Shown one piece after another: positions 1 to 64,000 of a stretch of 64,000 nt of DNA. The translations under genes and the position numbers were made by a program. The stretch comes from Pseudomonas sp. Teo4 (lineage in GTDB: Bacteria > Pseudomonadota > Gammaproteobacteria > Pseudomonadales > Pseudomonadaceae): contig NZ_JAXCIL010000003.1 in assembly GCF_034387475.1 (NCBI RefSeq), positions 62,001-126,000 on the forward strand, written 5' to 3'. Each line of letters begins with the position of its first letter. Positions within the stretch are counted from its first letter, which is position 1. The notes beneath the pieces are model-generated. The model was not told where the DNA came from and did not search any database. It saw nothing but the letters and a program-made list of their open reading frames with translations.

Positions 1-10
1 GAGGACCCGA

Positions 11-187
11 ATGCCTGATTGTGAGCGAGTGCTTCGAGATCTGGAGCTTGACCTTGCGGAAACGGTTGAGCGCCGAGCGTTCATTCGCGGGCGGCATGCC
101 GGCGAAGACCGAGCGAGGTGGCAGGTCCTGATCTGCGTTGTTGTTGGCGTGATCCTGTATGTCGGATGGCGTATTCTTTCGAGCTAA
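11..187 (+). CDS. Small single-pass membrane protein (58 aa)
   Basis: I do not recognise this gene. The ATG at 11 opens a 58-codon frame ending just before the dnaB ribosome site. The N-terminal 38 residues are charged and the C-terminal part (about residues 39-55, rich in V, I, L and G) is one clear membrane segment. The frame is open to the left edge of the window, so a longer protein cannot be excluded. It lies 17 bases upstream of dnaB on the same strand and is probably co-transcribed with it. Confidence 0.5.
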   Translation: MPDCERVLRDLELDLAETVERRAFIRGRHAGEDRARWQVLICVVVGVILYVGWRILSS

Positions 188-204
188 TGAGGAGTTCCTG
201 AACA

Positions 205-1551
205 ATGGAAAGACAGCTCAATGTGCCTCCGCACTCGATTGAGGCCGAACAAGGCGTCCTTGGTGGTCTGCTGCTGGATAACAAGGCCTGGGATCTGGTC
301 GCGGATAAAGTCCACCCGGAGGATTTTTACCGGAACGATCATCGCCAGATCTTCGAAGCGATTTTGGAGTTGGCGGACCGTAGCGAACCGTTCGACATCG
401 TGACGGTGTGTGAGGTGTTGGAAGGGCGGTCTGGCTGGGGAGGCCTGGCCTACGTGGCCGAGCTCGCCAAAAATACTCCCTCGGTCGCGAACATCGTTCA
501 CTACGCCAAGATCGTTTCTGAGCGAGCCCATCTGCGCCGCTTGATCTCCATCGGCTTCGAGATGAGCCGGCAGGCCTACGAGCCTGGGGCCGACGTAGCC
601 TTGGTTCATGAAGAAGCGGAGCGCGCCCTGTTCGGTCTCAGCCAGGATGAACGCGACCAGGACTTTGCCGACATGGGCGAAGTCCTGAGCGCCGTCATCG
701 ACGAGATCGATAGCAACTTCAACTCCGAAACGGAGGTGACGGGTGTTCCTACTGGCCTGCCCGATCTGGATGCAATGACTGGCGGCCTGCAGCCTGCAGA
801 TCTGATCATCGTCGCGGCGCGTCCCTCGATGGGCAAGACGTCCCTGGTGATGAACTGGGCCAAGCCGATCCTTGACGCTTCTCCCGGGAAGTCGATCCAG
901 ATCTACAGCATGGAAATGCCGGCAAGGGCGTTGCAGTTCCGATTCCTCGCCCAGCTGGGGCGTATCGACCTGAAGGCGCTGCTGCGGGGCAAGCTTCAGG
1001 ATGAAGACTGGCCGAAGCTGACGGCAGCCGTTGGTGTCTTTCAGGGTATGCAGGACCGTTTGGCGATCGACGATTCCGCGAACCTTACGCCGACATCGCT
1101 ACGAGCGAAGGCTCGGCGTGGTGCCCGTAAGTACGGTCCGCCGGCGGCAATCATGGTTGATTACCTGCAGCTGATGCGCTGCCCAGGCTACGAGGGGAAC
1201 CGCACTCAGGAGGTCGCGGAGATCTCCCGGGCATTGAAGGGGTTGGCCAAAGAGTTCAATTGCCCCGTCATCGCGCTATCGCAGTTGTCCCGCCAGTGTG
1301 AGCAGCGGCCCAACAAGCGCCCTGTGAACGCAGACTTGCGGGAGTCCGGCGCGATCGAGCAGGACGCGGACATCATCATGTTCGTCTATCGAGACGAGGT
1401 CTACAACCCGGACACTGAGTACAAGGGGGTTGCCGAGTTGATCCTCGGCAAGCACCGGAACGGTGAAACCGGTACCGTGCGGACCGCGTTTATTGGCAAG
1501 GAAACTCGTTTTGTGCCGCTCTCGGCCGAGCAATTTCGGAACTTCGATTGA
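205..1551 (+). CDS. dnaB: Replicative DNA helicase DnaB
   Basis: Hexameric helicase that unwinds DNA at a replication fork and recruits primase; an element-borne copy suggests partly autonomous replication. The 448-residue protein is near the usual DnaB length (about 460-470). The N-terminal domain (about residues 5-105) begins with the typical PPHSIEAEQ motif. Walker A is RPSMGKTS (206-213), Walker B is AIMVDYLQ (315-322), and the arginine-finger/H4 region RESGAIEQDAD (379-389) is present. A Shine-Dalgarno AGGAG sits at 190-194. It overlaps the next gene by one base (TGATG), indicating translational coupling. No intein is seen. Confidence 0.95.
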   Translation: MERQLNVPPHSIEAEQGVLGGLLLDNKAWDLVADKVHPEDFYRNDHRQIFEAILELADRSEPFDIVTVCEVLEGRSGWGGLAYVAELAKNTPSVANIVHYAKIVSERAHLRRLISIGFEMSRQAYEPGADVALVHEEAERALFGLSQDERDQDFADMGEVLSAVIDEIDSNFNSETEVTGVPTGLPDLDAMTGGLQPADLIIVAARPSMGKTSLVMNWAKPILDASPGKSIQIYSMEMPARALQFRFLAQLGRIDLKALLRGKLQDEDWPKLTAAVGVFQGMQDRLAIDDSANLTPTSLRAKARRGARKYGPPAAIMVDYLQLMRCPGYEGNRTQEVAEISRALKGLAKEFNCPVIALSQLSRQCEQRPNKRPVNADLRESGAIEQDADIIMFVYRDEVYNPDTEYKGVAELILGKHRNGETGTVRTAFIGKETRFVPLSAEQFRNFD

Positions 1552-2027
1552 TGAGCTGCTGGGAACAGAGTTGCCGCGTGCAGAAAGTGATGCAGCGGGA
1601 TCGCCTGGGGTGCGGGGTGGCCTGTGCAGCGATGGTTTCCGGCAAACCATACGGTGTCGTGCGACAGCTGTTCGTCGACAATGGCATAGGTGCTCGCAAG
1701 AAGCGGCCCCTCGCCACCAATTTCTCAGAGATGCAGTACGCTCTGGCGCTCCTCGGGATCGAGTCTGAGCTGAAGCGCTGGAGCACCTGGGATGCAGTGG
1801 AAGGCCTTGGCATCGTGGCTGTAAACAACGGCCAGGGCACTGCCAGCCGGAACTGGCATTGGGTCGTGGCTGAGCGACACACGAGTTTCGGTGTTGTCCT
1901 CCATGATCCGGATTTCGATCTGCCGAGCTTCAGTTCGGCGCCGCCTGGCGTGCATTGCCATCCCTTCTCTGAATACCAGGCCCGCAAGAGCTGGATTCGG
2001 ATTGTGCCACGAGGGAGCCATGGGTAG
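1551..2027 (+). CDS. Predicted papain-fold (C39-like) cysteine peptidase
   Basis: A 158-residue protein whose start overlaps the dnaB stop. An early RDRLGCGVACAAM stretch looks like the nucleophile Cys/oxyanion region of C39-type peptidases (the pattern Q-x4-C-G-x-A-C). Later NWHWVV supplies a candidate catalytic His and LHDPD a candidate Asp in the right order. There is no ABC transporter or leader-peptide gene nearby, so bacteriocin processing is unlikely; cleavage of a host or plasmid protein is possible. The function is inferred from motifs only. The coupling to dnaB is what makes it notable. Confidence 0.55.
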   Translation: MSCWEQSCRVQKVMQRDRLGCGVACAAMVSGKPYGVVRQLFVDNGIGARKKRPLATNFSEMQYALALLGIESELKRWSTWDAVEGLGIVAVNNGQGTASRNWHWVVAERHTSFGVVLHDPDFDLPSFSSAPPGVHCHPFSEYQARKSWIRIVPRGSHG

Positions 2028-2274
2028 CAGGTGGCCGCGGCTCGCGGCAGCATTCGACTATGCGGCTTACAGCGTGGCCTCTGCGGAAGAAGCTCATGCC
2101 CATTACGGAGATCCAGAGCCAACACCTACAGAGCGCTGGACGTACTGGTGGCGAGGGTTCTTTGCCGGCCTCGCAAGTGACAGTAATATCCTTCCGCTCT
2201 CGGAGCGGTTTTCGCGGCTCCGACCACTTTTTTTACTTCGCAGGATCGAGCAGGAAACAAAAAATGAGCGATGA
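2020..2274 (+). CDS. Hypothetical protein (84 aa)
   Basis: I do not recognise this protein. The ATG at 2020 follows a GAGGGA ribosome site (2011-2016) and overlaps the peptidase-like gene by eight bases, so it belongs to the dnaB transcription unit. The product is rich in aromatic residues in the middle (ERWTYWWRGFF) and basic at the C terminus. A GC-rich hairpin with a run of T lies inside its 3' end, which could stop part of the transcripts. Confidence 0.5.
   Translation: MGSRWPRLAAAFDYAAYSVASAEEAHAHYGDPEPTPTERWTYWWRGFFAGLASDSNILPLSERFSRLRPLFLLRRIEQETKNER
2200..2234 (+). terminator. Rho-independent terminator-like hairpin inside a coding end
   Basis: TCGGAGC (2200-2206) pairs with GCTCCGA (2217-2223) and is followed by CCAC and seven T. 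It lies within the last codons of the 84-aa gene and before the next gene, so it may be an attenuator in the dnaB operon. Confidence 0.5.
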
Positions 2275-2716
2275 AAAAATCCCGGATCGCATCAAGGCGA
2301 AGCTGACCATTGAGCTGGATTTCGCAAAAGAAGATCAACCGCTTATTGGAGAAGTCCTGCAGGGCATCCTCGATAACCTCGGGCTCTCCAGTGAGGGTAG
2401 TGGCTCCCGCACTGCGCAGAGCCACTATAGCTACAAGTTGGAATCCAACCTCCCGAAAGTGCCCATGACGATGGAGCGTCTGTTCGATCTGATGGACCAG
2501 GCGCGTGAGCCCGGGGAGCCGACCGCTGCAGAGCAGATCGCCGATTCCATGCACCCGAACTACGACGAGGCCGTGGATTGGTGGGAGAGCCTCGCCGAAG
2601 GGCAGAAGCAGTGGTTTATCAAGAAACACTCAGACGTGAAACTGGTGACCAAGGCCTGGGAAGTGCACAAGGAAATGGATTTTGCCGATCGAGTGTTCTT
2701 TCAGACCTTGAAGTGA
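2264..2716 (+). CDS. Hypothetical acidic protein (150 aa)
   Basis: I do not recognise this protein. It starts at ATG 2264 (MSDEKIPDRIKAKL) and overlaps the preceding gene by eleven bases. It is largely charged and helical, with a short alpha-helical C-terminal part containing EAVDWWESLAEGQKQWF. No membrane segment or signal peptide is visible. It is the last gene of the rightward dnaB group, facing a leftward gene; a GGCACCAG/CTGGTGCC inverted repeat (2756-2777) lies between the two. Confidence 0.5.
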   Translation: MSDEKIPDRIKAKLTIELDFAKEDQPLIGEVLQGILDNLGLSSEGSGSRTAQSHYSYKLESNLPKVPMTMERLFDLMDQAREPGEPTAAEQIADSMHPNYDEAVDWWESLAEGQKQWFIKKHSDVKLVTKAWEVHKEMDFADRVFFQTLK

Positions 2717-2766
2717 GTGGACCTATCCACCCTGGTTGGTGGTTGCCAGCCCACGGGCACCAGGTG

Positions 2767-3489
2767 CTACTGGTGCCAATCTTCAATCAGCTCGAAATAG
2801 TCCGCTGACACTTCGCCGACGTTGCCGGCGATAACCGCGCCGTCTGGCAGAACGAGACGAGCCCGCTTCACATCCCCGCGGCTGAGCATCGCGAATCCCA
2901 AGGCGGTATCAAGCAGCACTGCGACTGTTTCGCCGGCGGCGACGCGGCTGATCACGACGTCGGCGGCCGGGCGATTCGCCTGGCCGCCATCGCCGTACAC
3001 CACTGTCAGGTCGACCGGACCTCGATGCGAAAGTGCGTCACTCATACTTGATCGTTCCCACTCATAGAAGTAGCCATGATCAACCAGCCTCTCGATTACG
3101 ATTGGACCGGGGGCATCACCCCATTCGGCAGACCGTATCCAATCCAGAAATTCTTTATCACTTTGACCTGATTGCGAGTGCAGGGCACTGAGCTCGCCCT
3201 CGAAATCGATCTGGGACCAGGGGCCGCCGTCGGGGTCGAAGTCGTCTACGACGGTCACCTGATCGCGCAGAACACGTTCCATATGGTTGCTGTGCAGCCT
3301 GAAAGTGGAGGATGTACGCCAGTCAGGGGCGAGAAGCAGAGCTCTGTCGATGCGGGTGGTGATCGAGTGGTAATCAGGACCACCCACGCTGGCCTCGGAT
3401 ACGAACTCCCAGTAGAGCGGGCCAAGCGCTGGGTGAACTGCCATGATGACAACACCAGTGCGTTGCCGAAGCGTGGGTTCGCTGCTCAT
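2767..3489 (-). CDS. Hypothetical protein coupled to MazF-like toxin (240 aa)
   Basis: I do not recognise this protein. It has no signal peptide or membrane segment. Its start (3489) overlaps the stop of the MazF-like gene by four bases, so it is the last cistron of the toxin-antitoxin operon. The C-terminal third (…RARLVLPDGAVIAGNV) looks like small beta-strand repeats. Being translated directly after the toxin suggests a partner, second toxin or accessory protein, but nothing in the sequence proves this. Confidence 0.5.
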   Translation of the reverse strand: MSSEPTLRQRTGVVIMAVHPALGPLYWEFVSEASVGGPDYHSITTRIDRALLLAPDWRTSSTFRLHSNHMERVLRDQVTVVDDFDPDGGPWSQIDFEGELSALHSQSGQSDKEFLDWIRSAEWGDAPGPIVIERLVDHGYFYEWERSSMSDALSHRGPVDLTVVYGDGGQANRPAADVVISRVAAGETVAVLLDTALGFAMLSRGDVKRARLVLPDGAVIAGNVGEVSADYFELIEDWHQ

Positions 3490-3839
3490 TGGTCTTTCCC
3501 AACAACCGCCTGCAGGCGCTGCAGGGCTTCATCTATGGTTGTCTGGGGTGCCTTCCCGAGCAGCTTCGCACCTCTTGCAGCAAGATCCACCGGCCGCACC
3601 AGGTTGACCAAGGCTGCCCCGCTCGCCGGCGTGCGCCCCGGAAGGACGATCGCGACGGCAAAGCCGGCGTAGCGGCTGCTGTCGTGCTCGGTGATAGGAA
3701 CGGCTAGGGCGAGCCCCAGGGCGTTGTACGCTGCTGGGGAAAGCACGAGCGCTTTACAGGCCACCTGCGTTGAAGCGCTACCCATGTCCAGGGAGACGAT
3801 GTCACCGCGGTCGAATTGATGCTGCGGGCGCTTGCTCAT
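3486..3839 (-). CDS. MazF/PemK-family toxin
   Basis: Predicted sequence-specific endoribonuclease toxin. The ATG at 3839 overlaps the antitoxin stop (ATGA), giving a protein of 117 residues, the usual MazF length of about 110-120. Early RGDIVSLDM matches the MazF R-G-D/E-I-V/W strand, ALVLSPAAYN matches the 'P-x-x-vlS-p-x-x-fN' strand, and ALAVPITEH matches the central strand. It lies in the order antitoxin-toxin typical of mazEF/pemIK. A longer start at 3872 is possible but would overlap the antitoxin more. Confidence 0.85.
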   Translation of the reverse strand: MSKRPQHQFDRGDIVSLDMGSASTQVACKALVLSPAAYNALGLALAVPITEHDSSRYAGFAVAIVLPGRTPASGAALVNLVRPVDLAARGAKLLGKAPQTTIDEALQRLQAVVGKDQ

Positions 3840-4084
3840 GCTTCGTTTCCTACCGGCGCGGATGTTCTCCAACAGTGGATGTCCGGCGGCTCCGGGGCCT
3901 CCAGGTCACACTGGGCGACTAGCGTGCTGAGGTCGTATTCGGTAGCGACCTTGGACACCACCAGGGTCTGATCTTTGAAGGAGACGTCTACAGGGTCGCC
4001 AAGGCTTACGCCGAGTTCGGCCAGCAACGGCTTGGGTATCGTGATGCCCTGAGAATTCCCAATCGCACGGATAGTCGTTTTCAA
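3836..4084 (-). CDS. MazE/AbrB-family antitoxin
   Basis: An 82-residue protein beginning MKTTIRAIGNSQGITIP, the classic swapped-hairpin AbrB/MazE DNA-binding fold, with an acidic C-terminal tail that would thread into the toxin. Translation probably starts at a TTG (4082-4084) that overlaps the stop of the preceding gene, with AAGAGG upstream. It should neutralise the MazF-like toxin and, with it, repress the operon promoter at about 4504-4564. Confidence 0.85.
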   Translation of the reverse strand: MKTTIRAIGNSQGITIPKPLLAELGVSLGDPVDVSFKDQTLVVSKVATEYDLSTLVAQCDLEAPEPPDIHCWRTSAPVGNEA

Positions 4085-4500
4085 CGTTCTGTAGCCTCTT
4101 GCGAAAGGCGGTTGCGCTGCGCCTGGAGCGCTTTGAATCGCTCGGAGACAGGTGGGCGTTTTGCCATTTGCTTGCGGACGAGCTCCGCAAGCGTCGACGC
4201 CTGTGCATCCACCCCGTCACCAGATATTGCTGTCGGCTCGTGGCCAGGTACTGGGAATTGCACCCAGATCCTCGGTGGGATTGATCGTAGGGTCAGGTTG
4301 AGATGGCCTTGAACCACTCCCCCCTGGAAGTTGAAGGAGATCTGCGCATGTTCCGGTGTGAGCTCGGAGACGAATGCTTCGAGCTGGTCTCCACGCTCTA
4401 TCGGCGAGGCGCTGATCAAACTGCAGACTCGATCTGCAGCTGCTCGTAGGCTGAGTGCTTGAGGGTGGTTTACGGCAGTGTTCGGAGTGATATCCGGCAT
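4081..4500 (-). CDS. Hypothetical protein, first gene of toxin-antitoxin operon (139 aa)
   Basis: I do not recognise this protein. The ATG at 4500 has a good AGGGAG ribosome site and follows a clear promoter. Its stop overlaps the antitoxin start, so three junctions in a row (this gene, antitoxin, toxin, next gene) are translationally coupled. The middle part has beta-strand character and the C-terminal 40 residues form a basic helix (LRKQMAKR, RFKALQAQRNRL). Three-component MazEF operons exist, so a regulatory or chaperone role is possible. Confidence 0.55.
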   Translation of the reverse strand: MPDITPNTAVNHPQALSLRAAADRVCSLISASPIERGDQLEAFVSELTPEHAQISFNFQGGVVQGHLNLTLRSIPPRIWVQFPVPGHEPTAISGDGVDAQASTLAELVRKQMAKRPPVSERFKALQAQRNRLSQEATER

Positions 4501-4509
4501 ATTGGTTCT

Positions 4510-4564
4510 CCCTGCGCAAGGTGCTAACAATGTTATTACCCTGCGCAGGGGAAATCAAACTACC
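4510..4564 (-). promoter_or_regulatory. Promoter with two palindromic operators for the mazEF-like operon
   Basis: Reading leftward, a -35-like TTGATT and a -10-like TAACAT are 17 bases apart. The spacer contains the 12-bp perfect palindrome CCCTGCGCAGGG (4539-4550), and a second copy with one change, CCCTGCGCAAGG, lies at 4510-4521, 29 bp away. Two sites on nearly the same helix face are typical of autorepression by a toxin-antitoxin complex. This is inference from sequence. Confidence 0.6.
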
Positions 4565-4573
4565 AGCTACGCT

Positions 4574-5050
4574 TTATGCCCCTGCGAGGTAAGGTAGCGG
4601 CCCGAACGGGATGTCGTCGTCGAAGTCTGGCGGAGTACCTTGTTGCGACGGCGGTGGGGTCTGCGGTCGCGGCCGCTGAGCGGGCTCTTCGCCTTGGCCT
4701 TGAGGGCGACCGCCGAGCAGCTGAAGTCGGCCATTCACCTGGTCGACGACGATCTCGGTGGTGTAGCGTTTCACTCCGTCTTTTTCCCACTCGCGGGTGC
4801 GGAGAGTGCCTTCGACGTAGCACTGGCTCCCTTTTCGCAGATACTCACCCGCGATTTCGGCGATCTTGCCGAAGAACACTACGCGGTGCCACTCGGTACG
4901 CTCCTGCTGCTGGCCGGTCTGCTTATCTTTCCAGCTTTCGCTGGTGGCCAGGGTTATGTTCGTTACGGCGTTGCCGTTCGGGGTGTAGCGGACTTCCGGG
5001 TCGCCGCCGGCGTTGCCGACGAGAATCACTTTGTTGACGCCTCGTGCCAT
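4574..5050 (-). CDS. ssb: Single-stranded DNA-binding protein
   Basis: A 158-residue SSB with an intact OB fold from residue 1 ([22 protein letters not shown]) to about 112, including the conserved [18 protein letters not shown] segment. It has a proline- and glutamine-rich linker and the acidic DFDDDIPF tip that binds partner proteins. Unlike most SSBs the acidic tip is not the C terminus; GPLPYLAGA follows it. SSB genes are typical of the leading region of conjugative plasmids, where they protect incoming single strands. Confidence 0.95.
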
Positions 5051-5078
5051 GGTGTTGCTCCTATCGGATGAGTGAAGC

Positions 5079-5498
5079 TCAGGTGGAGGAAGATTCGGCC
5101 TCAGCGTGCTCGCCGGATGCCTTGTAAAGGAGACGTTCGGTCTCCTGATTCATCTGCTTGAGCGCGATGCGGATGATCATCTCGGCGTCCAGCAGGTGTT
5201 TGTTGCTCTGTGGGTCAGCGCCTGCTGCCACCAGGCGCTCATGGTCGCGTCGGTAGGCTTGCGCGATCTGGCGGAATATCGCGCCTGCTACCTGCAGGCC
5301 GGGAGCGAGCAGGTCAGGCGCAGAAATCGGGGGTAAAGCGATTACCCTGCCGTCCTGGGGAAGTAGAGAGGCGGAGCTGATCAGCGCACCCTGCAGGGGT
5401 TTGTCGTTCTCGAAGGCTTCCCCGATGGAGTCCAAGAAGGCTCGGGCCTCGGCCGGATCCTCGGGCAATCGGAAAATGACATTGACGAAGCTGCTCAT
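5079..5498 (-). CDS. Hypothetical protein (139 aa)
   Basis: I do not recognise this protein. It starts [21 protein letters not shown] and is predicted soluble and mostly helical, with a long C-terminal helix ([18 protein letters not shown]). It lies 28 bases upstream of ssb and 8 bases downstream of the nuclease-like gene in one leftward unit. Proteins of this kind occur next to ssb and rdgC in phages and plasmids, so a role in DNA metabolism is possible. Confidence 0.5.
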
Positions 5499-5506
5499 TT
5501 GTTACC

Positions 5507-6190
5507 TCACAGTTCGCAGGGGACGGAGCGCGTGGTCGATCGGGGCGTTGCTTGTTCGTTTCGAGGCGGTTTGGAGAACCGGCGTAGGCGGTCGGAGCGG
5601 ATCTCTTCGGTGAGCTCGTTGACGCGCTGCTTCAGGCGCTGGTTCTCGGTGAAGGCGATCTGCAGATTCCGGTTGGCCGTTTCGGGATTGCCGGCGCGAT
5701 GAAGAACCTTCACCAGGAGGAATTGCTCGCGGTCACGATCGGCCTCGTGACGCCACACGGCGGTTTGCTCTCGCAGCTCGTCGTAGCCGCACCGGTAATA
5801 GGCGGCTACGCCCGCGAGGGCTTTGACGTGGCCACGTCGGTTCACTTCCAGGAGGCCCCACCCTTGAGGGAGTTCGTCCGCCTGGATCACACCGGCCGGG
5901 GCCAAGAAGTATCTCCAGTTGCCGACGCCTCCCGACACCCGATGAGACTTCCGACGATCCGCGAGAAAGTCAGAGCGGCTGACCTTGCATTCGATGACGA
6001 TGGATCCGTCTTCGAATCCCGCGGCGCGGAAGCCGATTGCGTCGGGAATTTCCCCGGTCCAGCCCGTGCGGCACTCACTGACAGCAACATGGCAGCCTGG
6101 ACCACCGGCGCTGTTTGGCCGTTGAAGCCATTTCACCGCGATGTCGCACAGATCGCGGTGGGTGAAGTCGGGCTGATTGGAGGGCTTCAT
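5507..6190 (-). CDS. PD-(D/E)XK nuclease-fold protein with C-terminal coiled coil
   Basis: A 227-residue protein. Residues 9-75 carry the pattern THRDLCDIAVKWL (helix with Arg/Asp), then GEIPDAIGF (Asp50) and GSIVIECKVS (Glu67-x-Lys69), which together match the E...P-D...E-x-K core of restriction-like nucleases of the MmcB type. The C-terminal 80 residues are a basic coiled coil. The ATG at 6190 overlaps the stop of the upstream gene (ATGA). DNA cleavage is predicted, but a repair or anti-restriction role cannot be separated from sequence alone. Confidence 0.6.
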   Translation of the reverse strand: MKPSNQPDFTHRDLCDIAVKWLQRPNSAGGPGCHVAVSECRTGWTGEIPDAIGFRAAGFEDGSIVIECKVSRSDFLADRRKSHRVSGGVGNWRYFLAPAGVIQADELPQGWGLLEVNRRGHVKALAGVAAYYRCGYDELREQTAVWRHEADRDREQFLLVKVLHRAGNPETANRNLQIAFTENQRLKQRVNELTEEIRSDRLRRFSKPPRNEQATPRSTTRSVPCEL

Positions 6191-6723
6191 GCGGCCTTCT
6201 GCATTGCCGAGCGCATCTGGCTCATGGTTTGGCGGTGCTGCCGCAGGGCGGACTTGTAGCTGGCTTTGGCATCTTTCTGGGTGCGACACCACTCTCCCTT
6301 CACTTCCGAGTGCTGTTCGCTATGCCGACAGCGGTACATGCGGTACTCAAATTTCCCTCCGCTTTCGCGCCATTCGACTTTTGGCTTCATCCCGCCAAGC
6401 AACCAATCGCCGAAACTTTCGCAGCAGTCCCAGTCGAGGTATTCCGCGAACTTGGTCTTTTTCGGCGGCAGCGGCAAATGCTGCAAGGCATATCGCTTGC
6501 CTTCCTCGCTGACGTGGAACACCACGTCGGTGGGGTCGCAGAATGCCGGTGTCCGGCCGACAACCATCAACTCCACTTTGACCAGCGCCTCCAGATCCGG
6601 CATCGCGTAATGCCCTGGTCCGGCCAAGTAATGGTTCCGATGCGACTCGCGTTGGTCGGGGCGAAGGCCAAGCGTGTGATGCAGCAGACGAAGCTGCTGC
6701 TCAGGAATCGATACCTGGGTCAT
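6187..6723 (-). CDS. Hypothetical protein (178 aa)
   Basis: I do not recognise this protein. An N-terminal half contains a DALL-like, HTH-suggestive helix region (LRLLHHTLGLRPDQ). A central segment has DWDCCESFGDWL, and the basic C terminus has RHSEQHSEVKGEWCRTQKDAKASY. It is coupled by four-base overlaps to both neighbours, so it is part of the continuous leftward methyltransferase-to-ssb operon. Several Cys and His residues (DCC, RCRH, WCRT) could bind a metal. Confidence 0.5.
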   Translation of the reverse strand: MTQVSIPEQQLRLLHHTLGLRPDQRESHRNHYLAGPGHYAMPDLEALVKVELMVVGRTPAFCDPTDVVFHVSEEGKRYALQHLPLPPKKTKFAEYLDWDCCESFGDWLLGGMKPKVEWRESGGKFEYRMYRCRHSEQHSEVKGEWCRTQKDAKASYKSALRQHRQTMSQMRSAMQKAA

Positions 6724-6950
6724 GCCGCAACCTCTTCCTTTAGTGGAAGGTACGTTGTTACGTTCGAGAGGACTGCCTGCAGCAGGCGGGCATTCTCTGC
6801 GGTGAACTGGCGATGCTCTTCCTGGGATACCTCTCGGAAACCGTTCTCCAGGGCCTCTCGCGCAGGGCCTCGCCCTGCAGCCGCGAGTGCCTTGCGCGAG
6901 GTGTCGTTGACGAAGTAGCGAATACGGCCGTTGGCATGGTTACTGGACAT
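6720..6950 (-). CDS. Hypothetical small protein (76 aa)
   Basis: The ATG at 6950 has a strong AAGGAG site and lies inside the last codons of the methyltransferase gene. The stop overlaps the next start by four bases. The product is a charged helical protein (SRKALAAAGRGPAREALENGF). No family recognised. Confidence 0.5.
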   Translation of the reverse strand: MSSNHANGRIRYFVNDTSRKALAAAGRGPAREALENGFREVSQEEHRQFTAENARLLQAVLSNVTTYLPLKEEVAA

Positions 6951-9015
6951 TGAAATCTCCTTGGGCAACGGACAGCGCTGCGAGGCTGTTGCGTACCCAG
7001 ATTGGGGTTTTGCCGATTGAGTAGGTCTGCCCGCTCCAGACCAGGAGTAGGGTGGTACCGAACGCCTCGCCGATCGCTTCGGCTGCATCCGGGGGCACCG
7101 CGTTGCCGATCCGCTCCCTCCAGTCACCATCGGAGAGCCCGTCGAGTTCCAGATACTCTTCCGGCTCGATCAGGCTTTGGAGCGCACAGAGTTCGAGCGT
7201 GGTGAAGGGACGATGCCAGGTGTTGTCAGGGGCGATGATCCGAGCCACAACGCGCTCGTTATCTGCAGGGATCCTTGGGTCAGCTACCGACCAGGATCCG
7301 TTGTCATGGCCTGCTGCTGCGGATACCGCGCCTGCAGGCGAGTCCCAAGGGACCACGCCGTAGTGACCGGCAGTCAGGTAGTTGTCGCCTTTCTTGCGGT
7401 CCAGGCCCGGGCGCGGGTCAGCGACCGCGAGAGCACCTGACGCAACCTGCTGGGCACCGATGACGCAACCAGAAGTTTCGTCCCAGCGTGTAACGCCGAG
7501 CTTTCGGCTGCTCGCACCAGGATGCCAGTTGGTATAGCGAGGATCCGCAATGGAGAGTTGGCCACCTTGCACGCCCTTGCCGCCGGCAATGACTGTGGAC
7601 GAGGGTTTCTCCCATTCCAGGACTGCCAGGTTGTTACTGTGGCGATTCCAACCTGGACGAGGATCCGCCACTGCCTGGCCGCCTGAGCTTGGACCATGCC
7701 CGCTGGTAACGGTACCGGACGCTTGATCGAAGCGGACGACGCGGAAGACGTTCTTGTGAGTGCTGCTGTCTGCAGACAGGCGCGGGTCAGCCACGCTGAA
7801 GGTGCCCTGGCCAGGCGAGCGCTGGCTGGTCACCGTGCCGCTAGTGTCTCCCCAGTGCATGACGCCATACTGCGCATACTCGGCTTTGCTTTCCGGTCGC
7901 GGATCCGCGACAGCGAAGGCGCCAGTCATCGGCCGGGAATTACCCGTGACGGTGCCGGAATGATCTGCCCATTCGTGAACGCCCAGAATGCCGTTGTGCA
8001 TGGCGTCGAAGCGGCGTGGGTCCGCAACACTGAATCGCCCCGTGGTGGCTTCGGCACGCCCGGTAACGGTCCCGGCGTGGGAATCCCAGCGGTGAACACC
8101 AAGGGCACCATCGCGCCAGGTCTGCTCGGGTACGATTAAGTAGTCGGTCAGCACGCCGTCTTCGACATTCAGCCTGTTCAGCGATCGCCAGTCCTTGCCC
8201 GCTTCAACGAAGGCCAGCCTCAACCAAGTCTTGAAAAACAGGTTCGGTACGCGGTGCATTGGACCGCCGTCGAAATGGCCGGGGAGAGGCATACGGCCCA
8301 GGATATCGCCTACCGAACGAAGCGACTTTTTCACAGGTTCATAGATGAAGTCCGGCACCTTGTTGATGTTGCGGCCGACGAGCAGGAATCGTTTACGGGA
8401 TTGAGCGAGGCCACCGAGCTCGCCGCAATCGTGCGTCGTCTCGGCAGTGGCGTACCCGTAGCGGCGCAGCAGTTGAACGATCTGATCGAGGAGGCGGCGG
8501 CCACGATTCTGGATGCGAGGCACGTTCTCGAAAACGATCAGCTCCGGGAGGTCATCCTGGAAGGCCTCCAGCATCAGCCATACGCCACGTAGGGTTAGAC
8601 GGTTCAATGTCTGGTACTTGGCGGTCTTGCTGCGGTTTTCCGACAGCAGTCCGCTGAACCCTTTGCAGGGGGCCGAGAGGAAGACGATATGGGGGTATTC
8701 GCCGCCGGCCGCATGACGGATATCTGCCGCAGTGGCTTCGCGCCACTCCCGCGGCGGCTCTTTGCCGTGGAAGTCCTTGAACTGATCACGATCGAAGAGA
8801 TCGAGGACGGTTCCGCGAGATCCGCTGAGGCGTTCAAAATCCCGGATTGCTGCCGCGTTGACGTCGATGCCACCGATGCAGCGGAACTTGCCTTGGAGGT
8901 TCCCTACGCGAGGGTTGGCTTTGTTGAAACCTTTAGCTCCACCGCCCAGCCCGCAGAACAGGTGGAAATGGCGAATCTCGCGGGTAAGGATCTTGGGGTG
9001 AATATAGGCAGTCAT
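6940..9015 (-). CDS. C5-cytosine DNA methyltransferase with seven internal repeats
   Basis: Predicted to methylate cytosine at C5, probably protecting element DNA from restriction. The 691-residue protein has motif I FCGLGGGAKGF (20-30), motif IV APCKGFSG with catalytic Cys117, motif VI ENV (163-165), motif VIII QSRKRFLLV (205-213) and motif X GNAVPPDAAEAIG (637-649). The target-recognition segment (about 303-581) is replaced by seven tandem units of about 39-46 residues, each with a W/F-x-x-x-S/A-G-x-V-x(G/S) element and ending in [SA][VI]ADPR. No restriction endonuclease gene is adjacent. The ATG at 9015 was chosen because upstream sequence overlaps rdgC. Confidence 0.9.
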   Translation of the reverse strand: MTAYIHPKILTREIRHFHLFCGLGGGAKGFNKANPRVGNLQGKFRCIGGIDVNAAAIRDFERLSGSRGTVLDLFDRDQFKDFHGKEPPREWREATAADIRHAAGGEYPHIVFLSAPCKGFSGLLSENRSKTAKYQTLNRLTLRGVWLMLEAFQDDLPELIVFENVPRIQNRGRRLLDQIVQLLRRYGYATAETTHDCGELGGLAQSRKRFLLVGRNINKVPDFIYEPVKKSLRSVGDILGRMPLPGHFDGGPMHRVPNLFFKTWLRLAFVEAGKDWRSLNRLNVEDGVLTDYLIVPEQTWRDGALGVHRWDSHAGTVTGRAEATTGRFSVADPRRFDAMHNGILGVHEWADHSGTVTGNSRPMTGAFAVADPRPESKAEYAQYGVMHWGDTSGTVTSQRSPGQGTFSVADPRLSADSSTHKNVFRVVRFDQASGTVTSGHGPSSGGQAVADPRPGWNRHSNNLAVLEWEKPSSTVIAGGKGVQGGQLSIADPRYTNWHPGASSRKLGVTRWDETSGCVIGAQQVASGALAVADPRPGLDRKKGDNYLTAGHYGVVPWDSPAGAVSAAAGHDNGSWSVADPRIPADNERVVARIIAPDNTWHRPFTTLELCALQSLIEPEEYLELDGLSDGDWRERIGNAVPPDAAEAIGEAFGTTLLLVWSGQTYSIGKTPIWVRNSLAALSVAQGDFNVQ

Positions 9016-9020
9016 ATCGC

Positions 9021-9953
9021 TCAGATCCCCTGCGGCTGTTCTTCGCCGCCCAGGGCATCCAGCAGCTCCGGAACGAATTCGCTCAGGGTGAGCATCATCA
9101 GAACGAAGCTGGCATCGAGTTGGGATAGAGCATCGTCGCCTCCATCGCGCTCGGCCTGTTCCTGCAGCAGATCTTCGAAGCGGAGACCGCGGACGGTGAG
9201 TTTTTCGTCCAGGGTGAAACTGAGTTTGTCGTTCCAGGCCAACGACAGCCGCGTGACGAGCTTGCCTGCGGAAAGGTGGTTCTGGATCTCGTCGCTGGTC
9301 AGGTCCTGACGTTTGCAGCGAACGGTGCCGCCTTCCTCGTGGGTGTCGCTTAGCTCGCAGTTGTCCAGGACGAAGAATCCTTCGCTGGCCTGCTGGTTCT
9401 TCAGCCAATCGGTCAAAGTGGCACTGGGGGCCACCTTCACCGCTATCGGTCGTACCGGCAGAGAGCCCACAGCTTCGCGAAGTGTCGAGAGGAGATCTTC
9501 GGCCTTTTTGGCGCTCGACTCGTTCACGATGATCAGTCCCAAAGCTGGAGCGATCGCGGCGTAGGTAGTTGCTTTGCGGATGAAGGCCCGAGGGAGGAAC
9601 GCCTGGACGATGTCGTCTTTGAGTTGGTCGCGCTCTTTCTTGTAGACCTTGCGGCTTTGCTCGGTCTCGATCTCTTCCACTTTCTCCGTCAATGCGTCAC
9701 GGACGACGCTGCCGGGAAGGATGCGTTCCTCTTTCCGAGCCGCCACTAGGTAGAAGCCGCTGCTTTCGTGCACGAGCGGAGCATCTTCACCTTTGCCCAG
9801 CGGAGGAATGAAGCCGTAGGTAGTGAGTTCTTGGCTGCCGCAGGCGCGAGCTGGCTTCGACTTCAACGCATGGGCGAGCGATTCGCCATCGATTCCAAGA
9901 TCTTTCGCGAGGTCTTGCGTCAGGCGGTAAAGCAACAGGTTAGAGAAGAACAT
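9021..9953 (-). CDS. rdgC: Recombination-associated protein RdgC
   Basis: A 310-residue protein, close to the usual RdgC length of about 303. The N terminus [15 protein letters not shown] and the segments [28 protein letters not shown] (split here as RKVYKKE and QLKDDIVQ) and [13 protein letters not shown] region are characteristic of the family. RdgC forms a ring on double-stranded DNA and restrains RecA; phage and plasmid copies are thought to modulate recombination after entry. It lies six bases upstream of the methyltransferase in the same operon. Confidence 0.93.
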
Positions 9954-9961
9954 GACAGCTC

Positions 9962-10246
9962 CTAGAACGTTGTGCGGATGGCTTGCTGAGTCCGACTGGT
10001 TTTTGCAGCCCAAGCCATGTACGGGTGACGAAATTCGCGATTGAAGATCGCAGCAGCTGCCTTGTCGGTGTCCAGGTCCCGGCGGGAAGAAATCGAGCAT
10101 TTGGCACGGATCAGGTCAGCGGGATCCCGATCACCGCTGGCCAGACCAAATGGCGAGCTTTCCGAGCGGAAAGCAGATTCTTCGTTCAAGAACTGGATAA
10201 ACCCCCTGTCCTTCGACCAGAGCCCGGCGAGCTGCGAAAGCTTCAT
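9962..10246 (-). CDS. Hypothetical protein, first gene of the rdgC operon (94 aa)
   Basis: I do not recognise this protein. ATG at 10246 has an AAGGAG site (AAAAGGAGATCACGC). It contains a mostly helical start ([16 protein letters not shown]) and a central [13 protein letters not shown]. It lies eight bases upstream of rdgC and is the promoter-proximal cistron of the leftward DNA-metabolism operon that runs through ssb. Confidence 0.55.
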
Positions 10247-10259
10247 GCGTGATCTCCTT

Positions 10260-10281
10260 TTGACTTTCGTTGTGCTATAAT
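10260..10281 (+). repeat. 22-bp dispersed motif, copy 1
   Basis: TTGACTTTCGTT, four bases, then CTATAAT. Lies 14 bp upstream of the leftward gene start at 10246 but points rightward. Matches the other copies at 10411, 10464, 54474 (minus) and 58864 (minus). Confidence 0.7.
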
Positions 10282-10410
10282 CGCAGACAATACGCAAAAA
10301 TAACAACGATGCAAGGAAATTTAGAAAATCGGCTGATTTCTACCGAAGCAGGGATTTCCTGCTCCGATCACCGGTAACGCTTCAACGTGAGCCAATCACC
10401 TGGCCATGCC

Positions 10411-10432
10411 TTGACTATCGTTAGACTATCCG
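10411..10432 (+). repeat. 22-bp dispersed motif, copy 2
   Basis: TTGACTATCGTT followed at the same spacing by CTATCCG. The first 12 bases are identical to the copy at 58864 on the minus strand; the TATAA part is degenerate. Confidence 0.65.
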
Positions 10433-10463
10433 CGCCTGATTTGAGCGAATGGGCGGGCATCTG

Positions 10464-10485
10464 TCAACTTTCGTTGTATTATAAC
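10464..10485 (+). repeat. 22-bp dispersed motif, copy 3
   Basis: TCAACTTTCGTT, four bases, then TATAAC-type end. It ends two bases before the 39-bp palindrome and points to the gene at 10665. Confidence 0.7.
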
Positions 10486-10487
10486 TG

Positions 10488-10526
10488 CTAGACATGGTGT
10501 AAATAACATATTTACACCATGTCTAG
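10488..10526. repeat. Perfect 39-bp palindrome (18-bp arms, 3-bp centre)
   Basis: The left arm starts CTAGACATGGTG and ends AAATA; after the centre ACA the right arm is its exact reverse complement, ending CACCATGTCTAG. There is no following T-run, so it is not an ordinary terminator. It could be a protein-binding site, a cruciform or a folded single-strand element. Confidence 0.85.
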
Positions 10527-10664
10527 GGCGGCCTGAGGCCGTTTCAGCGGTCATTGGCGAGGTATCGCGCAGGCAGCTTTCAGTGATGAGGGAGAGAAGT
10601 AGAGTGGCGGTTTGGTGGAAAAATGGTTTTAATACGTATTGTCATAGTGCGCGGAGGTTTTGAC

Positions 10665-10952
10665 GTGGGTGAAGACAACTTGAAGATTTCCTGCGTCCTC
10701 GTAGGCGATGCGGCTCTCGATTTCGAGAAATGCCAGGTAACGCTGAAAATTCCTGCGCGAGCGCCGGGTAAGCAGCGGCAGCAGTCACTGGCGATATCTG
10801 CAGCAATGCTCGTGCTGGATGCCACAATTCAGCGCTACCAAGCCGAAAAGGGCGAGAGGTACCCTGCAATAGATCAACTTCTAGAGTATGCTGGCTGTAG
10901 GCCAGCAGACATCAACAAGCTGCTTGGAATCACGGAAAGCGCGACTTCCTGA
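10665..10952 (+). CDS. Hypothetical protein (95 aa)
   Basis: I do not recognise this protein. A GTG at 10665 preceded by GGAGG is preferred over ATG 10623 because of the better ribosome site. The N-terminal half looks like beta strands (KISCVLVGDAALDF, CQVTLKIPAR) and the C-terminal half is helical and ends with DINKLLGITESATS. It is the first gene rightward of the 10.3-kb control region and precedes HU. Confidence 0.55.
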   Translation: MGEDNLKISCVLVGDAALDFEKCQVTLKIPARAPGKQRQQSLAISAAMLVLDATIQRYQAEKGERYPAIDQLLEYAGCRPADINKLLGITESATS

Positions 10953-11017
10953 GTGTTGGCCGCGGCTGTGAGGCGTTTTCCGTTGGAACTGAGCCAGGAC
11001 GAACAAAGGAGCGGAGG

Positions 11018-11296
11018 ATGAGCAAGGCTGTGCTTGTTGGGCTTGTCGCCGAGAAACACGGGTTAACCAAGGCAGAAGCATCGGAAATCGTGAATACCGT
11101 GCTTTCTGGTATACAGAGTGCGCTGGTCAGTCAAGGGAGTATTTCCCTGGTCGGTTTCGGCGTGTTCAGCGTTGTCGACCGTGCTGCGCGAAACGGACGC
11201 AACCCGAATACTGGTGAGCCTGTGACTGTGGCAGCCAGGAAGGCGGTGAGATTCACCCCGGGGGAACCGCTGAAGCGTGCAGTGAACGCTCAGTAA
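11018..11296 (+). CDS. HU-family DNA-binding protein
   Basis: A 92-residue histone-like protein. It has the HU dimer body (AEKHGLTKAEASEIVNTVL), the GFGVFSV strand and the DNA-binding arm with RNGRNPNTGEPVTV, followed by KAVRFTPGEPLKRAVN. The ATG at 11018 follows AGCGGAGG. HU bends DNA and helps replication and recombination; plasmid HU copies often compensate for the load on host nucleoid proteins. A terminator follows at 11309. Confidence 0.93.
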   Translation: MSKAVLVGLVAEKHGLTKAEASEIVNTVLSGIQSALVSQGSISLVGFGVFSVVDRAARNGRNPNTGEPVTVAARKAVRFTPGEPLKRAVNAQ

Positions 11297-11308
11297 TAGA
11301 TGTAGAGC

Positions 11309-11330
11309 CAGGCCCTTCGGGGCCTTGTTT
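11309..11330 (+). terminator. Rho-independent terminator after HU gene
   Basis: CAGGCCC-TTC-GGGGCCTTG followed by TTT. The hairpin starts 13 bases after the HU stop. Confidence 0.7.
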
Positions 11331-11342
11331 CAGGCGTGGTTT

Positions 11343-11395
11343 CTGTATTGCACAATACAGAGACTTGAATGTTTTTTCTGTATTGCACATTACAG
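11343..11395. promoter_or_regulatory. Tandem palindromic operators upstream of the SprT-like gene
   Basis: CTGTATTGCACAATACAG (11343-11360) is a perfect palindrome of 8-bp arms around CA. A second copy with one change lies at 11378-11395, 35 bp away centre to centre. The spacing between CTG and CAG is 12, not the 10 of LexA boxes. An unidentified repressor probably binds both. Confidence 0.6.
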
Positions 11396-11418
11396 ACTTG
11401 CAAGCAGCGGGGGTGCTG

Positions 11419-12273
11419 GTGAGCCACAGACGGCCGACCGAGGAAGCCTATGCAGAGCTGCAGGCTGCCTACGATTTCTACAATGACCATTTGTTCGCGA
11501 GCCAGGAGCGGCTGCCGGCGTGCTTGATCACATATCAGCGCGAAAAGCGGACCATGGGGTATTTCTCTCAGGCCCGTTTCATTCGCCGCGATGGGATCAA
11601 GGCGGATGAGATTGCGATGAATCCCGACTACTTCGCAGTGATTCCCCTGGTCGAGATCCTACAGACGCTAGTGCATGAAATGGTGCACCTCTGGCAATAC
11701 CATTTTGGAAAGCCAAGTCGAGCCTGCTACCACAACACAGAGTGGGCCAACAAAATGGAGGCTCTGGGCTTGATGCCCTCCGACACGGGCAAGCCTGGCG
11801 GCAAGAGGGTAGGGCAGTCGATGAACGACTACGTCATACCTGGCGGTCGGTTCGATGTCGCAACCCGGGAGTTGCTGAAAAGAGGGTTCGCCATCTCGTG
11901 GATGGACCGATTCCCGGTCGACGTGAGGGGACCATCGCGTCCGATGTCGCTTATGCCAGCATCGCTGATGCCTCCGGCAAGTCAGGACTACCAGGGGGAC
12001 GATGATTTGGACGCCGGCGTAGACGAAATAGCTGACGAGCTGGATCCGGCTATCGCCCTGGCCTATCAGGCCCCAGCAGCAGTGGCGAGTCTCGATGTGT
12101 CAGTGAGGCAACCAGGTGACAGGAGCAACAGGCTGAAATATTCCTGCCCAGGCTGCCGGCTAAACATGTGGGGCAAGCCAGGGTTGAAAGTTATTTGTGA
12201 GGAATGCGAGGAGCGCTTGGTTGTCCTGGAGCTGTCTGCAGACTCTACCCAGGAAGCTCTTGCTGCTGATTGA
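11419..12273 (+). CDS. SprT-like zinc metalloprotease with C-terminal zinc ribbon
   Basis: A SprT-like protein of about 284 residues. HEMVHLWQYH (His86-Glu87-x2-His90) is the zinc-protease core, with ACYHNTEW as the distal ligand region. The C terminus has a zinc ribbon (CPGC … CEEC). SprT/Spartan proteins cleave proteins crosslinked to DNA or act on DNA-bound targets, which would fit a plasmid DNA-entry role. The start is uncertain: GTG 11419 and GTG 11413 both follow a GCGGGGG site; an upstream ATG at about 11365 would run through the operators and is less likely. Confidence 0.8.
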   Translation: MSHRRPTEEAYAELQAAYDFYNDHLFASQERLPACLITYQREKRTMGYFSQARFIRRDGIKADEIAMNPDYFAVIPLVEILQTLVHEMVHLWQYHFGKPSRACYHNTEWANKMEALGLMPSDTGKPGGKRVGQSMNDYVIPGGRFDVATRELLKRGFAISWMDRFPVDVRGPSRPMSLMPASLMPPASQDYQGDDDLDAGVDEIADELDPAIALAYQAPAAVASLDVSVRQPGDRSNRLKYSCPGCRLNMWGKPGLKVICEECEERLVVLELSADSTQEALAAD

Positions 12274-12288
12274 ACCTCAGTTCAAACT
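12260..12288 (+). promoter_or_regulatory. Promoter with TTGAAC-N4-GTTCAA operator, copy 1
   Basis: -35-like TTGCTG (12260-12265), a 17-base spacer and CAAACT (12283-12288). The palindrome TTGAACCTCAGTTCAA (12270-12285) fills the spacer. The geometry is the same as the copy at 12903-12931. Confidence 0.6.
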
Positions 12289-12327
12289 GTTGGCCCCATG
12301 GCGATGTTCAAAAGACTGGAGAAGACT

Positions 12328-12678
12328 ATGCAGTATGGAGCGACTCATGAGTTCACCCTGGAAACCGCATCGGGCGTTTTCCATCAGGCCGGCATTCAGA
12401 TCATGGGGCCGGACACCTGGTGTCCGCTACTGGCCGAGAAGGCGAAACCGACCGTTGAGAACACTGCAGTGTTCTATACCCGTCTTGCAGGTCCTGAGGG
12501 CGGACCGACCGAGCAACTGCGCGAATTGCTAGAGCGTTCGTTGGCGTTGATCTCTTCTGGCGGAGCTGACCCGGTGATTCGTGTCCACCTGCACCGCGGC
12601 GAATACCAAGCGCTGGATGCTGCTGCTTTCCAGGCGGTGGTCGGTACTGGCGTTGCCGTTGTCGAGCTCAATGATTGA
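12328..12678 (+). CDS. Hypothetical protein (116 aa)
   Basis: I do not recognise this protein. ATG 12328 has GGAG at the right distance; ATG 12298 is an alternative. It has no membrane segment and looks like a mixed alpha/beta fold, with RVHLHRGEYQALDAAAF near the C terminus. It is the first gene after operator copy 1 and precedes a small HTH protein, so it belongs to the operator-controlled DndB-like unit or its regulator operon. Confidence 0.5.
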   Translation: MQYGATHEFTLETASGVFHQAGIQIMGPDTWCPLLAEKAKPTVENTAVFYTRLAGPEGGPTEQLRELLERSLALISSGGADPVIRVHLHRGEYQALDAAAFQAVVGTGVAVVELND

Positions 12679-12698
12679 CTCAGGCGGAAGGGGCTCTT

Positions 12699-12899
12699 AT
12701 GGCTGACAGAATGACTCCCGAGCAGTTCAAGAGCGAGTATCGCCGCAAGGGATGGACTGGGCTAGCGCTCGCCGAGCGCTGGTCGTTGTCGCCTGCCTGG
12801 ATCAGTAAGCTCGGCAATGATCCCGATCGGGAAGCGCACTGGGATGATGCCGTTCGGGGTCTCCCGACCGTTAAAAAATTGAAGTCCAGTTCAAAATAG
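12699..12899 (+). CDS. Small helix-turn-helix protein (66 aa)
   Basis: The segment GLALAERWSLSPAWISKLGND has the spacing of a helix-turn-helix recognition unit. It is followed by a short basic tail (KKLKSSSK). It sits between the two TTGAAC-N4-GTTCAA operators, so it is the best local candidate for the protein that binds them. This is inference; the HTH assignment itself is moderate because the protein is very short. Confidence 0.6.
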   Translation: MADRMTPEQFKSEYRRKGWTGLALAERWSLSPAWISKLGNDPDREAHWDDAVRGLPTVKKLKSSSK

Positions 12900-12902
12900 C
12901 AC

Positions 12903-12931
12903 TTGCTATAGATTGAACCGGGGTTCAATAT
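12903..12931 (+). promoter_or_regulatory. Promoter with TTGAAC-N4-GTTCAA operator, copy 2
   Basis: -35-like TTGCTA (12903-12908), a 17-base spacer and -10 CAATAT (12926-12931), with the palindrome TTGAACCGGGGTTCAA at 12913-12928. It drives the DndB-like gene at 12966. An extra half site (AGTTCAA) overlaps the end of the HTH gene. Confidence 0.65.
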
Positions 12932-12965
12932 TCCTCCGTCGAATTCATTCTCGCTGGAGGTCCTC

Positions 12966-14585
12966 ATGTACGACGTTGTTATCGCTCGCGAAGCCTGCTT
13001 TCTAGACAAATCCATTTCGCGGGGAGAGGTCGTGTCAGTCCACCGCGACATGGTCGCTGCCATGAGCGCCCGGGACAAGTTGAACAAGCGCAAGCGCGCT
13101 ATCCACAGTGAGAGCGCGTTCATCGCAGTACATTCGGAAAACGCGCTTCGCAAGGGCGATATCGTTGAGCAGCTGATCGAGGACTACGACCGCGAGCAGC
13201 GTCGGGCCTTTTGCAAGCGGCTGATGGCAGCGATTCTTTCGATGGAACTCACGGGCAAGCCGGACCGGCTGGCCGATGATGCGGGTTTCTACCTGCAGCA
13301 GGAAGGCCTCACCCTGGACGAGCTGCGCGAGCGCTACGAGCAGGAAGTTCGCGAGGAGCACCAGGAACATGTGCTCCAGCAGCAGGAGGCTGCGCATTTG
13401 CGGGCACGCGGGTACGAGGCGCAAAAGGCCATCGATATGATCCGCAACGAGCCATGTTTCTCCGTGCCTGCAGTCCGCGGCGTGCAGGCACGTGGCGAGT
13501 TCTACTTGGCCCAGATTCCCTATCCGATATTGGCGAAACTATTCGTCTTTGACGAAGAAGAGGCGGTGCCGGCGGAGCTGAGGGCACAGCGTGCCCTCAA
13601 CAAGAAGCGGGCAGAGGACATCAGCGAATACATGCTGGCCAACCGCGACGAGTACGTCCTGCCGGCGTTGACTGCCAGCGTCGACATCGCCATGGCCTTC
13701 GAACCGTTCGAGGGGATTCCTCAACTCGGCATGCTCCACATCCCGATGAGCGCGACCATGTTGATCAACGATGGCCAGCATCGGCGCTACGCGATCGAAC
13801 TGGCTCTCAAGGGCGACACCACGTTGCAGAACGAGACGGCGCCGGTACAAATTCATTTCGACCAGGGCCTAAAACGCTCGCAGCAGATCTTCGCTGACAT
13901 CAACAGCAAGGCGGTCAAACCATCGTCTGCCATCAACGCGCTGTACGACCACCGAAATCCCTACAACGCCTGGATCCAGAAACTGCTCAACGGCATGCCC
14001 AACATCAAAAAACGCATCGACTTCGAGAACGCGACGCCTGGGCAGCGTTCGTACAAGCTATGGAGCCTGGTGGCGTTCAAAAAGTTCGTTACCCTGCTCA
14101 CCGGTGTCAGCGAGCGAACCATCGGCCTGGTCGACGAAACACGCCTGCATGGGATCGAGGGATTGGTTCGTCAATTCCTGGAGGAGTGCGGAAAACATCT
14201 GCCTCAATGGGCCCACATGATCAGTGGCGGGATTCCCGCGGCTGATGTGCGAGAAGTCATGGTTATTGGTCATGCGGTGTTCTTGGAGGCGCTGGGGATT
14301 TTTGGTCGGGAAGCGCTGTTCGCAGGTACCTACCTGACGCCAATCGACCGCGATGCGAAAGTCATAGATCCGAGCCGCGCCCGGTGGCATTCCATGCAGC
14401 GCCTTGCTGCTGTAGAAACGAGCAAAGGCGACGCTATGTGGGAAAACCGTTGCGTGGTGCTCGGCAAGATGCAGAAGACTACCGACGGTACGAAGTCCAC
14501 TGCTGCCACACTTCTGAAGATCGCCGGCCTCTCCCTACCTGAGGACTTAGCGGCTGTGAACGCCCGAGTTGAAGCCTCGCAATAG
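12966..14585 (+). CDS. DGQHR-domain protein (DndB-like)
   Basis: A 539-residue protein with the family signature DGQHR (269-273) inside MLINDGQHRRYAIEL and a downstream FADINSKAVKPS motif. DndB regulates phosphorothioate DNA modification by Dnd enzymes, but no dndACDE genes are visible here, so this is a stand-alone member of the family, as is frequent on mobile elements. The N-terminal 190 residues are a helical, charged extension. GGAGG precedes the ATG, and a repressed-looking promoter lies just upstream. Confidence 0.75.
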   Translation: MYDVVIAREACFLDKSISRGEVVSVHRDMVAAMSARDKLNKRKRAIHSESAFIAVHSENALRKGDIVEQLIEDYDREQRRAFCKRLMAAILSMELTGKPDRLADDAGFYLQQEGLTLDELRERYEQEVREEHQEHVLQQQEAAHLRARGYEAQKAIDMIRNEPCFSVPAVRGVQARGEFYLAQIPYPILAKLFVFDEEEAVPAELRAQRALNKKRAEDISEYMLANRDEYVLPALTASVDIAMAFEPFEGIPQLGMLHIPMSATMLINDGQHRRYAIELALKGDTTLQNETAPVQIHFDQGLKRSQQIFADINSKAVKPSSAINALYDHRNPYNAWIQKLLNGMPNIKKRIDFENATPGQRSYKLWSLVAFKKFVTLLTGVSERTIGLVDETRLHGIEGLVRQFLEECGKHLPQWAHMISGGIPAADVREVMVIGHAVFLEALGIFGREALFAGTYLTPIDRDAKVIDPSRARWHSMQRLAAVETSKGDAMWENRCVVLGKMQKTTDGTKSTAATLLKIAGLSLPEDLAAVNARVEASQ

Positions 14586-14648
14586 CGAGGCTGCTCCCCA
14601 GAAAAGACACTACAAAGCAATCACAATCACGAGGTATGGCAAATGAGT

Positions 14649-15748
14649 TGGCGGTTGCAGGAGCTGAGTGCAACACAGTTACTGGATTGAGGCGGGAGCC
14701 TCGTGATGCTTGGCCATCAGCTCGGTCATGACCTCGATGGGGCACTTGAAACCGAAGCGCTTACGCGGTCGGATGTTCAACTCGTAGGCAATCGCATCCA
14801 ACTGCTCTTGGCTGCACACCGACAGATCCGTGCCCTTGGGCAGGTACTGGCGGATCAGTCCGTTGATGTTCTCATTGCTGCCGCGCTGCCAGGGGCTGTG
14901 CGGGTCGCAGAAGTAAATTGCCACCCCGGTCTTCTGGGTGATTTCCGCGTGACGCGCCATCTCCCGCCCTTGGTCGTAGGTCATGCTCTTGCGGGCCGCC
15001 AGCGGCATATGGTTCAGCGCCGAACTGAAGCCTTCCACGGCCGAGGTCGCCGTCGCGTCTTGCATCTTCACCAGCATCAGGTAGCCGCTGGTGCGTTCGA
15101 CTAGCGTACCCACGGCCGATGCGTTGGCTTTGCCCTTGATCAAGTCGCCCTCCCAATGTCCCGGCATCACGCGATCCTCGATCTCCGGCGGACGCACATG
15201 GATGCTGACCATGTCCGGGATCTGGCCACGGCGATCTACGCCGCCAGAACGCGGACGGCGGGAGGTTTTGCCTTGCCGCAGGCAGATGATCAGCTCCTTG
15301 CGCAGTTCGCCGACCGGCAGGGCATAGATCGCGTTGTAGATCGTCTCGCGGCAGACGTAGGCGTCTTCGAAGCTTGGGGATTTCATGGTTCGCAGCTTGC
15401 CGGCAATCTGCTCGGGAGAAAAGCGCTGTCGCAGCAGGTGGGCGACCAGCTCGAACAATTCGTTGCCGGGCACCAGCTTTTGCCGGGGCCGGCAGGGCAA
15501 TCGACGATCGCGCATGGCTTGTTGGGCATGCTGGGTGGTGTACTCACCCCGGGCATCACGATTGCGACGGATCTCGCGACTGATCGTTGAGGGGCTGCGG
15601 TTGAGCATTCGGGCAATGGCGCGCTGGCTCATGCCACGCAGCAGACTGACCTGGATATCGGAGCGTTCTTCAACGCTGAGTTCGTGATAAGACATGGCAA
15701 CACCCTACCGGAAAGGTCAGGTGTTGCACTCAGTTTTTGCCGCCGCCA
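14649..15748 (-). mobile_element. IS30-family insertion sequence
   Basis: About 1.1 kb containing one transposase gene. The ends share an imperfect inverted repeat: the left end has TGGCGG and CTGAGTGCAACAC (14664-14676), and the right end has the reverse complements GTGTTGCACTCAG (15721-15733) and CCGCCA. The exact outer boundaries and target duplication cannot be fixed by eye. It lies between the DndB-like gene and a recombinase gene, whose 5' end it probably disrupts. Confidence 0.8.
14679..15695 (-). CDS. IS30-family transposase
   Basis: A 338-residue DDE transposase. It has an N-terminal HTH (MSQRAIARMLNRSPSTISREIRRN), typical of IS30, and the catalytic core GHWEGDLI, MTYDQGREM and NENINGLIRQYLP, which supplies the D-D-E triad. 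Length and gene position are normal for the family, and no frameshift is seen, so the element may be active. Confidence 0.93.
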   Translation of the reverse strand: MSYHELSVEERSDIQVSLLRGMSQRAIARMLNRSPSTISREIRRNRDARGEYTTQHAQQAMRDRRLPCRPRQKLVPGNELFELVAHLLRQRFSPEQIAGKLRTMKSPSFEDAYVCRETIYNAIYALPVGELRKELIICLRQGKTSRRPRSGGVDRRGQIPDMVSIHVRPPEIEDRVMPGHWEGDLIKGKANASAVGTLVERTSGYLMLVKMQDATATSAVEGFSSALNHMPLAARKSMTYDQGREMARHAEITQKTGVAIYFCDPHSPWQRGSNENINGLIRQYLPKGTDLSVCSQEQLDAIAYELNIRPRKRFGFKCPIEVMTELMAKHHEAPASIQ

Positions 15749-15752
15749 TGCT

Positions 15753-17060
15753 ATGGGCGAGGAAGTTATTGATACTTCTACTCTTAATCGGCGAAACAGT
15801 AAAGGTGTTTATCTTGCGAAAGAGCAAGGTGCCTGTCGGCTGAAGTTTAATTTGTACGTCTACAAGCGGCTTGAGCAGAAAGGTTTTCCTAAGCACGAGA
15901 TTTCAAGAATAATTGGTTGCGATGACTTTAGAGCAAGTCGTTATTTTAGCGTGGTAGCACCGTATGCTCTTAAGCTTTACTTGTTGGACACAGGCTCCCC
16001 AATTGATGATGATTTCAGGCGTTATTTGAATTACGTGAACTACGCTTGCTTGTATATCATTGGGCAGTATACCGGCATGCGTCCTTCGGAGTATACCGAG
16101 CTTCTGGCTAGTTCGTGCCTTATTTTCGATGGTTCGTACTGGGTTTTGAGAAGCAATGTCAGCAAGCATGAAGACAACCTTGTAGAACTTTTCGACGACT
16201 TCTGGTTGGCTATTCCGATAGTTCGAGATGCTGTGCGTGTTGCACAACTGCTTGCCAAATATAAGAATAATGATTTTATCTTCTCGAACGTCGATACGGT
16301 GCTCTTTGGTATGCTGGGTCAGCCGCTGAGTAGTGTGGGAACCAAGGCTACACTCGATAAATTTTTCGAAAGAGTTCTGACTGCTGAGCAGTTTTCAGAT
16401 CTTGAATTCAATGCTTACATGATGCGGCACACGCTAGCCTATCAGCTCTATCGTGCTGATGTGGGCCTGCCTTTCATCTCTCACCAGCTGAAGCACTTTG
16501 GCGAAATCGTAGGGGTTGGCCATTCCGAGCGGGGCTTCAGTAAGACGACTCTGGGGTACGGTGAAATCGCTGAAATGCTGACGAAAAGTGGCGGTAGGGG
16601 CGTAAGCGGCAAGTCCTTACGCCATGTCGCCGAGGTTGAGAGCATCAAGCAGCGATTCGATCCTGATGGGAGTTATGCCGGTGTGAACGCTGCAGCGCAC
16701 AAGGAGCGTTTGCAGAAGGTCTTCAAAGGTTACATGGCATCCGGACACACCAAGGACGATATCTTCGAGGCCATGGCTGATCAGCACATTGCTGTCATCA
16801 GCGTGGGCCAGGGCTTCTGCTATGGCGGTGGGCCCATGGAGTTCGATGAATCGATCCCCTGCATCGGTGGGCTTCGCTGCAACCCGAACCGTTGCGAAAA
16901 TGCTGTCGTCAGCAAGGCCAACGCCCCTGCCTGGCGAGATGTGTACTATCAAAACAAGAAGCTGCTGGGGAACCCTGAGTACGCCCATCTGCATGCCCAA
17001 AGCAAAGCTGCAATGGAAGAGGCCTACGGGGTGCTTGAGCTGCTGGGAGAGGAACTCTGA
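15753..17060 (+). CDS. Tyrosine recombinase, 5' end probably altered by the IS
   Basis: About 435 residues from the first downstream ATG. It shows the recombinase triad elements: YTGMRPSEY (first Arg), MRHTLAYQLYRADV with HxLxH-type SHQLKHFG, and a candidate nucleophile in SKTTLGYGE. A Cys-rich tail (IPCIGGLRCNPNRC) is like those of mobile-element integrases of the Tn554/trio type. Before the IS, ATGGCAAATGAG at 14636 with a GAGG site may be the original start. The GC content is low compared with flanking genes. It overlaps the next gene by one base. Confidence 0.75.
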   Translation: MGEEVIDTSTLNRRNSKGVYLAKEQGACRLKFNLYVYKRLEQKGFPKHEISRIIGCDDFRASRYFSVVAPYALKLYLLDTGSPIDDDFRRYLNYVNYACLYIIGQYTGMRPSEYTELLASSCLIFDGSYWVLRSNVSKHEDNLVELFDDFWLAIPIVRDAVRVAQLLAKYKNNDFIFSNVDTVLFGMLGQPLSSVGTKATLDKFFERVLTAEQFSDLEFNAYMMRHTLAYQLYRADVGLPFISHQLKHFGEIVGVGHSERGFSKTTLGYGEIAEMLTKSGGRGVSGKSLRHVAEVESIKQRFDPDGSYAGVNAAAHKERLQKVFKGYMASGHTKDDIFEAMADQHIAVISVGQGFCYGGGPMEFDESIPCIGGLRCNPNRCENAVVSKANAPAWRDVYYQNKKLLGNPEYAHLHAQSKAAMEEAYGVLELLGEEL

Positions 17061-17572
17061 TGACGGACTCCCACGCTTTCGATCAGAAAAACAAAGAAGA
17101 TTTTGATCGTTATTCTGAGCTGCTCGCGCAAGCGCTTCTGGATATCGCGGCGAATGACTCACTGAAAGCAACGGCGGCGGAACTGAGCCGGCTAACGGGT
17201 ATTCACCGCAATACTATCAGGCAGCGTGTATGGCCTCTGGAACGGCTGGAGACCATCAAAGAAAACCGGCGCATTGAAGTTCTTCGCCAACAGGTCACAA
17301 AAAAGAAACCAGTTGATCCTGTGGTGCTTCTGACTGAAAAGCTGGAGAACGCAAGGGTTGAGATTCTGCATTGGTTCACTAAGTGCAAGGATGCGGAGGA
17401 AGAGCATCAGAAGAGCGAAAGAAAATATATTAACATGGTAAGTTCTCGAGATACTTATCAAAACCTTCTGGCGGATGCTAACAAGCGGCTCTTGGACTCG
17501 CAGAAGGAAATTGATAGACTCAAGCAGGTTATCAGTATCCTGGAAGCTGCCCAGGCGGAGAAAAATTCATGA
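17060..17572 (+). CDS. HTH and coiled-coil partner of the recombinase
   Basis: A 170-residue protein with an N-terminal HTH ([21 protein letters not shown], at about residues 39-60) and a long C-terminal coiled coil (about 75-165). This arrangement resembles the small third protein of multi-recombinase transposons (TnpC of Tn554-like or GmtX of the gamma-mobile-trio type). The start overlaps the recombinase stop (TGATG) and its stop overlaps thyA (ATGA), so three genes are translationally coupled. The role is inferred: likely DNA targeting or synapsis. Confidence 0.6.
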
Positions 17573-18402
17573 AAAGCTACCTGGAACTACTGACTGATGT
17601 TCTAGAAAACGGTGCGGTCAAAGGTGATCGCACTGGTACCGGTACTGTGAGTGTATTTGGTCGTCAGTTTCGCCACGACTTGTCGAAAGGCTTTCCACTA
17701 CTCACAACTAAGAAATTGCATTTCAAAAGTATCGTTAATGAGCTTATTTGGTTCCTCAATGGGGATACCAATATCAAGTGGCTTAATGAGAATGGTGTAA
17801 AGATCTGGAATGAGTGGGCCACCGAAGACGGTGACCTAGGCCCGGTCTATGGCAAGCAGTGGACAGCCTGGCCTACCAAAGATGGGAAAACGATCAACCA
17901 GATCGACTATGTCGTCAATGCGTTGAAGACGAACCCTAATAGTCGTCGGATCTTGTTCCATGGGTGGAATGTCGAATTCCTGCCTGATGAGAAGGTGAGC
18001 CCGAAAGAGAACGCCAAAAACGGCAAGATGGCACTCCCTCCGTGCCACCTGCTGTACCAGTTCTATGTTGTGAACAACAAGCTGTCTTCACACCTATTCA
18101 TCCGTTCGTCCGACAGCTTCCTCGGGCTGCCATACAATACGGCGTCCTTGGCGTGCCTGACCCACATGCTGGCTCAGCAGTGCGATCTGGATGTGGGTGA
18201 GATCGTGATCTCATTGAGTGATGTCCACATCTACTCCAATCACATGGAACAGGTGAAGACTCAAATCGCTCGTGAGCCTCGGCAGCTGCCTGAGTTGAAG
18301 CTGCTGCGCAAGCCGGCATCGATCTACGATTACAAGTTCGAAGATTTCGAACTCGTTGGCTACGACCCGCACCCTCACATCGCGGCAGCCGTCTCGGTCT
18401 GA
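17569..18402 (+). CDS. thyA: Thymidylate synthase
   Basis: Makes dTMP from dUMP and methylene-tetrahydrofolate. The 277-residue protein carries the N-terminal [13 protein letters not shown] phosphate-binding loop, the catalytic [11 protein letters not shown] cysteine, [12 protein letters not shown] and the [12 protein letters not shown] substrate motif, all intact. It has a middle insertion ([12 protein letters not shown]) and is close to the family's 264-316 range. It is translationally coupled to the recombinase partner, which is unusual and suggests it is cargo of that element. It could support DNA replication or give relief from antifolates. Confidence 0.95.
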
Positions 18403-18420
18403 TTGACCTGGCATACGATT

Positions 18421-18439
18421 ACCGGCCCTATGGGTCGGT
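18421..18439 (+). terminator. Possible terminator hairpin after thyA
   Basis: ACCGGCCC-TAT-GGGTCGGT (one G-T pair) 18 bases after the thyA stop, followed by only a short T run. Confidence 0.35.
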
Positions 18440-18523
18440 TGTCGTGTTCAGCTGACTTTCCGCCGGCAGTACAACTCCGGGAGCCTACAGCGCCCCCTGG
18501 TGAGAATTTGAAGGCTCAGCTGC

Positions 18524-19015
18524 TCAGGCCTTCCGCTCCCCCGCTGGCATGTGCCAGAACTTGTGGACAGTCGAGTAAGGCATCCCAAGCTTCACTGAAG
18601 TTTCTTTCTGGCTGAGGCCGTCAGCCTTGCAGTCGAGGATTGCTTTGATCCTGTCTGGAGGAGTCGGCGGCTTGCCGGATTTCGCCGCTATCAGCACCCC
18701 ATTCGAGAACTGCGCCGGCAGGTTTTCCATCACACGCATCTCACGCAGCTTGCTCAGCTCTGTCCAGAGGTGCGTCATGAACTCTTCAAGTGACTCGTGG
18801 CGTTCGTAGCAAGCGGCAGCTGCGAGGAGTGCAACCGAATCGACGTCCAGGCGCTTACTGATGTCTTCGAGCATCTCAAGGCTGATGTTGGATTTCGCGT
18901 GCTCGACCCTGTGCAGGTGTCTAGCGTCCACCGTGGTTGCGAGATGTTCCTGGGATAGGCCACGAGCGGCACGCGTGGTGCGGAGGACGGCTGCCAGAGT
19001 GTATCGCGATGGCAT
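18524..19015 (-). CDS. XRE-family transcriptional regulator
   Basis: A 163-residue protein. Residues about 8-60 form an XRE helix-turn-helix (LRTTRAARGLSQEHLATTV … EMLEDISKRLDV). A second HTH-like segment lies near the C terminus (GLSQKETSVKLGMPYSTVHKFW), as in resolvase tails. ATG 19015 was chosen because a GGGAAGC site precedes it; the longer frame from 19042 crosses the hairpin. It is divergent from the 19241 gene across a region with a long inverted repeat, so it probably regulates both. Confidence 0.75.
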   Translation of the reverse strand: MPSRYTLAAVLRTTRAARGLSQEHLATTVDARHLHRVEHAKSNISLEMLEDISKRLDVDSVALLAAAACYERHESLEEFMTHLWTELSKLREMRVMENLPAQFSNGVLIAAKSGKPPTPPDRIKAILDCKADGLSQKETSVKLGMPYSTVHKFWHMPAGERKA

Positions 19016-19021
19016 GTGATG

Positions 19022-19095
19022 GCTTCCCGCAAAGGGAAGCATAAGGCCACACTGAAAATTCTACATCTACGTACTATAGGCAGTGAATGTAGAAT
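19022..19095. promoter_or_regulatory. Divergent promoter region with operator and ribosome-site hairpin
   Basis: ATTCTACAT (19058-19066) and ATGTAGAAT (19087-19095) are exact inverted copies, 20 bp apart. A hairpin GCTTCCC-GCAAA-GGGAAGC (19022-19040) covers the regulator's ribosome site and could lower its translation. The binding protein is presumably the XRE regulator. Confidence 0.5.
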
Positions 19096-19240
19096 GGTGT
19101 TATGGTGGCGCCATCCGTTCCCGCATGTGGCTTTTGTTCTTAAAGCACGATCATCCGTGGGCGCGAGGTTGTCAATTTATATGAATTGTTTAGGGGCGAA
19201 GTGCTAGCCAGTTGCCCGCGATTGATAGGTGGAGTGTGTC

Positions 19241-19621
19241 GTGCTGGTCACCCAAAGAACCGAACTACGAGGGCAGTTTTTAGCTCTGGACAGCCTGAAT
19301 TTGTTTTGGGATTCAGCAAGCCTCAATCCTGATTGCTATTACTTTGTCGTTGAAGGAAGTGGCTTCGTTAATGGCTGTTTAGGCCCCTCCGTGCGTTTGG
19401 TGTCGAGCGTTGAGGTTGTTGATTCCCTCTGCAAAGGGGATGCAGTGGATTTTTTAAGCGTTAACAAAGTCCAGCTCCTCGCCCCTCCAGCGATGACCAA
19501 TCAATCCGAGTTCTCGATGAAGCTGCTCTCCGAAATTCGGATCAAGGATGGTACCCAGCCGACCCCGGTGTACGAATTTGTCACGAGTGATGGCCACGTC
19601 TATTCGAGCGCGAGAGGCTGA
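19241..19621 (+). CDS. Hypothetical protein (126 aa)
   Basis: I do not recognise this protein. GTG 19241 is preceded by GGTGGAG; GTG 19229 is an alternative. The product has beta-strand character in its first half (CYYFVVEGSGFVNG) and no signal peptide. It is followed after three bases by the next gene in the same direction, so both are probably co-transcribed. Confidence 0.45.
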   Translation: MLVTQRTELRGQFLALDSLNLFWDSASLNPDCYYFVVEGSGFVNGCLGPSVRLVSSVEVVDSLCKGDAVDFLSVNKVQLLAPPAMTNQSEFSMKLLSEIRIKDGTQPTPVYEFVTSDGHVYSSARG

Positions 19622-19624
19622 ATC

Positions 19625-20020
19625 ATGGTCATCTCGTTGGATGAGGTAACGGAGTTTCTTTACGGCGCTGGGGAGCTATTGGAGGGTTGGACAGGTACGA
19701 GAGTTGACCTGGTTCAAGCTGCGCACGAACGCTTTTCAGGTAAAGCGTTTTGCCTGGTGCAGCGCTGGATTCTGGTCGAACTACCTCCGGAAGAGGTCGA
19801 GCCGTTGCCGAATGGAATCGCGCCCATGGTGATCTTTGCCCATGACGTGATCCATGACAGCCGGAGGCGTTTTGCACCGCGCTCCTGGGTGAGATCTACG
19901 TATGCGGTTTCGTTCGAGCACCCGTGCATGTTTGAAACGAGAAGCACGATCTACCTTCTCGTCGGTGATGGTTACCGGAAGCAGGCGAAGCTCGAGCTGG
20001 TTTTGTCGTTGCAGCCGTAG
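19625..20020 (+). CDS. Hypothetical protein (131 aa)
   Basis: I do not recognise this protein with certainty. It has the pattern RWILVELPPEE … PMVIFAHDVIHDSRRRF … WVRSTYAVSF … FETRSTIYLLVGDGYRK, which is like a family of short uncharacterised Pseudomonas plasmid/phage proteins. No membrane segment, signal or catalytic motif is seen. It follows the 19241 gene closely. Confidence 0.5.
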   Translation: MVISLDEVTEFLYGAGELLEGWTGTRVDLVQAAHERFSGKAFCLVQRWILVELPPEEVEPLPNGIAPMVIFAHDVIHDSRRRFAPRSWVRSTYAVSFEHPCMFETRSTIYLLVGDGYRKQAKLELVLSLQP

Positions 20021-20112
20021 AGCATTCCAGATTTTTTGAGCCCGGCCCCCTCTGGGTGGCCTTAGATGGGCGACGTTTTTTGCCTTCCGTAGCGTGGAGT
20101 ACGGGGTTCCGT

Positions 20113-20841
20113 ATGAAGGTTTTGGTTTTCTCAGATCTGCACCTGGAGTTTGCTGACTTCCAGCCACCTTCAGTAGACGCGGATCTCGTTGTACTGGCGG
20201 GCGACATTTCAGTGCGTAGCCGGGGTGTGCATTGGGCGAATGAGGTCTTCGATTGCCCGGTGATTTATGCCTGTGGCAACCACGAGCATTACGGCGGAAA
20301 CGTTGATCGGACGTTGGCCAAAATGCGTGAGGCCGCTGCGCACCACGTGCATGTGCTGGACAACCAGAGCATCGTCATTGGCGGCGTCCGTTTTTTGGTC
20401 GCTACGGCTTGGACGGATTACACCGCAACCGGCGATTACAGGGCCGCGATGCGGGAATGCGCAGAGTGGATGACTGACTTCAAACGGATCCGCGTCGGAA
20501 CGGGCTACAGCAAGCTTCGCCCGGTCGACCTCATTGCCCGAAACATTGCTGCTCGTGCTTACCTGGCCTCAGAGCTCGCCAAGAGCTTTGACGGTTCGAC
20601 CGTTGTGGTCACGCACCATTGCCCTATCCCTGAGGTTGCCGGGAGTGGTCATGAGGGTCACTTGGGGGCTGCTTATTTCAATACATGGTACGACTTGGTA
20701 GCGCAGGCCGACGTGTGGATTTTTGGCCATACGCATCACGCGGTGGACACAGTCGTCTCTGGCTGTCGTGTGGTCTCCAATCCGAAAGGGTATCCGGGTG
20801 AGCGCTCGGGGTTTTCTTCAGAGTTCACCGTCGATATTTGA
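20113..20841 (+). CDS. Calcineurin-like metallophosphoesterase
   Basis: A 242-residue protein with the complete metal-binding motif series: FSDLHLE (D-x-H), LAGDIS (GD), ACGNHEHY (GNH), VVTHHCP (H) and IFGHTHH (GH-x-H). The predicted substrate is a phosphoester, nucleotide or nucleic acid; the sequence does not fix which. It has no signal peptide, so it acts in the cytoplasm. Related small phosphoesterases are common on plasmids and phages. ATG 20113 gives the canonical start directly at the first strand (MKVLVFSDLH). Confidence 0.88.
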   Translation: MKVLVFSDLHLEFADFQPPSVDADLVVLAGDISVRSRGVHWANEVFDCPVIYACGNHEHYGGNVDRTLAKMREAAAHHVHVLDNQSIVIGGVRFLVATAWTDYTATGDYRAAMRECAEWMTDFKRIRVGTGYSKLRPVDLIARNIAARAYLASELAKSFDGSTVVVTHHCPIPEVAGSGHEGHLGAAYFNTWYDLVAQADVWIFGHTHHAVDTVVSGCRVVSNPKGYPGERSGFSSEFTVDI

Positions 20842-20844
20842 AGG

Positions 20845-20877
20845 TCGCTTAAGCGATCAGCACCAAGTGCATTGGTG
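20845..20877. other. Two adjacent inverted repeats after the phosphoesterase gene
   Basis: TCGCTTAAGCGA (20845-20856) is a perfect palindrome, and CACCAA-GTGCA-TTGGTG follows at 20861-20877. There is no T run. They could be a processed mRNA end or an operator for the small gene at 20907. Confidence 0.35.
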
Positions 20878-20906
20878 TGGTTTAGGTGCATGAACAGGAA
20901 GTGTAA

Positions 20907-21104
20907 ATGGCAGATCAAATCAAGGAATACTGCGGTGAAGAGCTCTCGACTTTTCAACTCAAGCGGGTCATCCGGGCAATGGCTCAGAAGTACCCTATGC
21001 CCATCACGGCTTACCTGAGTGATGTGGTCAAGCAGCGTCGCAAAGGCAATGCAACGTTCCTTTGGGGTCGAGATAACGGGGTACTTGTCGAGTGTGCGAT
21101 ATGA
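20907..21104 (+). CDS. Hypothetical protein (65 aa)
   Basis: I do not recognise this protein. ATG 20907 follows a GGAAG site. It is a short helical protein (STFQLKRVIRAMAQKY) ending in a more hydrophobic tail. It overlaps the next frame by eleven bases. Confidence 0.4.
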   Translation: MADQIKEYCGEELSTFQLKRVIRAMAQKYPMPITAYLSDVVKQRRKGNATFLWGRDNGVLVECAI

Positions 21105-21306
21105 GGCCGGTGAGCTATCCCTCAAAGGGATCGTTTTCGGCGATCGCGAGCGTCGCTTCGAGGATGGGTCGTCGATCATCACATCAATCGTCCTCGACTC
21201 CCAAGAGCTTCAGGGCTTCCTGGTTGTCCGAACCCTACGCAGTGTCTATGTGGTGTGCGATTGGGCTGGCGACTGCGCTGGTGAGAATTCGAAAACCAGG
21301 CACTGA
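21094..21306 (+). CDS. Hypothetical protein (70 aa)
   Basis: I do not recognise this protein. It is called from GTG 21094 because upstream it overlaps the 20907 gene. Predicted beta strands (LSLKGIVFGDRERRF, GFLVVRTLRSVYVVCDW) suggest a small folded domain. Confidence in the frame is moderate to low. Confidence 0.35.
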   Translation: MRYEAGELSLKGIVFGDRERRFEDGSSIITSIVLDSQELQGFLVVRTLRSVYVVCDWAGDCAGENSKTRH

Positions 21307-21353
21307 GTGTATGGCTTGAGTCCTGATGAGCGAGTTAAAGAGTGGGGTATGAA

Positions 21354-21659
21354 ATGAAGCTCACGCGATTACATGAACCCAACGAAATTGTTGACGTCAC
21401 GTGTGACGGCTGTGGGTGTTCCACGCGGGGGCGCGAGGGCGATTTTCAGTTTGGAACATTGCACGGGGCATGGGGTGACGGGGCGACACACCACAGTGAG
21501 GTGTACGAGTTGCACCTCTGCGAAAGCTGTTTCTTCACTCAGCTATCAGGCATCAAGCGAGCGCGATGGCTCGGCATGATGTTCGAAGAAAAAGCGGACG
21601 CCTTCCTGGCCGATGAAGCCTTTGGGCGGATAGAAAACTCCACGAGGGGGAGGGGTTGA
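21354..21659 (+). CDS. Hypothetical zinc-ribbon protein (101 aa)
   Basis: CDGCGC near residue 17 and LCESC near residue 61 form a likely four-cysteine zinc site around a central beta sheet (DFQFGTLHGAWGDG). ATG 21354 follows GTGGGG. The fold resembles small rubredoxin-like/zinc-ribbon domains seen in plasmid orphan proteins. The function is unknown. Confidence 0.5.
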   Translation: MKLTRLHEPNEIVDVTCDGCGCSTRGREGDFQFGTLHGAWGDGATHHSEVYELHLCESCFFTQLSGIKRARWLGMMFEEKADAFLADEAFGRIENSTRGRG

Positions 21660-22176
21660 AGCGGGATCGTTGAGGGTTCCGCTCTTAGGTAGATCCTGCA
21701 GGTAGTTGATGGCCATGAGCCATTGAAATGGCGACTTCCGAAATATTTTTCAAAGACCCCCCTTGAAATTTTTTTTGCGGGACGGAGTATATTATTTGTA
21801 ATCAAAAAAAAGCTGCTCTCTCCCACCTCTCCCCCGTCACTCGTCGAATAACCTTCAGCTGCTTCTATTGCTTTGCTTTTTCTTTTCGCTATCAACATGA
21901 AGGTCGAGTGGCTTTTGATGCTTCTTTGATCAAAGGCTACGATGTCTCCTGGCTTGAGCCGTCGTAAAAAAAATCGCTTATCCGGCCGCTAGGCCGGCTA
22001 GCTTTTCTGTTGACCTCAAATGCAGAGCGGCTTAGATTTTTTTTGAGCAGCCCTTATTACGGCCTCGGTGGCCGTGACGCCGTTTCCGAGCCCGTTCGAG
22101 GCCAATTTGAAGGCACCAATGGGCGGTCTAGGCTGGCCTAGTGGCCGATAGCTCTTGCCCAGCCCAGGTATCTTCC
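21660..22176. other. Gene-poor interval with hairpins
   Basis: About 500 bases in which I see no convincing gene or tRNA. There are A/T runs near 21770-21810, a CCGGCC-GCTA-GGCCGG hairpin at 21982-21997 followed by a weak T stretch, and ACGGCC-TCGGT-GGCCGT near 22063-22080. They may mark transcript ends. Confidence 0.4.
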
Positions 22177-22386
22177 ATGAAGGATAATCAGGCCAGGATG
22201 AATGAGGTTACCGCAGACCTTCATTATTGCGATTTGATCTTCACGAGCCAAGAATCTGCTGAGTTGAAACGGCTGGCCAAAGAGCTTCAGGCAGCTGGCC
22301 AACACCCAGAGCTCGTGAGCTGTATCCTCGAGAATATAGGGGTGGTAGAGAGGGATGACCGACATACTCAACGCCCTCAAGCCTGA
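22177..22386 (+). CDS. Hypothetical protein (69 aa)
   Basis: I do not recognise this protein. Two ATGs (22177 and 22198) are possible; neither has a strong ribosome site, though CCAGG lies before the second. It is a helical protein (SAELKRLAKELQAAGQHPELVSCIL), acidic to neutral, with no membrane segment. Confidence 0.4.
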   Translation: MKDNQARMNEVTADLHYCDLIFTSQESAELKRLAKELQAAGQHPELVSCILENIGVVERDDRHTQRPQA

Positions 22387-22437
22387 GTAATCTTGAGCTC
22401 ACGCCACCCGGAACCTTTGTCCATTGGAGCAGCAGTC

Positions 22438-22644
22438 ATGAAAGACCTCAGCAAAATGCTTCCTCATGATCATCCGATGTACGCGGAAGCCGTCGAGGCG
22501 TTGAAGGCGTATCACCAGGCGCAGAATGGCGGTATTACTGGCGCTGAGCTTGAGCGGCTGCGTTTGCTCGCTGAGCATCGCTTCCAGGCGGTCACGGACT
22601 ATCAGCTTCAGGCTCTGGGCGGCCCGGCAGCGACCAGTCATTGA
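22438..22644 (+). CDS. Hypothetical protein (68 aa)
   Basis: I do not recognise this protein. ATG 22438 has GGAG upstream. The product is a short helical protein (MYAEAVEALKAYHQAQ, AELERLRLLAEHRF). It lies in line with the 22177 gene and ends before the MvaT promoter region. Confidence 0.45.
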   Translation: MKDLSKMLPHDHPMYAEAVEALKAYHQAQNGGITGAELERLRLLAEHRFQAVTDYQLQALGGPAATSH

Positions 22645-22787
22645 ACGATGATACTGGTTAGTCGACTGGCATTCCTAAGTATGAGTTTGGCATTAGGCCC
22701 AATTGGGCCGTACATTTTCACTTCGATGTAGCAGTCGAATATGACAAACTATCCTCTTCTTGAAACAACCATTTAGGAAGCAAGCAT
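22645..22787 (+). promoter_or_regulatory. Promoter region of the MvaT-like gene with a 14-bp palindrome
   Basis: GGCCCAATTGGGCC (22696-22709) is a perfect palindrome. TTTCAC and TATGAC downstream are weak promoter-like hexamers. It may be a regulated start for the silencer gene at 22788. Confidence 0.4.
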
Positions 22788-23153
22788 ATGTCTCGTCTCG
22801 TCGAGTTCCGACGCTTGGAGCAGCAACTCGCTCAGCAGCTCGCAGAGCTGGAAGCTATGAAAGGTGATTCCGCAATCAAGGCGGAAATGGAGTTTGAGGA
22901 AAAGCTGCGCGCTCTGCTCGGTGAGTATGGCTACACCCTTCGGGACGTAATCAACATCCTTGATCCGCAAGCAGGCACTCGCCGTCAGGCTACTCAAGTG
23001 CAAGAAAAGCCATCCCGCAAGCCACGTGAGGTGAAGGTCTACAAAAACCCACATAGCGGTGAATTGGTGCAAACCAAAGGTGGTAACCACGCAGTTCTCA
23101 AAGCTTGGAAGGCCGAACACGGCGCTGAGACCGTGGAGTCGTGGCGCCAGTGA
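22788..23153 (+). CDS. MvaT/MvaU-type H-NS family nucleoid protein
   Basis: A 121-residue protein. The N-terminal coiled coil (EFRRLEQQLAQQLAELEAM, about 6-60) is the oligomerisation part. The C-terminal domain ends VQTKGGNHAVLKAWKAEHG, matching the MvaT DNA-binding loop (K-G-G-N-H-x-x-L-K-x-W). Such proteins silence AT-rich DNA. Plasmid-encoded MvaT homologues in Pseudomonas (for example on pCAR1) reduce the burden of the plasmid and affect host genes. The recognised family is clear; which host genes it touches is not visible. Confidence 0.92.
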   Translation: MSRLVEFRRLEQQLAQQLAELEAMKGDSAIKAEMEFEEKLRALLGEYGYTLRDVINILDPQAGTRRQATQVQEKPSRKPREVKVYKNPHSGELVQTKGGNHAVLKAWKAEHGAETVESWRQ

Positions 23154-23298
23154 ACAACGCGCCTGAACAGGATGATGGCATCCTAGGTAGCCTCATCTGG
23201 TAAGTGTCCGACATCAAAACCTCACCGAAGAAGAGAACTCTTTCGGGGCAACTAAAACCCCATCGAGGAGAGTCGGAGGCCCCGTGCAAGACCATTGA

Positions 23299-23324
23299 AA
23301 AACCGCCTTTTGTGGCGGTTTTTT
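23299..23324 (+). terminator. Rho-independent terminator
   Basis: AACCGCC (23301-23307)-TTTTGT-GGCGGTT (23314-23320) followed by four T. About 150 bases after the MvaT gene; may end its transcript. Confidence 0.7.
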
Positions 23325-23495
23325 ATGCCCAGCTATTGGACAGCACTTTGTGGATAATAGGCAGTATTAATGAGAGTGCCGGGGAAGTTCTCAAATTTGA
23401 TAGTCCTTAGAAGATTATGATGCGCTGCGGCACCTCACATCCTTAATGCTTCAAAATTACTCATCAGCGTAAGGCTTGGGTAGGTTCCTCCTTTT

Positions 23496-23540
23496 GGTAA
23501 GCTATTCTTACCTAATGCTTAAGGAAACTTAAGCTATACT
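23496..23540 (+). promoter_or_regulatory. Promoter with LysR-type box and second inverted repeat
   Basis: GGTAAGCTATTCTTACC (23496-23512) contains a T-N11-A box, TAAGC-TAT-TCTTA (23498-23510), and is followed by GCTTAAG-GAAA-CTTAAGC (23517-23534) and a -10-like TATACT (23535-23540). The box resembles those before the dsdX-type, glyA and 33.55-kb promoters, so the same LysR protein may act here. Confidence 0.5.
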
Positions 23541-23602
23541 GTTGTGGAACTACGTGCCACATTAACTCATCATCTCCTTGATTCTGAAATTCATGAGGCC
23601 AC

Positions 23603-24286
23603 ATGAGCAAGGTATGGCGTTCGCTCAGGCAACAAGCTGAGCAGTTTGCGGGCTGGAACCCCGTTATGCGATGGAATGTGGAGTACCGCGTTCTCGAACA
23701 TGACTGCTTCGAGGCAGCTCTGGGCGCCAATCTCGGGTTCAGCTTGAGGCACCTGGGCGGAGACAAGCTGCAGGCCTGGCTGACGGCGCTGCTCCGCTCT
23801 GAGCCGGCAATCGCTGTGCAGTCTGCAGCTGATCTCGAGCGTTTCGTAAAAGATGATCCGTCCTGTGTCGATCACTATGTCGCGCTGTCCTCCTGTGCAG
23901 GCTTCCAGGCTCTGCAGCTCTATCGCATCAGTCATATGCTCTGGCTCAATCTCGAACACCACAACGCCATGATGTTGAAGAACTGGGCTGCTCAGGTGTG
24001 GGGAATCGATATTCATCCTGGCGCGGAGATCGGCAAAGGTGTAGTTGTCCGCCATGGCCAAGGCTTGGTGATTGATGACGGTGTGGTGATCGAAGACGAT
24101 GTCACGCTTTGGAATGCGGTTAGCGTCCTTCGCAGCCCTGTAGGGGCATGCAAAAGCCCGGTGTTGAAGCGGGGCGTCACTGTTCACGCTCAGTCAGTGT
24201 TGTGTGGAGGCGTGATCGTCAAGAAGGGCGTCACGTTGCCGGAGTGCACCCTGTTCACTGAATCTGTTGCTGATGTCGTGAACTAG
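23603..24286 (+). CDS. Serine O-acetyltransferase (CysE-like)
   Basis: Predicted to acetylate L-serine for cysteine synthesis. The 227-residue protein has the helical N-terminal region, then the left-handed beta-helix hexapeptide repeats from about residue 134 (IDIHPGAEIGKGVVVRHGQGLVI) with GxxIHPG, DDVTLWNAV and GVIVKKGVTL turns. It lacks the long C-terminal tail of E. coli CysE, so cysteine feedback control may differ. It converges with pabB (five-base gap) and has its own promoter with a candidate LysR box; the neighbourhood is rich in serine-handling genes. Confidence 0.85.
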   Translation: MSKVWRSLRQQAEQFAGWNPVMRWNVEYRVLEHDCFEAALGANLGFSLRHLGGDKLQAWLTALLRSEPAIAVQSAADLERFVKDDPSCVDHYVALSSCAGFQALQLYRISHMLWLNLEHHNAMMLKNWAAQVWGIDIHPGAEIGKGVVVRHGQGLVIDDGVVIEDDVTLWNAVSVLRSPVGACKSPVLKRGVTVHAQSVLCGGVIVKKGVTLPECTLFTESVADVVN

Positions 24287-24291
24287 GTTGA

Positions 24292-25635
24292 TTACGGTAG
24301 AAAGTAGCTCTCCAGGCACTTCAGGAGGTTTCGGATCTTCGTCACGGACTCTAGATACTCACCCTGGGCGGTCGACTCGGCCACTATCCCTCCACCACCC
24401 CAGCAACTGATCGTCCCACTGTTGGCGAGCAGTGTCCGGATGGTGATCGAGCTGTCCATATGGCCGGCTGTGTCGAGATAGAACATAGAGCCGCAGTAGA
24501 TGCTGCGCTCAGTCGCTTCCAGCTCATCGATGATTTGCATGGCGCGCTTCTTCGGTGCACCCGTGATCGATCCACCGGGGAACGCATCGAACAGCAGGTT
24601 TATCGGATCTCTGCCCTCGGCTAGCTCGCCCTGGATAGTGCTGACCAGGTGATGAACGTTTGGGTATGACTCGATGCTGAACAGCTCAGGGACGCTGACT
24701 GAGCCGGATCTGCAGTTCTTCCCGATGTCGTTACGAAGCAGGTCAACGATCATCAGGTTTTCAGACCTATCTTTTTCGCTGGCTGCCAGTTTTTCTGCGT
24801 AGTGTTGGTCTTCAGCGCTTGTCCGGCCCCTAGGCATCGTGCCCTTGATAGGTCGAGTTTCAACCCGCCCATTGATGCTCTGAATGAAGCGCTCGGGTGA
24901 AAAACTCATTATGGCGTCATGCTGACCCAGGTTGATGTAGCCACCGAAAGGGGTTGCGCAATGGTTTCGGAGGATTTCATAGGCGCGCCATGGATTGCCC
25001 GAATAGCTGGTAAAGAACTTCTGTGTGAAATTCACTTGGTAGCAGTCACCCGCTGCGATGTAGTCATGGATGCTGGAGATGGCATTTTCGTAAGCGTTGT
25101 AGGTAACGGTCGGAGTAAACTTGGCGCCCAATGTGAAAGGCTCGTCTGTTTTCCTTGTCGTGCCCGATTGAAACAGCGAAATGATGCTTTTGCGTTCCTG
25201 GTTATTTACAGCCGGATTGAAGATCAGTCGTGATTGGCGCGTTTGATGGTCTGATACTAGGGCCCAGGTGTATAGACCGATAAGGGCAGTTGGGATCTGC
25301 ACCCTCTCCGACGGCTTGAGACCAATCACTGCTCGGCCAAAGTCATAGCTGAGATACCCCATGAGGCCGCCCGTGAATGGCAACTCTTCATCTGGGCGCC
25401 TATGCCCGAGGCTCTTGAGCGCAGCCCGTAAACGCTCTGCGAATGCTGCTGAAGACTCACCTTCATACGGTTGAAAGCTTCTGATCGGCCAGGCGCTCAT
25501 CAGATCGTAGCGGCCTCGTTGGGACGTTGGGCGACCAGAGTCAAAGAGAACAGCCCCAGGGGCATTACGGATAACTGCGAAAAAGACGGTGGGGTCTGCC
25601 AAGTAAGGGAGAGGATGCACGTGAAAAGGCTGCAT
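24292..25635 (-). CDS. pabB: Aminodeoxychorismate synthase component I (PabB)
   Basis: Makes 4-amino-4-deoxychorismate, the precursor of p-aminobenzoate and folate. The 447-residue protein begins MQPFHVHPLPYLADP, as in Pseudomonas PabB, and contains the chorismate-binding core: CYQVNFTQKF, SPERFIQ, RPIKGTMPRG (catalytic Lys), IVDLLRNDIG and the signature PGGSITGAPKKRAMQIIDELE. All are intact, so it should be active. PabA is not encoded here; the host would supply it. It is 44 bases after folK, probably one operon. Confidence 0.93.
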   Translation of the reverse strand: MQPFHVHPLPYLADPTVFFAVIRNAPGAVLFDSGRPTSQRGRYDLMSAWPIRSFQPYEGESSAAFAERLRAALKSLGHRRPDEELPFTGGLMGYLSYDFGRAVIGLKPSERVQIPTALIGLYTWALVSDHQTRQSRLIFNPAVNNQERKSIISLFQSGTTRKTDEPFTLGAKFTPTVTYNAYENAISSIHDYIAAGDCYQVNFTQKFFTSYSGNPWRAYEILRNHCATPFGGYINLGQHDAIMSFSPERFIQSINGRVETRPIKGTMPRGRTSAEDQHYAEKLAASEKDRSENLMIVDLLRNDIGKNCRSGSVSVPELFSIESYPNVHHLVSTIQGELAEGRDPINLLFDAFPGGSITGAPKKRAMQIIDELEATERSIYCGSMFYLDTAGHMDSSITIRTLLANSGTISCWGGGGIVAESTAQGEYLESVTKIRNLLKCLESYFLP

Positions 25636-25678
25636 ACAAGGCTCCAGCGAGTTCAAGACGTGTGGATCGTTGATCGGG

Positions 25679-26242
25679 CTATATCGCTGCGAGCTGGCAG
25701 GGATCACCCGGTAGCGGAAATCTCCCGGCTTGCACTGTAAGAGCAAACGAGCTGACACCGAAGGGATAACGTACAGATGACAGCTGAGGCCCTGGCTGCA
25801 ACTGACGCCACAACTCGGCGAATGAAATGCCGAGGCCTGGGTGCTTGAGGTGTGGGGCCAGTTGCTGCAACGGATAGAGCACGAACGCCCGGTCGAGAAT
25901 TTCTGCTCTGGGGAGCTCTATCCCCTCATGGAGGCCCGCGAGGTCATCAAACAGCAAGATATCGATATCAAGGGGAATGAAGCGTTGAGTGCTGCTGGTT
26001 CGCCCATGAAGGAGTTCGATGTCTTTGATCCACGCGTTGAGTTCGGCCAGGCTGAGGTCGGTACTGCCCCCTACGACCAGGTTGTAAAACGGGGATTGTC
26101 GAGGGTCTATCGAGGCGCTTTCATAGATAGGCGAACGGCGCAGAGGGTCGATGTGTTCTTCAAGCATCGACAGGGCCATATCAATGTGGATTTCCCGCTC
26201 TACATTGCTGCCAAGGCCGAGATAAACATAATGTGTTGGCAT
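25679..26242 (-). CDS. folK: 6-hydroxymethyl-7,8-dihydropterin pyrophosphokinase (FolK)
   Basis: Transfers pyrophosphate to hydroxymethyldihydropterin before the sulfonamide-target step. The 187-residue protein has the start YVYLGLGSNVERE, the FYNLVVGG strand, RFIPLDIDILLFDD (metal/ATP motif) and LPRAEILDRAFVLYPLQQLAP. It has a C-terminal extension of about 25 residues relative to E. coli FolK. With pabB downstream, it forms a two-gene folate unit. A 12-bp inverted repeat upstream may control it. Confidence 0.92.
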   Translation of the reverse strand: MPTHYVYLGLGSNVEREIHIDMALSMLEEHIDPLRRSPIYESASIDPRQSPFYNLVVGGSTDLSLAELNAWIKDIELLHGRTSSTQRFIPLDIDILLFDDLAGLHEGIELPRAEILDRAFVLYPLQQLAPHLKHPGLGISFAELWRQLQPGPQLSSVRYPFGVSSFALTVQAGRFPLPGDPCQLAAI

Positions 26243-26264
26243 AGTTTCAATTCACCAGGTGCTT

Positions 26265-26302
26265 ACCTATTTGACGTCCATTCCGCTTGGCGTCAAATAG
26301 GT
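26265..26302. promoter_or_regulatory. 12-bp inverted repeat upstream of folK
   Basis: ACCTATTTGACG (26265-26276) and CGTCAAATAGGT (26291-26302) are exact inverted copies around 14 bases. It sits 23-60 bases upstream of folK and also just beyond the stop of the transporter gene (26338). It could be an operator or a mRNA hairpin. Confidence 0.5.
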
Positions 26303-26337
26303 TGGGAAAGGAGGCCGTCAATGGCAAATGGCTAAAG

Positions 26338-27684
26338 TCAACCTAGGAAGTAATTCAGTATCAGGGTGGCCAGGAGTGCAACGAGGGAGGCAACAACGGT
26401 TCCTCCGGTAAACTTCTTGAGTGCCTCCGACAGCGAGACATTCAAATACTCCTTCACGACCCAGAATGCCGAGTCGGTGACGTGTGCCCAGCCTATGGAG
26501 CCGGCGCCAATAGCGACGACCAAGATTTCCGGTTTCAGGTGAGGGTCAGCGGCCAGCATTGGGTTGATCATGCTCGCAGCGCTTACCATGGCCACAGTTG
26601 CCGAGCCCACGGCGAAGTGCATCAGCCATGCGATGAACCATGCCAGGATGATCAGGTTGATATCAGTGCCGGCCAGCATGTTCGAAATCGCTTTACCAAC
26701 GCCGCTCTCGATAAGGACGGCGTTGAAAGCCCCGCCGGCGCCGATCACGAAGATGATGTTTGCAAGCGCTGGGAAACCGCGTTGGGTAATCTCTAGCAGT
26801 TGCTGCATGGTGCGGCCTTGGCGCAAGCCAAGAGACCAGTAGGCAAAGGCGACGGAGATCATCAGGGCGGTCAGTGGGTTGCCCACAAACTGCGCGACAT
26901 GCTGTACCAGAGAGTCAGCCGGTAGGCCAGCAGCAGCGGTTTTGAAGACCATCAGGATCAGTGGCAAGGCGATGGTCATCAGCGTAATGCCGATGCCTGG
27001 GAGTGCCCGTTCAGCAGGCAAGTGCTTTCCGTGCGACTCCAAGAAGCTTTGCTGCTTTTCGCTCGCTGCTTTTCCGCAGAACAGACTCACCCAGATGGGC
27101 CCGGCAATGATCATGGTCGGAATGCCGACCATAAGGCCGTAAAGAATCACGGTACCTACATCGGCATGTAGCATACCAGTGATGGCCATGGCAGCCGGGT
27201 GGGGGGGGAGGATGCAGTGGATGGTCATCAGAGAGATGGCCAGTGGGATCCCAAGAAACATCAAGTTGATCTTGGTTTCGCGGGCCACCACATACACCAA
27301 AGGTATGAGAAGTACGAATCCAACCTCGAAGAACACAGGAATGCCAGCGATAGCGCCGACGATAGCCATGACCCAGTGGGCCCGTGTTGATCCCAAGTTG
27401 TCGAGAAGAGTCTTGGCCAGCCGCTCGGCCCCGCCTGACTCCTCAAGCATTTTGCCCAAGATGCCGCCGAGCCCGATGATGGCGATCAGGAACCCAAGGG
27501 TTCCGCCTATTCCCGACTCCAGTGATTTGACGATTTGAGTTGCCGGCATGCCGGAGCCGAAGCCGACGACAAAGCACGCGATTATCAACGCCAAGAAAGC
27601 GTGAAGTCGTACTTTCATGATCAAGAAGATGATCAGTGCAATGGAGGAAAACAGAACTCCTAACAGCCAAGTTGTATCTTGCAT
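26338..27684 (-). CDS. dsdX: GntP-family permease, probable D-serine transporter (DsdX-like)
   Basis: A 448-residue protein with about 12 membrane segments. The GntP-family motif GGxGGxLGxM appears as GLGGILGKMLEESGGAERLAKTL; LPPHPAAMAITGMLHADVGTVILYG and GAGSIGWAHVTDSAFWVV match family motifs. GntP members import gluconate or D-serine. The presence of dsdA two genes away and the same strand favours D-serine, as in E. coli dsdXA. It lies separately from purU behind a terminator and has its own promoter with a candidate LysR box. Confidence 0.8.
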   Translation of the reverse strand: MQDTTWLLGVLFSSIALIIFLIMKVRLHAFLALIIACFVVGFGSGMPATQIVKSLESGIGGTLGFLIAIIGLGGILGKMLEESGGAERLAKTLLDNLGSTRAHWVMAIVGAIAGIPVFFEVGFVLLIPLVYVVARETKINLMFLGIPLAISLMTIHCILPPHPAAMAITGMLHADVGTVILYGLMVGIPTMIIAGPIWVSLFCGKAASEKQQSFLESHGKHLPAERALPGIGITLMTIALPLILMVFKTAAAGLPADSLVQHVAQFVGNPLTALMISVAFAYWSLGLRQGRTMQQLLEITQRGFPALANIIFVIGAGGAFNAVLIESGVGKAISNMLAGTDINLIILAWFIAWLMHFAVGSATVAMVSAASMINPMLAADPHLKPEILVVAIGAGSIGWAHVTDSAFWVVKEYLNVSLSEALKKFTGGTVVASLVALLATLILNYFLG

Positions 27685-27760
27685 TTCTATGCCCCGCACC
27701 TTGTTTTCTTTATTTGGGCAGCTATAAATGAGATAGGTAAAGTGCCGAAGCTTTATTGAT

Positions 27761-27773
27761 TAGGCATGGCTTA
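27761..27773 (-). promoter_or_regulatory. Candidate LysR box before dsdX-like gene
   Basis: On the minus strand TAAGC-CAT-GCCTA, a T-N11-A palindrome-like site about 77-89 bases upstream of the dsdX-like start. It resembles the boxes at 23498, 32561 and 33554. Confidence 0.5.
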
Positions 27774-27889
27774 CTTCAACTTGCAATTTCAATTTTTACG
27801 AGTAGGAATACCCCCTTGGGTTGACGTCCAAGAGGGTACAAGTCACCTACACCAATTTTTGATCAAACACTTAGGTACTATGGCGAAAC

Positions 27890-27906
27890 GAGCGCGGGAC
27901 GCGCTC
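27890..27906 (-). terminator. Terminator hairpin after purU
   Basis: GAGCGCG-TCC-CGCGCTC on the minus strand, directly after the purU stop, followed by GTTTCG. It would separate the purU operon from the transporter gene. Confidence 0.5.
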
Positions 27907-27909
27907 ATC

Positions 27910-28806
27910 TCAACCGATAGACTCAGAGGAGTACGAATCAGGCGACGGCGGGAACACAATCGTCTTGTTCTCGTTCATGAACACACGCCCGTGCACGTAG
28001 GCATGAATGGCCCGTGCCAGCACCTGGCTTTCTACGTCTCGACCCAAGGAGACATAGTCTTCTGGGCTTTGCGCATGGGTGATTCGAACAATGTCTTGCT
28101 CGATGATGGGGCCTTCATCCAGGTCGGCGGTGACGAAGTGAGAGGTTGCACCGATCAACTTCACGCCTCGCTCGAAGGCTTGCTTGTAGGGGCTGCCGCC
28201 TTTGAACGACGGGAGGAACGAGTGATGGATGTTGATGATCCGCCCCGACATCTGCTGGCACATTTCGTCAGACAGAATCTGCATGTAACGGGCGAGTACG
28301 ATCAGCTCTGCACCCGCCTCGCGGACGATGCGCATCTGTGCTGCTTCAGCTTCAGCCTTGTTCTCCTTGGTCACCTTAATATGGTGGTAGGGAATACCAT
28401 GCCCTTCGACCACCTTTTGGAAATCCAGGTGGTTGGAGATCACACCGACAATATCGATTGGCAGGGCGCCGATGCCCCAGCGATACAGCAGGTCGTTCAG
28501 GCAATGGCCGAAACGGGAAACCATCAGAATGACTTTGCGCTTGGCGCGCTCATCGAAGAATTCGAACTCCATCTTGTATTTATCAACAAGGGGTTGGAAC
28601 TCTTTTCTCAGATCTTCAAGCGACTGGCCTTCTTCCGAACGGAAGGTAATACGCATGAAGTAGTGGTTGGTGCTCTCATCGTCGAACTGTGCGCTGTCGC
28701 GGATGTTGCAGCCGCGAGAAGACAAGAAGCTGGTGATGTCAGCTGTGACGCCACGGATCGAAGGGCAAGTTACTCGCAGTACATAATTATTTTTAGTCTT
28801 GGTCAT
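27910..28806 (-). CDS. purU: Formyltetrahydrofolate deformylase
   Basis: Hydrolyses 10-formyl-THF to formate and THF. The 298-residue protein has an N-terminal ACT domain (about 5-85; RVTCPSIRGVTADITSFL) and a formyltransferase-like hydrolase domain with VLMVSRFGHCLNDLLYR, NHHxL-like PSFKGG (IINIHHSFLPSFKGG) and GATSHFVTADLDEGPII. All motifs look intact. Its release of formate frees THF when one-carbon units from serine exceed demand. Confidence 0.95.
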   Translation of the reverse strand: MTKTKNNYVLRVTCPSIRGVTADITSFLSSRGCNIRDSAQFDDESTNHYFMRITFRSEEGQSLEDLRKEFQPLVDKYKMEFEFFDERAKRKVILMVSRFGHCLNDLLYRWGIGALPIDIVGVISNHLDFQKVVEGHGIPYHHIKVTKENKAEAEAAQMRIVREAGAELIVLARYMQILSDEMCQQMSGRIINIHHSFLPSFKGGSPYKQAFERGVKLIGATSHFVTADLDEGPIIEQDIVRITHAQSPEDYVSLGRDVESQVLARAIHAYVHGRVFMNENKTIVFPPSPDSYSSESIG

Positions 28807-28817
28807 TTGGGATCACC

Positions 28818-29720
28818 TTAAACAGCAACAGCTTCTTTTTTGGTTACGATTTTGTGCTGACGCTTGAACGCGGTCACAGTGTTGGCCAGCAGGCACGCAA
28901 TGGTCATCGGGCCAACACCGCCTGGTACTGGTGTAATCGCCGATGCATGCCCTGCTTCGTCATATGCAACATCGCCGACGATGCGCGACCGGCCATCACG
29001 TTCAATGCGGTTGATACCTACGTCGATAACGACAGCGCCTGGCTTGATCCAATCGCCTTTCACCATCTCAGGCCGCCCTACCGCTACCACCAAAATGTCG
29101 GCAGTTCGGCACAACGCAGGGACATCTCGCGTTTTGGAGTGCGCGACGGTCACGGTGCAGTTCTCGGCCATCAGCAGCTGGGCCATTGGCTTACCAACAA
29201 TGTTTGATTTGCCGACAACTACAGCATTCATTCCGGCCAAGCTGCCCAAACGGTCTTTCAGCATCATCAAGCAGCCCAGCGGGGTGCAGGGAACCAAGGC
29301 GTCTTGGCCTGTGGCCAAACGGCCAGCGTTCAGGATGTGAAAACCATCCACATCTTTGTCTGCATCAATGGCATTGATAACCGCGTTGGTATCAAGGTGT
29401 GCAGGAAGAGGTAGTTGCACGAGAATGCCATTAACTTCCGGAGCGGCATTCAGCTCGTCCAAGAGACCCATTAGCTCAGCTTGGGTTGTATCAGCGGGCA
29501 GCCTATGAACGAACGACTGCATACCGATGGCCAATGTCTGGCGGTGTTTGGCACTTACATAAACGCCACTTGCTGGATCCTCGCCAACAAGTACAACAGC
29601 CAGGCCAGGAATGAGTCCTGTTTGCTCTTTAATCTCGGTTACTTCTTCCGTAAGTTTGTCCACGAGATTGGCTGCAAAGCCTTTCCCGTCGATACGGTCG
29701 GCCAAGAATTGATTGTTCAT
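28818..29720 (-). CDS. folD: Methylenetetrahydrofolate dehydrogenase/cyclohydrolase
   Basis: Oxidises methylene-THF to 10-formyl-THF. The 300-residue protein has [23 protein letters not shown] (with the catalytic Tyr and Lys), [13 protein letters not shown], the [15 protein letters not shown] segment, the [20 protein letters not shown] site and the [18 protein letters not shown] end. It lies 11 bases upstream of purU, between dsdA and purU, so the two enzymes in sequence carry the one-carbon unit to formate. Confidence 0.95.
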
Positions 29721-29784
29721 GAAACTAACACCTCAACGTCATTGACTGGCGTGATTGGTTTTCATTGGCGCAAATTTGAGGAGT

Positions 29785-29806
29785 GGGGGTGTTGTTTGCC
29801 ACCCCC
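29785..29806 (-). other. Intercistronic hairpin between dsdA and folD
   Basis: On the minus strand GGGGGTG and CACCCCC pair across about eight bases with no T run after them. It may tune folD-purU expression relative to dsdA-glyA or protect mRNA. Confidence 0.4.
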
Positions 29807-29821
29807 TTTAGAGCTCTGGTC

Positions 29822-31147
29822 TTATTTGACCAGTAAAGCTCCGCGCGCCATGAATTCCTTGAATTGCTCTTCAGGAACGAAAGCGCCACCAGTTGTCCAA
29901 ATGACGTGTGTTGCCTGAGCGAGTTTATTGCTCAGTCCGTGAGCTTCTTGATAAGCACGACCTTGATTGCTGTTCACGATGAACTCTGGGCCGGCAAAGC
30001 CTGCAGTAGCTGATGGCTCAAGGCGAATTGCTTGAGTGGTTTGCGCCTTCCAGAGCCAGCGGAACAAGTCGTCGTCGTCGACAGTGAAAACGCCGGACAG
30101 CATTGGCTTCATGACATCCGCTACGAACTCCGACATACGGGCAACCGCCATACCGTCTGCTTCAGTTCGGTTAGTCAGGCCAACGTCATACACCGAAATC
30201 AGCTCTTTAGAACCGCTCATCATGTGAACCATGGCACATGGAGACTGAACCGGCTCAACAAAGAAAGCGTGAGCGGCATCGCCGAAAATAGCTTTCAGTC
30301 CGTATGCCGCGCCACCGGGTGCACCGCCAATACCGCATGGCAGGTAGATGAACAATGGATGGTCTTCATCGATGGTGACCCCCTGCTCTTTGAGCTGCAC
30401 TGCCAGCTCGCTGGCAGCAGCGCTGTAACCGAAGAACAGCATTTCCGAGCGCTCATCATCCACGAAGTAGATGCTTGGATCGCCCTCTGCATCAATGCGA
30501 GCGTGTTCGACTGCAGTGGTATAGTCGGCCTTGTGCTGCACGACCTCCACGCCCAGGCGTGTGAGCCGATCAACTTTCCATTGTTTGGCGTCCGACGACA
30601 TGTGCACCACTGCTCGGAAGCCCAGAGCGCGAGCGGCAATACCAACGCTCAGCCCCAGATTACCTGTGCTGCCCACGGCAATGGTGTGCTGGGCAAAAAG
30701 AGCGCGGGCCTGCTCTCCCACCAGGACGGTAATATCGCCACCAGGAGTCAGGATGCCGCGCTTTTCAGCCATCTTCTTGGCGTGCATAAAGACTTCATAA
30801 ACGCCACCACGTGCTTTGATCGAACCCGCGACGGGCAAGTCCCCGTCTGCCTTGACGAAGACACGACCGTATTCCGAAGTGCCATACCCGAGAGCACCAC
30901 GCAGATCTTCGGCTTCGATCAGCTTGGACTGGATCCGGCCCTTCGATGCCTTGAGTTCGGGGAAGCACGTCTCCAGCACTGGCGCCAGCAGCTGCCAGTT
31001 TTCTTCGGCCTCTTTAACTTGAGCAGCCCGGATCGGCAGCGATTGGTCAGCAATGCCGTTGGCTTTCAGGTTCGGGTTTAGCCAAAGCGCAGGTCGGCCA
31101 GCCAGGACATCGTCACGCGCTGGATCATTGGGAAGTTGAACGCTCAT
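29822..31147 (-). CDS. dsdA: D-serine dehydratase (DsdA)
   Basis: PLP enzyme that converts D-serine to pyruvate and ammonia. The 441-residue protein matches the E. coli enzyme's length (442). GSIKARGGVYEV holds the Schiff-base lysine, GSTGNLGLSVGIAA is the phosphate loop, and the DERSEMLFFGYS and PCGIGGAPGGAAYGLK segments fit the family. It lies between glyA and folD. It would give D-serine tolerance and use as carbon and nitrogen source. D-threonine is also a possible substrate in this family. Confidence 0.95.
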   Translation of the reverse strand: MSVQLPNDPARDDVLAGRPALWLNPNLKANGIADQSLPIRAAQVKEAEENWQLLAPVLETCFPELKASKGRIQSKLIEAEDLRGALGYGTSEYGRVFVKADGDLPVAGSIKARGGVYEVFMHAKKMAEKRGILTPGGDITVLVGEQARALFAQHTIAVGSTGNLGLSVGIAARALGFRAVVHMSSDAKQWKVDRLTRLGVEVVQHKADYTTAVEHARIDAEGDPSIYFVDDERSEMLFFGYSAAASELAVQLKEQGVTIDEDHPLFIYLPCGIGGAPGGAAYGLKAIFGDAAHAFFVEPVQSPCAMVHMMSGSKELISVYDVGLTNRTEADGMAVARMSEFVADVMKPMLSGVFTVDDDDLFRWLWKAQTTQAIRLEPSATAGFAGPEFIVNSNQGRAYQEAHGLSNKLAQATHVIWTTGGAFVPEEQFKEFMARGALLVK

Positions 31148-31205
31148 TTTTATTTTCCTACAGCGTGGAGTGAGGCGGATGGTCTAGGCATCCGCCATGT
31201 ACCCC

Positions 31206-32477
31206 TTAGGCATAGATTGGGAAGTCGGCAACCAGTTTGGCAACTACTGCGCGGCTCTTCGCGATGACGGCGGCACGGGTAGTTTCGTCAGCAACTTGTG
31301 CATCGAAGATATCTGCGATCAGGTTGCCGATGACTTCGAACTCTTTGGCACCAAAACCTCGAGTAGTACCCGCTGACGAACCCAGGCGCAGGCCTTTCCA
31401 CTCTGATGGCTTGGCGCTGTCGAACGGAATCGGGTTTTTGTTCGAGGTGATGTTGATTTCCGACAACGCGTCCTGCGACTGCTGACCGGTCAGATCCTTG
31501 GACGAAACATCTACCAGAACAACATGAGTATCAGTGCCGCCACTGACGATGCGTACACCACGCTTCTGCAGAACTTCTGCAAGCAGGCGAGCGTTCGCTT
31601 TGACGTTTGCACCATAGGTCTTGAATTCATCGGTCAGAGCTTCACCGAGGCACACTGCTTTACCGGCGATGGTTGCCAGGTGTGCGCTGCCTTGTACGCC
31701 TGGGAAAACAGCCGGTTGAAGCTTCTTGAAGAGGTCTTCGCGGTTGGTCATGACCAAGCCGCCGCGAGCACCACGGAGGGTCTTGGTGGTGGTGCAGGTC
31801 ACGATGTCTGCGTGTGGAATCGGCGAAGGGTGCACTCCAGCAGCGACAAGTCCGGCAAAGTGGGCCATGTCCACCAGGTAAGTTGCGCCAACCTTATCGG
31901 CAATCTCTCGCATACGCGGGAAGTCGATTTCACGTGGGTAAGACGAGCCACCCGAGATGATGAGCTTCGGCTTGTGCTCCAAGGCCAGAGCTTCGACGTT
32001 GTCGTAGTCGATTCGGCCAGTTTCGCGATCTACGCCATACGAAACGATGCTGAACCAACGGCCCGACTGGTTCGGCTTTGCGCCGTGGCTCAGGTGCCCA
32101 CCCGAAGCCAGATCCAGGCTCAATACTGTGTCGCCTGGTTGCAGAAGTGCAAAGAACACAGCTTGGTTGGCCTGGGTGCCGGAGTGTGGTTGCACGTTCA
32201 CGAAGCCGCAGCCGAAAAGTTCTTTTGCGCGGTCAATGGCAGCTTGCTCGACAACGTCGGCGAAATCAGCGCCGCCGTGGAAACGCTTGCCTGGGTAGCC
32301 TTCAACGGTCTTGTTGGTGATGACCGAACCGATGGCCTCCAGAGAGGCGAAGCTCACCGAGTTCTCAGAGGCGATCAGTTCGATCTGGCCTTGCTGACGT
32401 TTTTTCTCGTCTTGGAGAGCTTTGAAGATCAGCGGGTCGCGCTCAGCAAGATTGTCGTTGAAGTAGGAGTGGGTCAT
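31206..32477 (-). CDS. glyA: Serine hydroxymethyltransferase-type enzyme with altered active-site residues
   Basis: A 423-residue PLP enzyme of the SHMT family. It has LIASENSVS, VNVQPHSGTQAN, the VDMAHFAGLVA (Asp203, His206) motif and the Schiff-base Lys232. Two usually conserved sites differ: the pre-lysine His is Thr (CTTTKTLRG, Thr231), and the active-site KRYYGG is KRFHGG. Ordinary SHMT makes glycine and methylene-THF from serine; the changes hint at another beta-hydroxy amino acid, such as an alpha-methyl- or D-serine-related substrate. It is the first gene of the dsdA-folD-purU operon. Confidence 0.88.
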   Translation of the reverse strand: MTHSYFNDNLAERDPLIFKALQDEKKRQQGQIELIASENSVSFASLEAIGSVITNKTVEGYPGKRFHGGADFADVVEQAAIDRAKELFGCGFVNVQPHSGTQANQAVFFALLQPGDTVLSLDLASGGHLSHGAKPNQSGRWFSIVSYGVDRETGRIDYDNVEALALEHKPKLIISGGSSYPREIDFPRMREIADKVGATYLVDMAHFAGLVAAGVHPSPIPHADIVTCTTTKTLRGARGGLVMTNREDLFKKLQPAVFPGVQGSAHLATIAGKAVCLGEALTDEFKTYGANVKANARLLAEVLQKRGVRIVSGGTDTHVVLVDVSSKDLTGQQSQDALSEINITSNKNPIPFDSAKPSEWKGLRLGSSAGTTRGFGAKEFEVIGNLIADIFDAQVADETTRAAVIAKSRAVVAKLVADFPIYA

Positions 32478-32532
32478 TACGGCGTTACCTTTGTTGGGGT
32501 TTTTTTCAAACCTATACCCTGTCCCAGATCAA

Positions 32533-32573
32533 AAAAAGCGAATAATATTTCAATAATACGTAAGCAATACTTA
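32533..32573 (-). promoter_or_regulatory. Promoter and LysR box of the glyA operon
   Basis: The minus-strand box TAAGTATTGCTTA (32561-32573; T-N11-A) is followed by an AT-rich stretch to 32533. Thirty of 33 bases from 32565 down to 32533 match the rightward promoter at 33562-33594. It lies in the interval between the divergent glyA operon and the LysR gene. Confidence 0.6.
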
Positions 32574-32610
32574 ATGATTTTCTGAGATGTCGCTTTTTAG
32601 GGGAAACTTG

Positions 32611-33510
32611 ATGGATATCAGTAAGTTGCGTGCCTTGAGAGAGCTTGCGGTACGTAAGACCATGGCAGCCGTTGCTGAAGCGATGCACGTATCGCCATCC
32701 GCTGTCTCCCAGCAGATTTCGCTGTTGGAGCAGGAGGTGGGGATCGATCTGGTAGAACGGCGCGGGAGAGGCGTAGATCTGACCATCGCTGGCAGAAAGC
32801 TCGTTGAGCGAGCCAATAGGATCTTTGAAGAGCTCGAATCCGCTAGGGCCGATATGGCCGAGTTGAAAAAGGTCGTGGCTGGAGACCTGAGGATTGCTGC
32901 ATTTCCCTCAGTTGCAGCAGCGTTGATGCCCAAGACAATTCAAACACTCCATGCCACTCATCCTCGCCTGGAGGTGCTGTTTGAGGAAATGGAGCCTGAG
33001 GAAGGGATGAATGCTCTGCGCAGTTGGCAGACAGATATTGCGCTGATCGATGACTTGAACGTACCACCCGGCCTGCTTGACCCCAGTATCGAAATCACAC
33101 CACTCATCGAAGACGTGTTCAACGTGATGATGTCGCCTGATCATCGCTTAGCAGTGATGGAGACTGTCACGTGGCAGGATCTTGAGCATGAAAACTGGGT
33201 GATGGATACAGCCTCCTCCACTTACACCAGGATGTTGACCGATGCTTGCCAGAAATCAGGGTACACGCCCAACATCATCGCGCGTTGCAAGGGATTCGAG
33301 GTTACCAGAGCGTTAGTTAGCGAGGGGTGCGCGATTGCCATACTCCCTGGACTTAGGGCTCGTAAAGATTTACAGGGCACACGAATTTGTCGACTGGAAC
33401 CAGAGATTCGGCGCCGCATATCCATTGCATTTCGCAAGGGTGAGAAGAGGAGCCCGGCGCTTCAGGTGTTCGTACAATGCCTAGAGCAACACGCGGCTGA
33501 GATTCGGTGA
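32611..33510 (+). CDS. LysR-type regulator of the serine/one-carbon island
   Basis: A 299-residue LysR protein. The N-terminal winged HTH (LRALRELAVRKTMAAVAEAM, SPSAVSQQISLLEQEVG) is followed by an effector domain. It is divergent from glyA across about 130 bp containing T-N11-A sites, the normal layout for a LysR activator. E. coli uses DsdC of the same family to activate dsdXA with D-serine, so a comparable role is likely, though effector identity cannot be read from sequence. ATG 32611 has GGGGAA upstream. Confidence 0.88.
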   Translation: MDISKLRALRELAVRKTMAAVAEAMHVSPSAVSQQISLLEQEVGIDLVERRGRGVDLTIAGRKLVERANRIFEELESARADMAELKKVVAGDLRIAAFPSVAAALMPKTIQTLHATHPRLEVLFEEMEPEEGMNALRSWQTDIALIDDLNVPPGLLDPSIEITPLIEDVFNVMMSPDHRLAVMETVTWQDLEHENWVMDTASSTYTRMLTDACQKSGYTPNIIARCKGFEVTRALVSEGCAIAILPGLRARKDLQGTRICRLEPEIRRRISIAFRKGEKRSPALQVFVQCLEQHAAEIR

Positions 33511-33553
33511 CCCCCCTAAAAATCAACATCATAGTGGCGTGTAGCCGCATTCG

Positions 33554-33594
33554 TAAGCTTAGCTTACGTAATATTGTAAAATTATTCGCTTTTT
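33554..33594 (+). promoter_or_regulatory. Rightward promoter duplicated from the glyA promoter
   Basis: The box TAAGC-TTA-GCTTA (33554-33566) lies in a perfect palindrome CGTAAGCT-T-AGCTTACG (33552-33568). A TAAAAT -10-like element follows. It matches the glyA promoter in 30 of 33 bases (33562-33594), so the same regulator probably acts here. Confidence 0.6.
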
Positions 33595-33732
33595 CTCTTT
33601 TTCTATAGGCGCTAGGTTGATCTCAACCGGGAGGAGACTCTCGGTTGGGCACACTCAATTGCTGATCCTGACATTCAGTAATTCGGTAGGTCTGACGGTG
33701 CTTCATATTTCGCCCCGGAAACGGGGCTTTTT
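33590..33732 (+). ncRNA. Candidate structured small RNA or leader
   Basis: The interval runs from the duplicated promoter to a strong terminator. It contains GGTTGA-TC-TCAACC, then AACCGGGAG-GAGA-CTCTCGGTT, then the terminator stem. No convincing ORF. It could be a small RNA controlled by the LysR protein or the leader of the broken binding-protein gene. I could not match it to a known riboswitch. Confidence 0.45.
33712..33732 (+). terminator. Rho-independent terminator
   Basis: GCCCCG-GAAA-CGGGGC followed by TTTTT. It lies about 165 bases before the amino-acid binding-protein fragment. Confidence 0.8.
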
Positions 33733-33898
33733 AAAAATAAAAAGAGGGCAGCCTATGCCACTTAAAAAATCTTCTGATTGTTTCTCTGGGCCGTAGTGGC
33801 CTGTCTGATGTTTTCTGCCTCTGAGAGTTGGTTGAGTACCTGCTAGAGCGTCATCGCTTGGGCGGAATGTCTGTGCTGCAATCCATGAGAGCAATAAC

Positions 33899-34249
33899 AT
33901 GAAAAATGAAAACAAGATCTTCAAAGTTGGCCTGACAGTCGCAGCACTGACGCTGAGTTCGATGATGTCAATGGGTGCCATGGCCGGTACGACGCTCGAC
34001 AATGTCAAGAAGAAGGGATTTGTTCAATGTGGTATCAGTGATGGCCTGCCAGGCTTCTCTTATACCGACCCCAAGGGTAATTTTCACGGATTCGATGTAG
34101 ATGTTTGCAGGGCTGTTGCTGCAGCCCTCTTTGGTGATGCAACCAAGGTCAAGTACACGCAGTTAACCACCAAGGAACGCTTCACGGCGCTGCAGTCTGG
34201 TGAGGTCGACCTTCTTTCACGAGATTGGAAACAATCGTATACAATATAA
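33899..34249 (+). pseudogene. Truncated periplasmic amino-acid binding protein (AapJ-type), N-terminal part
   Basis: The first about 107 residues match a glutamate/aspartate-type ABC binding protein: a signal peptide (VGLTVAALTLSSMMSMGAMA), then VQCGISDGLPGFSY, FDVDVCRAVAAALFGD and TKERFTALQSGEVDLLSR. After LSR the frame turns into unrelated sequence and stops at 34249. The break near 34221 is where the GC-rich catabolic block begins, so the rest of this transport operon was lost. The promoter at 33554 may once have driven it. Confidence 0.8.
34235..34247. promoter_or_regulatory. Putative GntR operator, copy 1
   Basis: TCGTATACAATAT upstream of the APC permease. It matches the site before the gntR remnant at 41770 in 12 of 13 bases, so it is a likely site of that FadR/FCD-type regulator. 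Confidence 0.55.
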
Positions 34250-34306
34250 AATAATGGGCCTTCCCCTTTGTTTAGCTGCCAAAAATAACTACAGGAAGCT
34301 GAAACG

Positions 34307-35788
34307 ATGAATCATACCCAGCAACCCGAGGTGCGCTCCGCCGATGCCCCAGCGCTCGGCGGCGGTAGCAACCACGGTCTGAAACGCAACACCCTCGGCG
34401 TTACGTCCATCGCCTGCTTCATCATCGCGGCGGCCTCGCCGATGACCAGCGTGGTCGCCGTCGTGCCGATCATGCTCAGCATCGGCAGCGGCGTCGGTTC
34501 GCCGGCGGCCTTCATTCTTGCTGCGTCGATCCTGATGCTGTTCGCCGTGGGCTACGTGGCCATGGCCCGGCATGTCAGCAATGCCGGTGCGCTCTATGCC
34601 TACGTGACCCTGGGCATGGGCCAGTTGACCGGCCTGGGCACGGCGGCCCTGACCATCTTTTCCTATACGGCGATCCAGGTCGGCCTCTATGGCGGCTTTG
34701 GCTTCTATGCGGCCGAGCTGATCCTCCAGGCCACCGGCGTGGCCGTGCCCTGGTGGCTGTGCGCAGCGGTGGCGGCGGCCGCCTGCCTGTACCTCGGCGT
34801 CAGTGGCGTGCATTCCGGCGCGCGGGTGCTGGGCTTCCTGATGAGCTTCGAATGCCTGCTGCTGTTCGTCCTGGCCGGCGGCATGCTGCTGAACAGCCCA
34901 GCCGAAACCTCGTTCAGCCTGGCGCCCTTCGCACCGTCGGCGTTGCTCAGCCCCGGCCTGGGCGTGGCCCTGATGTTCGCCTGCGTCACCTTCAGCGGCA
35001 TCGAGGGCAGCGCGATCTACAGCGAGGAAGCCCGCGACCCGAAACGCACCATTCCCCGCGCCACCTACTTTTCGGTGTTCTTCATGGCCGCCATCTACAG
35101 CGGCGTCACCTGGCTGATCATCTGCACCCTGGGCACCGATCACGCCGTGGAGATCGCCACCAAGGAGTCGGGCAACCTGGTGTTCCGGGTCAGCGACATG
35201 GTCCTGGGCGGCTGGGCCACCAGCTTCTTCAATATCTTCATCGTCACGGCGATCTTCGCGGCCATGGTGACCATCCACAACAACATCGCCCGCTACCTGT
35301 ACTCCCTGGGCCGCCAGCATCTGGTCTGGTCGCCGCTCGGCTACACCGGACGCAAGGCGCAGACCCCCTACGTCGCCTCGATCGTGCAGACCGTCAGTGC
35401 CGTGATCTGCGTCGGCTTCTTCGCGGTGATGGGCCTGGACCCGTACAACGTGCTGTACGCCAGCATGACCGGCATGGGCGCGATCGGCCTCGTCCTGGCG
35501 CAGACCATCGCTAGCATCGCCATCTTCGTGTTCTTCCGCCGCACCCGCTGCGACCAGCGCTTCTGGAATGCCTTCCTGGCCCCGCTGATCGCCGTCGCCG
35601 GCCTGTGCGTCTTCCTTTACTACGCGCTCAGCAGCGTGGAGCTGCTCCTGGGCCTCAGCGGCACCTGGGCTAACCTGCTGGCGGCGCTTGTGTTCATCGT
35701 GTTCGCCGCCGGCTGGGCCTACGGCTTCTACGTCAAGCGATGCCATCCAGCCAAGTACGAACGGATCAAGTCGGTGCTCTGCGAGTAA
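34307..35788 (+). CDS. APC-family amino acid/amine permease
   Basis: A 493-residue membrane protein with about 12-13 transmembrane segments. It begins GLKRNTLGVTSIACFIIAAASPMTSVV, the usual APC first helix pattern. FSGIEGSAIYSEEARDPKRTIPRATY is the consensus helix 6-loop region. It is the first gene of a rightward operon of dehydrogenases, so it probably imports their amine or amino acid substrate. The DNA is very GC-rich compared with the adjacent island. A GntR-type operator lies upstream. Confidence 0.85.
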   Translation: MNHTQQPEVRSADAPALGGGSNHGLKRNTLGVTSIACFIIAAASPMTSVVAVVPIMLSIGSGVGSPAAFILAASILMLFAVGYVAMARHVSNAGALYAYVTLGMGQLTGLGTAALTIFSYTAIQVGLYGGFGFYAAELILQATGVAVPWWLCAAVAAAACLYLGVSGVHSGARVLGFLMSFECLLLFVLAGGMLLNSPAETSFSLAPFAPSALLSPGLGVALMFACVTFSGIEGSAIYSEEARDPKRTIPRATYFSVFFMAAIYSGVTWLIICTLGTDHAVEIATKESGNLVFRVSDMVLGGWATSFFNIFIVTAIFAAMVTIHNNIARYLYSLGRQHLVWSPLGYTGRKAQTPYVASIVQTVSAVICVGFFAVMGLDPYNVLYASMTGMGAIGLVLAQTIASIAIFVFFRRTRCDQRFWNAFLAPLIAVAGLCVFLYYALSSVELLLGLSGTWANLLAALVFIVFAAGWAYGFYVKRCHPAKYERIKSVLCE

Positions 35789-35842
35789 CCCGGTCCAGCC
35801 ATGCCCGTGCGGCAGTCACCTATCCAGCAATGAGGAAACAGC

Positions 35843-37342
35843 ATGACCAACACTCTTCGCCCCAACTTCGCCGAGCGGGCCAAGGCCCAGCGCTTCCAGA
35901 CCAGGGCCTTTATCGATGGACGCTTCGTCGATGCCCTGGACGGAAAGACCTTCACTACCGTCAACCCGGCCAACGGTGAAGTCCTCACCCGCATCGCCGA
36001 GTGCGACGCGGCGGATGTCGAGGTGGCGGTAGCGGCCGCCAAGGCGGCGTTCGAGGACCGGCGCTGGGCCGGCCTGGCGCCGAAGGAGCGCAAGCGTGCG
36101 CTGTTGCGCCTGGCCGACCTGGTCGAGCAGCACGCCCAAGAGCTGGCCCTGATCGAAAGCCTGGACAACGGCAAGCCGGTAGACGACGCCCTGGCCGCTG
36201 ACCTGCCGGACGCCATCGAGACCCTGCGCTGGCACGCCGAGGCCATCGACAAGCTCTACGACCAGAGCTCGCCGACGCCCGGCGACCTGGTTTCGCTGGT
36301 GGTGCGTGAGCCGGTCGGCGTGGTCGGCGCGGTGATCCCGTGGAACTTCCCGCTGGTCATCCTGGCGATGAAAACCGCCCCGGCCCTGGCCGGCGGCAAC
36401 TCGCTGATCGTCAAGCCCGCCGAGCAGACCACCCTCAGCGCCCTGCGCTTCGCCGAACTGGTGGCCGAGGCCGGGATCCCGGCCGGCGTATTCAACATCG
36501 TCACCGGTTTCGGCGAGACCGTCGGCCAGGCCCTCGGTCGCCACCCGGACGTGGATTGCCTGAGCTTCACCGGCTCCACCGAAGTCGGCCGCTACTTCCT
36601 CAAGTACGCCGCCGAGTCCAACCTGAAGAAGGTCATCCTCGAACTGGGCGGCAAGAGCCCGGCCATCGTCATGGACGATGTCGATGACCTGCAGCCGATC
36701 GTCGAGCAACTGGCCATCGGCATTCTCTTCAGCCAGGGCGAAAACTGCAGCGCCGGTTCGCGCCTGCTGGTCCATGAGAAGGTCAAGGGCCGGCTGCTGG
36801 AAGCGCTGGTCGAGCACTTCAAGACCTGGACCGTCGGCGATCCGCTGGTCGAAGGCACGCGCATCGGTGCGCTGATCGACGAGAAGCACATGAACAACAT
36901 CCTCGGCTACATCAAGGCGGGCGTGGAGGAGGGTGGGCGGATCATCCTCGGCGGTCAGCGCATTCGCCAGGAGACCGGCGGCTACTACATCGAGCCGACC
37001 ATCTTCGACGACGTCAGCAACCAGATGACCATCGCCCGCGAAGAGATCTTCGGCCCGGTGCTTTCGGTGATCACCTTCTCCAGCGTCGAGGAGGCCATCG
37101 CCATTGCCAACGACACCCCCTATGGCCTGGCCGCATCGCTCTACACCAACAACCTGCACACCGCGCACAAGGTGTCCCGCGCCATCCGTGCCGGCACCGT
37201 GTCGGTCAACTGCTTCTCCGAAGGCGACCAGTCGGTGCCGTTCGGTGGCTTCAAGCAGTCCGGCTTCGGCGGTCGCGAAAAGTCGTTCCTGGCCCATGAC
37301 CAGTATTCCGAAGTGAAGACGATCTGGATCCAACTGAAATAA
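35843..37342 (+). CDS. NAD(P)-dependent aldehyde dehydrogenase
   Basis: A 499-residue member of the ALDH superfamily (PuuC/KauB-like gamma-glutamyl- or amino-aldehyde class). It has IPWNFPLVI (NAD site), ELGGKSPAIV (catalytic Glu) and FSQGENCSAGSR with Cys302. It follows the permease and precedes a GMC oxidoreductase, an arrangement suited to alcohol-to-acid oxidation of an imported amine or hydroxy compound. The exact substrate is not visible. Confidence 0.9.
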   Translation: MTNTLRPNFAERAKAQRFQTRAFIDGRFVDALDGKTFTTVNPANGEVLTRIAECDAADVEVAVAAAKAAFEDRRWAGLAPKERKRALLRLADLVEQHAQELALIESLDNGKPVDDALAADLPDAIETLRWHAEAIDKLYDQSSPTPGDLVSLVVREPVGVVGAVIPWNFPLVILAMKTAPALAGGNSLIVKPAEQTTLSALRFAELVAEAGIPAGVFNIVTGFGETVGQALGRHPDVDCLSFTGSTEVGRYFLKYAAESNLKKVILELGGKSPAIVMDDVDDLQPIVEQLAIGILFSQGENCSAGSRLLVHEKVKGRLLEALVEHFKTWTVGDPLVEGTRIGALIDEKHMNNILGYIKAGVEEGGRIILGGQRIRQETGGYYIEPTIFDDVSNQMTIAREEIFGPVLSVITFSSVEEAIAIANDTPYGLAASLYTNNLHTAHKVSRAIRAGTVSVNCFSEGDQSVPFGGFKQSGFGGREKSFLAHDQYSEVKTIWIQLK

Positions 37343-37355
37343 TGAGGCGCGGCAA

Positions 37356-39038
37356 ATGAGCAAGAACGAGTTCGATTACATCGTGGTCGGTGCCGGGTCG
37401 GCGGGGTGCGTGGTGGCCAACCGCCTCAGCGCCGAACGCACCACCCGGGTCCTGCTGCTGGAGGCCGGGCCGCGCCACGATAGCGTGATCCTGAAGATGC
37501 CCGCCGCCCTGGGCCTGCCCCTGGAAAGCAAGCGTTTCAACTGGGGCTTCAAGAGCGAGCCCGAGCCGGGCCTGAACGGCAACCGCAGCGACCAGCACCG
37601 TGGCCGGGTGCTTGGCGGTTCGTCGTCGATCAACGGCATGGTCTTCGTCCGCGGCAACCCGCTGGACTTCGACGGCTGGGCGGCGGCCGCGCTGCCCGAC
37701 TGGTCGTACAGCCACTGCCTGCCGTACTTCAAGAAGATGGAGACCTTCGACGGTGGCACGGACAACTTCCGTGGTGGTTCCGGGCCGCTACACGTGCACC
37801 GCTGCAAGGCCGACAACCCGCTGTACCAGGCCTTCCTCGGCGCCGGCCAGGACTACGGCCTGCGCCTGAACCCGGACCAGAACGGCGAGCGCCAGGAAGG
37901 AGTCAACGTGGCCCAGGCCTCGACCTACAAGGGCGAGCGCTGGAGCACCGCGCGTGGCTACCTGGACTCGGCCGCCGGGCGCGACAACCTGGTGGTGAAA
38001 AGCCGCGCCTTCGTCACCGGCCTGGTGTTCTCCGGCAAGGCCGCGGTCGGGGTGAAGTACGAGATCGATGGCGTCGAGCAGATCAGCCATGCCGCCAAGG
38101 AAGTGATCCTCAGTGCCGGTGCCTTCGGTTCGCCGCAGTTGCTGCTGCTCGCCGGCATCGGTGATCAGGACGAGCTCAAGGCCCTCGGCATCGAGCTGCG
38201 CCACCACTTGCCCGGGGTCGGCAAGAACCTGCAGGACCACGTGGCCGTGGCGATCCAGTATTCGACGCCCAAGCAGGGTGTGTCGCCGACCCGCGCGCTG
38301 TCGCCGCTCGGGCGGCTGTTCGTCGGGGCGCGCTGGATGGCCGCGCGCAGTGGCCTGGGGGCGTCCAACTACTTCGAGGTGGGGGCGTTCTTCCGTGGCA
38401 ACGACCAGGTCGAGTACGCCAACCTGGAGCACGAATTTCTCCCCATGGTGGGCGAGTTCTACCGCGGCAAGGCGCGCATCACCCCGGGCTTCCAGTACTT
38501 CACCAGCGTCATGCGCCCGGCCAGTCGTGGCAGCGTCACCCTGGCCTCGAAGGATCCCAAGGCCGATCCGCTGATCCGCCTGAACTTCCTCACCGCGCCG
38601 GGCGACCTGGAGCAACTGCGCGAAGGCCTGCGCAAGACCCGGGAAATGATCGCCCAGCGCTCCTGGGACGAACTGCGCGGCGAGGAGCTCAGCCCCGGCA
38701 AGCACCTGCAGAGCGATGCCGAGCTGGAAGCCTGGATCCGCGACAACGCCGGCACCACTTTCCACGCCTGTTCCACCTGCCGCATGGGGGTGGACGAGAT
38801 GGCGGTGGTCGACCATGACGGCCGCGTCCATGGCATCGACCGGCTGCGCATCGTCGACGCCTCGGTGTTCCCGGCGCTGACCACCGGCAACACCAACGCC
38901 CCGACCATCATGCTGGCGGAAAAACTGTCCGACCACATCCTCGGCCAGGTCGCTGCGCCGATGGAAGTGTCGGCCTGGCGCGAAGCGCTGGCGCCGGCCC
39001 TGGACAAACCCGGACTGCCTGCCGGCATGCCCCACTGA
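37356..39038 (+). CDS. GMC-family FAD oxidoreductase (choline-dehydrogenase-like)
   Basis: A 560-residue GMC enzyme. The N-terminal FDYIVVGAGSAGCVVANRLS binds FAD, GRVLGGSSSINGMVFVRGN is the GMC signature 1, and GSPQLLLLAGIGD is signature 2. HACSTCRMG and GNTNAPTIMLAEKLSDHIL are at the C terminus. Such enzymes oxidise alcohols (choline, fatty alcohols, hydroxylated amines). With the upstream aldehyde dehydrogenase it would perform two-step oxidation. Confidence 0.92.
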   Translation: MSKNEFDYIVVGAGSAGCVVANRLSAERTTRVLLLEAGPRHDSVILKMPAALGLPLESKRFNWGFKSEPEPGLNGNRSDQHRGRVLGGSSSINGMVFVRGNPLDFDGWAAAALPDWSYSHCLPYFKKMETFDGGTDNFRGGSGPLHVHRCKADNPLYQAFLGAGQDYGLRLNPDQNGERQEGVNVAQASTYKGERWSTARGYLDSAAGRDNLVVKSRAFVTGLVFSGKAAVGVKYEIDGVEQISHAAKEVILSAGAFGSPQLLLLAGIGDQDELKALGIELRHHLPGVGKNLQDHVAVAIQYSTPKQGVSPTRALSPLGRLFVGARWMAARSGLGASNYFEVGAFFRGNDQVEYANLEHEFLPMVGEFYRGKARITPGFQYFTSVMRPASRGSVTLASKDPKADPLIRLNFLTAPGDLEQLREGLRKTREMIAQRSWDELRGEELSPGKHLQSDAELEAWIRDNAGTTFHACSTCRMGVDEMAVVDHDGRVHGIDRLRIVDASVFPALTTGNTNAPTIMLAEKLSDHILGQVAAPMEVSAWREALAPALDKPGLPAGMPH

Positions 39039-39083
39039 CCCTGCCCCGGTCCGGCGGCGACCCGTTCGCCGCCGGACATCCTG

Positions 39084-40106
39084 ATGGAGAAACGACTTTT
39101 GGCGCGTCTTGCTTTGAGCGAGGTGGACAGCCTCGCCCGCGCGGTGCTCGAACTGCACGGTTTCAGTCGCGAACAGGCGCTTGCCGTGGCGCGGACCATG
39201 GTCTGCGGACAACGGGATGAGTGCGCTTCCCACGGCGTCTACCGCCTGCTGGTGTGCATCGCCACGCTGAAGGCCGGCAAGGTCGACCCGCGCGCCGAGC
39301 CGCAGGTGCATGACCATGCGCCGGGCAGTGTGCGGGTGGATGCCGCCGGTGGCTTTTCCCAGCTGGCTTTCGACCGCGGTGTACCGCTGCTGCGGCGCAA
39401 GGCGGTGGACAACGGCGTGGCGGCCCTGGTGATCAACCGCTGCGTGCACTTCTCGGCGCTGTGGGTCGAGATCGAGACCCTGACCGACCTCGGCCTGGTG
39501 ACCCTGGCCTGCAACCCGAGCCATGCCTGGGTCGCTCCGGCGGGCGGGCGCGGGCCGGTGTTCGGGACCAATCCGATCGCCTTCGGCTGGCCGCGCCCGG
39601 GCAAGGATCCGTTTGTCTTCGACATGGCCACCAGCGCCATTGCCCGTGGCGATATCGAGTTGCACCGGCGTGCCGGCAAACCGGTGCCGCTGGGCTGGGG
39701 CGTATCTGCCGACGGCGAGCCGACCACGTCGGCCGAGGCCGTGCTGCAGGGCGCCATGCTCACCTTCGGCGGGCACAAGGGCTCGGCCCTGGCGGCGATG
39801 ATCGAACTGCTGGCGGGGCCGCTGATCGGCGACCTGACCAGCGCCCAGTCGCTGGCCCACGACGCTGGTGCGGGAGCCTCGCCGTTCCATGGCGAGCTGA
39901 TCCTGGCCTTCGACCCCAGGCGCTTTCTTGGCGAGCGCTACGAGCATTACCTGCACAGCGCGGAAACCCTGTTCGACAGCATCGAGCAGCAGGGTGCCCG
40001 CCTGCCTTCCGCCCGGCGCTACGAGGCGCGTCGGCGCAGCCTGGCGCAGGGCGTCGAGATCAACGATGAACTGCTGGACGAACTGAACGCGCTACTGCAT
40101 CGGTAG
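39084..40106 (+). CDS. Ldh2/malate dehydrogenase-family oxidoreductase
   Basis: A 340-residue enzyme of the NAD(P)-dependent Ldh2/MdhII family. It has the catalytic HFSALWVEIE (His), GTNPIAFGWP and FDMATSAIARGDIE motifs and GHKGSALAAMIELLAGPLIG. Members include delta-1-pyrroline-2-carboxylate and delta-1-piperideine-2-carboxylate reductases as well as diketogulonate reductase. The adjacent semialdehyde dehydrogenase and broken enolase-superfamily gene make a proline-like or hydroxyproline route possible. Confidence 0.85.
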   Translation: MEKRLLARLALSEVDSLARAVLELHGFSREQALAVARTMVCGQRDECASHGVYRLLVCIATLKAGKVDPRAEPQVHDHAPGSVRVDAAGGFSQLAFDRGVPLLRRKAVDNGVAALVINRCVHFSALWVEIETLTDLGLVTLACNPSHAWVAPAGGRGPVFGTNPIAFGWPRPGKDPFVFDMATSAIARGDIELHRRAGKPVPLGWGVSADGEPTTSAEAVLQGAMLTFGGHKGSALAAMIELLAGPLIGDLTSAQSLAHDAGAGASPFHGELILAFDPRRFLGERYEHYLHSAETLFDSIEQQGARLPSARRYEARRRSLAQGVEINDELLDELNALLHR

Positions 40107-40123
40107 CGCCTGGAGAACATGTG

Positions 40124-41701
40124 ATGACGGCTATATCAGGCAAGAACTTCATCGCCGGTGCGCGTTGCGCCAACGGCACCACCCCCCATCGCAGTGTCGA
40201 TGCCAGCACCGGCGAGGCACTGCCCTGGACCTTCTGGCAAGCCAGCGCGGAGGAAGTGGACCAGGCGTGCGATGCCGCCGCTGCGGCGGCGGCTCGATTC
40301 CGCAGCACCAGCCCCGGGCAGCGAGCCGATTTCCTCGACGCCGTGGCCGCCGAGATCGATGCCCTGGGTGAGGATTTCGTGGCCATCGTCTGCCGCGAAA
40401 CCGCACTGCCGAGTGCCCGGATCCAGGGTGAGCAGAAGCGCACCACGGGCCAGTTGCGCCTGTTCGCCGAAGTGCTGCGCCGTGGTGATTTCCTCGGCGC
40501 GCGGATCGACAGCGCATTGCCGGAGCGCCTGCCGCTGCCGCGGCCGGATTTGCGCCAATACAAGATCGGCATTGGCCCGGTGGCGGTGTTTGGCGCGAGC
40601 AACTTCCCCCTGGCCTTTTCCACTGCGGGCGGTGATACCGCCTCGGCCTTCGCCGCCGGTTGCCCGGTGGTGTTCAAGGCCCATAGCGGGCATATGGCGA
40701 CCTCGGAACTGGTGGCTGGCGCCATCACCCGGGCGGTCGAGCGCTGCGGCCTGCCGGCGGGGGTGTTCAGCATGATCTACGGGAGCGGGGTCGGCGAGCA
40801 ATTGGTCAAGCACCCGCGGATCAAGGCCGTGGGCTTTACCGGCTCGCTCAAGGGCGGCCGTGCCCTGTGCGACATGGCCGCCGCGCGCAAGGAGCCGATC
40901 CCGGTGTTCGCCGAGATGTCCAGCATCAACCCGGTGATCGTCCTGCCCCGTGCCGCCGAGCGGCGTGGCGTGGTCATCGCCGGGCAACTGGCGGACTCGA
41001 TCGTGCTCGGCTGCGGCCAGTTCTGTACCAATCCGGGGCTGGTGCTCGGCCTGCGCTCGCCGGCCTTCAGCGCCTTCGGCGAGGTGCTCGGCAGCGCCCT
41101 GCAAGGCAAGCCGGCGCAGACCATGCTCAATGCCGGCACCCTACGCAGCTACCAGTGCGGTTCGCAGCATCTGCAGGACACTGACGGAATTCGCCTGCTG
41201 GCGGAGGGCGCGGCCGACGGGCAGGCGCCGGCCCGCCTGTTCGGCGCCGATCAGCGCCTGCTGCTTGAAGGCGATGAAGTGCTTCAGGAAGAGGTGTTCG
41301 GCCCGGCATCGGTGCTGATTGCCCTCGATGACAAGGCCGCACTGCTGCGTGGCCTGGAGGCCATGCAAGGTCAGCTGACGGTGACCCTGATCGGCGATGA
41401 CGAAGACCTGGAGGCCTTCGCCGAACTGATCCCGCTGCTGGAGGACAAGGCCGGGCGCCTGCTGGTCAACGGCTACCCGACCGGGGTCGAGGTGGCCGAC
41501 GGCATGGTTCACGGCGGGCCTTACCCGGCCACTTCGGATGCGCGCGGCACTTCGGTCGGCAGCCTGGCGATCGAGCGCTGGCTGCGCCCGGTGTGCTACC
41601 AGAACTTCCCGGACAGCGCGCTGCCCGATGCTCTCAAGCGCGACAACCCGCTGGGCATCACGCGCCTGGTCAATGGCCGGGCGAGCACGGCGGCGGCCTG
41701 A
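40124..41701 (+). CDS. Ketoglutarate-semialdehyde (2,5-dioxovalerate) dehydrogenase
   Basis: A 525-residue ALDH of the KGSADH type. It contains GPVAVFGASNFPLAFSTAGGDTASA, PVVFKAHSGH (Lys of the NADP site), AEMSSINPVIVLP and GCGQFCTNPGLV with Cys301. KGSADH oxidises 2,5-dioxopentanoate to 2-oxoglutarate in the hydroxyproline, arabinose/xylose and glucarate routes. ATG 40124 has GGAGAA upstream. With the Ldh2-family gene and the enolase-superfamily remnant, it points to hydroxyproline-like or sugar-acid catabolism. Confidence 0.88.
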   Translation: MTAISGKNFIAGARCANGTTPHRSVDASTGEALPWTFWQASAEEVDQACDAAAAAAARFRSTSPGQRADFLDAVAAEIDALGEDFVAIVCRETALPSARIQGEQKRTTGQLRLFAEVLRRGDFLGARIDSALPERLPLPRPDLRQYKIGIGPVAVFGASNFPLAFSTAGGDTASAFAAGCPVVFKAHSGHMATSELVAGAITRAVERCGLPAGVFSMIYGSGVGEQLVKHPRIKAVGFTGSLKGGRALCDMAAARKEPIPVFAEMSSINPVIVLPRAAERRGVVIAGQLADSIVLGCGQFCTNPGLVLGLRSPAFSAFGEVLGSALQGKPAQTMLNAGTLRSYQCGSQHLQDTDGIRLLAEGAADGQAPARLFGADQRLLLEGDEVLQEEVFGPASVLIALDDKAALLRGLEAMQGQLTVTLIGDDEDLEAFAELIPLLEDKAGRLLVNGYPTGVEVADGMVHGGPYPATSDARGTSVGSLAIERWLRPVCYQNFPDSALPDALKRDNPLGITRLVNGRASTAAA

Positions 41702-41769
41702 CATATCCTGTACCTGCTCCGGGCTACCGGGGCAGGCGCGGATCGGGCTATGGTGCGGGCTGAAAAATT

Positions 41770-41782
41770 TCGTATAAAATAT
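41770..41782. promoter_or_regulatory. Putative GntR operator, copy 2
   Basis: TCGTATAAAATAT, 28 bases before the gntR remnant start. It differs by one base from the site at 34235. Confidence 0.55.
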
Positions 41783-41810
41783 TCGAAGTCCGCCCTGGAG
41801 AAAAACCACC

Positions 41811-42036
41811 GTGTCTCTTTTCTTGAAAAACGTCCCCAACCTGGGCATTGCCCCTTCCAGCTCGGAGATCATCCTGAAGCACCTGCGGGACGCGATTATC
41901 AAGGGCGAGTTGCCGGAAGACGAACCGATCCGCCAAGACGAACTGGCCAAGTCGTTCAACGTCAGCAAGATCCCGGTGCGCGAGGCGCTCAAGCGCCTGG
42001 AGTCGGAAGGGCTGGTGGAATTCCACCGCAACCGCG
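41811..42036 (+). pseudogene. GntR-family regulator, only the DNA-binding domain left
   Basis: Residues 1-75 form a GntR winged HTH (SEIILKHLRDAIIKGELPEDEPIRQDELAKSF, here split as SEIILKHLRDAIIKGE and IRQDELAKSFNVSKIPVREA, with KRLESEGLVEF). The effector (FCD) domain is missing: at about 42020-42040 the sequence joins out of frame to an enolase-superfamily gene. The residual domain could still bind DNA but no dimerisation part remains. Confidence 0.85.
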
Positions 42037-42579
42037 ACGGTGATCGTCGCCGACTCCAACGGCGGCTGGTCGCTGGCCAGCGCCAAGCTGGCGATCCAGG
42101 GCATGGCCGGCTTGCCGGTGTATGTCGAGCAGCCGTGCCGCAGCACCATTGACTGCATCCTCGCTGCCCGCGGCTCGAGCCTGCCGCTGGTGCTGGACGA
42201 ATCCATCGTCAGCGCCGACGAAGTGTTCCGCGCCAAGTACGAGGCCAACGCGGTGTCGGTGAACATCAAGTTCGGCAAGCTCGGCGGCCTGACCAACCTG
42301 GTGCGCGCCCGCGACCTGCTGCAGGATCTGAACATGGCGGTGTCGGTGGAGGACATGTGGGGCGGCGACATCATCACCGCTGCCACCAGCCACGTAGCAG
42401 CCACCACCCGCCCTGAAAGCCTGCTGATGACACCGTTCTTCAACGACTGGACCGACGGCCACCTGGCCCACTACCAGCCGCGTTCGCAGGGCGGCTTCGG
42501 CAGCGCGCCGACGGGGCCGGGGCTGGGCATCGAAGTGGATGTCGGCCGGCTGGGGGCGCCGCTGTTCAGCGTCGAATAA
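42037..42579 (+). pseudogene. Enolase-superfamily (mandelate racemase-like) enzyme, C-terminal part
   Basis: About 180 residues: VIVADSNGGWSLASAKLA (metal Asp/Asn), LPVYVEQPC (Glu), LPLVLDESIV, VNIKFGKLGGLTNLVRA and VEDMWGGDIITAATSHVAA (the typical VEDxWGGDI). These resemble hydroxyproline-betaine epimerase/cis-3-hydroxyproline dehydratase members. The N-terminal capping domain and the first catalytic strands are gone through the deletion that fused it to the gntR remnant. A GTG at 42040 gives an open frame, but catalysis is unlikely. Confidence 0.75.
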
Positions 42580-42591
42580 ACGGTTCTTGTT

Positions 42592-42629
42592 GGGGACGAT
42601 AGAGAATTCGGAAAAAATCGTACGCTAAG
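42592..42629 (+). repeat. 38-bp terminal inverted repeat, left end of Tn501/Tn21-type transposon
   Basis: Begins GGGG and contains GAATTCGGAAAAAATCG and ends TACGCTAAG. It matches the right end at 32 of 38 bases. It begins 12 bases after the end of the enolase-superfamily remnant. Confidence 0.9.
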
Positions 42630-42725
42630 CTTCGCGAGTTCTTGTAACCAATTCATTGTTTTTTCAATGGATGAAAGAAAATGGCGAAAGCTATTTGACA
42701 AACAAATCGGGATCTTATAACTTAC

Positions 42726-42743
42726 CTACCAAGTAGTCGGTAG
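42726..42743. promoter_or_regulatory. Putative TetR operator, copy 1
   Basis: CTACC-AAGTAGTC-GGTAG, an imperfect palindrome 14 bases before the cupin start. It matches the site at 44046 in 15 of 18 bases. A TTGACA hexamer lies upstream. Confidence 0.6.
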
Positions 42744-42756
42744 ATGAAATAAAGCC

Positions 42757-43437
42757 ATGAAACTCAATTCAGATCTTTCGCAGCGTGTTGTCGTCGAGCC
42801 TTCAAGCTTACAGTGGGTCGATTCGCCAGCGACCGGGATTCAACGCCAGTTACTGGAGCGTGATGGCGACGAAGTGGCGCGTGCCACCTCGATCGTGCGA
42901 TACGCGCCGGGCTCCGCTTTTGAAAATCATAAGCACGACTTGGGCGAGGAGATTCTGGTCCTGGACGGCGAATTCAGCGACGAATCCGGGACCTTCGGGC
43001 CTGGGACTTACATCAAGAATCCACCAGGTTCTTCGCATGCACCGAGCTCCGCGACGGGTTGCACGTTGTTCGTCAAGCTGCGCCATCTTGATCTAGCCGA
43101 CAGCCAACGCACCGTGGTCGACACCCGTAACGGCCCCTGGTTTCCAGGCCTCGTGCCGGGTCTGTCGGTGATGCCACTTTCTGAGTTCGACACACAACAT
43201 ACGGCTTTGGTGCGCTGGGCCCCGGGGACACGATTCAATTCGCATCGTCACTACGGCGGTGAAGAAATCTATGTGTTGGAAGGCGTCTTTGAGGATGAGT
43301 TCGGAAGCTACCCTACCGGCACATGGATGCGCAGTCCGCATTTGAGTGCTCACCGTCCCTTCAGCAATACAGGCTGCACCATCCTGGTCAAGACAGGCCA
43401 CCTGCCAGTCGCCGAATCAAATGAGGCGCTTGCATGA
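42757..43437 (+). CDS. Double-cupin protein (ChrR-like cupin)
   Basis: A 226-residue protein made of two similar cupin halves. In the first, GSAFENHKHDLGEEILVLDGEF (His-x-His … Glu) and in the second GTRFNSHRHYGGEEIYVLEGVF carry the metal ligands, each followed by SHAP/SAHRP. It is like the cupin parts of anti-sigma ChrR proteins and of small metal-binding enzymes. It lies first in the transposon cargo operon and overlaps the TetR gene by four bases. A role in sensing or breaking down an oxidised or electrophilic compound is plausible. Confidence 0.8.
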   Translation: MKLNSDLSQRVVVEPSSLQWVDSPATGIQRQLLERDGDEVARATSIVRYAPGSAFENHKHDLGEEILVLDGEFSDESGTFGPGTYIKNPPGSSHAPSSATGCTLFVKLRHLDLADSQRTVVDTRNGPWFPGLVPGLSVMPLSEFDTQHTALVRWAPGTRFNSHRHYGGEEIYVLEGVFEDEFGSYPTGTWMRSPHLSAHRPFSNTGCTILVKTGHLPVAESNEALA

Positions 43438-44018
43438 AGCATTTCTCCGAAATCTCGCCGACCGCCGAGCGGGTGGTCGATGCCGCTGAAGGGTTGGTAC
43501 AGCAGCACGGCTACAACGGCTTCTCATACGACGACGTGGCCCAGTTGGTAGGCATCAAAAAACCAAGTATCCACCACCACTTTCCCAAGAAGGGTGAACT
43601 CGTGGCCGTGGTCGCACAGCGCTACACGCACCGGTTTCGTGAGGAGTTGCTGAGCATCGAAGGGCAGCATGCGAAAGCGCCTGACAGGCTAACTGCGTAT
43701 GCGGCACTTTTCGAACGCACCTTCGCCAAGGACCGGCGCCTTTGTGTCTGCGGCATGTTGGGTGCCGAGTCGGACTCGCTGCCGGACGCCGTTGTGAGCG
43801 AGGTCGAGCGATTCTTTAAAGTCAATCTCGACTGGTTGACTCTTGTCGTTGCCGATGGTCAGCGTGCCGCGCTGATCACCTCGAATTCCACCCCAGAGGC
43901 TCTCGCAGAGGCATTCTTGTGCGCGTTGGAAGGCTCGATGATGGTGGGCCGTGGCATGCGGTCGTCACGCGGACCGGCCGAAGTTGGAAACACTTTTCTT
44001 TCCACCGTGTTGACCTGA
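43434..44018 (+). CDS. TetR-family regulator
   Basis: A 194-residue TetR protein. The N-terminal HTH is AERVVDAAEGLVQQHGYNGFSYDDVAQLVGIKKPSIHHHF (given here as AERVVDAAEGLVQQHGY and DDVAQLVGIKKPSIHHHFP). Its C-terminal ligand domain contains two nearby Cys (LCVCGMLGAES), a possible redox or electrophile sensor. Two similar palindromes at 42726 and 44046 flank its gene and are its likely targets, so it would repress both cargo promoters. Confidence 0.9.
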   Translation: MKHFSEISPTAERVVDAAEGLVQQHGYNGFSYDDVAQLVGIKKPSIHHHFPKKGELVAVVAQRYTHRFREELLSIEGQHAKAPDRLTAYAALFERTFAKDRRLCVCGMLGAESDSLPDAVVSEVERFFKVNLDWLTLVVADGQRAALITSNSTPEALAEAFLCALEGSMMVGRGMRSSRGPAEVGNTFLSTVLT

Positions 44019-44045
44019 GGTCGGCACTTTTTTTGCAACACAACC

Positions 44046-44063
44046 CTACCATTTAGTTGGTAG
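44046..44063. promoter_or_regulatory. Putative TetR operator, copy 2
   Basis: CTACC-ATTTAGTT-GGTAG, 15 bases before the SDR gene. Confidence 0.6.
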
Positions 44064-44077
44064 TTAAGGAGATTATT

Positions 44078-44854
44078 ATGAGTACTGAATTTAATGGCAA
44101 GAAGTTGTTGGTCATCGGCGGCACTAGCGGGATGGGACTGCAAACTGCCCGCATGGTTCTTGAGCAAGGCGGAAGCGTCGTCATCGTCGGTCACCGTGAA
44201 GACAAGGCCGAAGAGGCCCGCAAGGCGCTGTCGTCGTTGGGCACCGTGACCGCCCTGACTGCCGATCTCTCGCGAGCCGAAGATGTGAAGCGACTCCTGC
44301 ATACCATCGATGAACACCACAAGGACATCAATCTTCTGGTCAACGCGGCTGGGGTGTTCTTCCCGAAGGCGTTTCTTGAGCACACGGAAAGTGATTACGA
44401 ACAATATTTGACGTTGAATAAAGCGTTCTTCTTCATCACACAAAAAGTCGTGGCCAATCTCGTGGCCAGCGAGCGTCCCGGCGCCATTGTGAACATCGGC
44501 TCGATGTGGGGCAAGCAGGCGATTGCGGCTACGCCGTCGTCCGCGTATTCGATGGCAAAAGCAGGTTTGCATTCGCTGACCCAGCACCTTGCGATGGAGC
44601 TGGCATCCAAACAAATCAGGGTCAATGCCGTTTCTCCGGCGGTTGTCGAAACGCCGATTTACGAGGGATTCATACCCAAGGCCGAGGTTCATGGCGCCTT
44701 ACAGGGATTCAACAGCTTCCACCCAATCGGCAGGGTTGGGACGCCACAAGACGTCGCCGAGGTCATCCTCTTCCTGTTGTCGGACAAGGCAGCATGGGTG
44801 ACGGGCGCAATCTGGGACGTTGACGGCGGCGTGATGGCCGGGCGTAACACATAA
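44078..44854 (+). CDS. Short-chain dehydrogenase/reductase
   Basis: A 258-residue classical [15 protein letters not shown] is the Rossmann Gly motif, VNAAG the NNAG-type strand, IGSMWG the catalytic Ser region and YSMAKAGL the Tyr-x3-Lys pair; it ends in [16 protein letters not shown] 44078 has AAGGAG. It probably reduces a carbonyl or quinone-like compound using NAD(P)H. It is followed by the OsmC gene in one operon. Confidence 0.92.
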
Positions 44855-44868
44855 TGGGGGAACGAGAA

Positions 44869-45435
44869 ATGAACACAAACATTAAAGGAACTCCCGGCAA
44901 CGGGATCAACGTCGGCGCATTGCGTGAGTTTGCAGATCAGGTCGCAGCAAAGCCCGCCGCAGGCATCGCGACGTTCGGCGTCGTGACAACCTGGGAGGGT
45001 GGCACCCGGACGCGTGCGCGAACCATGCCGCTCGTACTAGGTGACACGGCCTTGGCGCGCGGCTTTGTCATCGACGCGGACGAACCGGCAGAATTGCTCG
45101 GTACCGACACGGCCGCTAATCCACAAGAATTGATCCTGGCTGCGTTGAACGCATGCATGACTGCAACCTACGCGGCAAATGCGGCGGCAATGAACATCGA
45201 GTTGCAATCGCTGACTATCCGCACGAAGGGAAGCCTCGATCTGAGAGGTTTTCTTGGAATCGATCCTGGGATCAATCCAGGGTACGACCAGGTCGAGTAT
45301 GAGGTCGAAATGGAGTCGTCGGCGGATTCGGCGGCGCTGAAAGCATTGCACGCGCAGGTGCAGCGAACATCGCCGAATTACCACAACTTCGCGAGAGCCA
45401 TTGATCTCAAGGCCAAGCTGACCATTCTCCAATGA
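44869..45435 (+). CDS. OsmC-family protein
   Basis: A 188-residue OsmC/YhfA-type protein. LILAALNACMTATYAANAAAMN carries one reactive Cys and the following helix; the end (VQRTSPNYHNFARAIDLKAKL) is like the family's C-terminal part. OsmC/Ohr proteins remove organic peroxides through Cys thiols; only one clear Cys is seen in the expected position, so the second redox Cys may be missing and peroxidase activity is uncertain. ATG 44869 with a GGGGGAAC-type site. Confidence 0.8.
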   Translation: MNTNIKGTPGNGINVGALREFADQVAAKPAAGIATFGVVTTWEGGTRTRARTMPLVLGDTALARGFVIDADEPAELLGTDTAANPQELILAALNACMTATYAANAAAMNIELQSLTIRTKGSLDLRGFLGIDPGINPGYDQVEYEVEMESSADSAALKALHAQVQRTSPNYHNFARAIDLKAKLTILQ

Positions 45436-45487
45436 TCGAGTCAGTGTTTCCCGTGGTTGGCTGACGGGAGGCCAAACCAGATGCGCT

Positions 45488-45514
45488 ATGACGGAAGGTT
45501 CAACCTTCCGTCAT
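45488..45514. other. Perfect 27-bp palindrome after OsmC gene
   Basis: 13-bp arms (starting ATGACGGAAGGTT) with one central C, 52 bases after the OsmC stop. It has no T run; a strong hairpin that could end or stabilise the cargo transcript. Confidence 0.6.
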
Positions 45515-45535
45515 CACGTTCTCTGGAATACGCAG

Positions 45536-45729
45536 TGTCAATTTGAGGTATACCCTAACCGGATGTCAGGCATGCCCGTGCCGCGCCGTCAGAATAGAGT
45601 CCGCTTTCACATTCTTTGACACATGCTTGCCAAGGTCTTAGATTTCAGCCTGATAAATTCAAGGCTTCGGGTGCAATGGAACCAAAAACCAACGTAAGCC
45701 CTGCCGCCCATCCAGCCCATGGAGGCATC
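45536..45729 (+). other. Likely res (resolution) site upstream of tnpR
   Basis: The stretch before tnpR in this transposon family is where the resolvase binds. I see TGTCAGG (about 45563) and CGTCAGAATA (about 45587), which resemble resolvase subsites. Exact limits are not set. Confidence 0.45.
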
Positions 45730-46290
45730 TTGCAGGGACAACGCATCGGTTACGTCCGGGTCAGCAGCTTCGACCAGAACCCGGAACGCCAGCTGGAGCA
45801 GACCGAGGTGAGCAAGGTGTTCACCGACAAGGCCTCGGGCAAGGACACCCAGCGCCCCCAGCTCGAAGCGCTGCTGAGCTTCGTCCGCGAAGGGGACACC
45901 GTGGTAGTGCACAGCATGGATCGCCTGGCCCGCAACCTCGATGACCTGCGCCGCCTGGTGCAGAAGCTGACCCAGCGTGGCGTGCGGATCGAGTTCTTGA
46001 AGGAGGGGCTGGTCTTCACCGGCGAGGACTCGCCGATGGCCAACCTGATGCTGTCGGTGATGGGGGCCTTCGCCGAGTTCGAGCGCGCCCTGATCCGCGA
46101 GCGGCAGCGCGAGGGCATCGCCCTGGCCAAGCAGCGCGGCGCGTACCGTGGCCGCAAGAAAGCTCTCTCCGACGAGCAAGCCATCACGTTGCGGAAGCGG
46201 GCCGCTGCCGGCGAGCCGAAGGCGCAGCTCGCCCGCGAGTTCGGCATCAGCCGTGAAACCCTCTACCAGTACCTCCGCACGGACGACTGA
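45730..46290 (+). CDS. tnpR: Serine resolvase TnpR
   Basis: A resolvase of 186 residues from a TTG at 45730 with GGAGG upstream; that equals the Tn501 TnpR length. It has YVRVSSFDQNPERQL with the catalytic Ser, the RLARNLDDLRRLV helix, and a C-terminal HTH (EPKAQLAREFGISRETLYQYL). It resolves cointegrates of the transposon. It looks intact. Confidence 0.9.
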   Translation: MQGQRIGYVRVSSFDQNPERQLEQTEVSKVFTDKASGKDTQRPQLEALLSFVREGDTVVVHSMDRLARNLDDLRRLVQKLTQRGVRIEFLKEGLVFTGEDSPMANLMLSVMGAFAEFERALIRERQREGIALAKQRGAYRGRKKALSDEQAITLRKRAAAGEPKAQLAREFGISRETLYQYLRTDD

Positions 46291-46293
46291 TTT

Positions 46294-47210
46294 ATGCCGC
46301 GTCGCTCGATCCTCTCGGCCACCGAGCGCGACACCTTGCTTGCGCTACCGGAAAGCCAGGATGACCTGATCCGCTACTACACCTTCAACGACTCCGACCT
46401 GTCGCTGATCCGCCAGCGACGCGCGACGCCAACCGCCTTGGCTTCGCGGTGCAGCTCAGCCTGCTGCGCTACCCCGGCTATGCGTTGGGCACCGACAGCG
46501 AGCCGCCCGAGCCGGTCATCTTATGGGTGGCCAAGCAAGTTCAGGCCGACCCGGCGAGTTGGCCGAAGTACGGCGAGCGAGACGTGACTCGCCGCGAGCA
46601 CGCCCAGGAACTGCGCACCTACCCGACGCTGCGCCCGCTGATCGGCGGCACCCTGAACATTAAGCACGTCCGCGCCCACTGGGATGACATCCTGCGCTAG
46701 GCCAGCTCGATCAAGCAGGGCACCGTCACCGCCTCGCTGATGCTGCGCAAGCTCGGCAGCTATCCACGCCAGAACGGCCTGGCCGTGGCCCTGCGCGAGC
46801 TGGGCCGGATCGAGCGCACGCTGTTCATCCTCGACTGGTTGCAGAGCGTCGAACTGCGCCGCCGCGTGCATGCCGGTCTGAACAAGGGTGAAGCACGCAA
46901 CTCCCTGGCCAGGGCGGTGTTCTTCAACCGCCTTGGGGAAATCAGGGATCGGAGTTTCGAGCAACAGCGCTACCGGGCCAGCGGTCTCAACCTGGTGACG
47001 GCCGCCATCGTGCTGTGGAACACGGTGTACCTGGAGCGCGCCACCCAGGGGTTGGTCGAGGCCGGCAAACCGGTGGACGGCGAGCTGCTGCAATACCTGT
47101 CGCCGCTGGGCTGGGAACACATCAACCTGACCGGCAATTACGTCTGGCGGCAGAGCCGCAGGCTGGAGGACGGGAAGTTTCGGCCGCTAAGGCTGCCCGG
47201 AAAACCCTAG
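46294..47210 (+). pseudogene. tnpA: Decayed Tn3-family transposase tnpA
   Basis: The N-terminal part ([20 protein letters not shown] …) runs in one frame to about 46420, where a one-base loss moves the frame; [19 protein letters not shown] follows. After [10 protein letters not shown] roughly 600 codons are missing, and the C-terminal part (PTLRPLIGG … LGLRHWDDIL-like) continues. A TAG at 46698-46700 replaces a Leu codon, and the last segment ([20 protein letters not shown] … TGNYVWRQS) ends at 47210. TnpA is normally about 990 residues, so this one is not functional. Confidence 0.9.
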
Positions 47211-47243
47211 CGTACGATTTTTTCCGTTTTCTCTATTCGCCCC
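47206..47243 (-). repeat. 38-bp terminal inverted repeat, right end of the transposon
   Basis: On the minus strand begins GGGG and contains CGGAAAAAATCGTACGCTA (19 bases identical to the left end). Confidence 0.9.
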
Positions 47244-47444
47244 ATATCGATCAGTAAGACCGCTGCAAAGTCACCTCAGCTGGTCGAAATCTCCACTGGG
47301 TGTAAGGTACTCCTAGGTGCTACTTCCTCTGTCAGCGTAACGGAGATCCGGGACCTGAAATGGCAGGAGGTCGAGAGCCTGAAATTTTCGGATGGGAGCG
47401 TCGCGACGATCGTCGCGACCGATCCAAAAGCTGCGGCTGACTAA
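47244..47444 (+). pseudogene. Gene fragment cut by the transposon
   Basis: An open frame begins at the first base after the transposon and ends at the TAA at 47442-47444. About 66 residues (SPQLVEISTGCKVLLGATS, EVESLKFSDGSVATIVATD) with no start codon of its own. The 5' part is not seen on the left side of the transposon, so it was probably deleted. Confidence 0.6.
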
Positions 47445-47446
47445 CT

Positions 47447-47680
47447 ATGCACCCCGCAGCGCAGCAGGCCAAATTAGCGGCCGCACTAAAGCTCATTACA
47501 GATGAAGCAGATCCGATCCAGGTGCGTGTCAAAATGGCCTACGTCTGGGGCTATATTGACGCCTTGGCTGATGCTGGACTTTTGAGCCAGGCGGAGGCTG
47601 ACCGCCTGCAAAAGGCCGCAGAGCAACGCCGCGATAAACGCCTCGCTGACTTGGGCGCAGATCCCTTGCTCACCAGCTGA
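47447..47680 (+). CDS. Hypothetical protein (77 aa)
   Basis: I do not recognise this protein. It starts two bases after the stop of the fragment above and has no good ribosome site, so it was once coupled to that gene. It is helical (KLAAALKLITDEADPIQVR, YVWGYIDALADAGLL) with a basic C terminus. Confidence 0.5.
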   Translation: MHPAAQQAKLAAALKLITDEADPIQVRVKMAYVWGYIDALADAGLLSQAEADRLQKAAEQRRDKRLADLGADPLLTS

Positions 47681-47686
47681 AAGGAA

Positions 47687-47714
47687 CCCGCCCCCGGATG
47701 TCTCGGGGGGCGGG
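47687..47714. terminator. Strong GC hairpin between convergent genes
   Basis: CCCGCCCCCG pairs with CGGGGGGCGGG. No long T run on either side; may work as a bidirectional stop. Confidence 0.5.
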
Positions 47715-47721
47715 TGGACAG

Positions 47722-50700
47722 TCATCCGAGGCGTGGCCGGGAAGGTTCTGCAACTGGCTCTTCAGCCGTTTCAAGATCCAGTCGCTGCTCACGTTGAGCA
47801 AGCACATGCCGCGCATAGTCGACCAGGTGGCCAGAGATCTCGTACAGCCGGTCCTCGGCACGATTGACCAACCGATAGCGATCGACGGCACCTACTCGCT
47901 TCGTCTGCAGCGAATCGAAGCCGCCTGCAATGATGTCGTCGACGAACTGGCGTGCGGTCACCACGTTTCCGTTGTAACGGTAGTGCGTGCGGTCAAGCTG
48001 AGCGAGCACGTGCTGCAAGTGGCTCTCAGCAGCACGTTGCTGCGCAGCGGCGTCGCGGCGATGTTGCTTTTCCGCCTCCATCTGGCTGGCCTGCTCCGGC
48101 GAGTATCCTGCCCACCCATAGATCGCTACGGTGATCTCCTTGGCTGTCTTGGCTAGTTTGATGCCTGTGACCTGTGTGAAGTAGCGCTTGGATAGATCGT
48201 TTTGCCCCCGCGGCCGAGCCAGCCACCCCAGCAAATGATCGATGTCCTTGTCGATCAACGCCAAGGCGAACTCGCGGTGCATCCGGCCGGGGATCCCGCT
48301 GTGGCGATCCGGATCCTGCGCTCTCATGAACTCGGCGTAGCCTTGGGCGACCCGCTCCATCTCGATGCCGGCGTCGCCGCGTTCATTCTTCAACCGTGAC
48401 CAGGCCGTTTCTGTCTGTAGAGCTGCGACAGCCTGCTGGATGGCCTGCAGTGCGTCCCACGGCCGGCGTCCGGATGCTTCTACAGCACAGCGGAGCTCGA
48501 TCGAAAGAGGGCAGTCGGGATCGTCCAGCCTAACCATAACCGACTGGTCGGTGGCACGGTTCAGCTGAAGCTCCGCTGGCAGATCAGCATCTTGCTGCTG
48601 GCCTTGGCCGATACGGCGTTGCATACCTTTCTGTTGGTACACCTGCAGGACGTGGTCGAGCAGCTGGTGGCCATCGCTATCGGCCGGGAAGAGCTCCATG
48701 AAGCTCGTAGCGTCGACCTCGAACCGAGGGTTGTCCTTGTTCTGTTCCTGCAGTCTGCGCTCGTAGTGGGCCTGCAGGCGGTCCAGTTCGCGCACTGCCC
48801 ACGCGCAGGCGGAGGAAAGGCTAGTTTTGGGGCCAGTCACACCGCCTCCGGTATTCGGCAAGTAGGTTCCAGGCGACTGGTATTCCACCAGGATGAAGAA
48901 CGGCGATGCGCGGTCCTTGAACCGTAACTCGTAGGAGCGATCGTCCAGGGGCTGTGCCCGGAACTTGCTCTGGTCAAGAGGCTGGATCTCGGCTGTGCTG
49001 TCGGCGCCGAGGTTCGCCTGGCGTATTTCCTCATTCAGCTGGACGAAGAAGGCGTTGCTGTCGAATGCCGGGGCGGATGCCGCTACAGCCAAGGCGGTCT
49101 CAAGCGAAGACTGACTCGGCTTTTTGGGCCAGGGCTGCCCGAGCGGGCGCCATTCCCCGCCGATGAATGCTCTCGCCCAGAAGCAATCCCTGCCGCCATC
49201 CTGCCGGCGGGGGTCATACTTCGATAGCTTGCGGTGAATGAGGGAGACAGCTGTTCCACGGATCAGCACGTGGACCGTTGCATTGTCGAGGAGGTCACCG
49301 ACCTTGTGCGTTGCTCCCTGGGCCACCCCGCTCTCTGGCGACGTGGCCAGCGCCGATGGAGCAGCTTCATCGTTCGTCAGGAAATTCTTGGGACGATCTT
49401 GCAGAACGCCGGGGCCTCCGTGCGGTAACGCGGCGGCAGGTTCGGTGATCCGCACACCGTCCTTGACGATGCTGCGAATGCCCAGGGTGTTCTCTTCAAG
49501 AGATTCGCCGGCGTCGTTGCTGCCAATGGACTTCCAGTAATGATCTGCTTGGCTGAGTGAGTCCTCGATTCGCTCTCGAAGGTCATCCAGTGCGTCTGCT
49601 TCCGATAGGCCGGAGCCGCGCAGCTCGGCGTACTCAGGACCTTCACGGCGAGCCTCGTACCATCCCTGTCCTGGTGTGCGGTCATTCCACGAGACAGCGA
49701 CCTCGCCGAGGATTTGCTGCAGCGCCCAATCTGCCATTTTCAGCGCTTCGGCCTTCTGTCTGGGCGTTGTGACGCTGTCCTGTGATCGAGCTATCCGACG
49801 CTGTTCCAGGACGATTCGGTTGCCGGCATAGAATACGGCGTCGAATCGAGAGGTAAACCCGTCCCCTCGGCAAGTCATCGGCTCCGATCGGCCGCTATGG
49901 TTACCCTGATGGTGATGAGTTGTGATCGCGCTGTACCAGCGGCCCTCGTCCAAAGCAACCTGGATCATTGCGGTGGCCATCGCCCGGCCCTTTACCCGCT
50001 GGTCGGCTTCATACAACAGGTTCTCGACCTCGGAGGAGTCTTGTTCGTCCACTGCGCCCTTTTGGGTGACAGCAAGAATCTTGGTTTGAATGAGGTCGAC
50101 CGTGTAGGCCGGATCCAATCCTCGTAGCGGCATCACCCCGGCGACGATTTGGCCATCCAACTTCGCGTGCACAAGAGAGCCGTGGTTCGGAGCGTCGATT
50201 TCCCAGTCATTGGCTACGAAGAACACGGCCCCTGGGTACTTCACCGCAATGTAGTCGTGATAGCGCTTGTCGAGTGAAACGAGGCGGCCCGAGGACCTGG
50301 CTAGGATCACGGCATCTTTGTCGTCGTGCATCCTTCGGTACACGAATACCGGTTTCATCGCGTCAGCGGTCTCATGCTCCAGAAAACGGCTGATGTCCGG
50401 CCGTTTCGCCAGAGGCGTATTCTGGAAGCGACGGCTCTCGTTCTTCTCGAAGCTGCGGTAGTTCGGTTCTTCCAAATCGAATACGTGGCCGTTGGTCCAA
50501 GCGACAGAAGCTCCGTTCCGGACCCGGAACCAGCCGTTATCCTTGTCTATCCATGCTTTGGTGAAACCGATTTCTGACGCTAGAGGCTTTGTCACGGCCT
50601 GGGCCCCGAATGGCTCGAACCGTTCCCAGTTGCGCTCCTCCTCTTCGGCTTTGGCTGCCGCGAGCCTGGCCTCCAGGTCGACCAGGAGGCTTTCCGCCTG

Positions 50701-53700
50701 GTGGACGGTGGTTGCAGCACTTTCTAGCATCTCGATGGCCAGCGCGTTCTCAGGAGCAATGGTGCGCAAGTCCTCGATCCGCGCTGCAGTTTTCCGCAGA
50801 TGGCTGGCTTTGAACCCCCGGAGGTTATCACCCAGTCGCCTCACTGCATCCGCCAGCCGTTTGGGCTCGCTGGGTATATCCTGAAATTGTTCCAGACCTA
50901 CGGCTATGTTGAATGAGGCGGGAGAGGGTAGATGTTTCTCCATGAGCGTCACCAGCTGGGCCTGGTCCGCCGGCAGGTCGGCGCTGAAGGCGAGCTGGGC
51001 AACCCAGTCTCCTTGGGACACCACTCCTCTGTCAGCGCAAAGAACACGAATGAGTGCCTGAACCCGGCGCTTGGGATCGACCTCCTTCCTCGACACCGCC
51101 AGAGCAGCTTGAAAGGCTTCTACAGGATCAGCGGGCGGTAGGAACTGCAGGGATCCGTCAGCTACCCAGCACGTCTCGACTTCCACCATCGCTTCGGCCG
51201 CATCTCGAATTAGCTCGAAGCCTTTGTCACCCGCCGAGTTTTCAAGAACCTTGCTCACCACCCCGGTGACCGGCTGCTTTGCCGCGTTGGCAGGAGTGAA
51301 GCGGACTCGATCGCCCGCCTGCATTGTGCTCCCGGTGAGCTCATTTTGTGGCAAGGTGGCCCGGGCGGCGGCGACCATCTCGGTCATTTCCGAGGCCATG
51401 AGTTGCCGGGCGGATTTGACTGCATTGTGGTCGCCACGCTTATGAGCGGCATACAAGTCGCGCTCGGCTCTGCTGAAATCGGCCGAGCGATAGTGCTCGG
51501 CCGGGGCGAAGAACCGGTACCCGTTGAAGGATGTCTCAGCGTAAAAATCGCCGGGAAGCGAATAGCGAGTAGCTTCGTACCTCGTGTTGATCCCGTACAG
51601 GGGGAGCCTGGTGGGAGCGGTGGATGGCAAGCGCAGCAAAATACGTGATCTGGTGATATCGGCCGGCTCTGCATCGGTGGTCGTTGCAGGTCGAGGCAAT
51701 ACCTCACGCTGCGCATTGATCTCGTGCCAGCCCTTCATCCATTCGCGCATCGCAGGTACGCCATCGCCTACGTTGCCCCCCAACGTTGCCATCAGATCCT
51801 TATCCCAGGCTGGAACGCACTTCATGCCCTGTTCTGCAGCCCGTCGACCTAGTTCATAAGGAGACAGCTGGACGGGCGAGGAGATTGCACTCGTGCTTTC
51901 AAACTTGAAGGCCTCAACCAGGGACTCCCTGACGGCCTCCGCCGCCACGTGGAGCACTCTTTCACCTTTGGTGAAGGGGTCGCCGTTGACCTGCACCACA
52001 CCCCCTTGGGACACAGCGATACGGACAGATACGTCTTCGCGGACCAGCGTGGCGTAGCGCCATTTGCCAATGGTGGACGGGCCAGACTCCTCCCAAGGTG
52101 AGACTTCCGCGTTGAGCTCGGCGGCGAGTTTTTCAACGATGGCCATCCCCTCGTAAAGGCGATTCTCAGGGCCGTCTTCCAGGCTTTCATCGGCATCATC
52201 CGACCATTCCAGCCGGGCACTGGAGAACCCCTGCTGAAGGAGGTTCTGGGCAAAGATGTTCGCGAAGCTGCGGTCAAGGCCCCGCAGTTCTCCGCCACGG
52301 ATCGGGTTCTGCACTGCGGTCTCGCACAGAACGAGGTGACCGGCGGGGCGTATCTCGAAAATCATTTCGCTATCGATGAAACGATCGCCGTTCGACTCCA
52401 GGTAGTGGGTGAGGCAGAGACGTGGCGACGATTCCGCTGGCAGACGCTCGATAATGAGATCCGTGTAGGGCGGATTGACGAGCCGGACGTAGCTGTTGAA
52501 TCCCGTCATCAGCCGCTCTGCCAGGCCAGCCTCTGATAGCAGCTTGGAGACGGACCGGGCTGCCCGTTCACCTGGGCCGTAGGCGACATCTGGATAGTCG
52601 ACCAAGACGTGAAATGGTATTTGCTTGCCGTCGGCGAATGCCCGGCGAACGGCCTGCTTGTGAGCTGCAGTCAGCGCTTTTGCGGGTGTGATCTGGTCTG
52701 TCGCGAATGCCTGGTTACGGAAATGGACCTCCACTGTTCCGTCCGAGGCCCTCCTGGTGACCGCGACTGTCTTGAATTGGTGTTGGGATACCAGCCATGC
52801 CTCCGTGGGCTCGATCGAGCTGCTGCCCGCCGCTGCGCCAACGCGCTCAGGCTCCCAAGCGTCATCGATCGATGCTGCCTGGATCTGGTCTTGAGGATGA
52901 GGCGCTGCAGGGGAGGTATCTACCGGCTGCTCTGCGGTATCGAGACGAAGGCGTTCGGCTTGGGCGAAGTCTATCGCCTGCTTTCGGTCGAGCGCCTCAA
53001 CGCTGCAGGGGAAGCGACCATCCTGGAATACCACAAGGTACTCAGACACCATGCCGCGACGGCCAAACTTGGCTACTTCATGGGCCTTCACGACTCGCGC
53101 AGGACCAGTGCGCTTACGTGCCGACTTGATTGCCGGAAGCATGAAGGCTGCGACAGATGACCGTTCAGGCGCAGCTGCAGCGATTGTGTGCGACTGGTCT
53201 GGCTCAGGATCCAGAAGGGAAGGGTACTCGGCAACAACATCGAAAGGGACCTGCTTGCCCTCCGAGAGAGCTTTCATCACCACGTCGTAGTGCGTTACGG
53301 CCTCTTCCAGCGCCGCGATGGCCTCTTGGTCGCCGGCGAGCGCACGCTGATGCCGCCATGCCGCAACACCGTAGGAAAGCTCGGAAAGCCTGCCAATTCG
53401 CCCAGCCTCGGAACTTGCGGAAACCTTCATCGGTGTGGCGAGCTCGCGTCGAGCGGAAATCCACTCTGCCGAACTCATCTGCCAGGGGGCCTTTTCGACG
53501 CCGGCGTTTTGTCCCGCGGCGACTGAAACAGCTTCAAGATTGCTCGGGATGGGGACGTAGAATATCTCCGACATTTCCATCTGGCGCGACCTGGCCTTGG
53601 GGAAGTGGCGGATAATTTCGGGGAGGGTGAAGCGGAGGTTGGTGCGTCGGTAGAGGGCTCCATCTTTCTCGAAACCCAGCTCCGTTACCGACTGGGGGAT

Positions 53701-53802
53701 CACTCCCCCAGGTAATGACCGCAGGACAAGCGACTTGCCTTCTGGATCTTGTTGGACGTTTAGCTCTACATCATGTTCAGAAAGGTCGATCCAGGTTGGC
53801 AT
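47722..53802 (-). CDS. Giant polyvalent-type protein (2026 aa)
   Basis: Predicted very long multi-domain protein of the sort carried by conjugative elements and delivered or made early in a new host. It has several repeat-like alpha/beta segments; GKQVPFDVVAEYPSLL (near residue 185) and GKQIPFHVLVDYPDV (near 395) are two copies of a motif common in such proteins. I see no clear relaxase, helicase Walker or nuclease motif by eye. There is no signal or membrane segment. It is 20 bases downstream of an AbiEi-like gene. The exact functions are unknown. Confidence 0.65.
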   Translation of the reverse strand: MPTWIDLSEHDVELNVQQDPEGKSLVLRSLPGGVIPQSVTELGFEKDGALYRRTNLRFTLPEIIRHFPKARSRQMEMSEIFYVPIPSNLEAVSVAAGQNAGVEKAPWQMSSAEWISARRELATPMKVSASSEAGRIGRLSELSYGVAAWRHQRALAGDQEAIAALEEAVTHYDVVMKALSEGKQVPFDVVAEYPSLLDPEPDQSHTIAAAAPERSSVAAFMLPAIKSARKRTGPARVVKAHEVAKFGRRGMVSEYLVVFQDGRFPCSVEALDRKQAIDFAQAERLRLDTAEQPVDTSPAAPHPQDQIQAASIDDAWEPERVGAAAGSSSIEPTEAWLVSQHQFKTVAVTRRASDGTVEVHFRNQAFATDQITPAKALTAAHKQAVRRAFADGKQIPFHVLVDYPDVAYGPGERAARSVSKLLSEAGLAERLMTGFNSYVRLVNPPYTDLIIERLPAESSPRLCLTHYLESNGDRFIDSEMIFEIRPAGHLVLCETAVQNPIRGGELRGLDRSFANIFAQNLLQQGFSSARLEWSDDADESLEDGPENRLYEGMAIVEKLAAELNAEVSPWEESGPSTIGKWRYATLVREDVSVRIAVSQGGVVQVNGDPFTKGERVLHVAAEAVRESLVEAFKFESTSAISSPVQLSPYELGRRAAEQGMKCVPAWDKDLMATLGGNVGDGVPAMREWMKGWHEINAQREVLPRPATTTDAEPADITRSRILLRLPSTAPTRLPLYGINTRYEATRYSLPGDFYAETSFNGYRFFAPAEHYRSADFSRAERDLYAAHKRGDHNAVKSARQLMASEMTEMVAAARATLPQNELTGSTMQAGDRVRFTPANAAKQPVTGVVSKVLENSAGDKGFELIRDAAEAMVEVETCWVADGSLQFLPPADPVEAFQAALAVSRKEVDPKRRVQALIRVLCADRGVVSQGDWVAQLAFSADLPADQAQLVTLMEKHLPSPASFNIAVGLEQFQDIPSEPKRLADAVRRLGDNLRGFKASHLRKTAARIEDLRTIAPENALAIEMLESAATTVHQAESLLVDLEARLAAAKAEEEERNWERFEPFGAQAVTKPLASEIGFTKAWIDKDNGWFRVRNGASVAWTNGHVFDLEEPNYRSFEKNESRRFQNTPLAKRPDISRFLEHETADAMKPVFVYRRMHDDKDAVILARSSGRLVSLDKRYHDYIAVKYPGAVFFVANDWEIDAPNHGSLVHAKLDGQIVAGVMPLRGLDPAYTVDLIQTKILAVTQKGAVDEQDSSEVENLLYEADQRVKGRAMATAMIQVALDEGRWYSAITTHHHQGNHSGRSEPMTCRGDGFTSRFDAVFYAGNRIVLEQRRIARSQDSVTTPRQKAEALKMADWALQQILGEVAVSWNDRTPGQGWYEARREGPEYAELRGSGLSEADALDDLRERIEDSLSQADHYWKSIGSNDAGESLEENTLGIRSIVKDGVRITEPAAALPHGGPGVLQDRPKNFLTNDEAAPSALATSPESGVAQGATHKVGDLLDNATVHVLIRGTAVSLIHRKLSKYDPRRQDGGRDCFWARAFIGGEWRPLGQPWPKKPSQSSLETALAVAASAPAFDSNAFFVQLNEEIRQANLGADSTAEIQPLDQSKFRAQPLDDRSYELRFKDRASPFFILVEYQSPGTYLPNTGGGVTGPKTSLSSACAWAVRELDRLQAHYERRLQEQNKDNPRFEVDATSFMELFPADSDGHQLLDHVLQVYQQKGMQRRIGQGQQQDADLPAELQLNRATDQSVMVRLDDPDCPLSIELRCAVEASGRRPWDALQAIQQAVAALQTETAWSRLKNERGDAGIEMERVAQGYAEFMRAQDPDRHSGIPGRMHREFALALIDKDIDHLLGWLARPRGQNDLSKRYFTQVTGIKLAKTAKEITVAIYGWAGYSPEQASQMEAEKQHRRDAAAQQRAAESHLQHVLAQLDRTHYRYNGNVVTARQFVDDIIAGGFDSLQTKRVGAVDRYRLVNRAEDRLYEISGHLVDYARHVLAQREQRLDLETAEEPVAEPSRPRLG

Positions 53803-53822
53803 CCACTTACCTCATCTCATTT

Positions 53823-54443
53823 TCAGCTGCGCCTCCGCTGAGAGAAGAAGTGCTTGAGGAGGCGCTCGAATTCATTGGTTTTCTCGGCTGCCTGGGCGAT
53901 GGTTTCAAGCGCGGCCAGGGTGGAGGCCTTGCTGCCATACTTCAGCTGCAGCTGCTCAAAGATCTTGTCCATCTCCTGCTCCGGGAGATGTTTCTCGACG
54001 TTTTTCTTCGTCGCGTCCATCAGGTGGATCAGCGTCATTTCTGGGGTAGCGCAGTGCATCTCGAACTGCCCCAGGGGATCCTCGAACTTTGCGAGCTCGT
54101 ACATCCTCTCGTCGGTGAGCTTGGGATGGACCATGCTCTGTACGATGCGGAAGTCACCCTCGTATGGCGCGATGCTTTTCTTGTATGGGTAGTCACCTCC
54201 TAGAAAAACTCGCCCGTCCACAGGTTTGCGGTACCAGGCGGTGGAGTGCGTCAAAGCAGCGCTTTGGAAGCAGAACTTCGCCAGGCGGATGCCATAGAGC
54301 TCAAAAAGGACCTCGGCATCTTTTCCCGTCCTGAAGTAAACCCCTTGCGCGACCCGAACGATCTGTTTGTCCCGCTTTAGGGCGTATGCTTCGTGCTTGT
54401 CGGTGTTCACCCCGACAAGCAAGACATCATGTCGTTCGTCCAT
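53823..54443 (-). CDS. AbiEi-like antitoxin/regulatory protein (206 aa)
   Basis: The N-terminal 100 residues (ALKRDKQIVRVAQGVYFR, LYGIRLAKFCFQSAALTHSTAW) match the wing-HTH plus strand pattern of AbiEi/HipA-N-like proteins. The C-terminal 80 residues are helical. It lies directly upstream of the giant protein and may regulate it. No AbiEii nucleotidyltransferase is beside it, so a complete AbiE system is not claimed. Confidence 0.5.
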   Translation of the reverse strand: MDERHDVLLVGVNTDKHEAYALKRDKQIVRVAQGVYFRTGKDAEVLFELYGIRLAKFCFQSAALTHSTAWYRKPVDGRVFLGGDYPYKKSIAPYEGDFRIVQSMVHPKLTDERMYELAKFEDPLGQFEMHCATPEMTLIHLMDATKKNVEKHLPEQEMDKIFEQLQLKYGSKASTLAALETIAQAAEKTNEFERLLKHFFSQRRRS

Positions 54444-54473
54444 CAATCGAAAACCATCATATTAAGATTAGTA

Positions 54474-54495
54474 TTTATAATCAAACGAAAGTAAA
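54474..54495 (-). repeat. 22-bp dispersed motif, copy 4
   Basis: On the minus strand TTTACTTTCGTTTG, then TTATAAA at the same spacing as the 10.3-kb copies. It lies 31-52 bases upstream of the 54443 start in the direction of transcription. Confidence 0.7.
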
Positions 54496-54507
54496 ACAGA
54501 GGCGTCG

Positions 54508-55449
54508 TCACATCGCCTCTCCCTCTGGTGGCAGCAAATGGGCATAGATCTGTGTTGTGGCAAGATCCTCATGCCCAAGATTCTCCTTGATCTGCAAAAT
54601 CGGCACGCCTCTGGCGAACATGACGCTCGCGGCCGTATGGCGGAGCACATGTGCGCCACAACGCTTCAGCTTTCCTGCCAGCCCAGCAGACTGCAGGTGC
54701 CGGGATACCTGTTGGTACACAAGCGATCCGGAGAGACGTCGTCCAGCCCTTGAGATGAAGAGCAGATCGCTTTCCCGCTCGTGCTGCTGCAAAACTTCGG
54801 CCCGGGTCTTGAGCCATGCACGCATGGGATCGAGGGCGCGGTCGTCATGTGAAAAGTCGATCAGCCGCTCCTTATTCCCTTTTCCTACTACCCTCATCCG
54901 GCGGTAGTGAAGGTCCAGTCCACTAATAGTGGCATTACAGATCTCTTCGTTCCGGAGACCGGTCGCAAGCCCTAAGCTGACTATGGCGGAATCCCTGACT
55001 TTCGCTGGGCCATGACTTGAGTCTATCACCTGTAAGAGATGACGCTGGTCTCGCCACATCAAAACCGGAGGCAGTCTCTTTGGCCGGTTTCCTCCACCTG
55101 GCGTGCCAGGCCTGCGGCCCGTGTGTCTCGGCAGGCGTTCCATTGGACTATCCGTCACGACTCCGGTTTCAACAAGCCAGTGGAACAAGGCGCACAGCGC
55201 AGAGTGGCGCAAGACCTGATATGCCCTGGAATAGGGCTTCCCGCCGACGCCAGGAGCTCGGAGGAACGCTATCACGCAATCATCGTCAAGCGCATTGGGG
55301 AACGCTTCCTCGCTTCGACTGTCTATGTAGCGCAGGAAGCCGGTCGCCACTGCGCAATAGACGCGAATCGTCTTCGACGAATACGGGCTGGCGAAGGCGG
55401 TCCTCAGCCAGTTCTCGAATGCGTCGACGGCGAATGCGGGAGTGGTCAC
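54508..55449 (-). CDS. Tyrosine recombinase (XerC/XerD-type)
   Basis: A 313-residue recombinase with an N-terminal SAM-like core-binding domain (TIRVYCAVATGFLRYI) and the catalytic domain: GLATGLRNEEI (Arg I), GKGNKERLIDF (Lys), HVLRHTAASVMFA (His-x2-Arg) and LGHEDLATTQIYAHL (His and nucleophile Tyr). Its likely role is resolution of plasmid multimers or of a local site. No att site or core repeat is seen near it. Both flanks are hypothetical genes. Confidence 0.92.
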   Translation of the reverse strand: MTTPAFAVDAFENWLRTAFASPYSSKTIRVYCAVATGFLRYIDSRSEEAFPNALDDDCVIAFLRAPGVGGKPYSRAYQVLRHSALCALFHWLVETGVVTDSPMERLPRHTGRRPGTPGGGNRPKRLPPVLMWRDQRHLLQVIDSSHGPAKVRDSAIVSLGLATGLRNEEICNATISGLDLHYRRMRVVGKGNKERLIDFSHDDRALDPMRAWLKTRAEVLQQHERESDLLFISRAGRRLSGSLVYQQVSRHLQSAGLAGKLKRCGAHVLRHTAASVMFARGVPILQIKENLGHEDLATTQIYAHLLPPEGEAM

Positions 55450-55511
55450 GGAAAGAGATCCAATTTTCGTGTATAAATTTGATTTCAGAGTAGCTACAGA
55501 GTGCCTATATG

Positions 55512-55539
55512 TTTCACGTTGGCGCTGTTAAACTATAAA
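55512..55539 (+). promoter_or_regulatory. Promoter of the 54-aa gene
   Basis: TTTCAC (55512-55517), 16 bases, TATAAA (55534-55539); the gene starts at 55572. Confidence 0.5.
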
Positions 55540-55571
55540 ACAATGCGAGTCATAGCCACAGAGGAACCCAC

Positions 55572-55736
55572 ATGCAGACGATGACCTTGGCCCTGAAATC
55601 ACTGGTTGACCAGGTGAAGCAAGGCCCGGCGCTGGGTAATTCTCAAGCCTCCAGCCCCTCGCGCAGCGTCAAGATCGCTGATGTCCGGGAAGCTGCAGCC
55701 GAAGCCAAAGAATCCCTCCAGCTCAGGTACCGCTAA
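55572..55736 (+). CDS. Small hypothetical protein (54 aa)
   Basis: I do not recognise this protein. ATG 55572 follows GAGGAA, and a promoter and a downstream terminator frame it as its own unit between two leftward operons. The product is hydrophilic (VDQVKQGPALGNSQASS, then VREAAAEAKESLQL), with no membrane segment. It could be a small regulator or antitoxin-type peptide. Confidence 0.55.
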   Translation: MQTMTLALKSLVDQVKQGPALGNSQASSPSRSVKIADVREAAAEAKESLQLRYR

Positions 55737-55792
55737 ACTCAGGCGGGCCTTATAACCAATTAAAAGTCGCTATTCTGCGGACAAGAGTCTAC

Positions 55793-55834
55793 AAAAAAGG
55801 GGCGTCAGACCAGTGGTTTGGCGCCCCTTTCTTT
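55793..55834. terminator. Bidirectional rho-independent terminator
   Basis: AAAAAA, then GGGGCG pairing with CGCCCC across about 17 bases, then TTTCTTT. It separates the 54-aa gene from the leftward gene that ends at 55840. Confidence 0.8.
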
Positions 55835-55839
55835 ATGCC

Positions 55840-57012
55840 CTAAAGCGATGGCCGTGTGCCATTATTTTCATCTCGAAATGTCGCGTCTGCCATAACTTTG
55901 GCGCCAGAAAAATCGAGATAGCAGACCTCGGGGATTTCGTAATCGCGGTCGCCAATGCTTTCGTCCGGGAAGGCCTCCTGAAGCTCGCCGACGTCAACGC
56001 GCATGACTGCCGGCAGCCGCCCTGAGCTAGCCACGATAGCGCCACTGCACACATCGAACTCATAAGTCTCATCGCAGCAATGGAGCAGGGCGGTTCCGCG
56101 GGAGAGCTGGCGAGCGATAGCAGGAAGCACCCCCGCAGAGTGGATCGCTGTGACGCCGGCGGGAGTGACGCTGACTTGGGGCCACGAGCCCCCCAGCTGG
56201 TTCGGCTCGGATCCGCCTGTCCTCTCGGCGTAACCCAGGAGCACCAGGTGGGTGAGATTTTCAGCACCATGTGCGCCATCGCCGCCCCGAGTGTCGCCCC
56301 ACGCATATCCCGCAGCACCCTCTGCCGAGGTCAGGTAAATTCGGGCCAATTCGCCTAAATCAGGGTCCGACTTCACACCGGGAAGCAGCGACTTGAGACC
56401 TAGAGATGTCAACGGTGCATCACCGCACGCCCCTGGGTAGCTGCCGCGGAATAGGTACACTTCGCTATCCAGGAGCTTCGGTGACAATGCGAGCACGGCG
56501 CACATGGGCACCGTCTGCGGGCCTATCCCATCACACACGAGCGCCGCGTAATGGGGGGCGGCCAACACATGACCACCTGGTAGCTGCACGGGTTTCACAC
56601 CCTGCTGAAGGCCCTGCCCGAGTGCTCGAAAAATCCGGTCCGCGAATCGCCGATGCGGATCCTGGACGATCATCCTGTTTTCAAGCGCCATGAGGGCTCG
56701 CAGCTCCTCATGACAGCTCTCGACCAGGGAGCTGTCACTCGAATCACGGTAGCGCTCGATGTCATCCATCAGCTTCTGATGAGGATTTGCGACATCAAAG
56801 GTCAAGTGGGCCAATCGACACGAGAAAGGCCAGGGAGTCTGACCATAGGTGCCGGGAAAACGCATTTCCCGTACCGTCGTCCAGAAACGATGCAGCTGCT
56901 CCAGATCATCGAAGCGCTGCAGGAGATCCGTCACCCGGTCGCGTACTCCGGTGACTGGCCAGTGCTCCTCTGCAGGCCAGTGCGCCAGAACGTCGTCGAT
57001 ACTGTTCAACAT
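55840..57012 (-). CDS. Hypothetical protein (390 aa)
   Basis: I do not recognise this protein. It begins MLNSIDDVLAHWPAEEHWPV and is soluble with mixed folds; a run in the second half (LLHCCDETYEFDVCSGAIVASS) looks like beta strands. A proline/glycine-rich stretch lies in the middle. It is 15 bases downstream of the ardC-like gene, and so part of the same leftward unit. Confidence 0.5.
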   Translation of the reverse strand: MLNSIDDVLAHWPAEEHWPVTGVRDRVTDLLQRFDDLEQLHRFWTTVREMRFPGTYGQTPWPFSCRLAHLTFDVANPHQKLMDDIERYRDSSDSSLVESCHEELRALMALENRMIVQDPHRRFADRIFRALGQGLQQGVKPVQLPGGHVLAAPHYAALVCDGIGPQTVPMCAVLALSPKLLDSEVYLFRGSYPGACGDAPLTSLGLKSLLPGVKSDPDLGELARIYLTSAEGAAGYAWGDTRGGDGAHGAENLTHLVLLGYAERTGGSEPNQLGGSWPQVSVTPAGVTAIHSAGVLPAIARQLSRGTALLHCCDETYEFDVCSGAIVASSGRLPAVMRVDVGELQEAFPDESIGDRDYEIPEVCYLDFSGAKVMADATFRDENNGTRPSL

Positions 57013-57027
57013 GTCTGTGTACCTGTG

Positions 57028-58650
57028 TTAAGGACGAGGACCTTCAAGCTCTAAGTCCGGCTCGAAGTCGAAGTCACTGGCGTCGAAAATGTCATCCGGG
57101 GCGCCTGCCGCAACCGCGGCCGTCATCTGGTCCCGGTGTTCTGCCTCGAATTCCTCACGGAAGTCGGGATGGAAGCTGAGTACATATCGAGCCATTCGCT
57201 CCGCATCACGCGAGGCACGGAAAATCTCCTTCTTGTCGTTGCGGAGGACCTGCAGGTAGTGGTCGACGTAGCCCGCATGCCCATCGACGCTTCCGGGCAG
57301 CGCAAGCCGCATGGCCATCATGGCGCTGGCCATCTCCGCACGCAGTTCCTCGCGAGCATATTCATCTGAGTCGCGGCTGGGCCCGAACTCACGAGCTAGG
57401 CGACTTTCGTGACCTGACCAGTGTGCGATCTCGTGCAGCAGAGTGGTGTAGTACTCGGCGTCGGAGGAGAACGACTCCCTGTCGGGCATATAGATCCTGT
57501 CCTCGGAAGGGGAGTAGCCTGCGCGGCGGAAGCCATGGACGATGTCGGCCCCGCAAGCCTCAATGATCTCCTCGCAGATATCCCGAGTCTCGGATGAAAG
57601 CAGCTTCTCTCCGCGGCCAGTGGTCTCCAGCTCAGGAGCCCCGTCCATTTGTGCCAGGTTGAAAACCGAGTAACTGCGAAGAAGCGGTATGACGCGAACT
57701 TCTGGTTCGCCGGTCGCACTCAGCTCGCCGGTTTCCTTGGTGAGACGCTTGTAGAAGTAGATCTTGGAGCCGCTTTCACCGCCACGGACTTGCCAGCCTT
57801 GAGCTTGCGCGGTCTTGTAGGAGCACCACCGGTTCTCTTGGTAACCCTGCGAAAGAAGTAGCATCACGTTGATGCCATGATAGGGCTTGCCGGTTACGGG
57901 ATTCATCGGCCATCGCGGTGTGTTATCCCACTCGCATCGCCAAGGCTCTGCTCCAGCTTCGATGGCGGATATGATCTGATCCGTCACCTCTTGGTAGTGG
58001 TCACGAGGCGCACCTCGCTCGTGCTTCCCTTTTTTCCCAGCTCCAGCGCCCTTCCGTCGACCAGGTTCGGCTGCTGCTTCGAGGGGATCAATCGGCTCCT
58101 CGATCGGGGGAGGGCTGGATGGCAATGCCGGTGACGACGAGGCTGCCGGCGCCTCATCGCTCATGCTCAAGCGGACCGACGGGCCATCGGCGCTAAAGCT
58201 CCGATCATCGCCGCGCTCCCACAGCATGGCAGTCGCTTCTGCCGTCTTACGATCATCCTTGACCCTGGAAATCTGCTCAGACGTGGCGTTGGAATCGTGT
58301 CGGAGTAACTCTTCGACCTGCAGCGCTTCTTGCGCAGCCTTATACAGCGCATCTTGTTGCTGACTGACGCTGAATTTTTGCAGCCACTCAGGGCCAAACT
58401 CGTTTCTAAGCTGCTGCAGAACGGCCGCATGCTGAGTCCCAAGGCCTGGGTAGCTGGAGCGACTCCAGCAGTTGTTCAGCTCGGCTTTCCAGCTTCGGCC
58501 TTTCAGGGTGCGGAAGACCCTGATGGCCTCCAGTTGCAACAAAGAAAGCTTCGTGTCCTGCCGGCTGGCATTGTTAGAGGCTACAGGAGCATGGGCCGGC
58601 GGCGCCTGTGTCGCCGAATCGCTGGGACGAAGGCGTTTGATCAGGGCCAT
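57028..58650 (-). CDS. ArdC-like anti-restriction protein with zincin domain
   Basis: A 540-residue protein. Residues 210-345 form the ArdC single-strand DNA-binding domain (DQIISAIEAGAEPWRCEWD, GINVMLLLSQGY, VFNLAQMDG). Residues 395-455 carry the zinc protease motif HEIAHW (406-411) with a downstream Glu in EELRAEMASAMM. ArdC-type proteins protect incoming single strands from host nucleases and are needed for conjugation into some hosts. The first 205 residues are an extra, unrecognised helical extension with a proline-rich linker. Confidence 0.9.
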   Translation of the reverse strand: MALIKRLRPSDSATQAPPAHAPVASNNASRQDTKLSLLQLEAIRVFRTLKGRSWKAELNNCWSRSSYPGLGTQHAAVLQQLRNEFGPEWLQKFSVSQQQDALYKAAQEALQVEELLRHDSNATSEQISRVKDDRKTAEATAMLWERGDDRSFSADGPSVRLSMSDEAPAASSSPALPSSPPPIEEPIDPLEAAAEPGRRKGAGAGKKGKHERGAPRDHYQEVTDQIISAIEAGAEPWRCEWDNTPRWPMNPVTGKPYHGINVMLLLSQGYQENRWCSYKTAQAQGWQVRGGESGSKIYFYKRLTKETGELSATGEPEVRVIPLLRSYSVFNLAQMDGAPELETTGRGEKLLSSETRDICEEIIEACGADIVHGFRRAGYSPSEDRIYMPDRESFSSDAEYYTTLLHEIAHWSGHESRLAREFGPSRDSDEYAREELRAEMASAMMAMRLALPGSVDGHAGYVDHYLQVLRNDKKEIFRASRDAERMARYVLSFHPDFREEFEAEHRDQMTAAVAAGAPDDIFDASDFDFEPDLELEGPRP

Positions 58651-58655
58651 CAGCC

Positions 58656-58814
58656 TTACTCCCCGTCCAGATCTTCGGCATCCTGCAGATCGCCCGGGAC
58701 GGCGTCCAGCCCGAGGTCACGGACTTCCTGCCAGCCCAGATCGTCGTGGGGGATATCACGGGCGCCGACTTCAGGCAGGATCTTCTGTGTATTGGTGTTG
58801 GCGGTATCGCTCAT
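58656..58814 (-). CDS. Small acidic protein (52 aa) upstream of ardC
   Basis: I do not recognise this protein. ATG 58814 opens a 52-residue acidic frame (starts MSDTANTNTQ, ends DAEDLDGE). It lies five bases before the ardC start and behind one copy of the 22-bp motif, so it is the first gene of that operon. Acidic DNA-mimic proteins are common next to anti-restriction genes, but nothing specific can be shown here. Confidence 0.55.
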   Translation of the reverse strand: MSDTANTNTQKILPEVGARDIPHDDLGWQEVRDLGLDAVPGDLQDAEDLDGE

Positions 58815-58863
58815 GGCAGTCTCCATCTAGGGGGAAATCACCATGATTCTATTAACTGAGGCG

Positions 58864-58885
58864 TTTAAAAACAAACGATAGTCAA
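58864..58885 (-). repeat. 22-bp dispersed motif, copy 5
   Basis: On the minus strand TTGACTATCGTT, four bases, then TTTAAA. It is 50-70 bases upstream of the 52-aa start. Confidence 0.7.
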
Positions 58886-59009
58886 TTTTGAGCGCGAAAA
58901 GACCCGTCGCCGGGCCTGGCAGGATGCCAAGAAAAGAAGGCCAGCTCCATCTGGGAAGCACATGGTGCGCCGGAGCCGGTAAGGGAAGGGGGAGCGCTTT
59001 AGGCGGGAC

Positions 59010-59411
59010 TTAGCCGATGCAGGTACGGAAGTAGTCCATGCGACCTTTGAATTTGAGGCCTGCAAGATCATCCATATCGGACAAGGCGTCCTCAGTAATC
59101 TTGTCCAGCATGACGAGCTTCATGGCTCGAATCACCTCATTGCTTTCCTCAGGTTCCAGCATTCCGACAACCATCCGGAAGGCGACGTCTTCGACGAGGC
59201 GATCAGCGGCCGCGACAGCCACCACCACATCCAAAACTGCTTTCCGAACCACGGGCTGGTATGTCTCGTCGGAGTACGTCTCAACGAATTCCTCACGCTC
59301 ATTCGGATCAGCGATCTCCACCTCGGCATACTGCTCAATGGCGTCGGCCAGCAAGGCCTCCGAGACAACTGTTTGAATGAGTCCGTCGAATACTTCTTTT
59401 GCGTTTTCCAT
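59010..59411 (-). CDS. Hypothetical acidic protein (133 aa)
   Basis: I do not recognise this protein. It is very acidic and helical (AKEVFDGLIQTVV, EIADPNEREEFVETY, RLVEDVAFRMVVGMLEP) and lies alone between the ardC operon and the trb-like genes. ATG 59411 with AGGAA upstream is used. Confidence 0.5.
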   Translation of the reverse strand: MENAKEVFDGLIQTVVSEALLADAIEQYAEVEIADPNEREEFVETYSDETYQPVVRKAVLDVVVAVAAADRLVEDVAFRMVVGMLEPEESNEVIRAMKLVMLDKITEDALSDMDDLAGLKFKGRMDYFRTCIG

Positions 59412-59493
59412 CGTCACGTGTTCCTTGAAGCTAGCGCGACCTAGATGCTGGTAGGCCGCGCAGAGGAAGTGTTCATTATTGGTAGCTTGGTCG

Positions 59494-60288
59494 CTACTCT
59501 TTTTTGAGCATCACCGCCAGCTCCTGGGGAAGTGGCGCACCTTCAAATACCTTTACCTGGCCCTTGTCCCGGTCCCGGTAAAGAATCATCGGAGTTCTTC
59601 GAAACCCCGCCTGGCGGAATAGAGCCAGGTTGTCCGCAAGGTTTTGGCGAATGTCTTCGGTGACTGTCGCCGGCTGCAGCTGACGCTTCGCCATCTCAGC
59701 CATCGGGATCAGCACGCCTTCGGTAGCTGCCTGCTGGTAGATCGCTGCGTTCAACTCGTTGCTCGACGCCCGGAGAATGGAAATCGGGATCCAGCGAACT
59801 TGAACGTCACCTGCGGCAACCGGCGCCCGGAGCATGCCCCATAACTCGTGGCAGTACGCGCAGTTCGGATCGAAGAAGGCGTACATCACGCGATCAGCAT
59901 CCCCCTCCGCCAGCCATTTCAGCTGCTCGGCCTGCTTCCAAGCATGAGCCAGACTGTCTGCGGACTGACTACTCTGCGGAACCGGTTCTACACTCGCAGT
60001 ACGAGCCAGATCCACGCTGGTAAGATTGGCGCCTTGTGTATCGAACATCACACCGGCTAACAGACTTTTGCCATCGGGCGTGACGTAGAACAAGCGCTTT
60101 TCGGCACCGTTATCGACAACGATCCCTTTCATACCAGAAGCCGCTGGGAACGCCTGAACGATCATGTTCCCCTTGGACATGAGGTAGGACTCCACGGGAG
60201 TCACCTCAGCCGTTTCGGCGGCGGCAGCATGGCTTGCAAAAGCAGCCAGAGCAATGGGTGATAGCACTTTGCCGACTAACGTACCCAA
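59494..60288 (-). CDS. Periplasmic disulfide isomerase-like protein (TrbB/DsbC-type)
   Basis: A 264-residue exported protein. A TTG at 60288 with GGGAGGG upstream gives the signal peptide GKVLSPIALAAFASHAAAA; longer starts would overlap the previous gene heavily. The thioredoxin fold holds FFDPNCAYCHELW (C-x2-C) and later FRRTPMILYRD (cis-Pro). IncI1 TrbB is a DsbC-like isomerase for conjugation proteins. It lies after the coupling protein and DUF882 genes. Confidence 0.88.
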   Translation of the reverse strand: MGTLVGKVLSPIALAAFASHAAAAETAEVTPVESYLMSKGNMIVQAFPAASGMKGIVVDNGAEKRLFYVTPDGKSLLAGVMFDTQGANLTSVDLARTASVEPVPQSSQSADSLAHAWKQAEQLKWLAEGDADRVMYAFFDPNCAYCHELWGMLRAPVAAGDVQVRWIPISILRASSNELNAAIYQQAATEGVLIPMAEMAKRQLQPATVTEDIRQNLADNLALFRQAGFRRTPMILYRDRDKGQVKVFEGAPLPQELAVMLKKE

Positions 60289-60896
60289 TATCGAACCCTC
60301 CCTACGTCGGAATGAATAAATTTTTGACGGTTTATGTAGAAGCCCACCCCGCCAGTACGGAAAGCTGACATCAGGCGACCCTGATATTCGATCGGAAGGC
60401 TCGGGAACTTTCCGTCGCACGCTTGCCCCTTCGTGTGGTACGAGTCCCGTGCTGCACCCTCTGTAGCCTCGTTGGTTTCCTTCGTCCGATATCCACTGTT
60501 GACCTGGTAGGGCTCTTTGAAGCCATAGGCAAGCTCCAGCCATCCCTGTTGACCCCGGAGGAGGTTGAGCAGCCGCAAATCGATCTCCGTAGCCTTGCCT
60601 GCACGGACATCTCGCAGCATGTGGCAGGCCTCGCGGTATCCAGCCAAATCGAGGTGGCCATCTCGCCAGTAGCAGATCTGCTTGTGCTCGCCGGTAGATG
60701 GCCGATAGAGGTTCAACACCCGAGGCTTTGCCCAGAATGCCGCTGCGTCCGCCTGGTTCGCGTAATTGGCAGGCAGCAGCAAGCCGGTTGAAGCGAGCAA
60801 CGGGGCGCTGAAAGTGAAGGCCCCCATGCCGGTGATCCCAGCCACTACAGAGCGTTTCAGCAAATCTCGGCGGGACATGGCCAACTCAATGCTCAT
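60276..60896 (-). CDS. DUF882/YcbK-type peptidoglycan peptidase, Tat-exported
   Basis: A 206-residue protein. An N-terminal Tat-like signal is visible (SRRDLLKRSVVAGI). The rest matches the DUF882/peptidase M15-like fold: VNSGYRTKETNEA, DSYHTKGQACDG (His and Asp ligands) and GGVGFYINRQKFIHSDVGR. It should trim peptidoglycan near the conjugation channel. It overlaps both the coupling-protein gene (ATGA) and the disulfide-isomerase gene. Confidence 0.85.
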   Translation of the reverse strand: MSIELAMSRRDLLKRSVVAGITGMGAFTFSAPLLASTGLLLPANYANQADAAAFWAKPRVLNLYRPSTGEHKQICYWRDGHLDLAGYREACHMLRDVRAGKATEIDLRLLNLLRGQQGWLELAYGFKEPYQVNSGYRTKETNEATEGAARDSYHTKGQACDGKFPSLPIEYQGRLMSAFRTGGVGFYINRQKFIHSDVGRVRYWVR

Positions 60897-63421
60897 GCAC
60901 GCCCCCCAATCAGCGACTCCAGGTTGCTCATGACATCCTCCATTTCCTGGTCCTTGCCCGCTTTCTCAGGCTTAGGAGGAACCGGGTATTCGGAGCCCTG
61001 CGTCGCGGCCTGGATGATGTTCTCCACCATTGCACCTGCTTCAGCGGCGGGCGCCCCAAGACCCAAGGCGATACTGTTCAACGACACTCGGGTAGCCTGC
61101 TCGTCGAGCAGGCCACCTTGTCCTGCTGGAGGCGTCTCTTCTGCAGGGCGCTGGACCCGACCTTCCAGCGCGGTTTCGATGATTGGTATAGCGGCAGATG
61201 CCAGCGCCACGATGTCGATGCCGAACGGTTCACGCGGAACTTCGGCGAAGATGTTGATCGAAGCGAGCTGGCCACCGTCGAATACGATTCCTGCATCATC
61301 ACCGGCGGCCACCACAGGGGCTGCTGCGAGAGCAGGTTGATCCGCGCCACCCGGCGCCTGGGCAAGAGAGGGCATAGCGTCGCTATCGCTCGTCGGCGCT
61401 TGTGCAAGCGCACTCCCATTCCCAACTGCGCCGCCGGCACTGCCATCGTCCTGGTCGACCACTGGCGCAACCGCCGAGTCGTCGTATCCCAGCAACAAGC
61501 AGATCCCCCGCTCCACACCCAGCTTCGCGGTGAGGTACTGCTTGTAGCGCTCTCCAGCCTCTACTTCGGCCACATATCCGAAGAAGCCATCAGTGGAGCG
61601 CTGTTTCGCGAGCGGAAGTGAGCGCAGTGTTTCACGTAGTTCTTGTGTGTTGATGCTGAAAGCCTTCAGCTCAGCCTCGTTGGGCGGGATCACCTTCACG
61701 AAATGATTTAGCTGGTATTCCTTGCTCAAGCGTTTACCAGAGAAGTCTGCATAGAACATTCGAGCGCGGATGATATCCGACTTCACCATGAAGTGGATCT
61801 CACCCTCAACCTGCTCTTTGAAGTCCTGGAGTTCTACGCGGCTGACACGTTCAATTCGTGCACCAGTGTTACCGCGATAACTTCCTGCACCATCATCGGC
61901 CATCTCGTAGCCGTCCACCACTGACACGTAGGCCTCCCCGGCAAGTTTAACGGCCAAGTCAAAGGTATCGGTTGGGTCCTCAAGTTTTCCGAAAATCTTG
62001 ATGTTGCTGTTAGAGACAATGGCGAGCGTCTCTTCTTTCGATGTTCTGTAGAACGCCTGCAGGTCCTGGCCTGCCGCGATGAGAGCAAATCCGAGGCTAC
62101 GAGCCTGAGCCCACATCAGTGCCGCGTCGTCAGGGATGTAATAACCTAGTTCATCAAATATCGCGATGAATGGGGTTGGGGCCGTAGTCTGTCGAGAGTC
62201 TAACAACTCCAACTTGCTACCCTCAACTTTATTACCCAGTTGGGCACCCATCATGCCTTTCATGCCAGCCACAATGATCTTCCCAAGGTTGCCTAACTCG
62301 GGACGACTTTTCTCCAGTGCCGGAAGTAGAGCAAGGAAGATGCGTCGATTGACAACAACGTCCTTTAGTACCACTTCCCCTTGAGGCGTATGGTAAATAT
62401 GCCCGTAGGTATCGGCAAGGGAGCTCAGAATACGGGTGAACTGCATTTGCTGATACCCGTACTGCTCGTTAAAGGTTGCCGACTGATTCTCACCTTTATC
62501 GCGCTTATAACCTGGCACGTCATACAAGAAGGCTTGCATCATGTCCCTGGACTTCTGGCTGATGTTAACATTATTCATCAGCTCGAAATATTTAGGGTAG
62601 GGCAGGGCCTCCCGAATAGCACCGATATGCAACATGAGCAAACTTTGGTCGCGCAGATCCACCAGCGCCGGCATAACCGAACTGATGAAGCTAATTGCAC
62701 GCCCCTTCCACATATCACCTTTGGCATCGCCGGCATCCATCAAACTAACCACGAGCTGAATTAGGCTCTCGCTGTTGCCTACCGCAAACGGGTTATAGGT
62801 ATTTGAAAGTTTGTCGGATCGCTTTTTCGTTGTGTCAGCGTTGCCGGTCATGTAGTTGATTACCAGGAGGTCGTCTTCGCGCCCCATGGAACGGACCATT
62901 GAAAAAATCTTGGCGTAGAGACTTACATCGCCCTTTCCGTCTGTATATGCGAAGCCCGACCCCCAAACCAGGGCATTATAAGCGATTGAAATCAGCCCTT
63001 CGGTTTTACCGGCCCCGGTCGAGCCTATAATGAAAGCGTGTGTTCTAAGATCTTCGTTGGCCGCCCATATTTCCGCATTATCGGACTTCCGATTACCAAT
63101 GAAGGCGATGCCACGAGACTGCTGAGGCTTGCCAGTACCTGGGTGCTTATCGTTGCGATCCAGTTCGTTCAGAGACTTGCGCTTCCTGAACGGAATATCT
63201 GGCTTGCGCGAGAGTGGAATAAAGCTGTAGATCAAGCCAAGAACAAGACTCAGCTCAAACAGCGCAGGAAGAAAGAATAGCGGAAACACCAGTATGACGT
63301 AGACGATAAGAATCGCGTGAAACGACGAAAAGTCTTCCAGGATCTGTTCGAAAAACGGCCGCGTATCCCGAAAGATTCGCGTCCGTTTAATCTCGTGATG
63401 CTTCTCTACGCCGTGAACCAT
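60893..63421 (-). CDS. Type IV coupling protein (TrbC/DotL/IcmO-like)
   Basis: An 842-residue ATPase. Two N-terminal membrane segments (about 35-50 and 53-72), then Walker A GSTGAGKT (133-140), a YTDGKGDVSLY motif, and Walker B AIFDELGYYI. The C-terminal 180 residues are Pro/Ala/Gly-rich and low-complexity. This matches IncI1 TrbC and Legionella DotL, the coupling proteins of MPF-I/Dot-Icm systems, which link the relaxosome to the channel. No other channel genes are in the window. Confidence 0.9.
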   Translation of the reverse strand: MVHGVEKHHEIKRTRIFRDTRPFFEQILEDFSSFHAILIVYVILVFPLFFLPALFELSLVLGLIYSFIPLSRKPDIPFRKRKSLNELDRNDKHPGTGKPQQSRGIAFIGNRKSDNAEIWAANEDLRTHAFIIGSTGAGKTEGLISIAYNALVWGSGFAYTDGKGDVSLYAKIFSMVRSMGREDDLLVINYMTGNADTTKKRSDKLSNTYNPFAVGNSESLIQLVVSLMDAGDAKGDMWKGRAISFISSVMPALVDLRDQSLLMLHIGAIREALPYPKYFELMNNVNISQKSRDMMQAFLYDVPGYKRDKGENQSATFNEQYGYQQMQFTRILSSLADTYGHIYHTPQGEVVLKDVVVNRRIFLALLPALEKSRPELGNLGKIIVAGMKGMMGAQLGNKVEGSKLELLDSRQTTAPTPFIAIFDELGYYIPDDAALMWAQARSLGFALIAAGQDLQAFYRTSKEETLAIVSNSNIKIFGKLEDPTDTFDLAVKLAGEAYVSVVDGYEMADDGAGSYRGNTGARIERVSRVELQDFKEQVEGEIHFMVKSDIIRARMFYADFSGKRLSKEYQLNHFVKVIPPNEAELKAFSINTQELRETLRSLPLAKQRSTDGFFGYVAEVEAGERYKQYLTAKLGVERGICLLLGYDDSAVAPVVDQDDGSAGGAVGNGSALAQAPTSDSDAMPSLAQAPGGADQPALAAAPVVAAGDDAGIVFDGGQLASINIFAEVPREPFGIDIVALASAAIPIIETALEGRVQRPAEETPPAGQGGLLDEQATRVSLNSIALGLGAPAAEAGAMVENIIQAATQGSEYPVPPKPEKAGKDQEMEDVMSNLESLIGGRA

Positions 63422-63435
63422 GCGCCTATACCCAG

Positions 63436-63984
63436 TTATTCAGCGACTTGGAAAGCGAGTTTGGGATCGCAGCCAGGTCCTACCGACTGCCCAGCATCGA
63501 TGCTCGGTGCCAGTCCGAAGGCTTCCAGACCAGTCGCCACATCACTCGACATCGCCGGCGCGTTGTCGCGCATCCCTTGCTTCCGAGCTGTTTCGGCAGC
63601 GTTGTAGATCTGCTTTGCGATGTCCTCAGGACTCATGGCCTGCAGCTGGTCTGGGTTCGCAATGGGATCTGCTTGTAGGTGATCAGGAGCGCTCTGCCAG
63701 TCAAACGGATGTACAGTTACAGGGACTGGGGCGCCGCTGTCCGCCACTCGGACTGCAGGATGCGCTGCATCCAGCGACGAGAGAGCCGACGGCTCAATAT
63801 TGCCCCCTTTGCCAGAGACGACATCGATATAGGCACTGACAAAGAGGTAGCCTAACCAAGCGAGCAGGGCGAGTCCCACCAGCTTCATTACCGACAACTT
63901 CTTGGTCAGCAGACTGTTCACCTGAGTGATCAGGTATACGCCGTCGGTCTCGCTCGCCACTTGCGCTTTAAACAGCGAGGTCAT
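63436..63984 (-). CDS. Single-pass membrane protein upstream of the coupling protein (182 aa)
   Basis: I do not recognise this protein. One membrane segment (about residues 33-54; MKLVGLALLAWLGYLFVSAYI) splits a short N-terminal tail and a long outside region that has EDIAKQIYNAAETARKQG and a proline-rich first part. It lies 14 bases upstream of the coupling protein in the same direction, so it is likely a conjugation accessory. It is not DotM/IcmP by length. Confidence 0.55.
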   Translation of the reverse strand: MTSLFKAQVASETDGVYLITQVNSLLTKKLSVMKLVGLALLAWLGYLFVSAYIDVVSGKGGNIEPSALSSLDAAHPAVRVADSGAPVPVTVHPFDWQSAPDHLQADPIANPDQLQAMSPEDIAKQIYNAAETARKQGMRDNAPAMSSDVATGLEAFGLAPSIDAGQSVGPGCDPKLAFQVAE

Positions 63985-64000
63985 AGCGCCTTTATCCGAG

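What the first reader, a model, noticed from the sequence alone, without database searches (positions are those of the whole stretch)
10260..58885. Five copies of a 22-bp motif before early-entry genes
TTGACTWTCGTT followed after four bases by a YTATAA-type end occurs at 10260, 10411, 10464 (plus) and 54474, 58864 (minus). The latter two point at an AbiEi-like/giant-protein operon and a 52-aa/ardC operon; the first three lie between the rdgC-methyltransferase-ssb operon and the HU operon. The TTGACT to TATAA gap is only 10 bp, unlike sigma-70 promoters (about 17). These neighbours are typical leading-region genes, so the motif could be a plasmid-specific regulatory box or a folded single-strand promoter used just after transfer.
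Basis: partly seen in the sequence, partly recalled or inferred. Interest (0 to 1): 0.75.

Follow-up and report, generated by a model that had tools for sequence, protein, structure and literature searches.

The report
Plasmid-wide regulatory box at conjugation genes
The five repeated sequence words are a sample of about twenty copies of a control box that a family of Pseudomonas conjugative plasmids places in front of its replication, transfer, pilus and establishment genes, so the plasmid seems to run its own gene-control circuit, whose reader protein is not yet identified.

Summary
The motif is real but was read too narrowly. The window is 100% identical to part of the 150-kb plasmid NZ_CP139777 (pND6-2 family). 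A trained profile finds 22 sites on that plasmid, against 0.1 per shuffle: at rep, dotD, dotA, pilM, helicases, HU, ardC and others. 19 of 22 are intergenic and 17 of 22 point at a start codon within 400 bp. In the 6.5-Mb host genome 15 of 17 hits lie on the plasmid. The box (TTGACTTTCRTT) lies directly upstream of a -10-like TATM, with hardly any -35 signal. A Stenotrophomonas plasmid with most shared proteins 30-55% identical has its own diverged box at 13 of 15 equivalent positions. So this is an old plasmid-wide regulon, not a leading-region device. The single-strand-promoter idea fails: copies lie on both strands and at rep, transfer and pilus genes, and no unusually stable fold contains the box. 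Activator versus repressor is open; activator is favoured. The published repressor MtvTA acts on some of the same promoters but is absent from the distant relative.

The parts
10260..10281 (+). copy 1: TTGACTTTCGTT-GTGC-TATAAT, points toward the HU operon; 13 bp from the start of the divergent rdgC operon
   Evidence: exact match to the 18-bp core; conserved in pPYO_TB and pNY7610-NR
10411..10432 (+). copy 2: TTGACTATCGTT-AGAC-TATCCG
   Evidence: 2 mismatches to the core; conserved
10464..10485 (+). copy 3: TCAACTTTCGTT-GTAT-TATAAC
   Evidence: exact core; conserved
10488..10526 (.). near-perfect inverted repeat (CTAGACATGGTGTAAATA..TATTTACACCATGTCTAG) directly after copy 3
   Evidence: DNA fold z = -6.6 for its region; centre conserved in pPYO_TB
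10665..11296 (+). first genes of the HU operon (95-aa protein, HU), downstream of copies 1-3
   Evidence: annotation of NZ_CP139777 mapped to the window
9962..10246 (-). first gene of the divergent rdgC-methyltransferase-ssb operon; no profile site points at it
54474..54495 (-). copy 4: TTTACTTTCGTT-TGAT-TATAAA, 31 bp before the 206-aa gene
   Evidence: exact core; distance; equivalent site at the same 31-bp distance in the Stenotrophomonas plasmid
53823..54443 (-). 206-aa hypothetical protein, 100% identical in pPYO_TB and pNY7610-NR, 40% in pACYCa.6E
47722..53802 (-). 2026-aa hypothetical protein with a DUF6908 domain
55532..55554 (-). further site TATGACTCGCATT-GTTT-TATAGT, in front of the tyrosine recombinase
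   Evidence: profile score 21.2
55749..55771 (-). further site AGCGACTTTTAAT-TGGT-TATAAG
   Evidence: profile score 18.6
54508..55449 (-). tyrosine-type recombinase gene
   Evidence: annotation mapped
58864..58885 (-). copy 5: TTGACTATCGTT-TGTT-TTTAAA, before the 52-aa/ardC operon
   Evidence: 1 mismatch to the core; equivalent site before ardC in pACYCa.6E
57028..58814 (-). 52-aa gene and ArdC-type gene (ArdcN and MPTase-PolyVal domains)
4525..4535 (-). exact match to the published MtvA operator TAACATTGTTA, upstream of mtvTA (window 3486-4027)
   Evidence: operator from PMC11826091

Best explanation
The five copies belong to a plasmid-wide regulon of the pND6-2-type plasmids (Dot/Icm transfer system). 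A plasmid-encoded DNA-binding factor reads the asymmetric box TTGACTTTCRTT (about -28 to -17), which adjoins a -10-like TATM used by host sigma-70 RNA polymerase at promoters that lack a proper -35 element. Binding sets the promoters of replication, Dot/Icm transfer, pilus, helicase/UvrD, HU and anti-restriction operons together. SHOWN by sequence: the plasmid-wide set, its position and orientation, plasmid specificity, near-absence of a -35 signal, and conservation with drift in a distant plasmid clan. Reversed copies near start codons (icmL, the 201-aa gene) would give local repression or autoregulation.
For: 22 sites on NZ_CP139777 and 23 on pPYO_TB (both used for training) and 23 on pNY7610-NR (not used for training) at score >=14, against a mean of 0.1 per second-order Markov shuffle, 20 shuffles. 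19 of 22 are intergenic; 16 of 22 point at a start within 300 bp and 17 within 400; random positions 15% within 300, random intergenic positions 37%. 15 of 17 hits in the host genome are on the plasmid. The Rep protein of pNY7610-NR is 65% identical to that of Teo6, yet its gene keeps a box just upstream. A box precedes the helicase gene beside csf1/csf2 on pPYO_TB and pNY7610-NR. The best -10 match lies at the in-motif TATM in sense sites of both clans (z 8.7 and 8.3, partly circular because the profile contains TATM); sense sites match better than reversed ones (4.27 vs 2.77; X clan 2.01 vs 0.71). The Stenotrophomonas plasmid pACYCa.6E carries a diverged box GCCACWTTCRTTGGYATATM: 7 seeds grow to 27 sites, against 7-9 in 6 shuffles and 5-8 in 3 plasmids (or parts) without the box. 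It sits at 13 of 15 equivalent positions, random mean 0.7 (max 5), intergenic-matched mean 2.8 (max 9), 20000 draws each. Candidate pair: found in 41 and 42 plasmid records, practically the same ones, adjacent in all 14 Xanthomonas/Stenotrophomonas records; XRE fold of the 201-aa protein and a shared best match of the second domain.
Confidence: 0.75

Rival explanations
1. Global repressor operator: a plasmid-encoded repressor sits on the -10 region of many promoters and holds the plasmid quiet, as KorA/KorB or ArdK do elsewhere.
For: Plasmid operators of that kind are known (ArdK/CUP passages). Reversed copies lie at start codons: icmL and the 201-aa gene on Teo6; dotD, UvrD, icmL and the homologous gene on pACYCa.6E. 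One plasmid record without the 258-aa gene exists. A slight -35 excess (p 0.04).
Against: A repressed sigma-70 promoter should keep a good -35, and the signal is very weak. The site is not palindromic. 33 of 49 classified sites are co-oriented with the gene, sign test p = 0.02.
Confidence: 0.3
2. A plasmid-encoded alternative sigma or single-subunit RNA polymerase recognises the whole 17-bp element as its promoter.
For: Compact asymmetric element of fixed spacing, almost absent from the chromosome.
Against: No T7-like polymerase (PF00940) found in the own genome, though the control genomes did not ring either. The only gene annotated as sigma factor (window 18524-19042) is an HTH protein with a weak region-4-like tail and lies in a stretch with no counterpart in pPYO_TB. 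The spacing is too short for a usual -35/-10 pair.
Confidence: 0.1
3. The box is the operator of the known regulator MtvTA, which represses dotA, dotD, icmP and icmL.
For: MtvTA acts on promoters of which dotA and dotD carry the box, and icmL has boxes nearby; pilM mRNA was also measured in the mutant.
Against: MtvA's published site is the palindrome TAACATTGTTA. It occurs exactly at mtvTA, with 2 mismatches at dotA, 3 at dotD and 4 at icmL and pilM. mtvTA has no tblastn hit on pACYCa.6E, which has the box. The authors report no significant sequence similarity among the promoters.
Confidence: 0.06
4. Single-strand (Frpo-like) promoter used just after transfer.
For: Some copies lie near ssb/rdgC and ardC, genes of leading-region type (recalled).
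Against: Copies on both strands (12/10), plasmid-wide at rep/tra/pil genes, no unusually stable fold that contains the box. Frpo promoters fold into a stable stem-loop that rebuilds both boxes (passages).
Confidence: 0.03

Closest known systems
AcaCD regulon of IncA/C plasmids
   Same: Plasmid-encoded master regulator with a box before many transfer operons across the plasmid; passages seen report 17 ChIP-exo peaks, all intergenic. That it is two-subunit (FlhCD-like) is recalled.
   Different: AcaCD sites were described as class 2 activator positions; here the box is inside the about -28..-17 interval next to the -10. No FlhC/FlhD-type domain was seen among the 47 proteins scanned with Pfam.
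ArdK/CUP system of IncN plasmids
   Same: Conserved upstream boxes control ardB, ardK and repA (passages).
   Different: The 22-site set reaches transfer and pilus operons; ArdK is called TrfB-like, and no TrfB hit was seen among the proteins scanned (pNY7610-NR has one gene annotated TrfB-related).
T4 middle promoters (MotA box plus sigma-70 -10, sigma appropriation)
   Same: A factor box replaces the -35 while the host -10 is kept (passages).
   Different: The MotA box lies 12 +/- 1 bp from the -10; here the conserved box ends 4 bp from it. No MotA or AsiA homologue was sought by name.
MtvT/MtvA of pPAD8 (same plasmid family)
   Same: Plasmid-encoded regulator of dotA, dotD, icmL and icmP.
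   Different: Binds TAACATTGTTA; no hit in the distant clan that keeps the box.
Frpo single-strand promoters of F
   Different: Stem-loop that rebuilds -35 and -10; not found here.

Membership tests
Plasmid-wide regulon controlled by a plasmid-encoded master regulator (AcaCD-like kind) | one sequence box before many plasmid operons, specific to the plasmid | tested here: met
Plasmid-wide regulon controlled by a plasmid-encoded master regulator (AcaCD-like kind) | identified plasmid-encoded protein that binds the box | not testable with these tools
   candidates only
Plasmid-wide regulon controlled by a plasmid-encoded master regulator (AcaCD-like kind) | FlhC/FlhD-type subunits | tested here: inconclusive
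   no such Pfam hit in the 47 plasmid proteins scanned, of 153 annotated features
ArdK/CUP | reader of the TrfB/KorA family | tested here: inconclusive
   no such hit among the proteins scanned; one gene annotated TrfB-related on pNY7610-NR
Frpo-type single-strand promoter | stable stem-loop rebuilding -35 and -10 | tested here: not met
   z +0.7, +0.1, -1.2 for copies 1, 2, 5 (folds touch the box but are ordinary); copy 4 -2.2 from an upstream hairpin; copy 3 -6.6 from a downstream hairpin
Frpo-type single-strand promoter | restricted to the leading region and to one strand | tested here: not met
   12 plus and 10 minus sites over the whole plasmid; oriT was not mapped
sigma-70 promoter | -10 hexamer | tested here: met
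   in-motif TATM, z 8.7 in Teo6 sense sites (partly circular); weaker in pACYCa.6E
sigma-70 promoter | -35 hexamer at 16-18 bp | tested here: not met
   mean best 0.1 vs null -0.69, p 0.04; a slight excess, far from a consensus element
MtvA operator | palindrome TAACATTGTTA at the site | tested here: not met
T4 MotA-type middle promoter | factor box 12 +/- 1 bp upstream of the -10 | tested here: not met
   box ends 4 bp upstream of TATM; the general logic (box replaces -35) may still be shared
XRE/Cro-C1 HTH proteins (candidate readers) | XRE fold in the N-terminal domain | tested here: met

The most novel reading that the evidence does not exclude
A family of conjugative plasmids has its own promoter class. 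A heteromeric pair of paralogous XRE-type proteins, with a second domain whose best solved match is TT1805 (1wn9), binds a compact asymmetric box inside the normal -35/-10 spacer. It takes over the role of the sigma -35 contacts and so redirects host RNA polymerase to about 20 plasmid operons. The protein pair and the box have drifted together between Pseudomonas and Xanthomonadaceae plasmids.
Probability: 0.25. Interest if true: 0.8.

Novelty: new variant of a known kind. Interest (0 to 1): 0.6.

Why it matters
pND6-2-type plasmids carry carbapenemase, heavy-metal and catabolic genes and type IV CRISPR loci in Pseudomonas, yet the only published regulator of their genes that I came across is MtvTA. 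A single box shared by rep, transfer, pilus and establishment operons would be the backbone of that control. It also gives a direct, testable handle on a promoter geometry (factor box within the spacer, hardly any -35) that does not match AcaCD, ArdK or MotA as described, with two diverged plasmid clans available for matching box to reader.

Tried and rejected
Rejected: single-strand promoter. T7-like polymerase: no hit in the own genome, control silent. The annotated 'sigma factor' of the window as reader: it lies in a stretch with no counterpart in pPYO_TB. Readers with no tblastn hit (E <= 0.01) on pACYCa.6E although the box is there: MtvTA, the 307-aa ParB-HTH protein, the 90-aa HTH protein, the 253-aa basic protein. 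The 'site-specific integrase' was not excluded, but its relatives are far wider (263 records).

Led nowhere: exact pattern scan of genome contigs (28 stretches) and viral contigs (5 stretches), about the number I estimated for chance (my own estimate, not a call), except L024, a Stutzerimonas contig with the three rdgC-HU sites; four others (L011, L026, L031, L039) had a second weaker hit that I did not follow. Search for relatives of the 258-aa protein in viral contigs (50 pattern matches, none a relative), in 369 class genomes, 398 phylum genomes and 398 genus genomes: only the own genome. Foldseek of both models against PDB: none below E 0.001. Rfam: nothing at gathering score.

Dropped from counts: pS810a (NZ_OL468819.1), because its record carries periodic artificial-looking substitutions; it has 11 sites at score >=14 as served. 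In the orientation count four weak or in-gene pACYCa.6E hits (19430, 20478, 70643, 112279) were left out. The equivalence windows were drawn by me after seeing both site lists, the reversed-site windows more tightly than the rest; hit 19430 was left out there. Two of the three comparison plasmids without the box were only part-fetched (50 of 136 kb of pBYT5-2, 48 of 88 kb of pQZPH41-KPC), so absence of genes or boxes there is partial.

Not in print, as far as searched: pND6-2 (12 papers), TTGACTTTCGTT (1 irrelevant paper), pPAD8 (5 papers, 1 relevant). Li et al. 2013 on pND6-2 is not held.
Full report
WHAT IS THERE. The five copies exist, with one correction: the box and TATAA are separated by four bases (ACTWTCGTT-N4-TATAA), not by four bases plus Y. 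In the window the corrected pattern is above chance (9 matches with up to 3 mismatches against a mean of 1.92; 0 of 100 shuffles reach 9). The 12-base part alone is not. The window is 100% identical to positions 46166-110165 (reverse strand) of plasmid NZ_CP139777, p1_Teo6 of Pseudomonas asiatica, 150,161 bp, MPF_I.

THE WHOLE PLASMID. A profile trained from four seed sites on p1_Teo6 and pPYO_TB gives 22 sites on p1_Teo6, 23 on pPYO_TB and, outside the training set, 23 on pNY7610-NR at score 14 or more; 20 second-order Markov shuffles of p1_Teo6 give 0.1 on average. Consensus: yTTGACTTTCRTTGnnYTATMnT, with ACT invariant in 25 sites and the rest of ACTTTCRTT and TAT strongly conserved. 19 of 22 sites are intergenic, although only 13.7% of the plasmid is non-coding; 16 of 22 point at a start codon within 300 bp (random positions 15%, random intergenic positions 37%) and 17 of 22 within 400. 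The genes served include rep, dotD (two boxes), dotA, the gene before icmL, pilM, UvrD and DEAD helicases, the HU operon (three boxes), ardC, the 206-aa/giant-gene pair and a tyrosine recombinase. On pPYO_TB and pNY7610-NR a further box precedes the helicase gene beside csf1/csf2.

SPECIFICITY. In the host genome 15 of 17 hits with at most one mismatch are on the plasmid contig; the reversed control pattern gives 4 hits. Among 398 Pseudomonas genomes 18 have an exact hit; the own genome has 8, the others 1 or 2. Dot/Icm-type plasmids outside the family (Stutzerimonas F2 whole, 50 kb of pBYT5-2, 48 kb of pQZPH41-KPC) have 0, 1 and 0 hits at score 11.

A DISTANT RELATIVE HAS THE SAME CIRCUIT WITH A CHANGED BOX. 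The 258-aa HTH protein led to Xanthomonas/Stenotrophomonas plasmids (about 36% identity). The Stenotrophomonas plasmid pACYCa.6E is largely syntenic; most shared proteins are about 30-55% identical. Seven weak hits there grow to 27 sites (30 in the first run), while six shuffles give 7-9 and three plasmids or parts without the box 5-8. Its box is GCCACWTTCRTTGGYATATM. It occurs at 13 of 15 positions equivalent to p1_Teo6 site clusters, in the same orientation (missing: pilM, DEAD helicase). Random placement gives 0.7, intergenic-matched placement 2.8, maximum 9 in 20000; I drew the windows after seeing both lists. Distances also agree: 31 and 31 bp before the 206-aa gene, 31 and 37 before UvrD, 237 and 221 before the gene preceding icmL, 31 and 44 before rep. 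The reversed sites (inside the gene between ParM and TcpQ, at the 3' end of the strawberry-notch gene, at the start of the 201-aa gene, before icmL) recur as well, so they are unlikely to be noise.

KNOWN WORK. pPAD8 (NZ_CP061074) belongs to this family; MtvTA represses dotA, dotD, icmP and icmL; its site at its own promoter is given as TAACATTGTTA, and the authors state that the regulated promoters show no significant sequence similarities (PMC11826091; outline, passages and three sections read). The box was not mentioned in what I read. It is present at dotA and dotD and near icmL. Other papers: passages only, of PMC6133989, PMC11962381, PMC6289460, PMC4207636, PMC2988021 and PMC9849209.

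VERDICT. A real, conserved, plasmid-wide regulatory box; not found described for this plasmid family in the searches named; unusual in geometry; reader and sign unproven.

Noticed in passing
NZ_OL468819.1 (pS810a), loci L044-L046: Intergenic stretches differ from the p1_Teo6 backbone by complements at every 2nd or every 6th base, in the cases viewed starting at gene borders: 2751 of 4611 mismatches are complement-type (59.7%, controls 18.3%), spacings of exactly 2 (717) and 6 (566). The record as served looks altered.
   Followed up: partly
window 10488-10526: Near-perfect long inverted repeat directly after copy 3; centre conserved in pPYO_TB; could be an operator or a 5' RNA hairpin.
   Followed up: partly
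window 3486-4535: mtvTA (annotated ChpS/PemK-like) with an exact MtvA palindrome upstream; the window thus holds a published regulator of transfer and virulence.
   Followed up: partly
window 18524-19042 (-): Protein annotated as sigma-70 factor is an XRE HTH with a weak region-4-like tail.
   Followed up: no
L004:49808 and L048 around 46006: A box precedes the helicase gene of the type IV CRISPR locus, suggesting that the locus joined the plasmid's own regulon.
   Followed up: partly
L001 about 1685-1712: Perfect palindrome GGTGCACAAGTGCACC between a box and the start of the 90-aa HTH gene; conserved in pPYO_TB.
   Followed up: no
L056 (CP125217.1): IS21-adjacent loss of the 258-aa and 92-aa HTH genes and neighbours; many genes look frameshifted.
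   Followed up: no
CP065422.1: A 'Priestia aryabhattai' plasmid record is 100% identical to this Pseudomonas family over the matched stretches: probable contamination.
   Followed up: no
window about 22000-46000: Accessory catabolic island (dehydrogenases, permeases, folate/serine genes); a search listing shows a paper on TRIS degradation that mentions pND6-2 (PMC10848231).
   Followed up: no
window 9962-10246: No profile site points at the divergent rdgC-ssb operon; copy 1 lies 13 bp from its first start codon, in reverse orientation.
   Followed up: no
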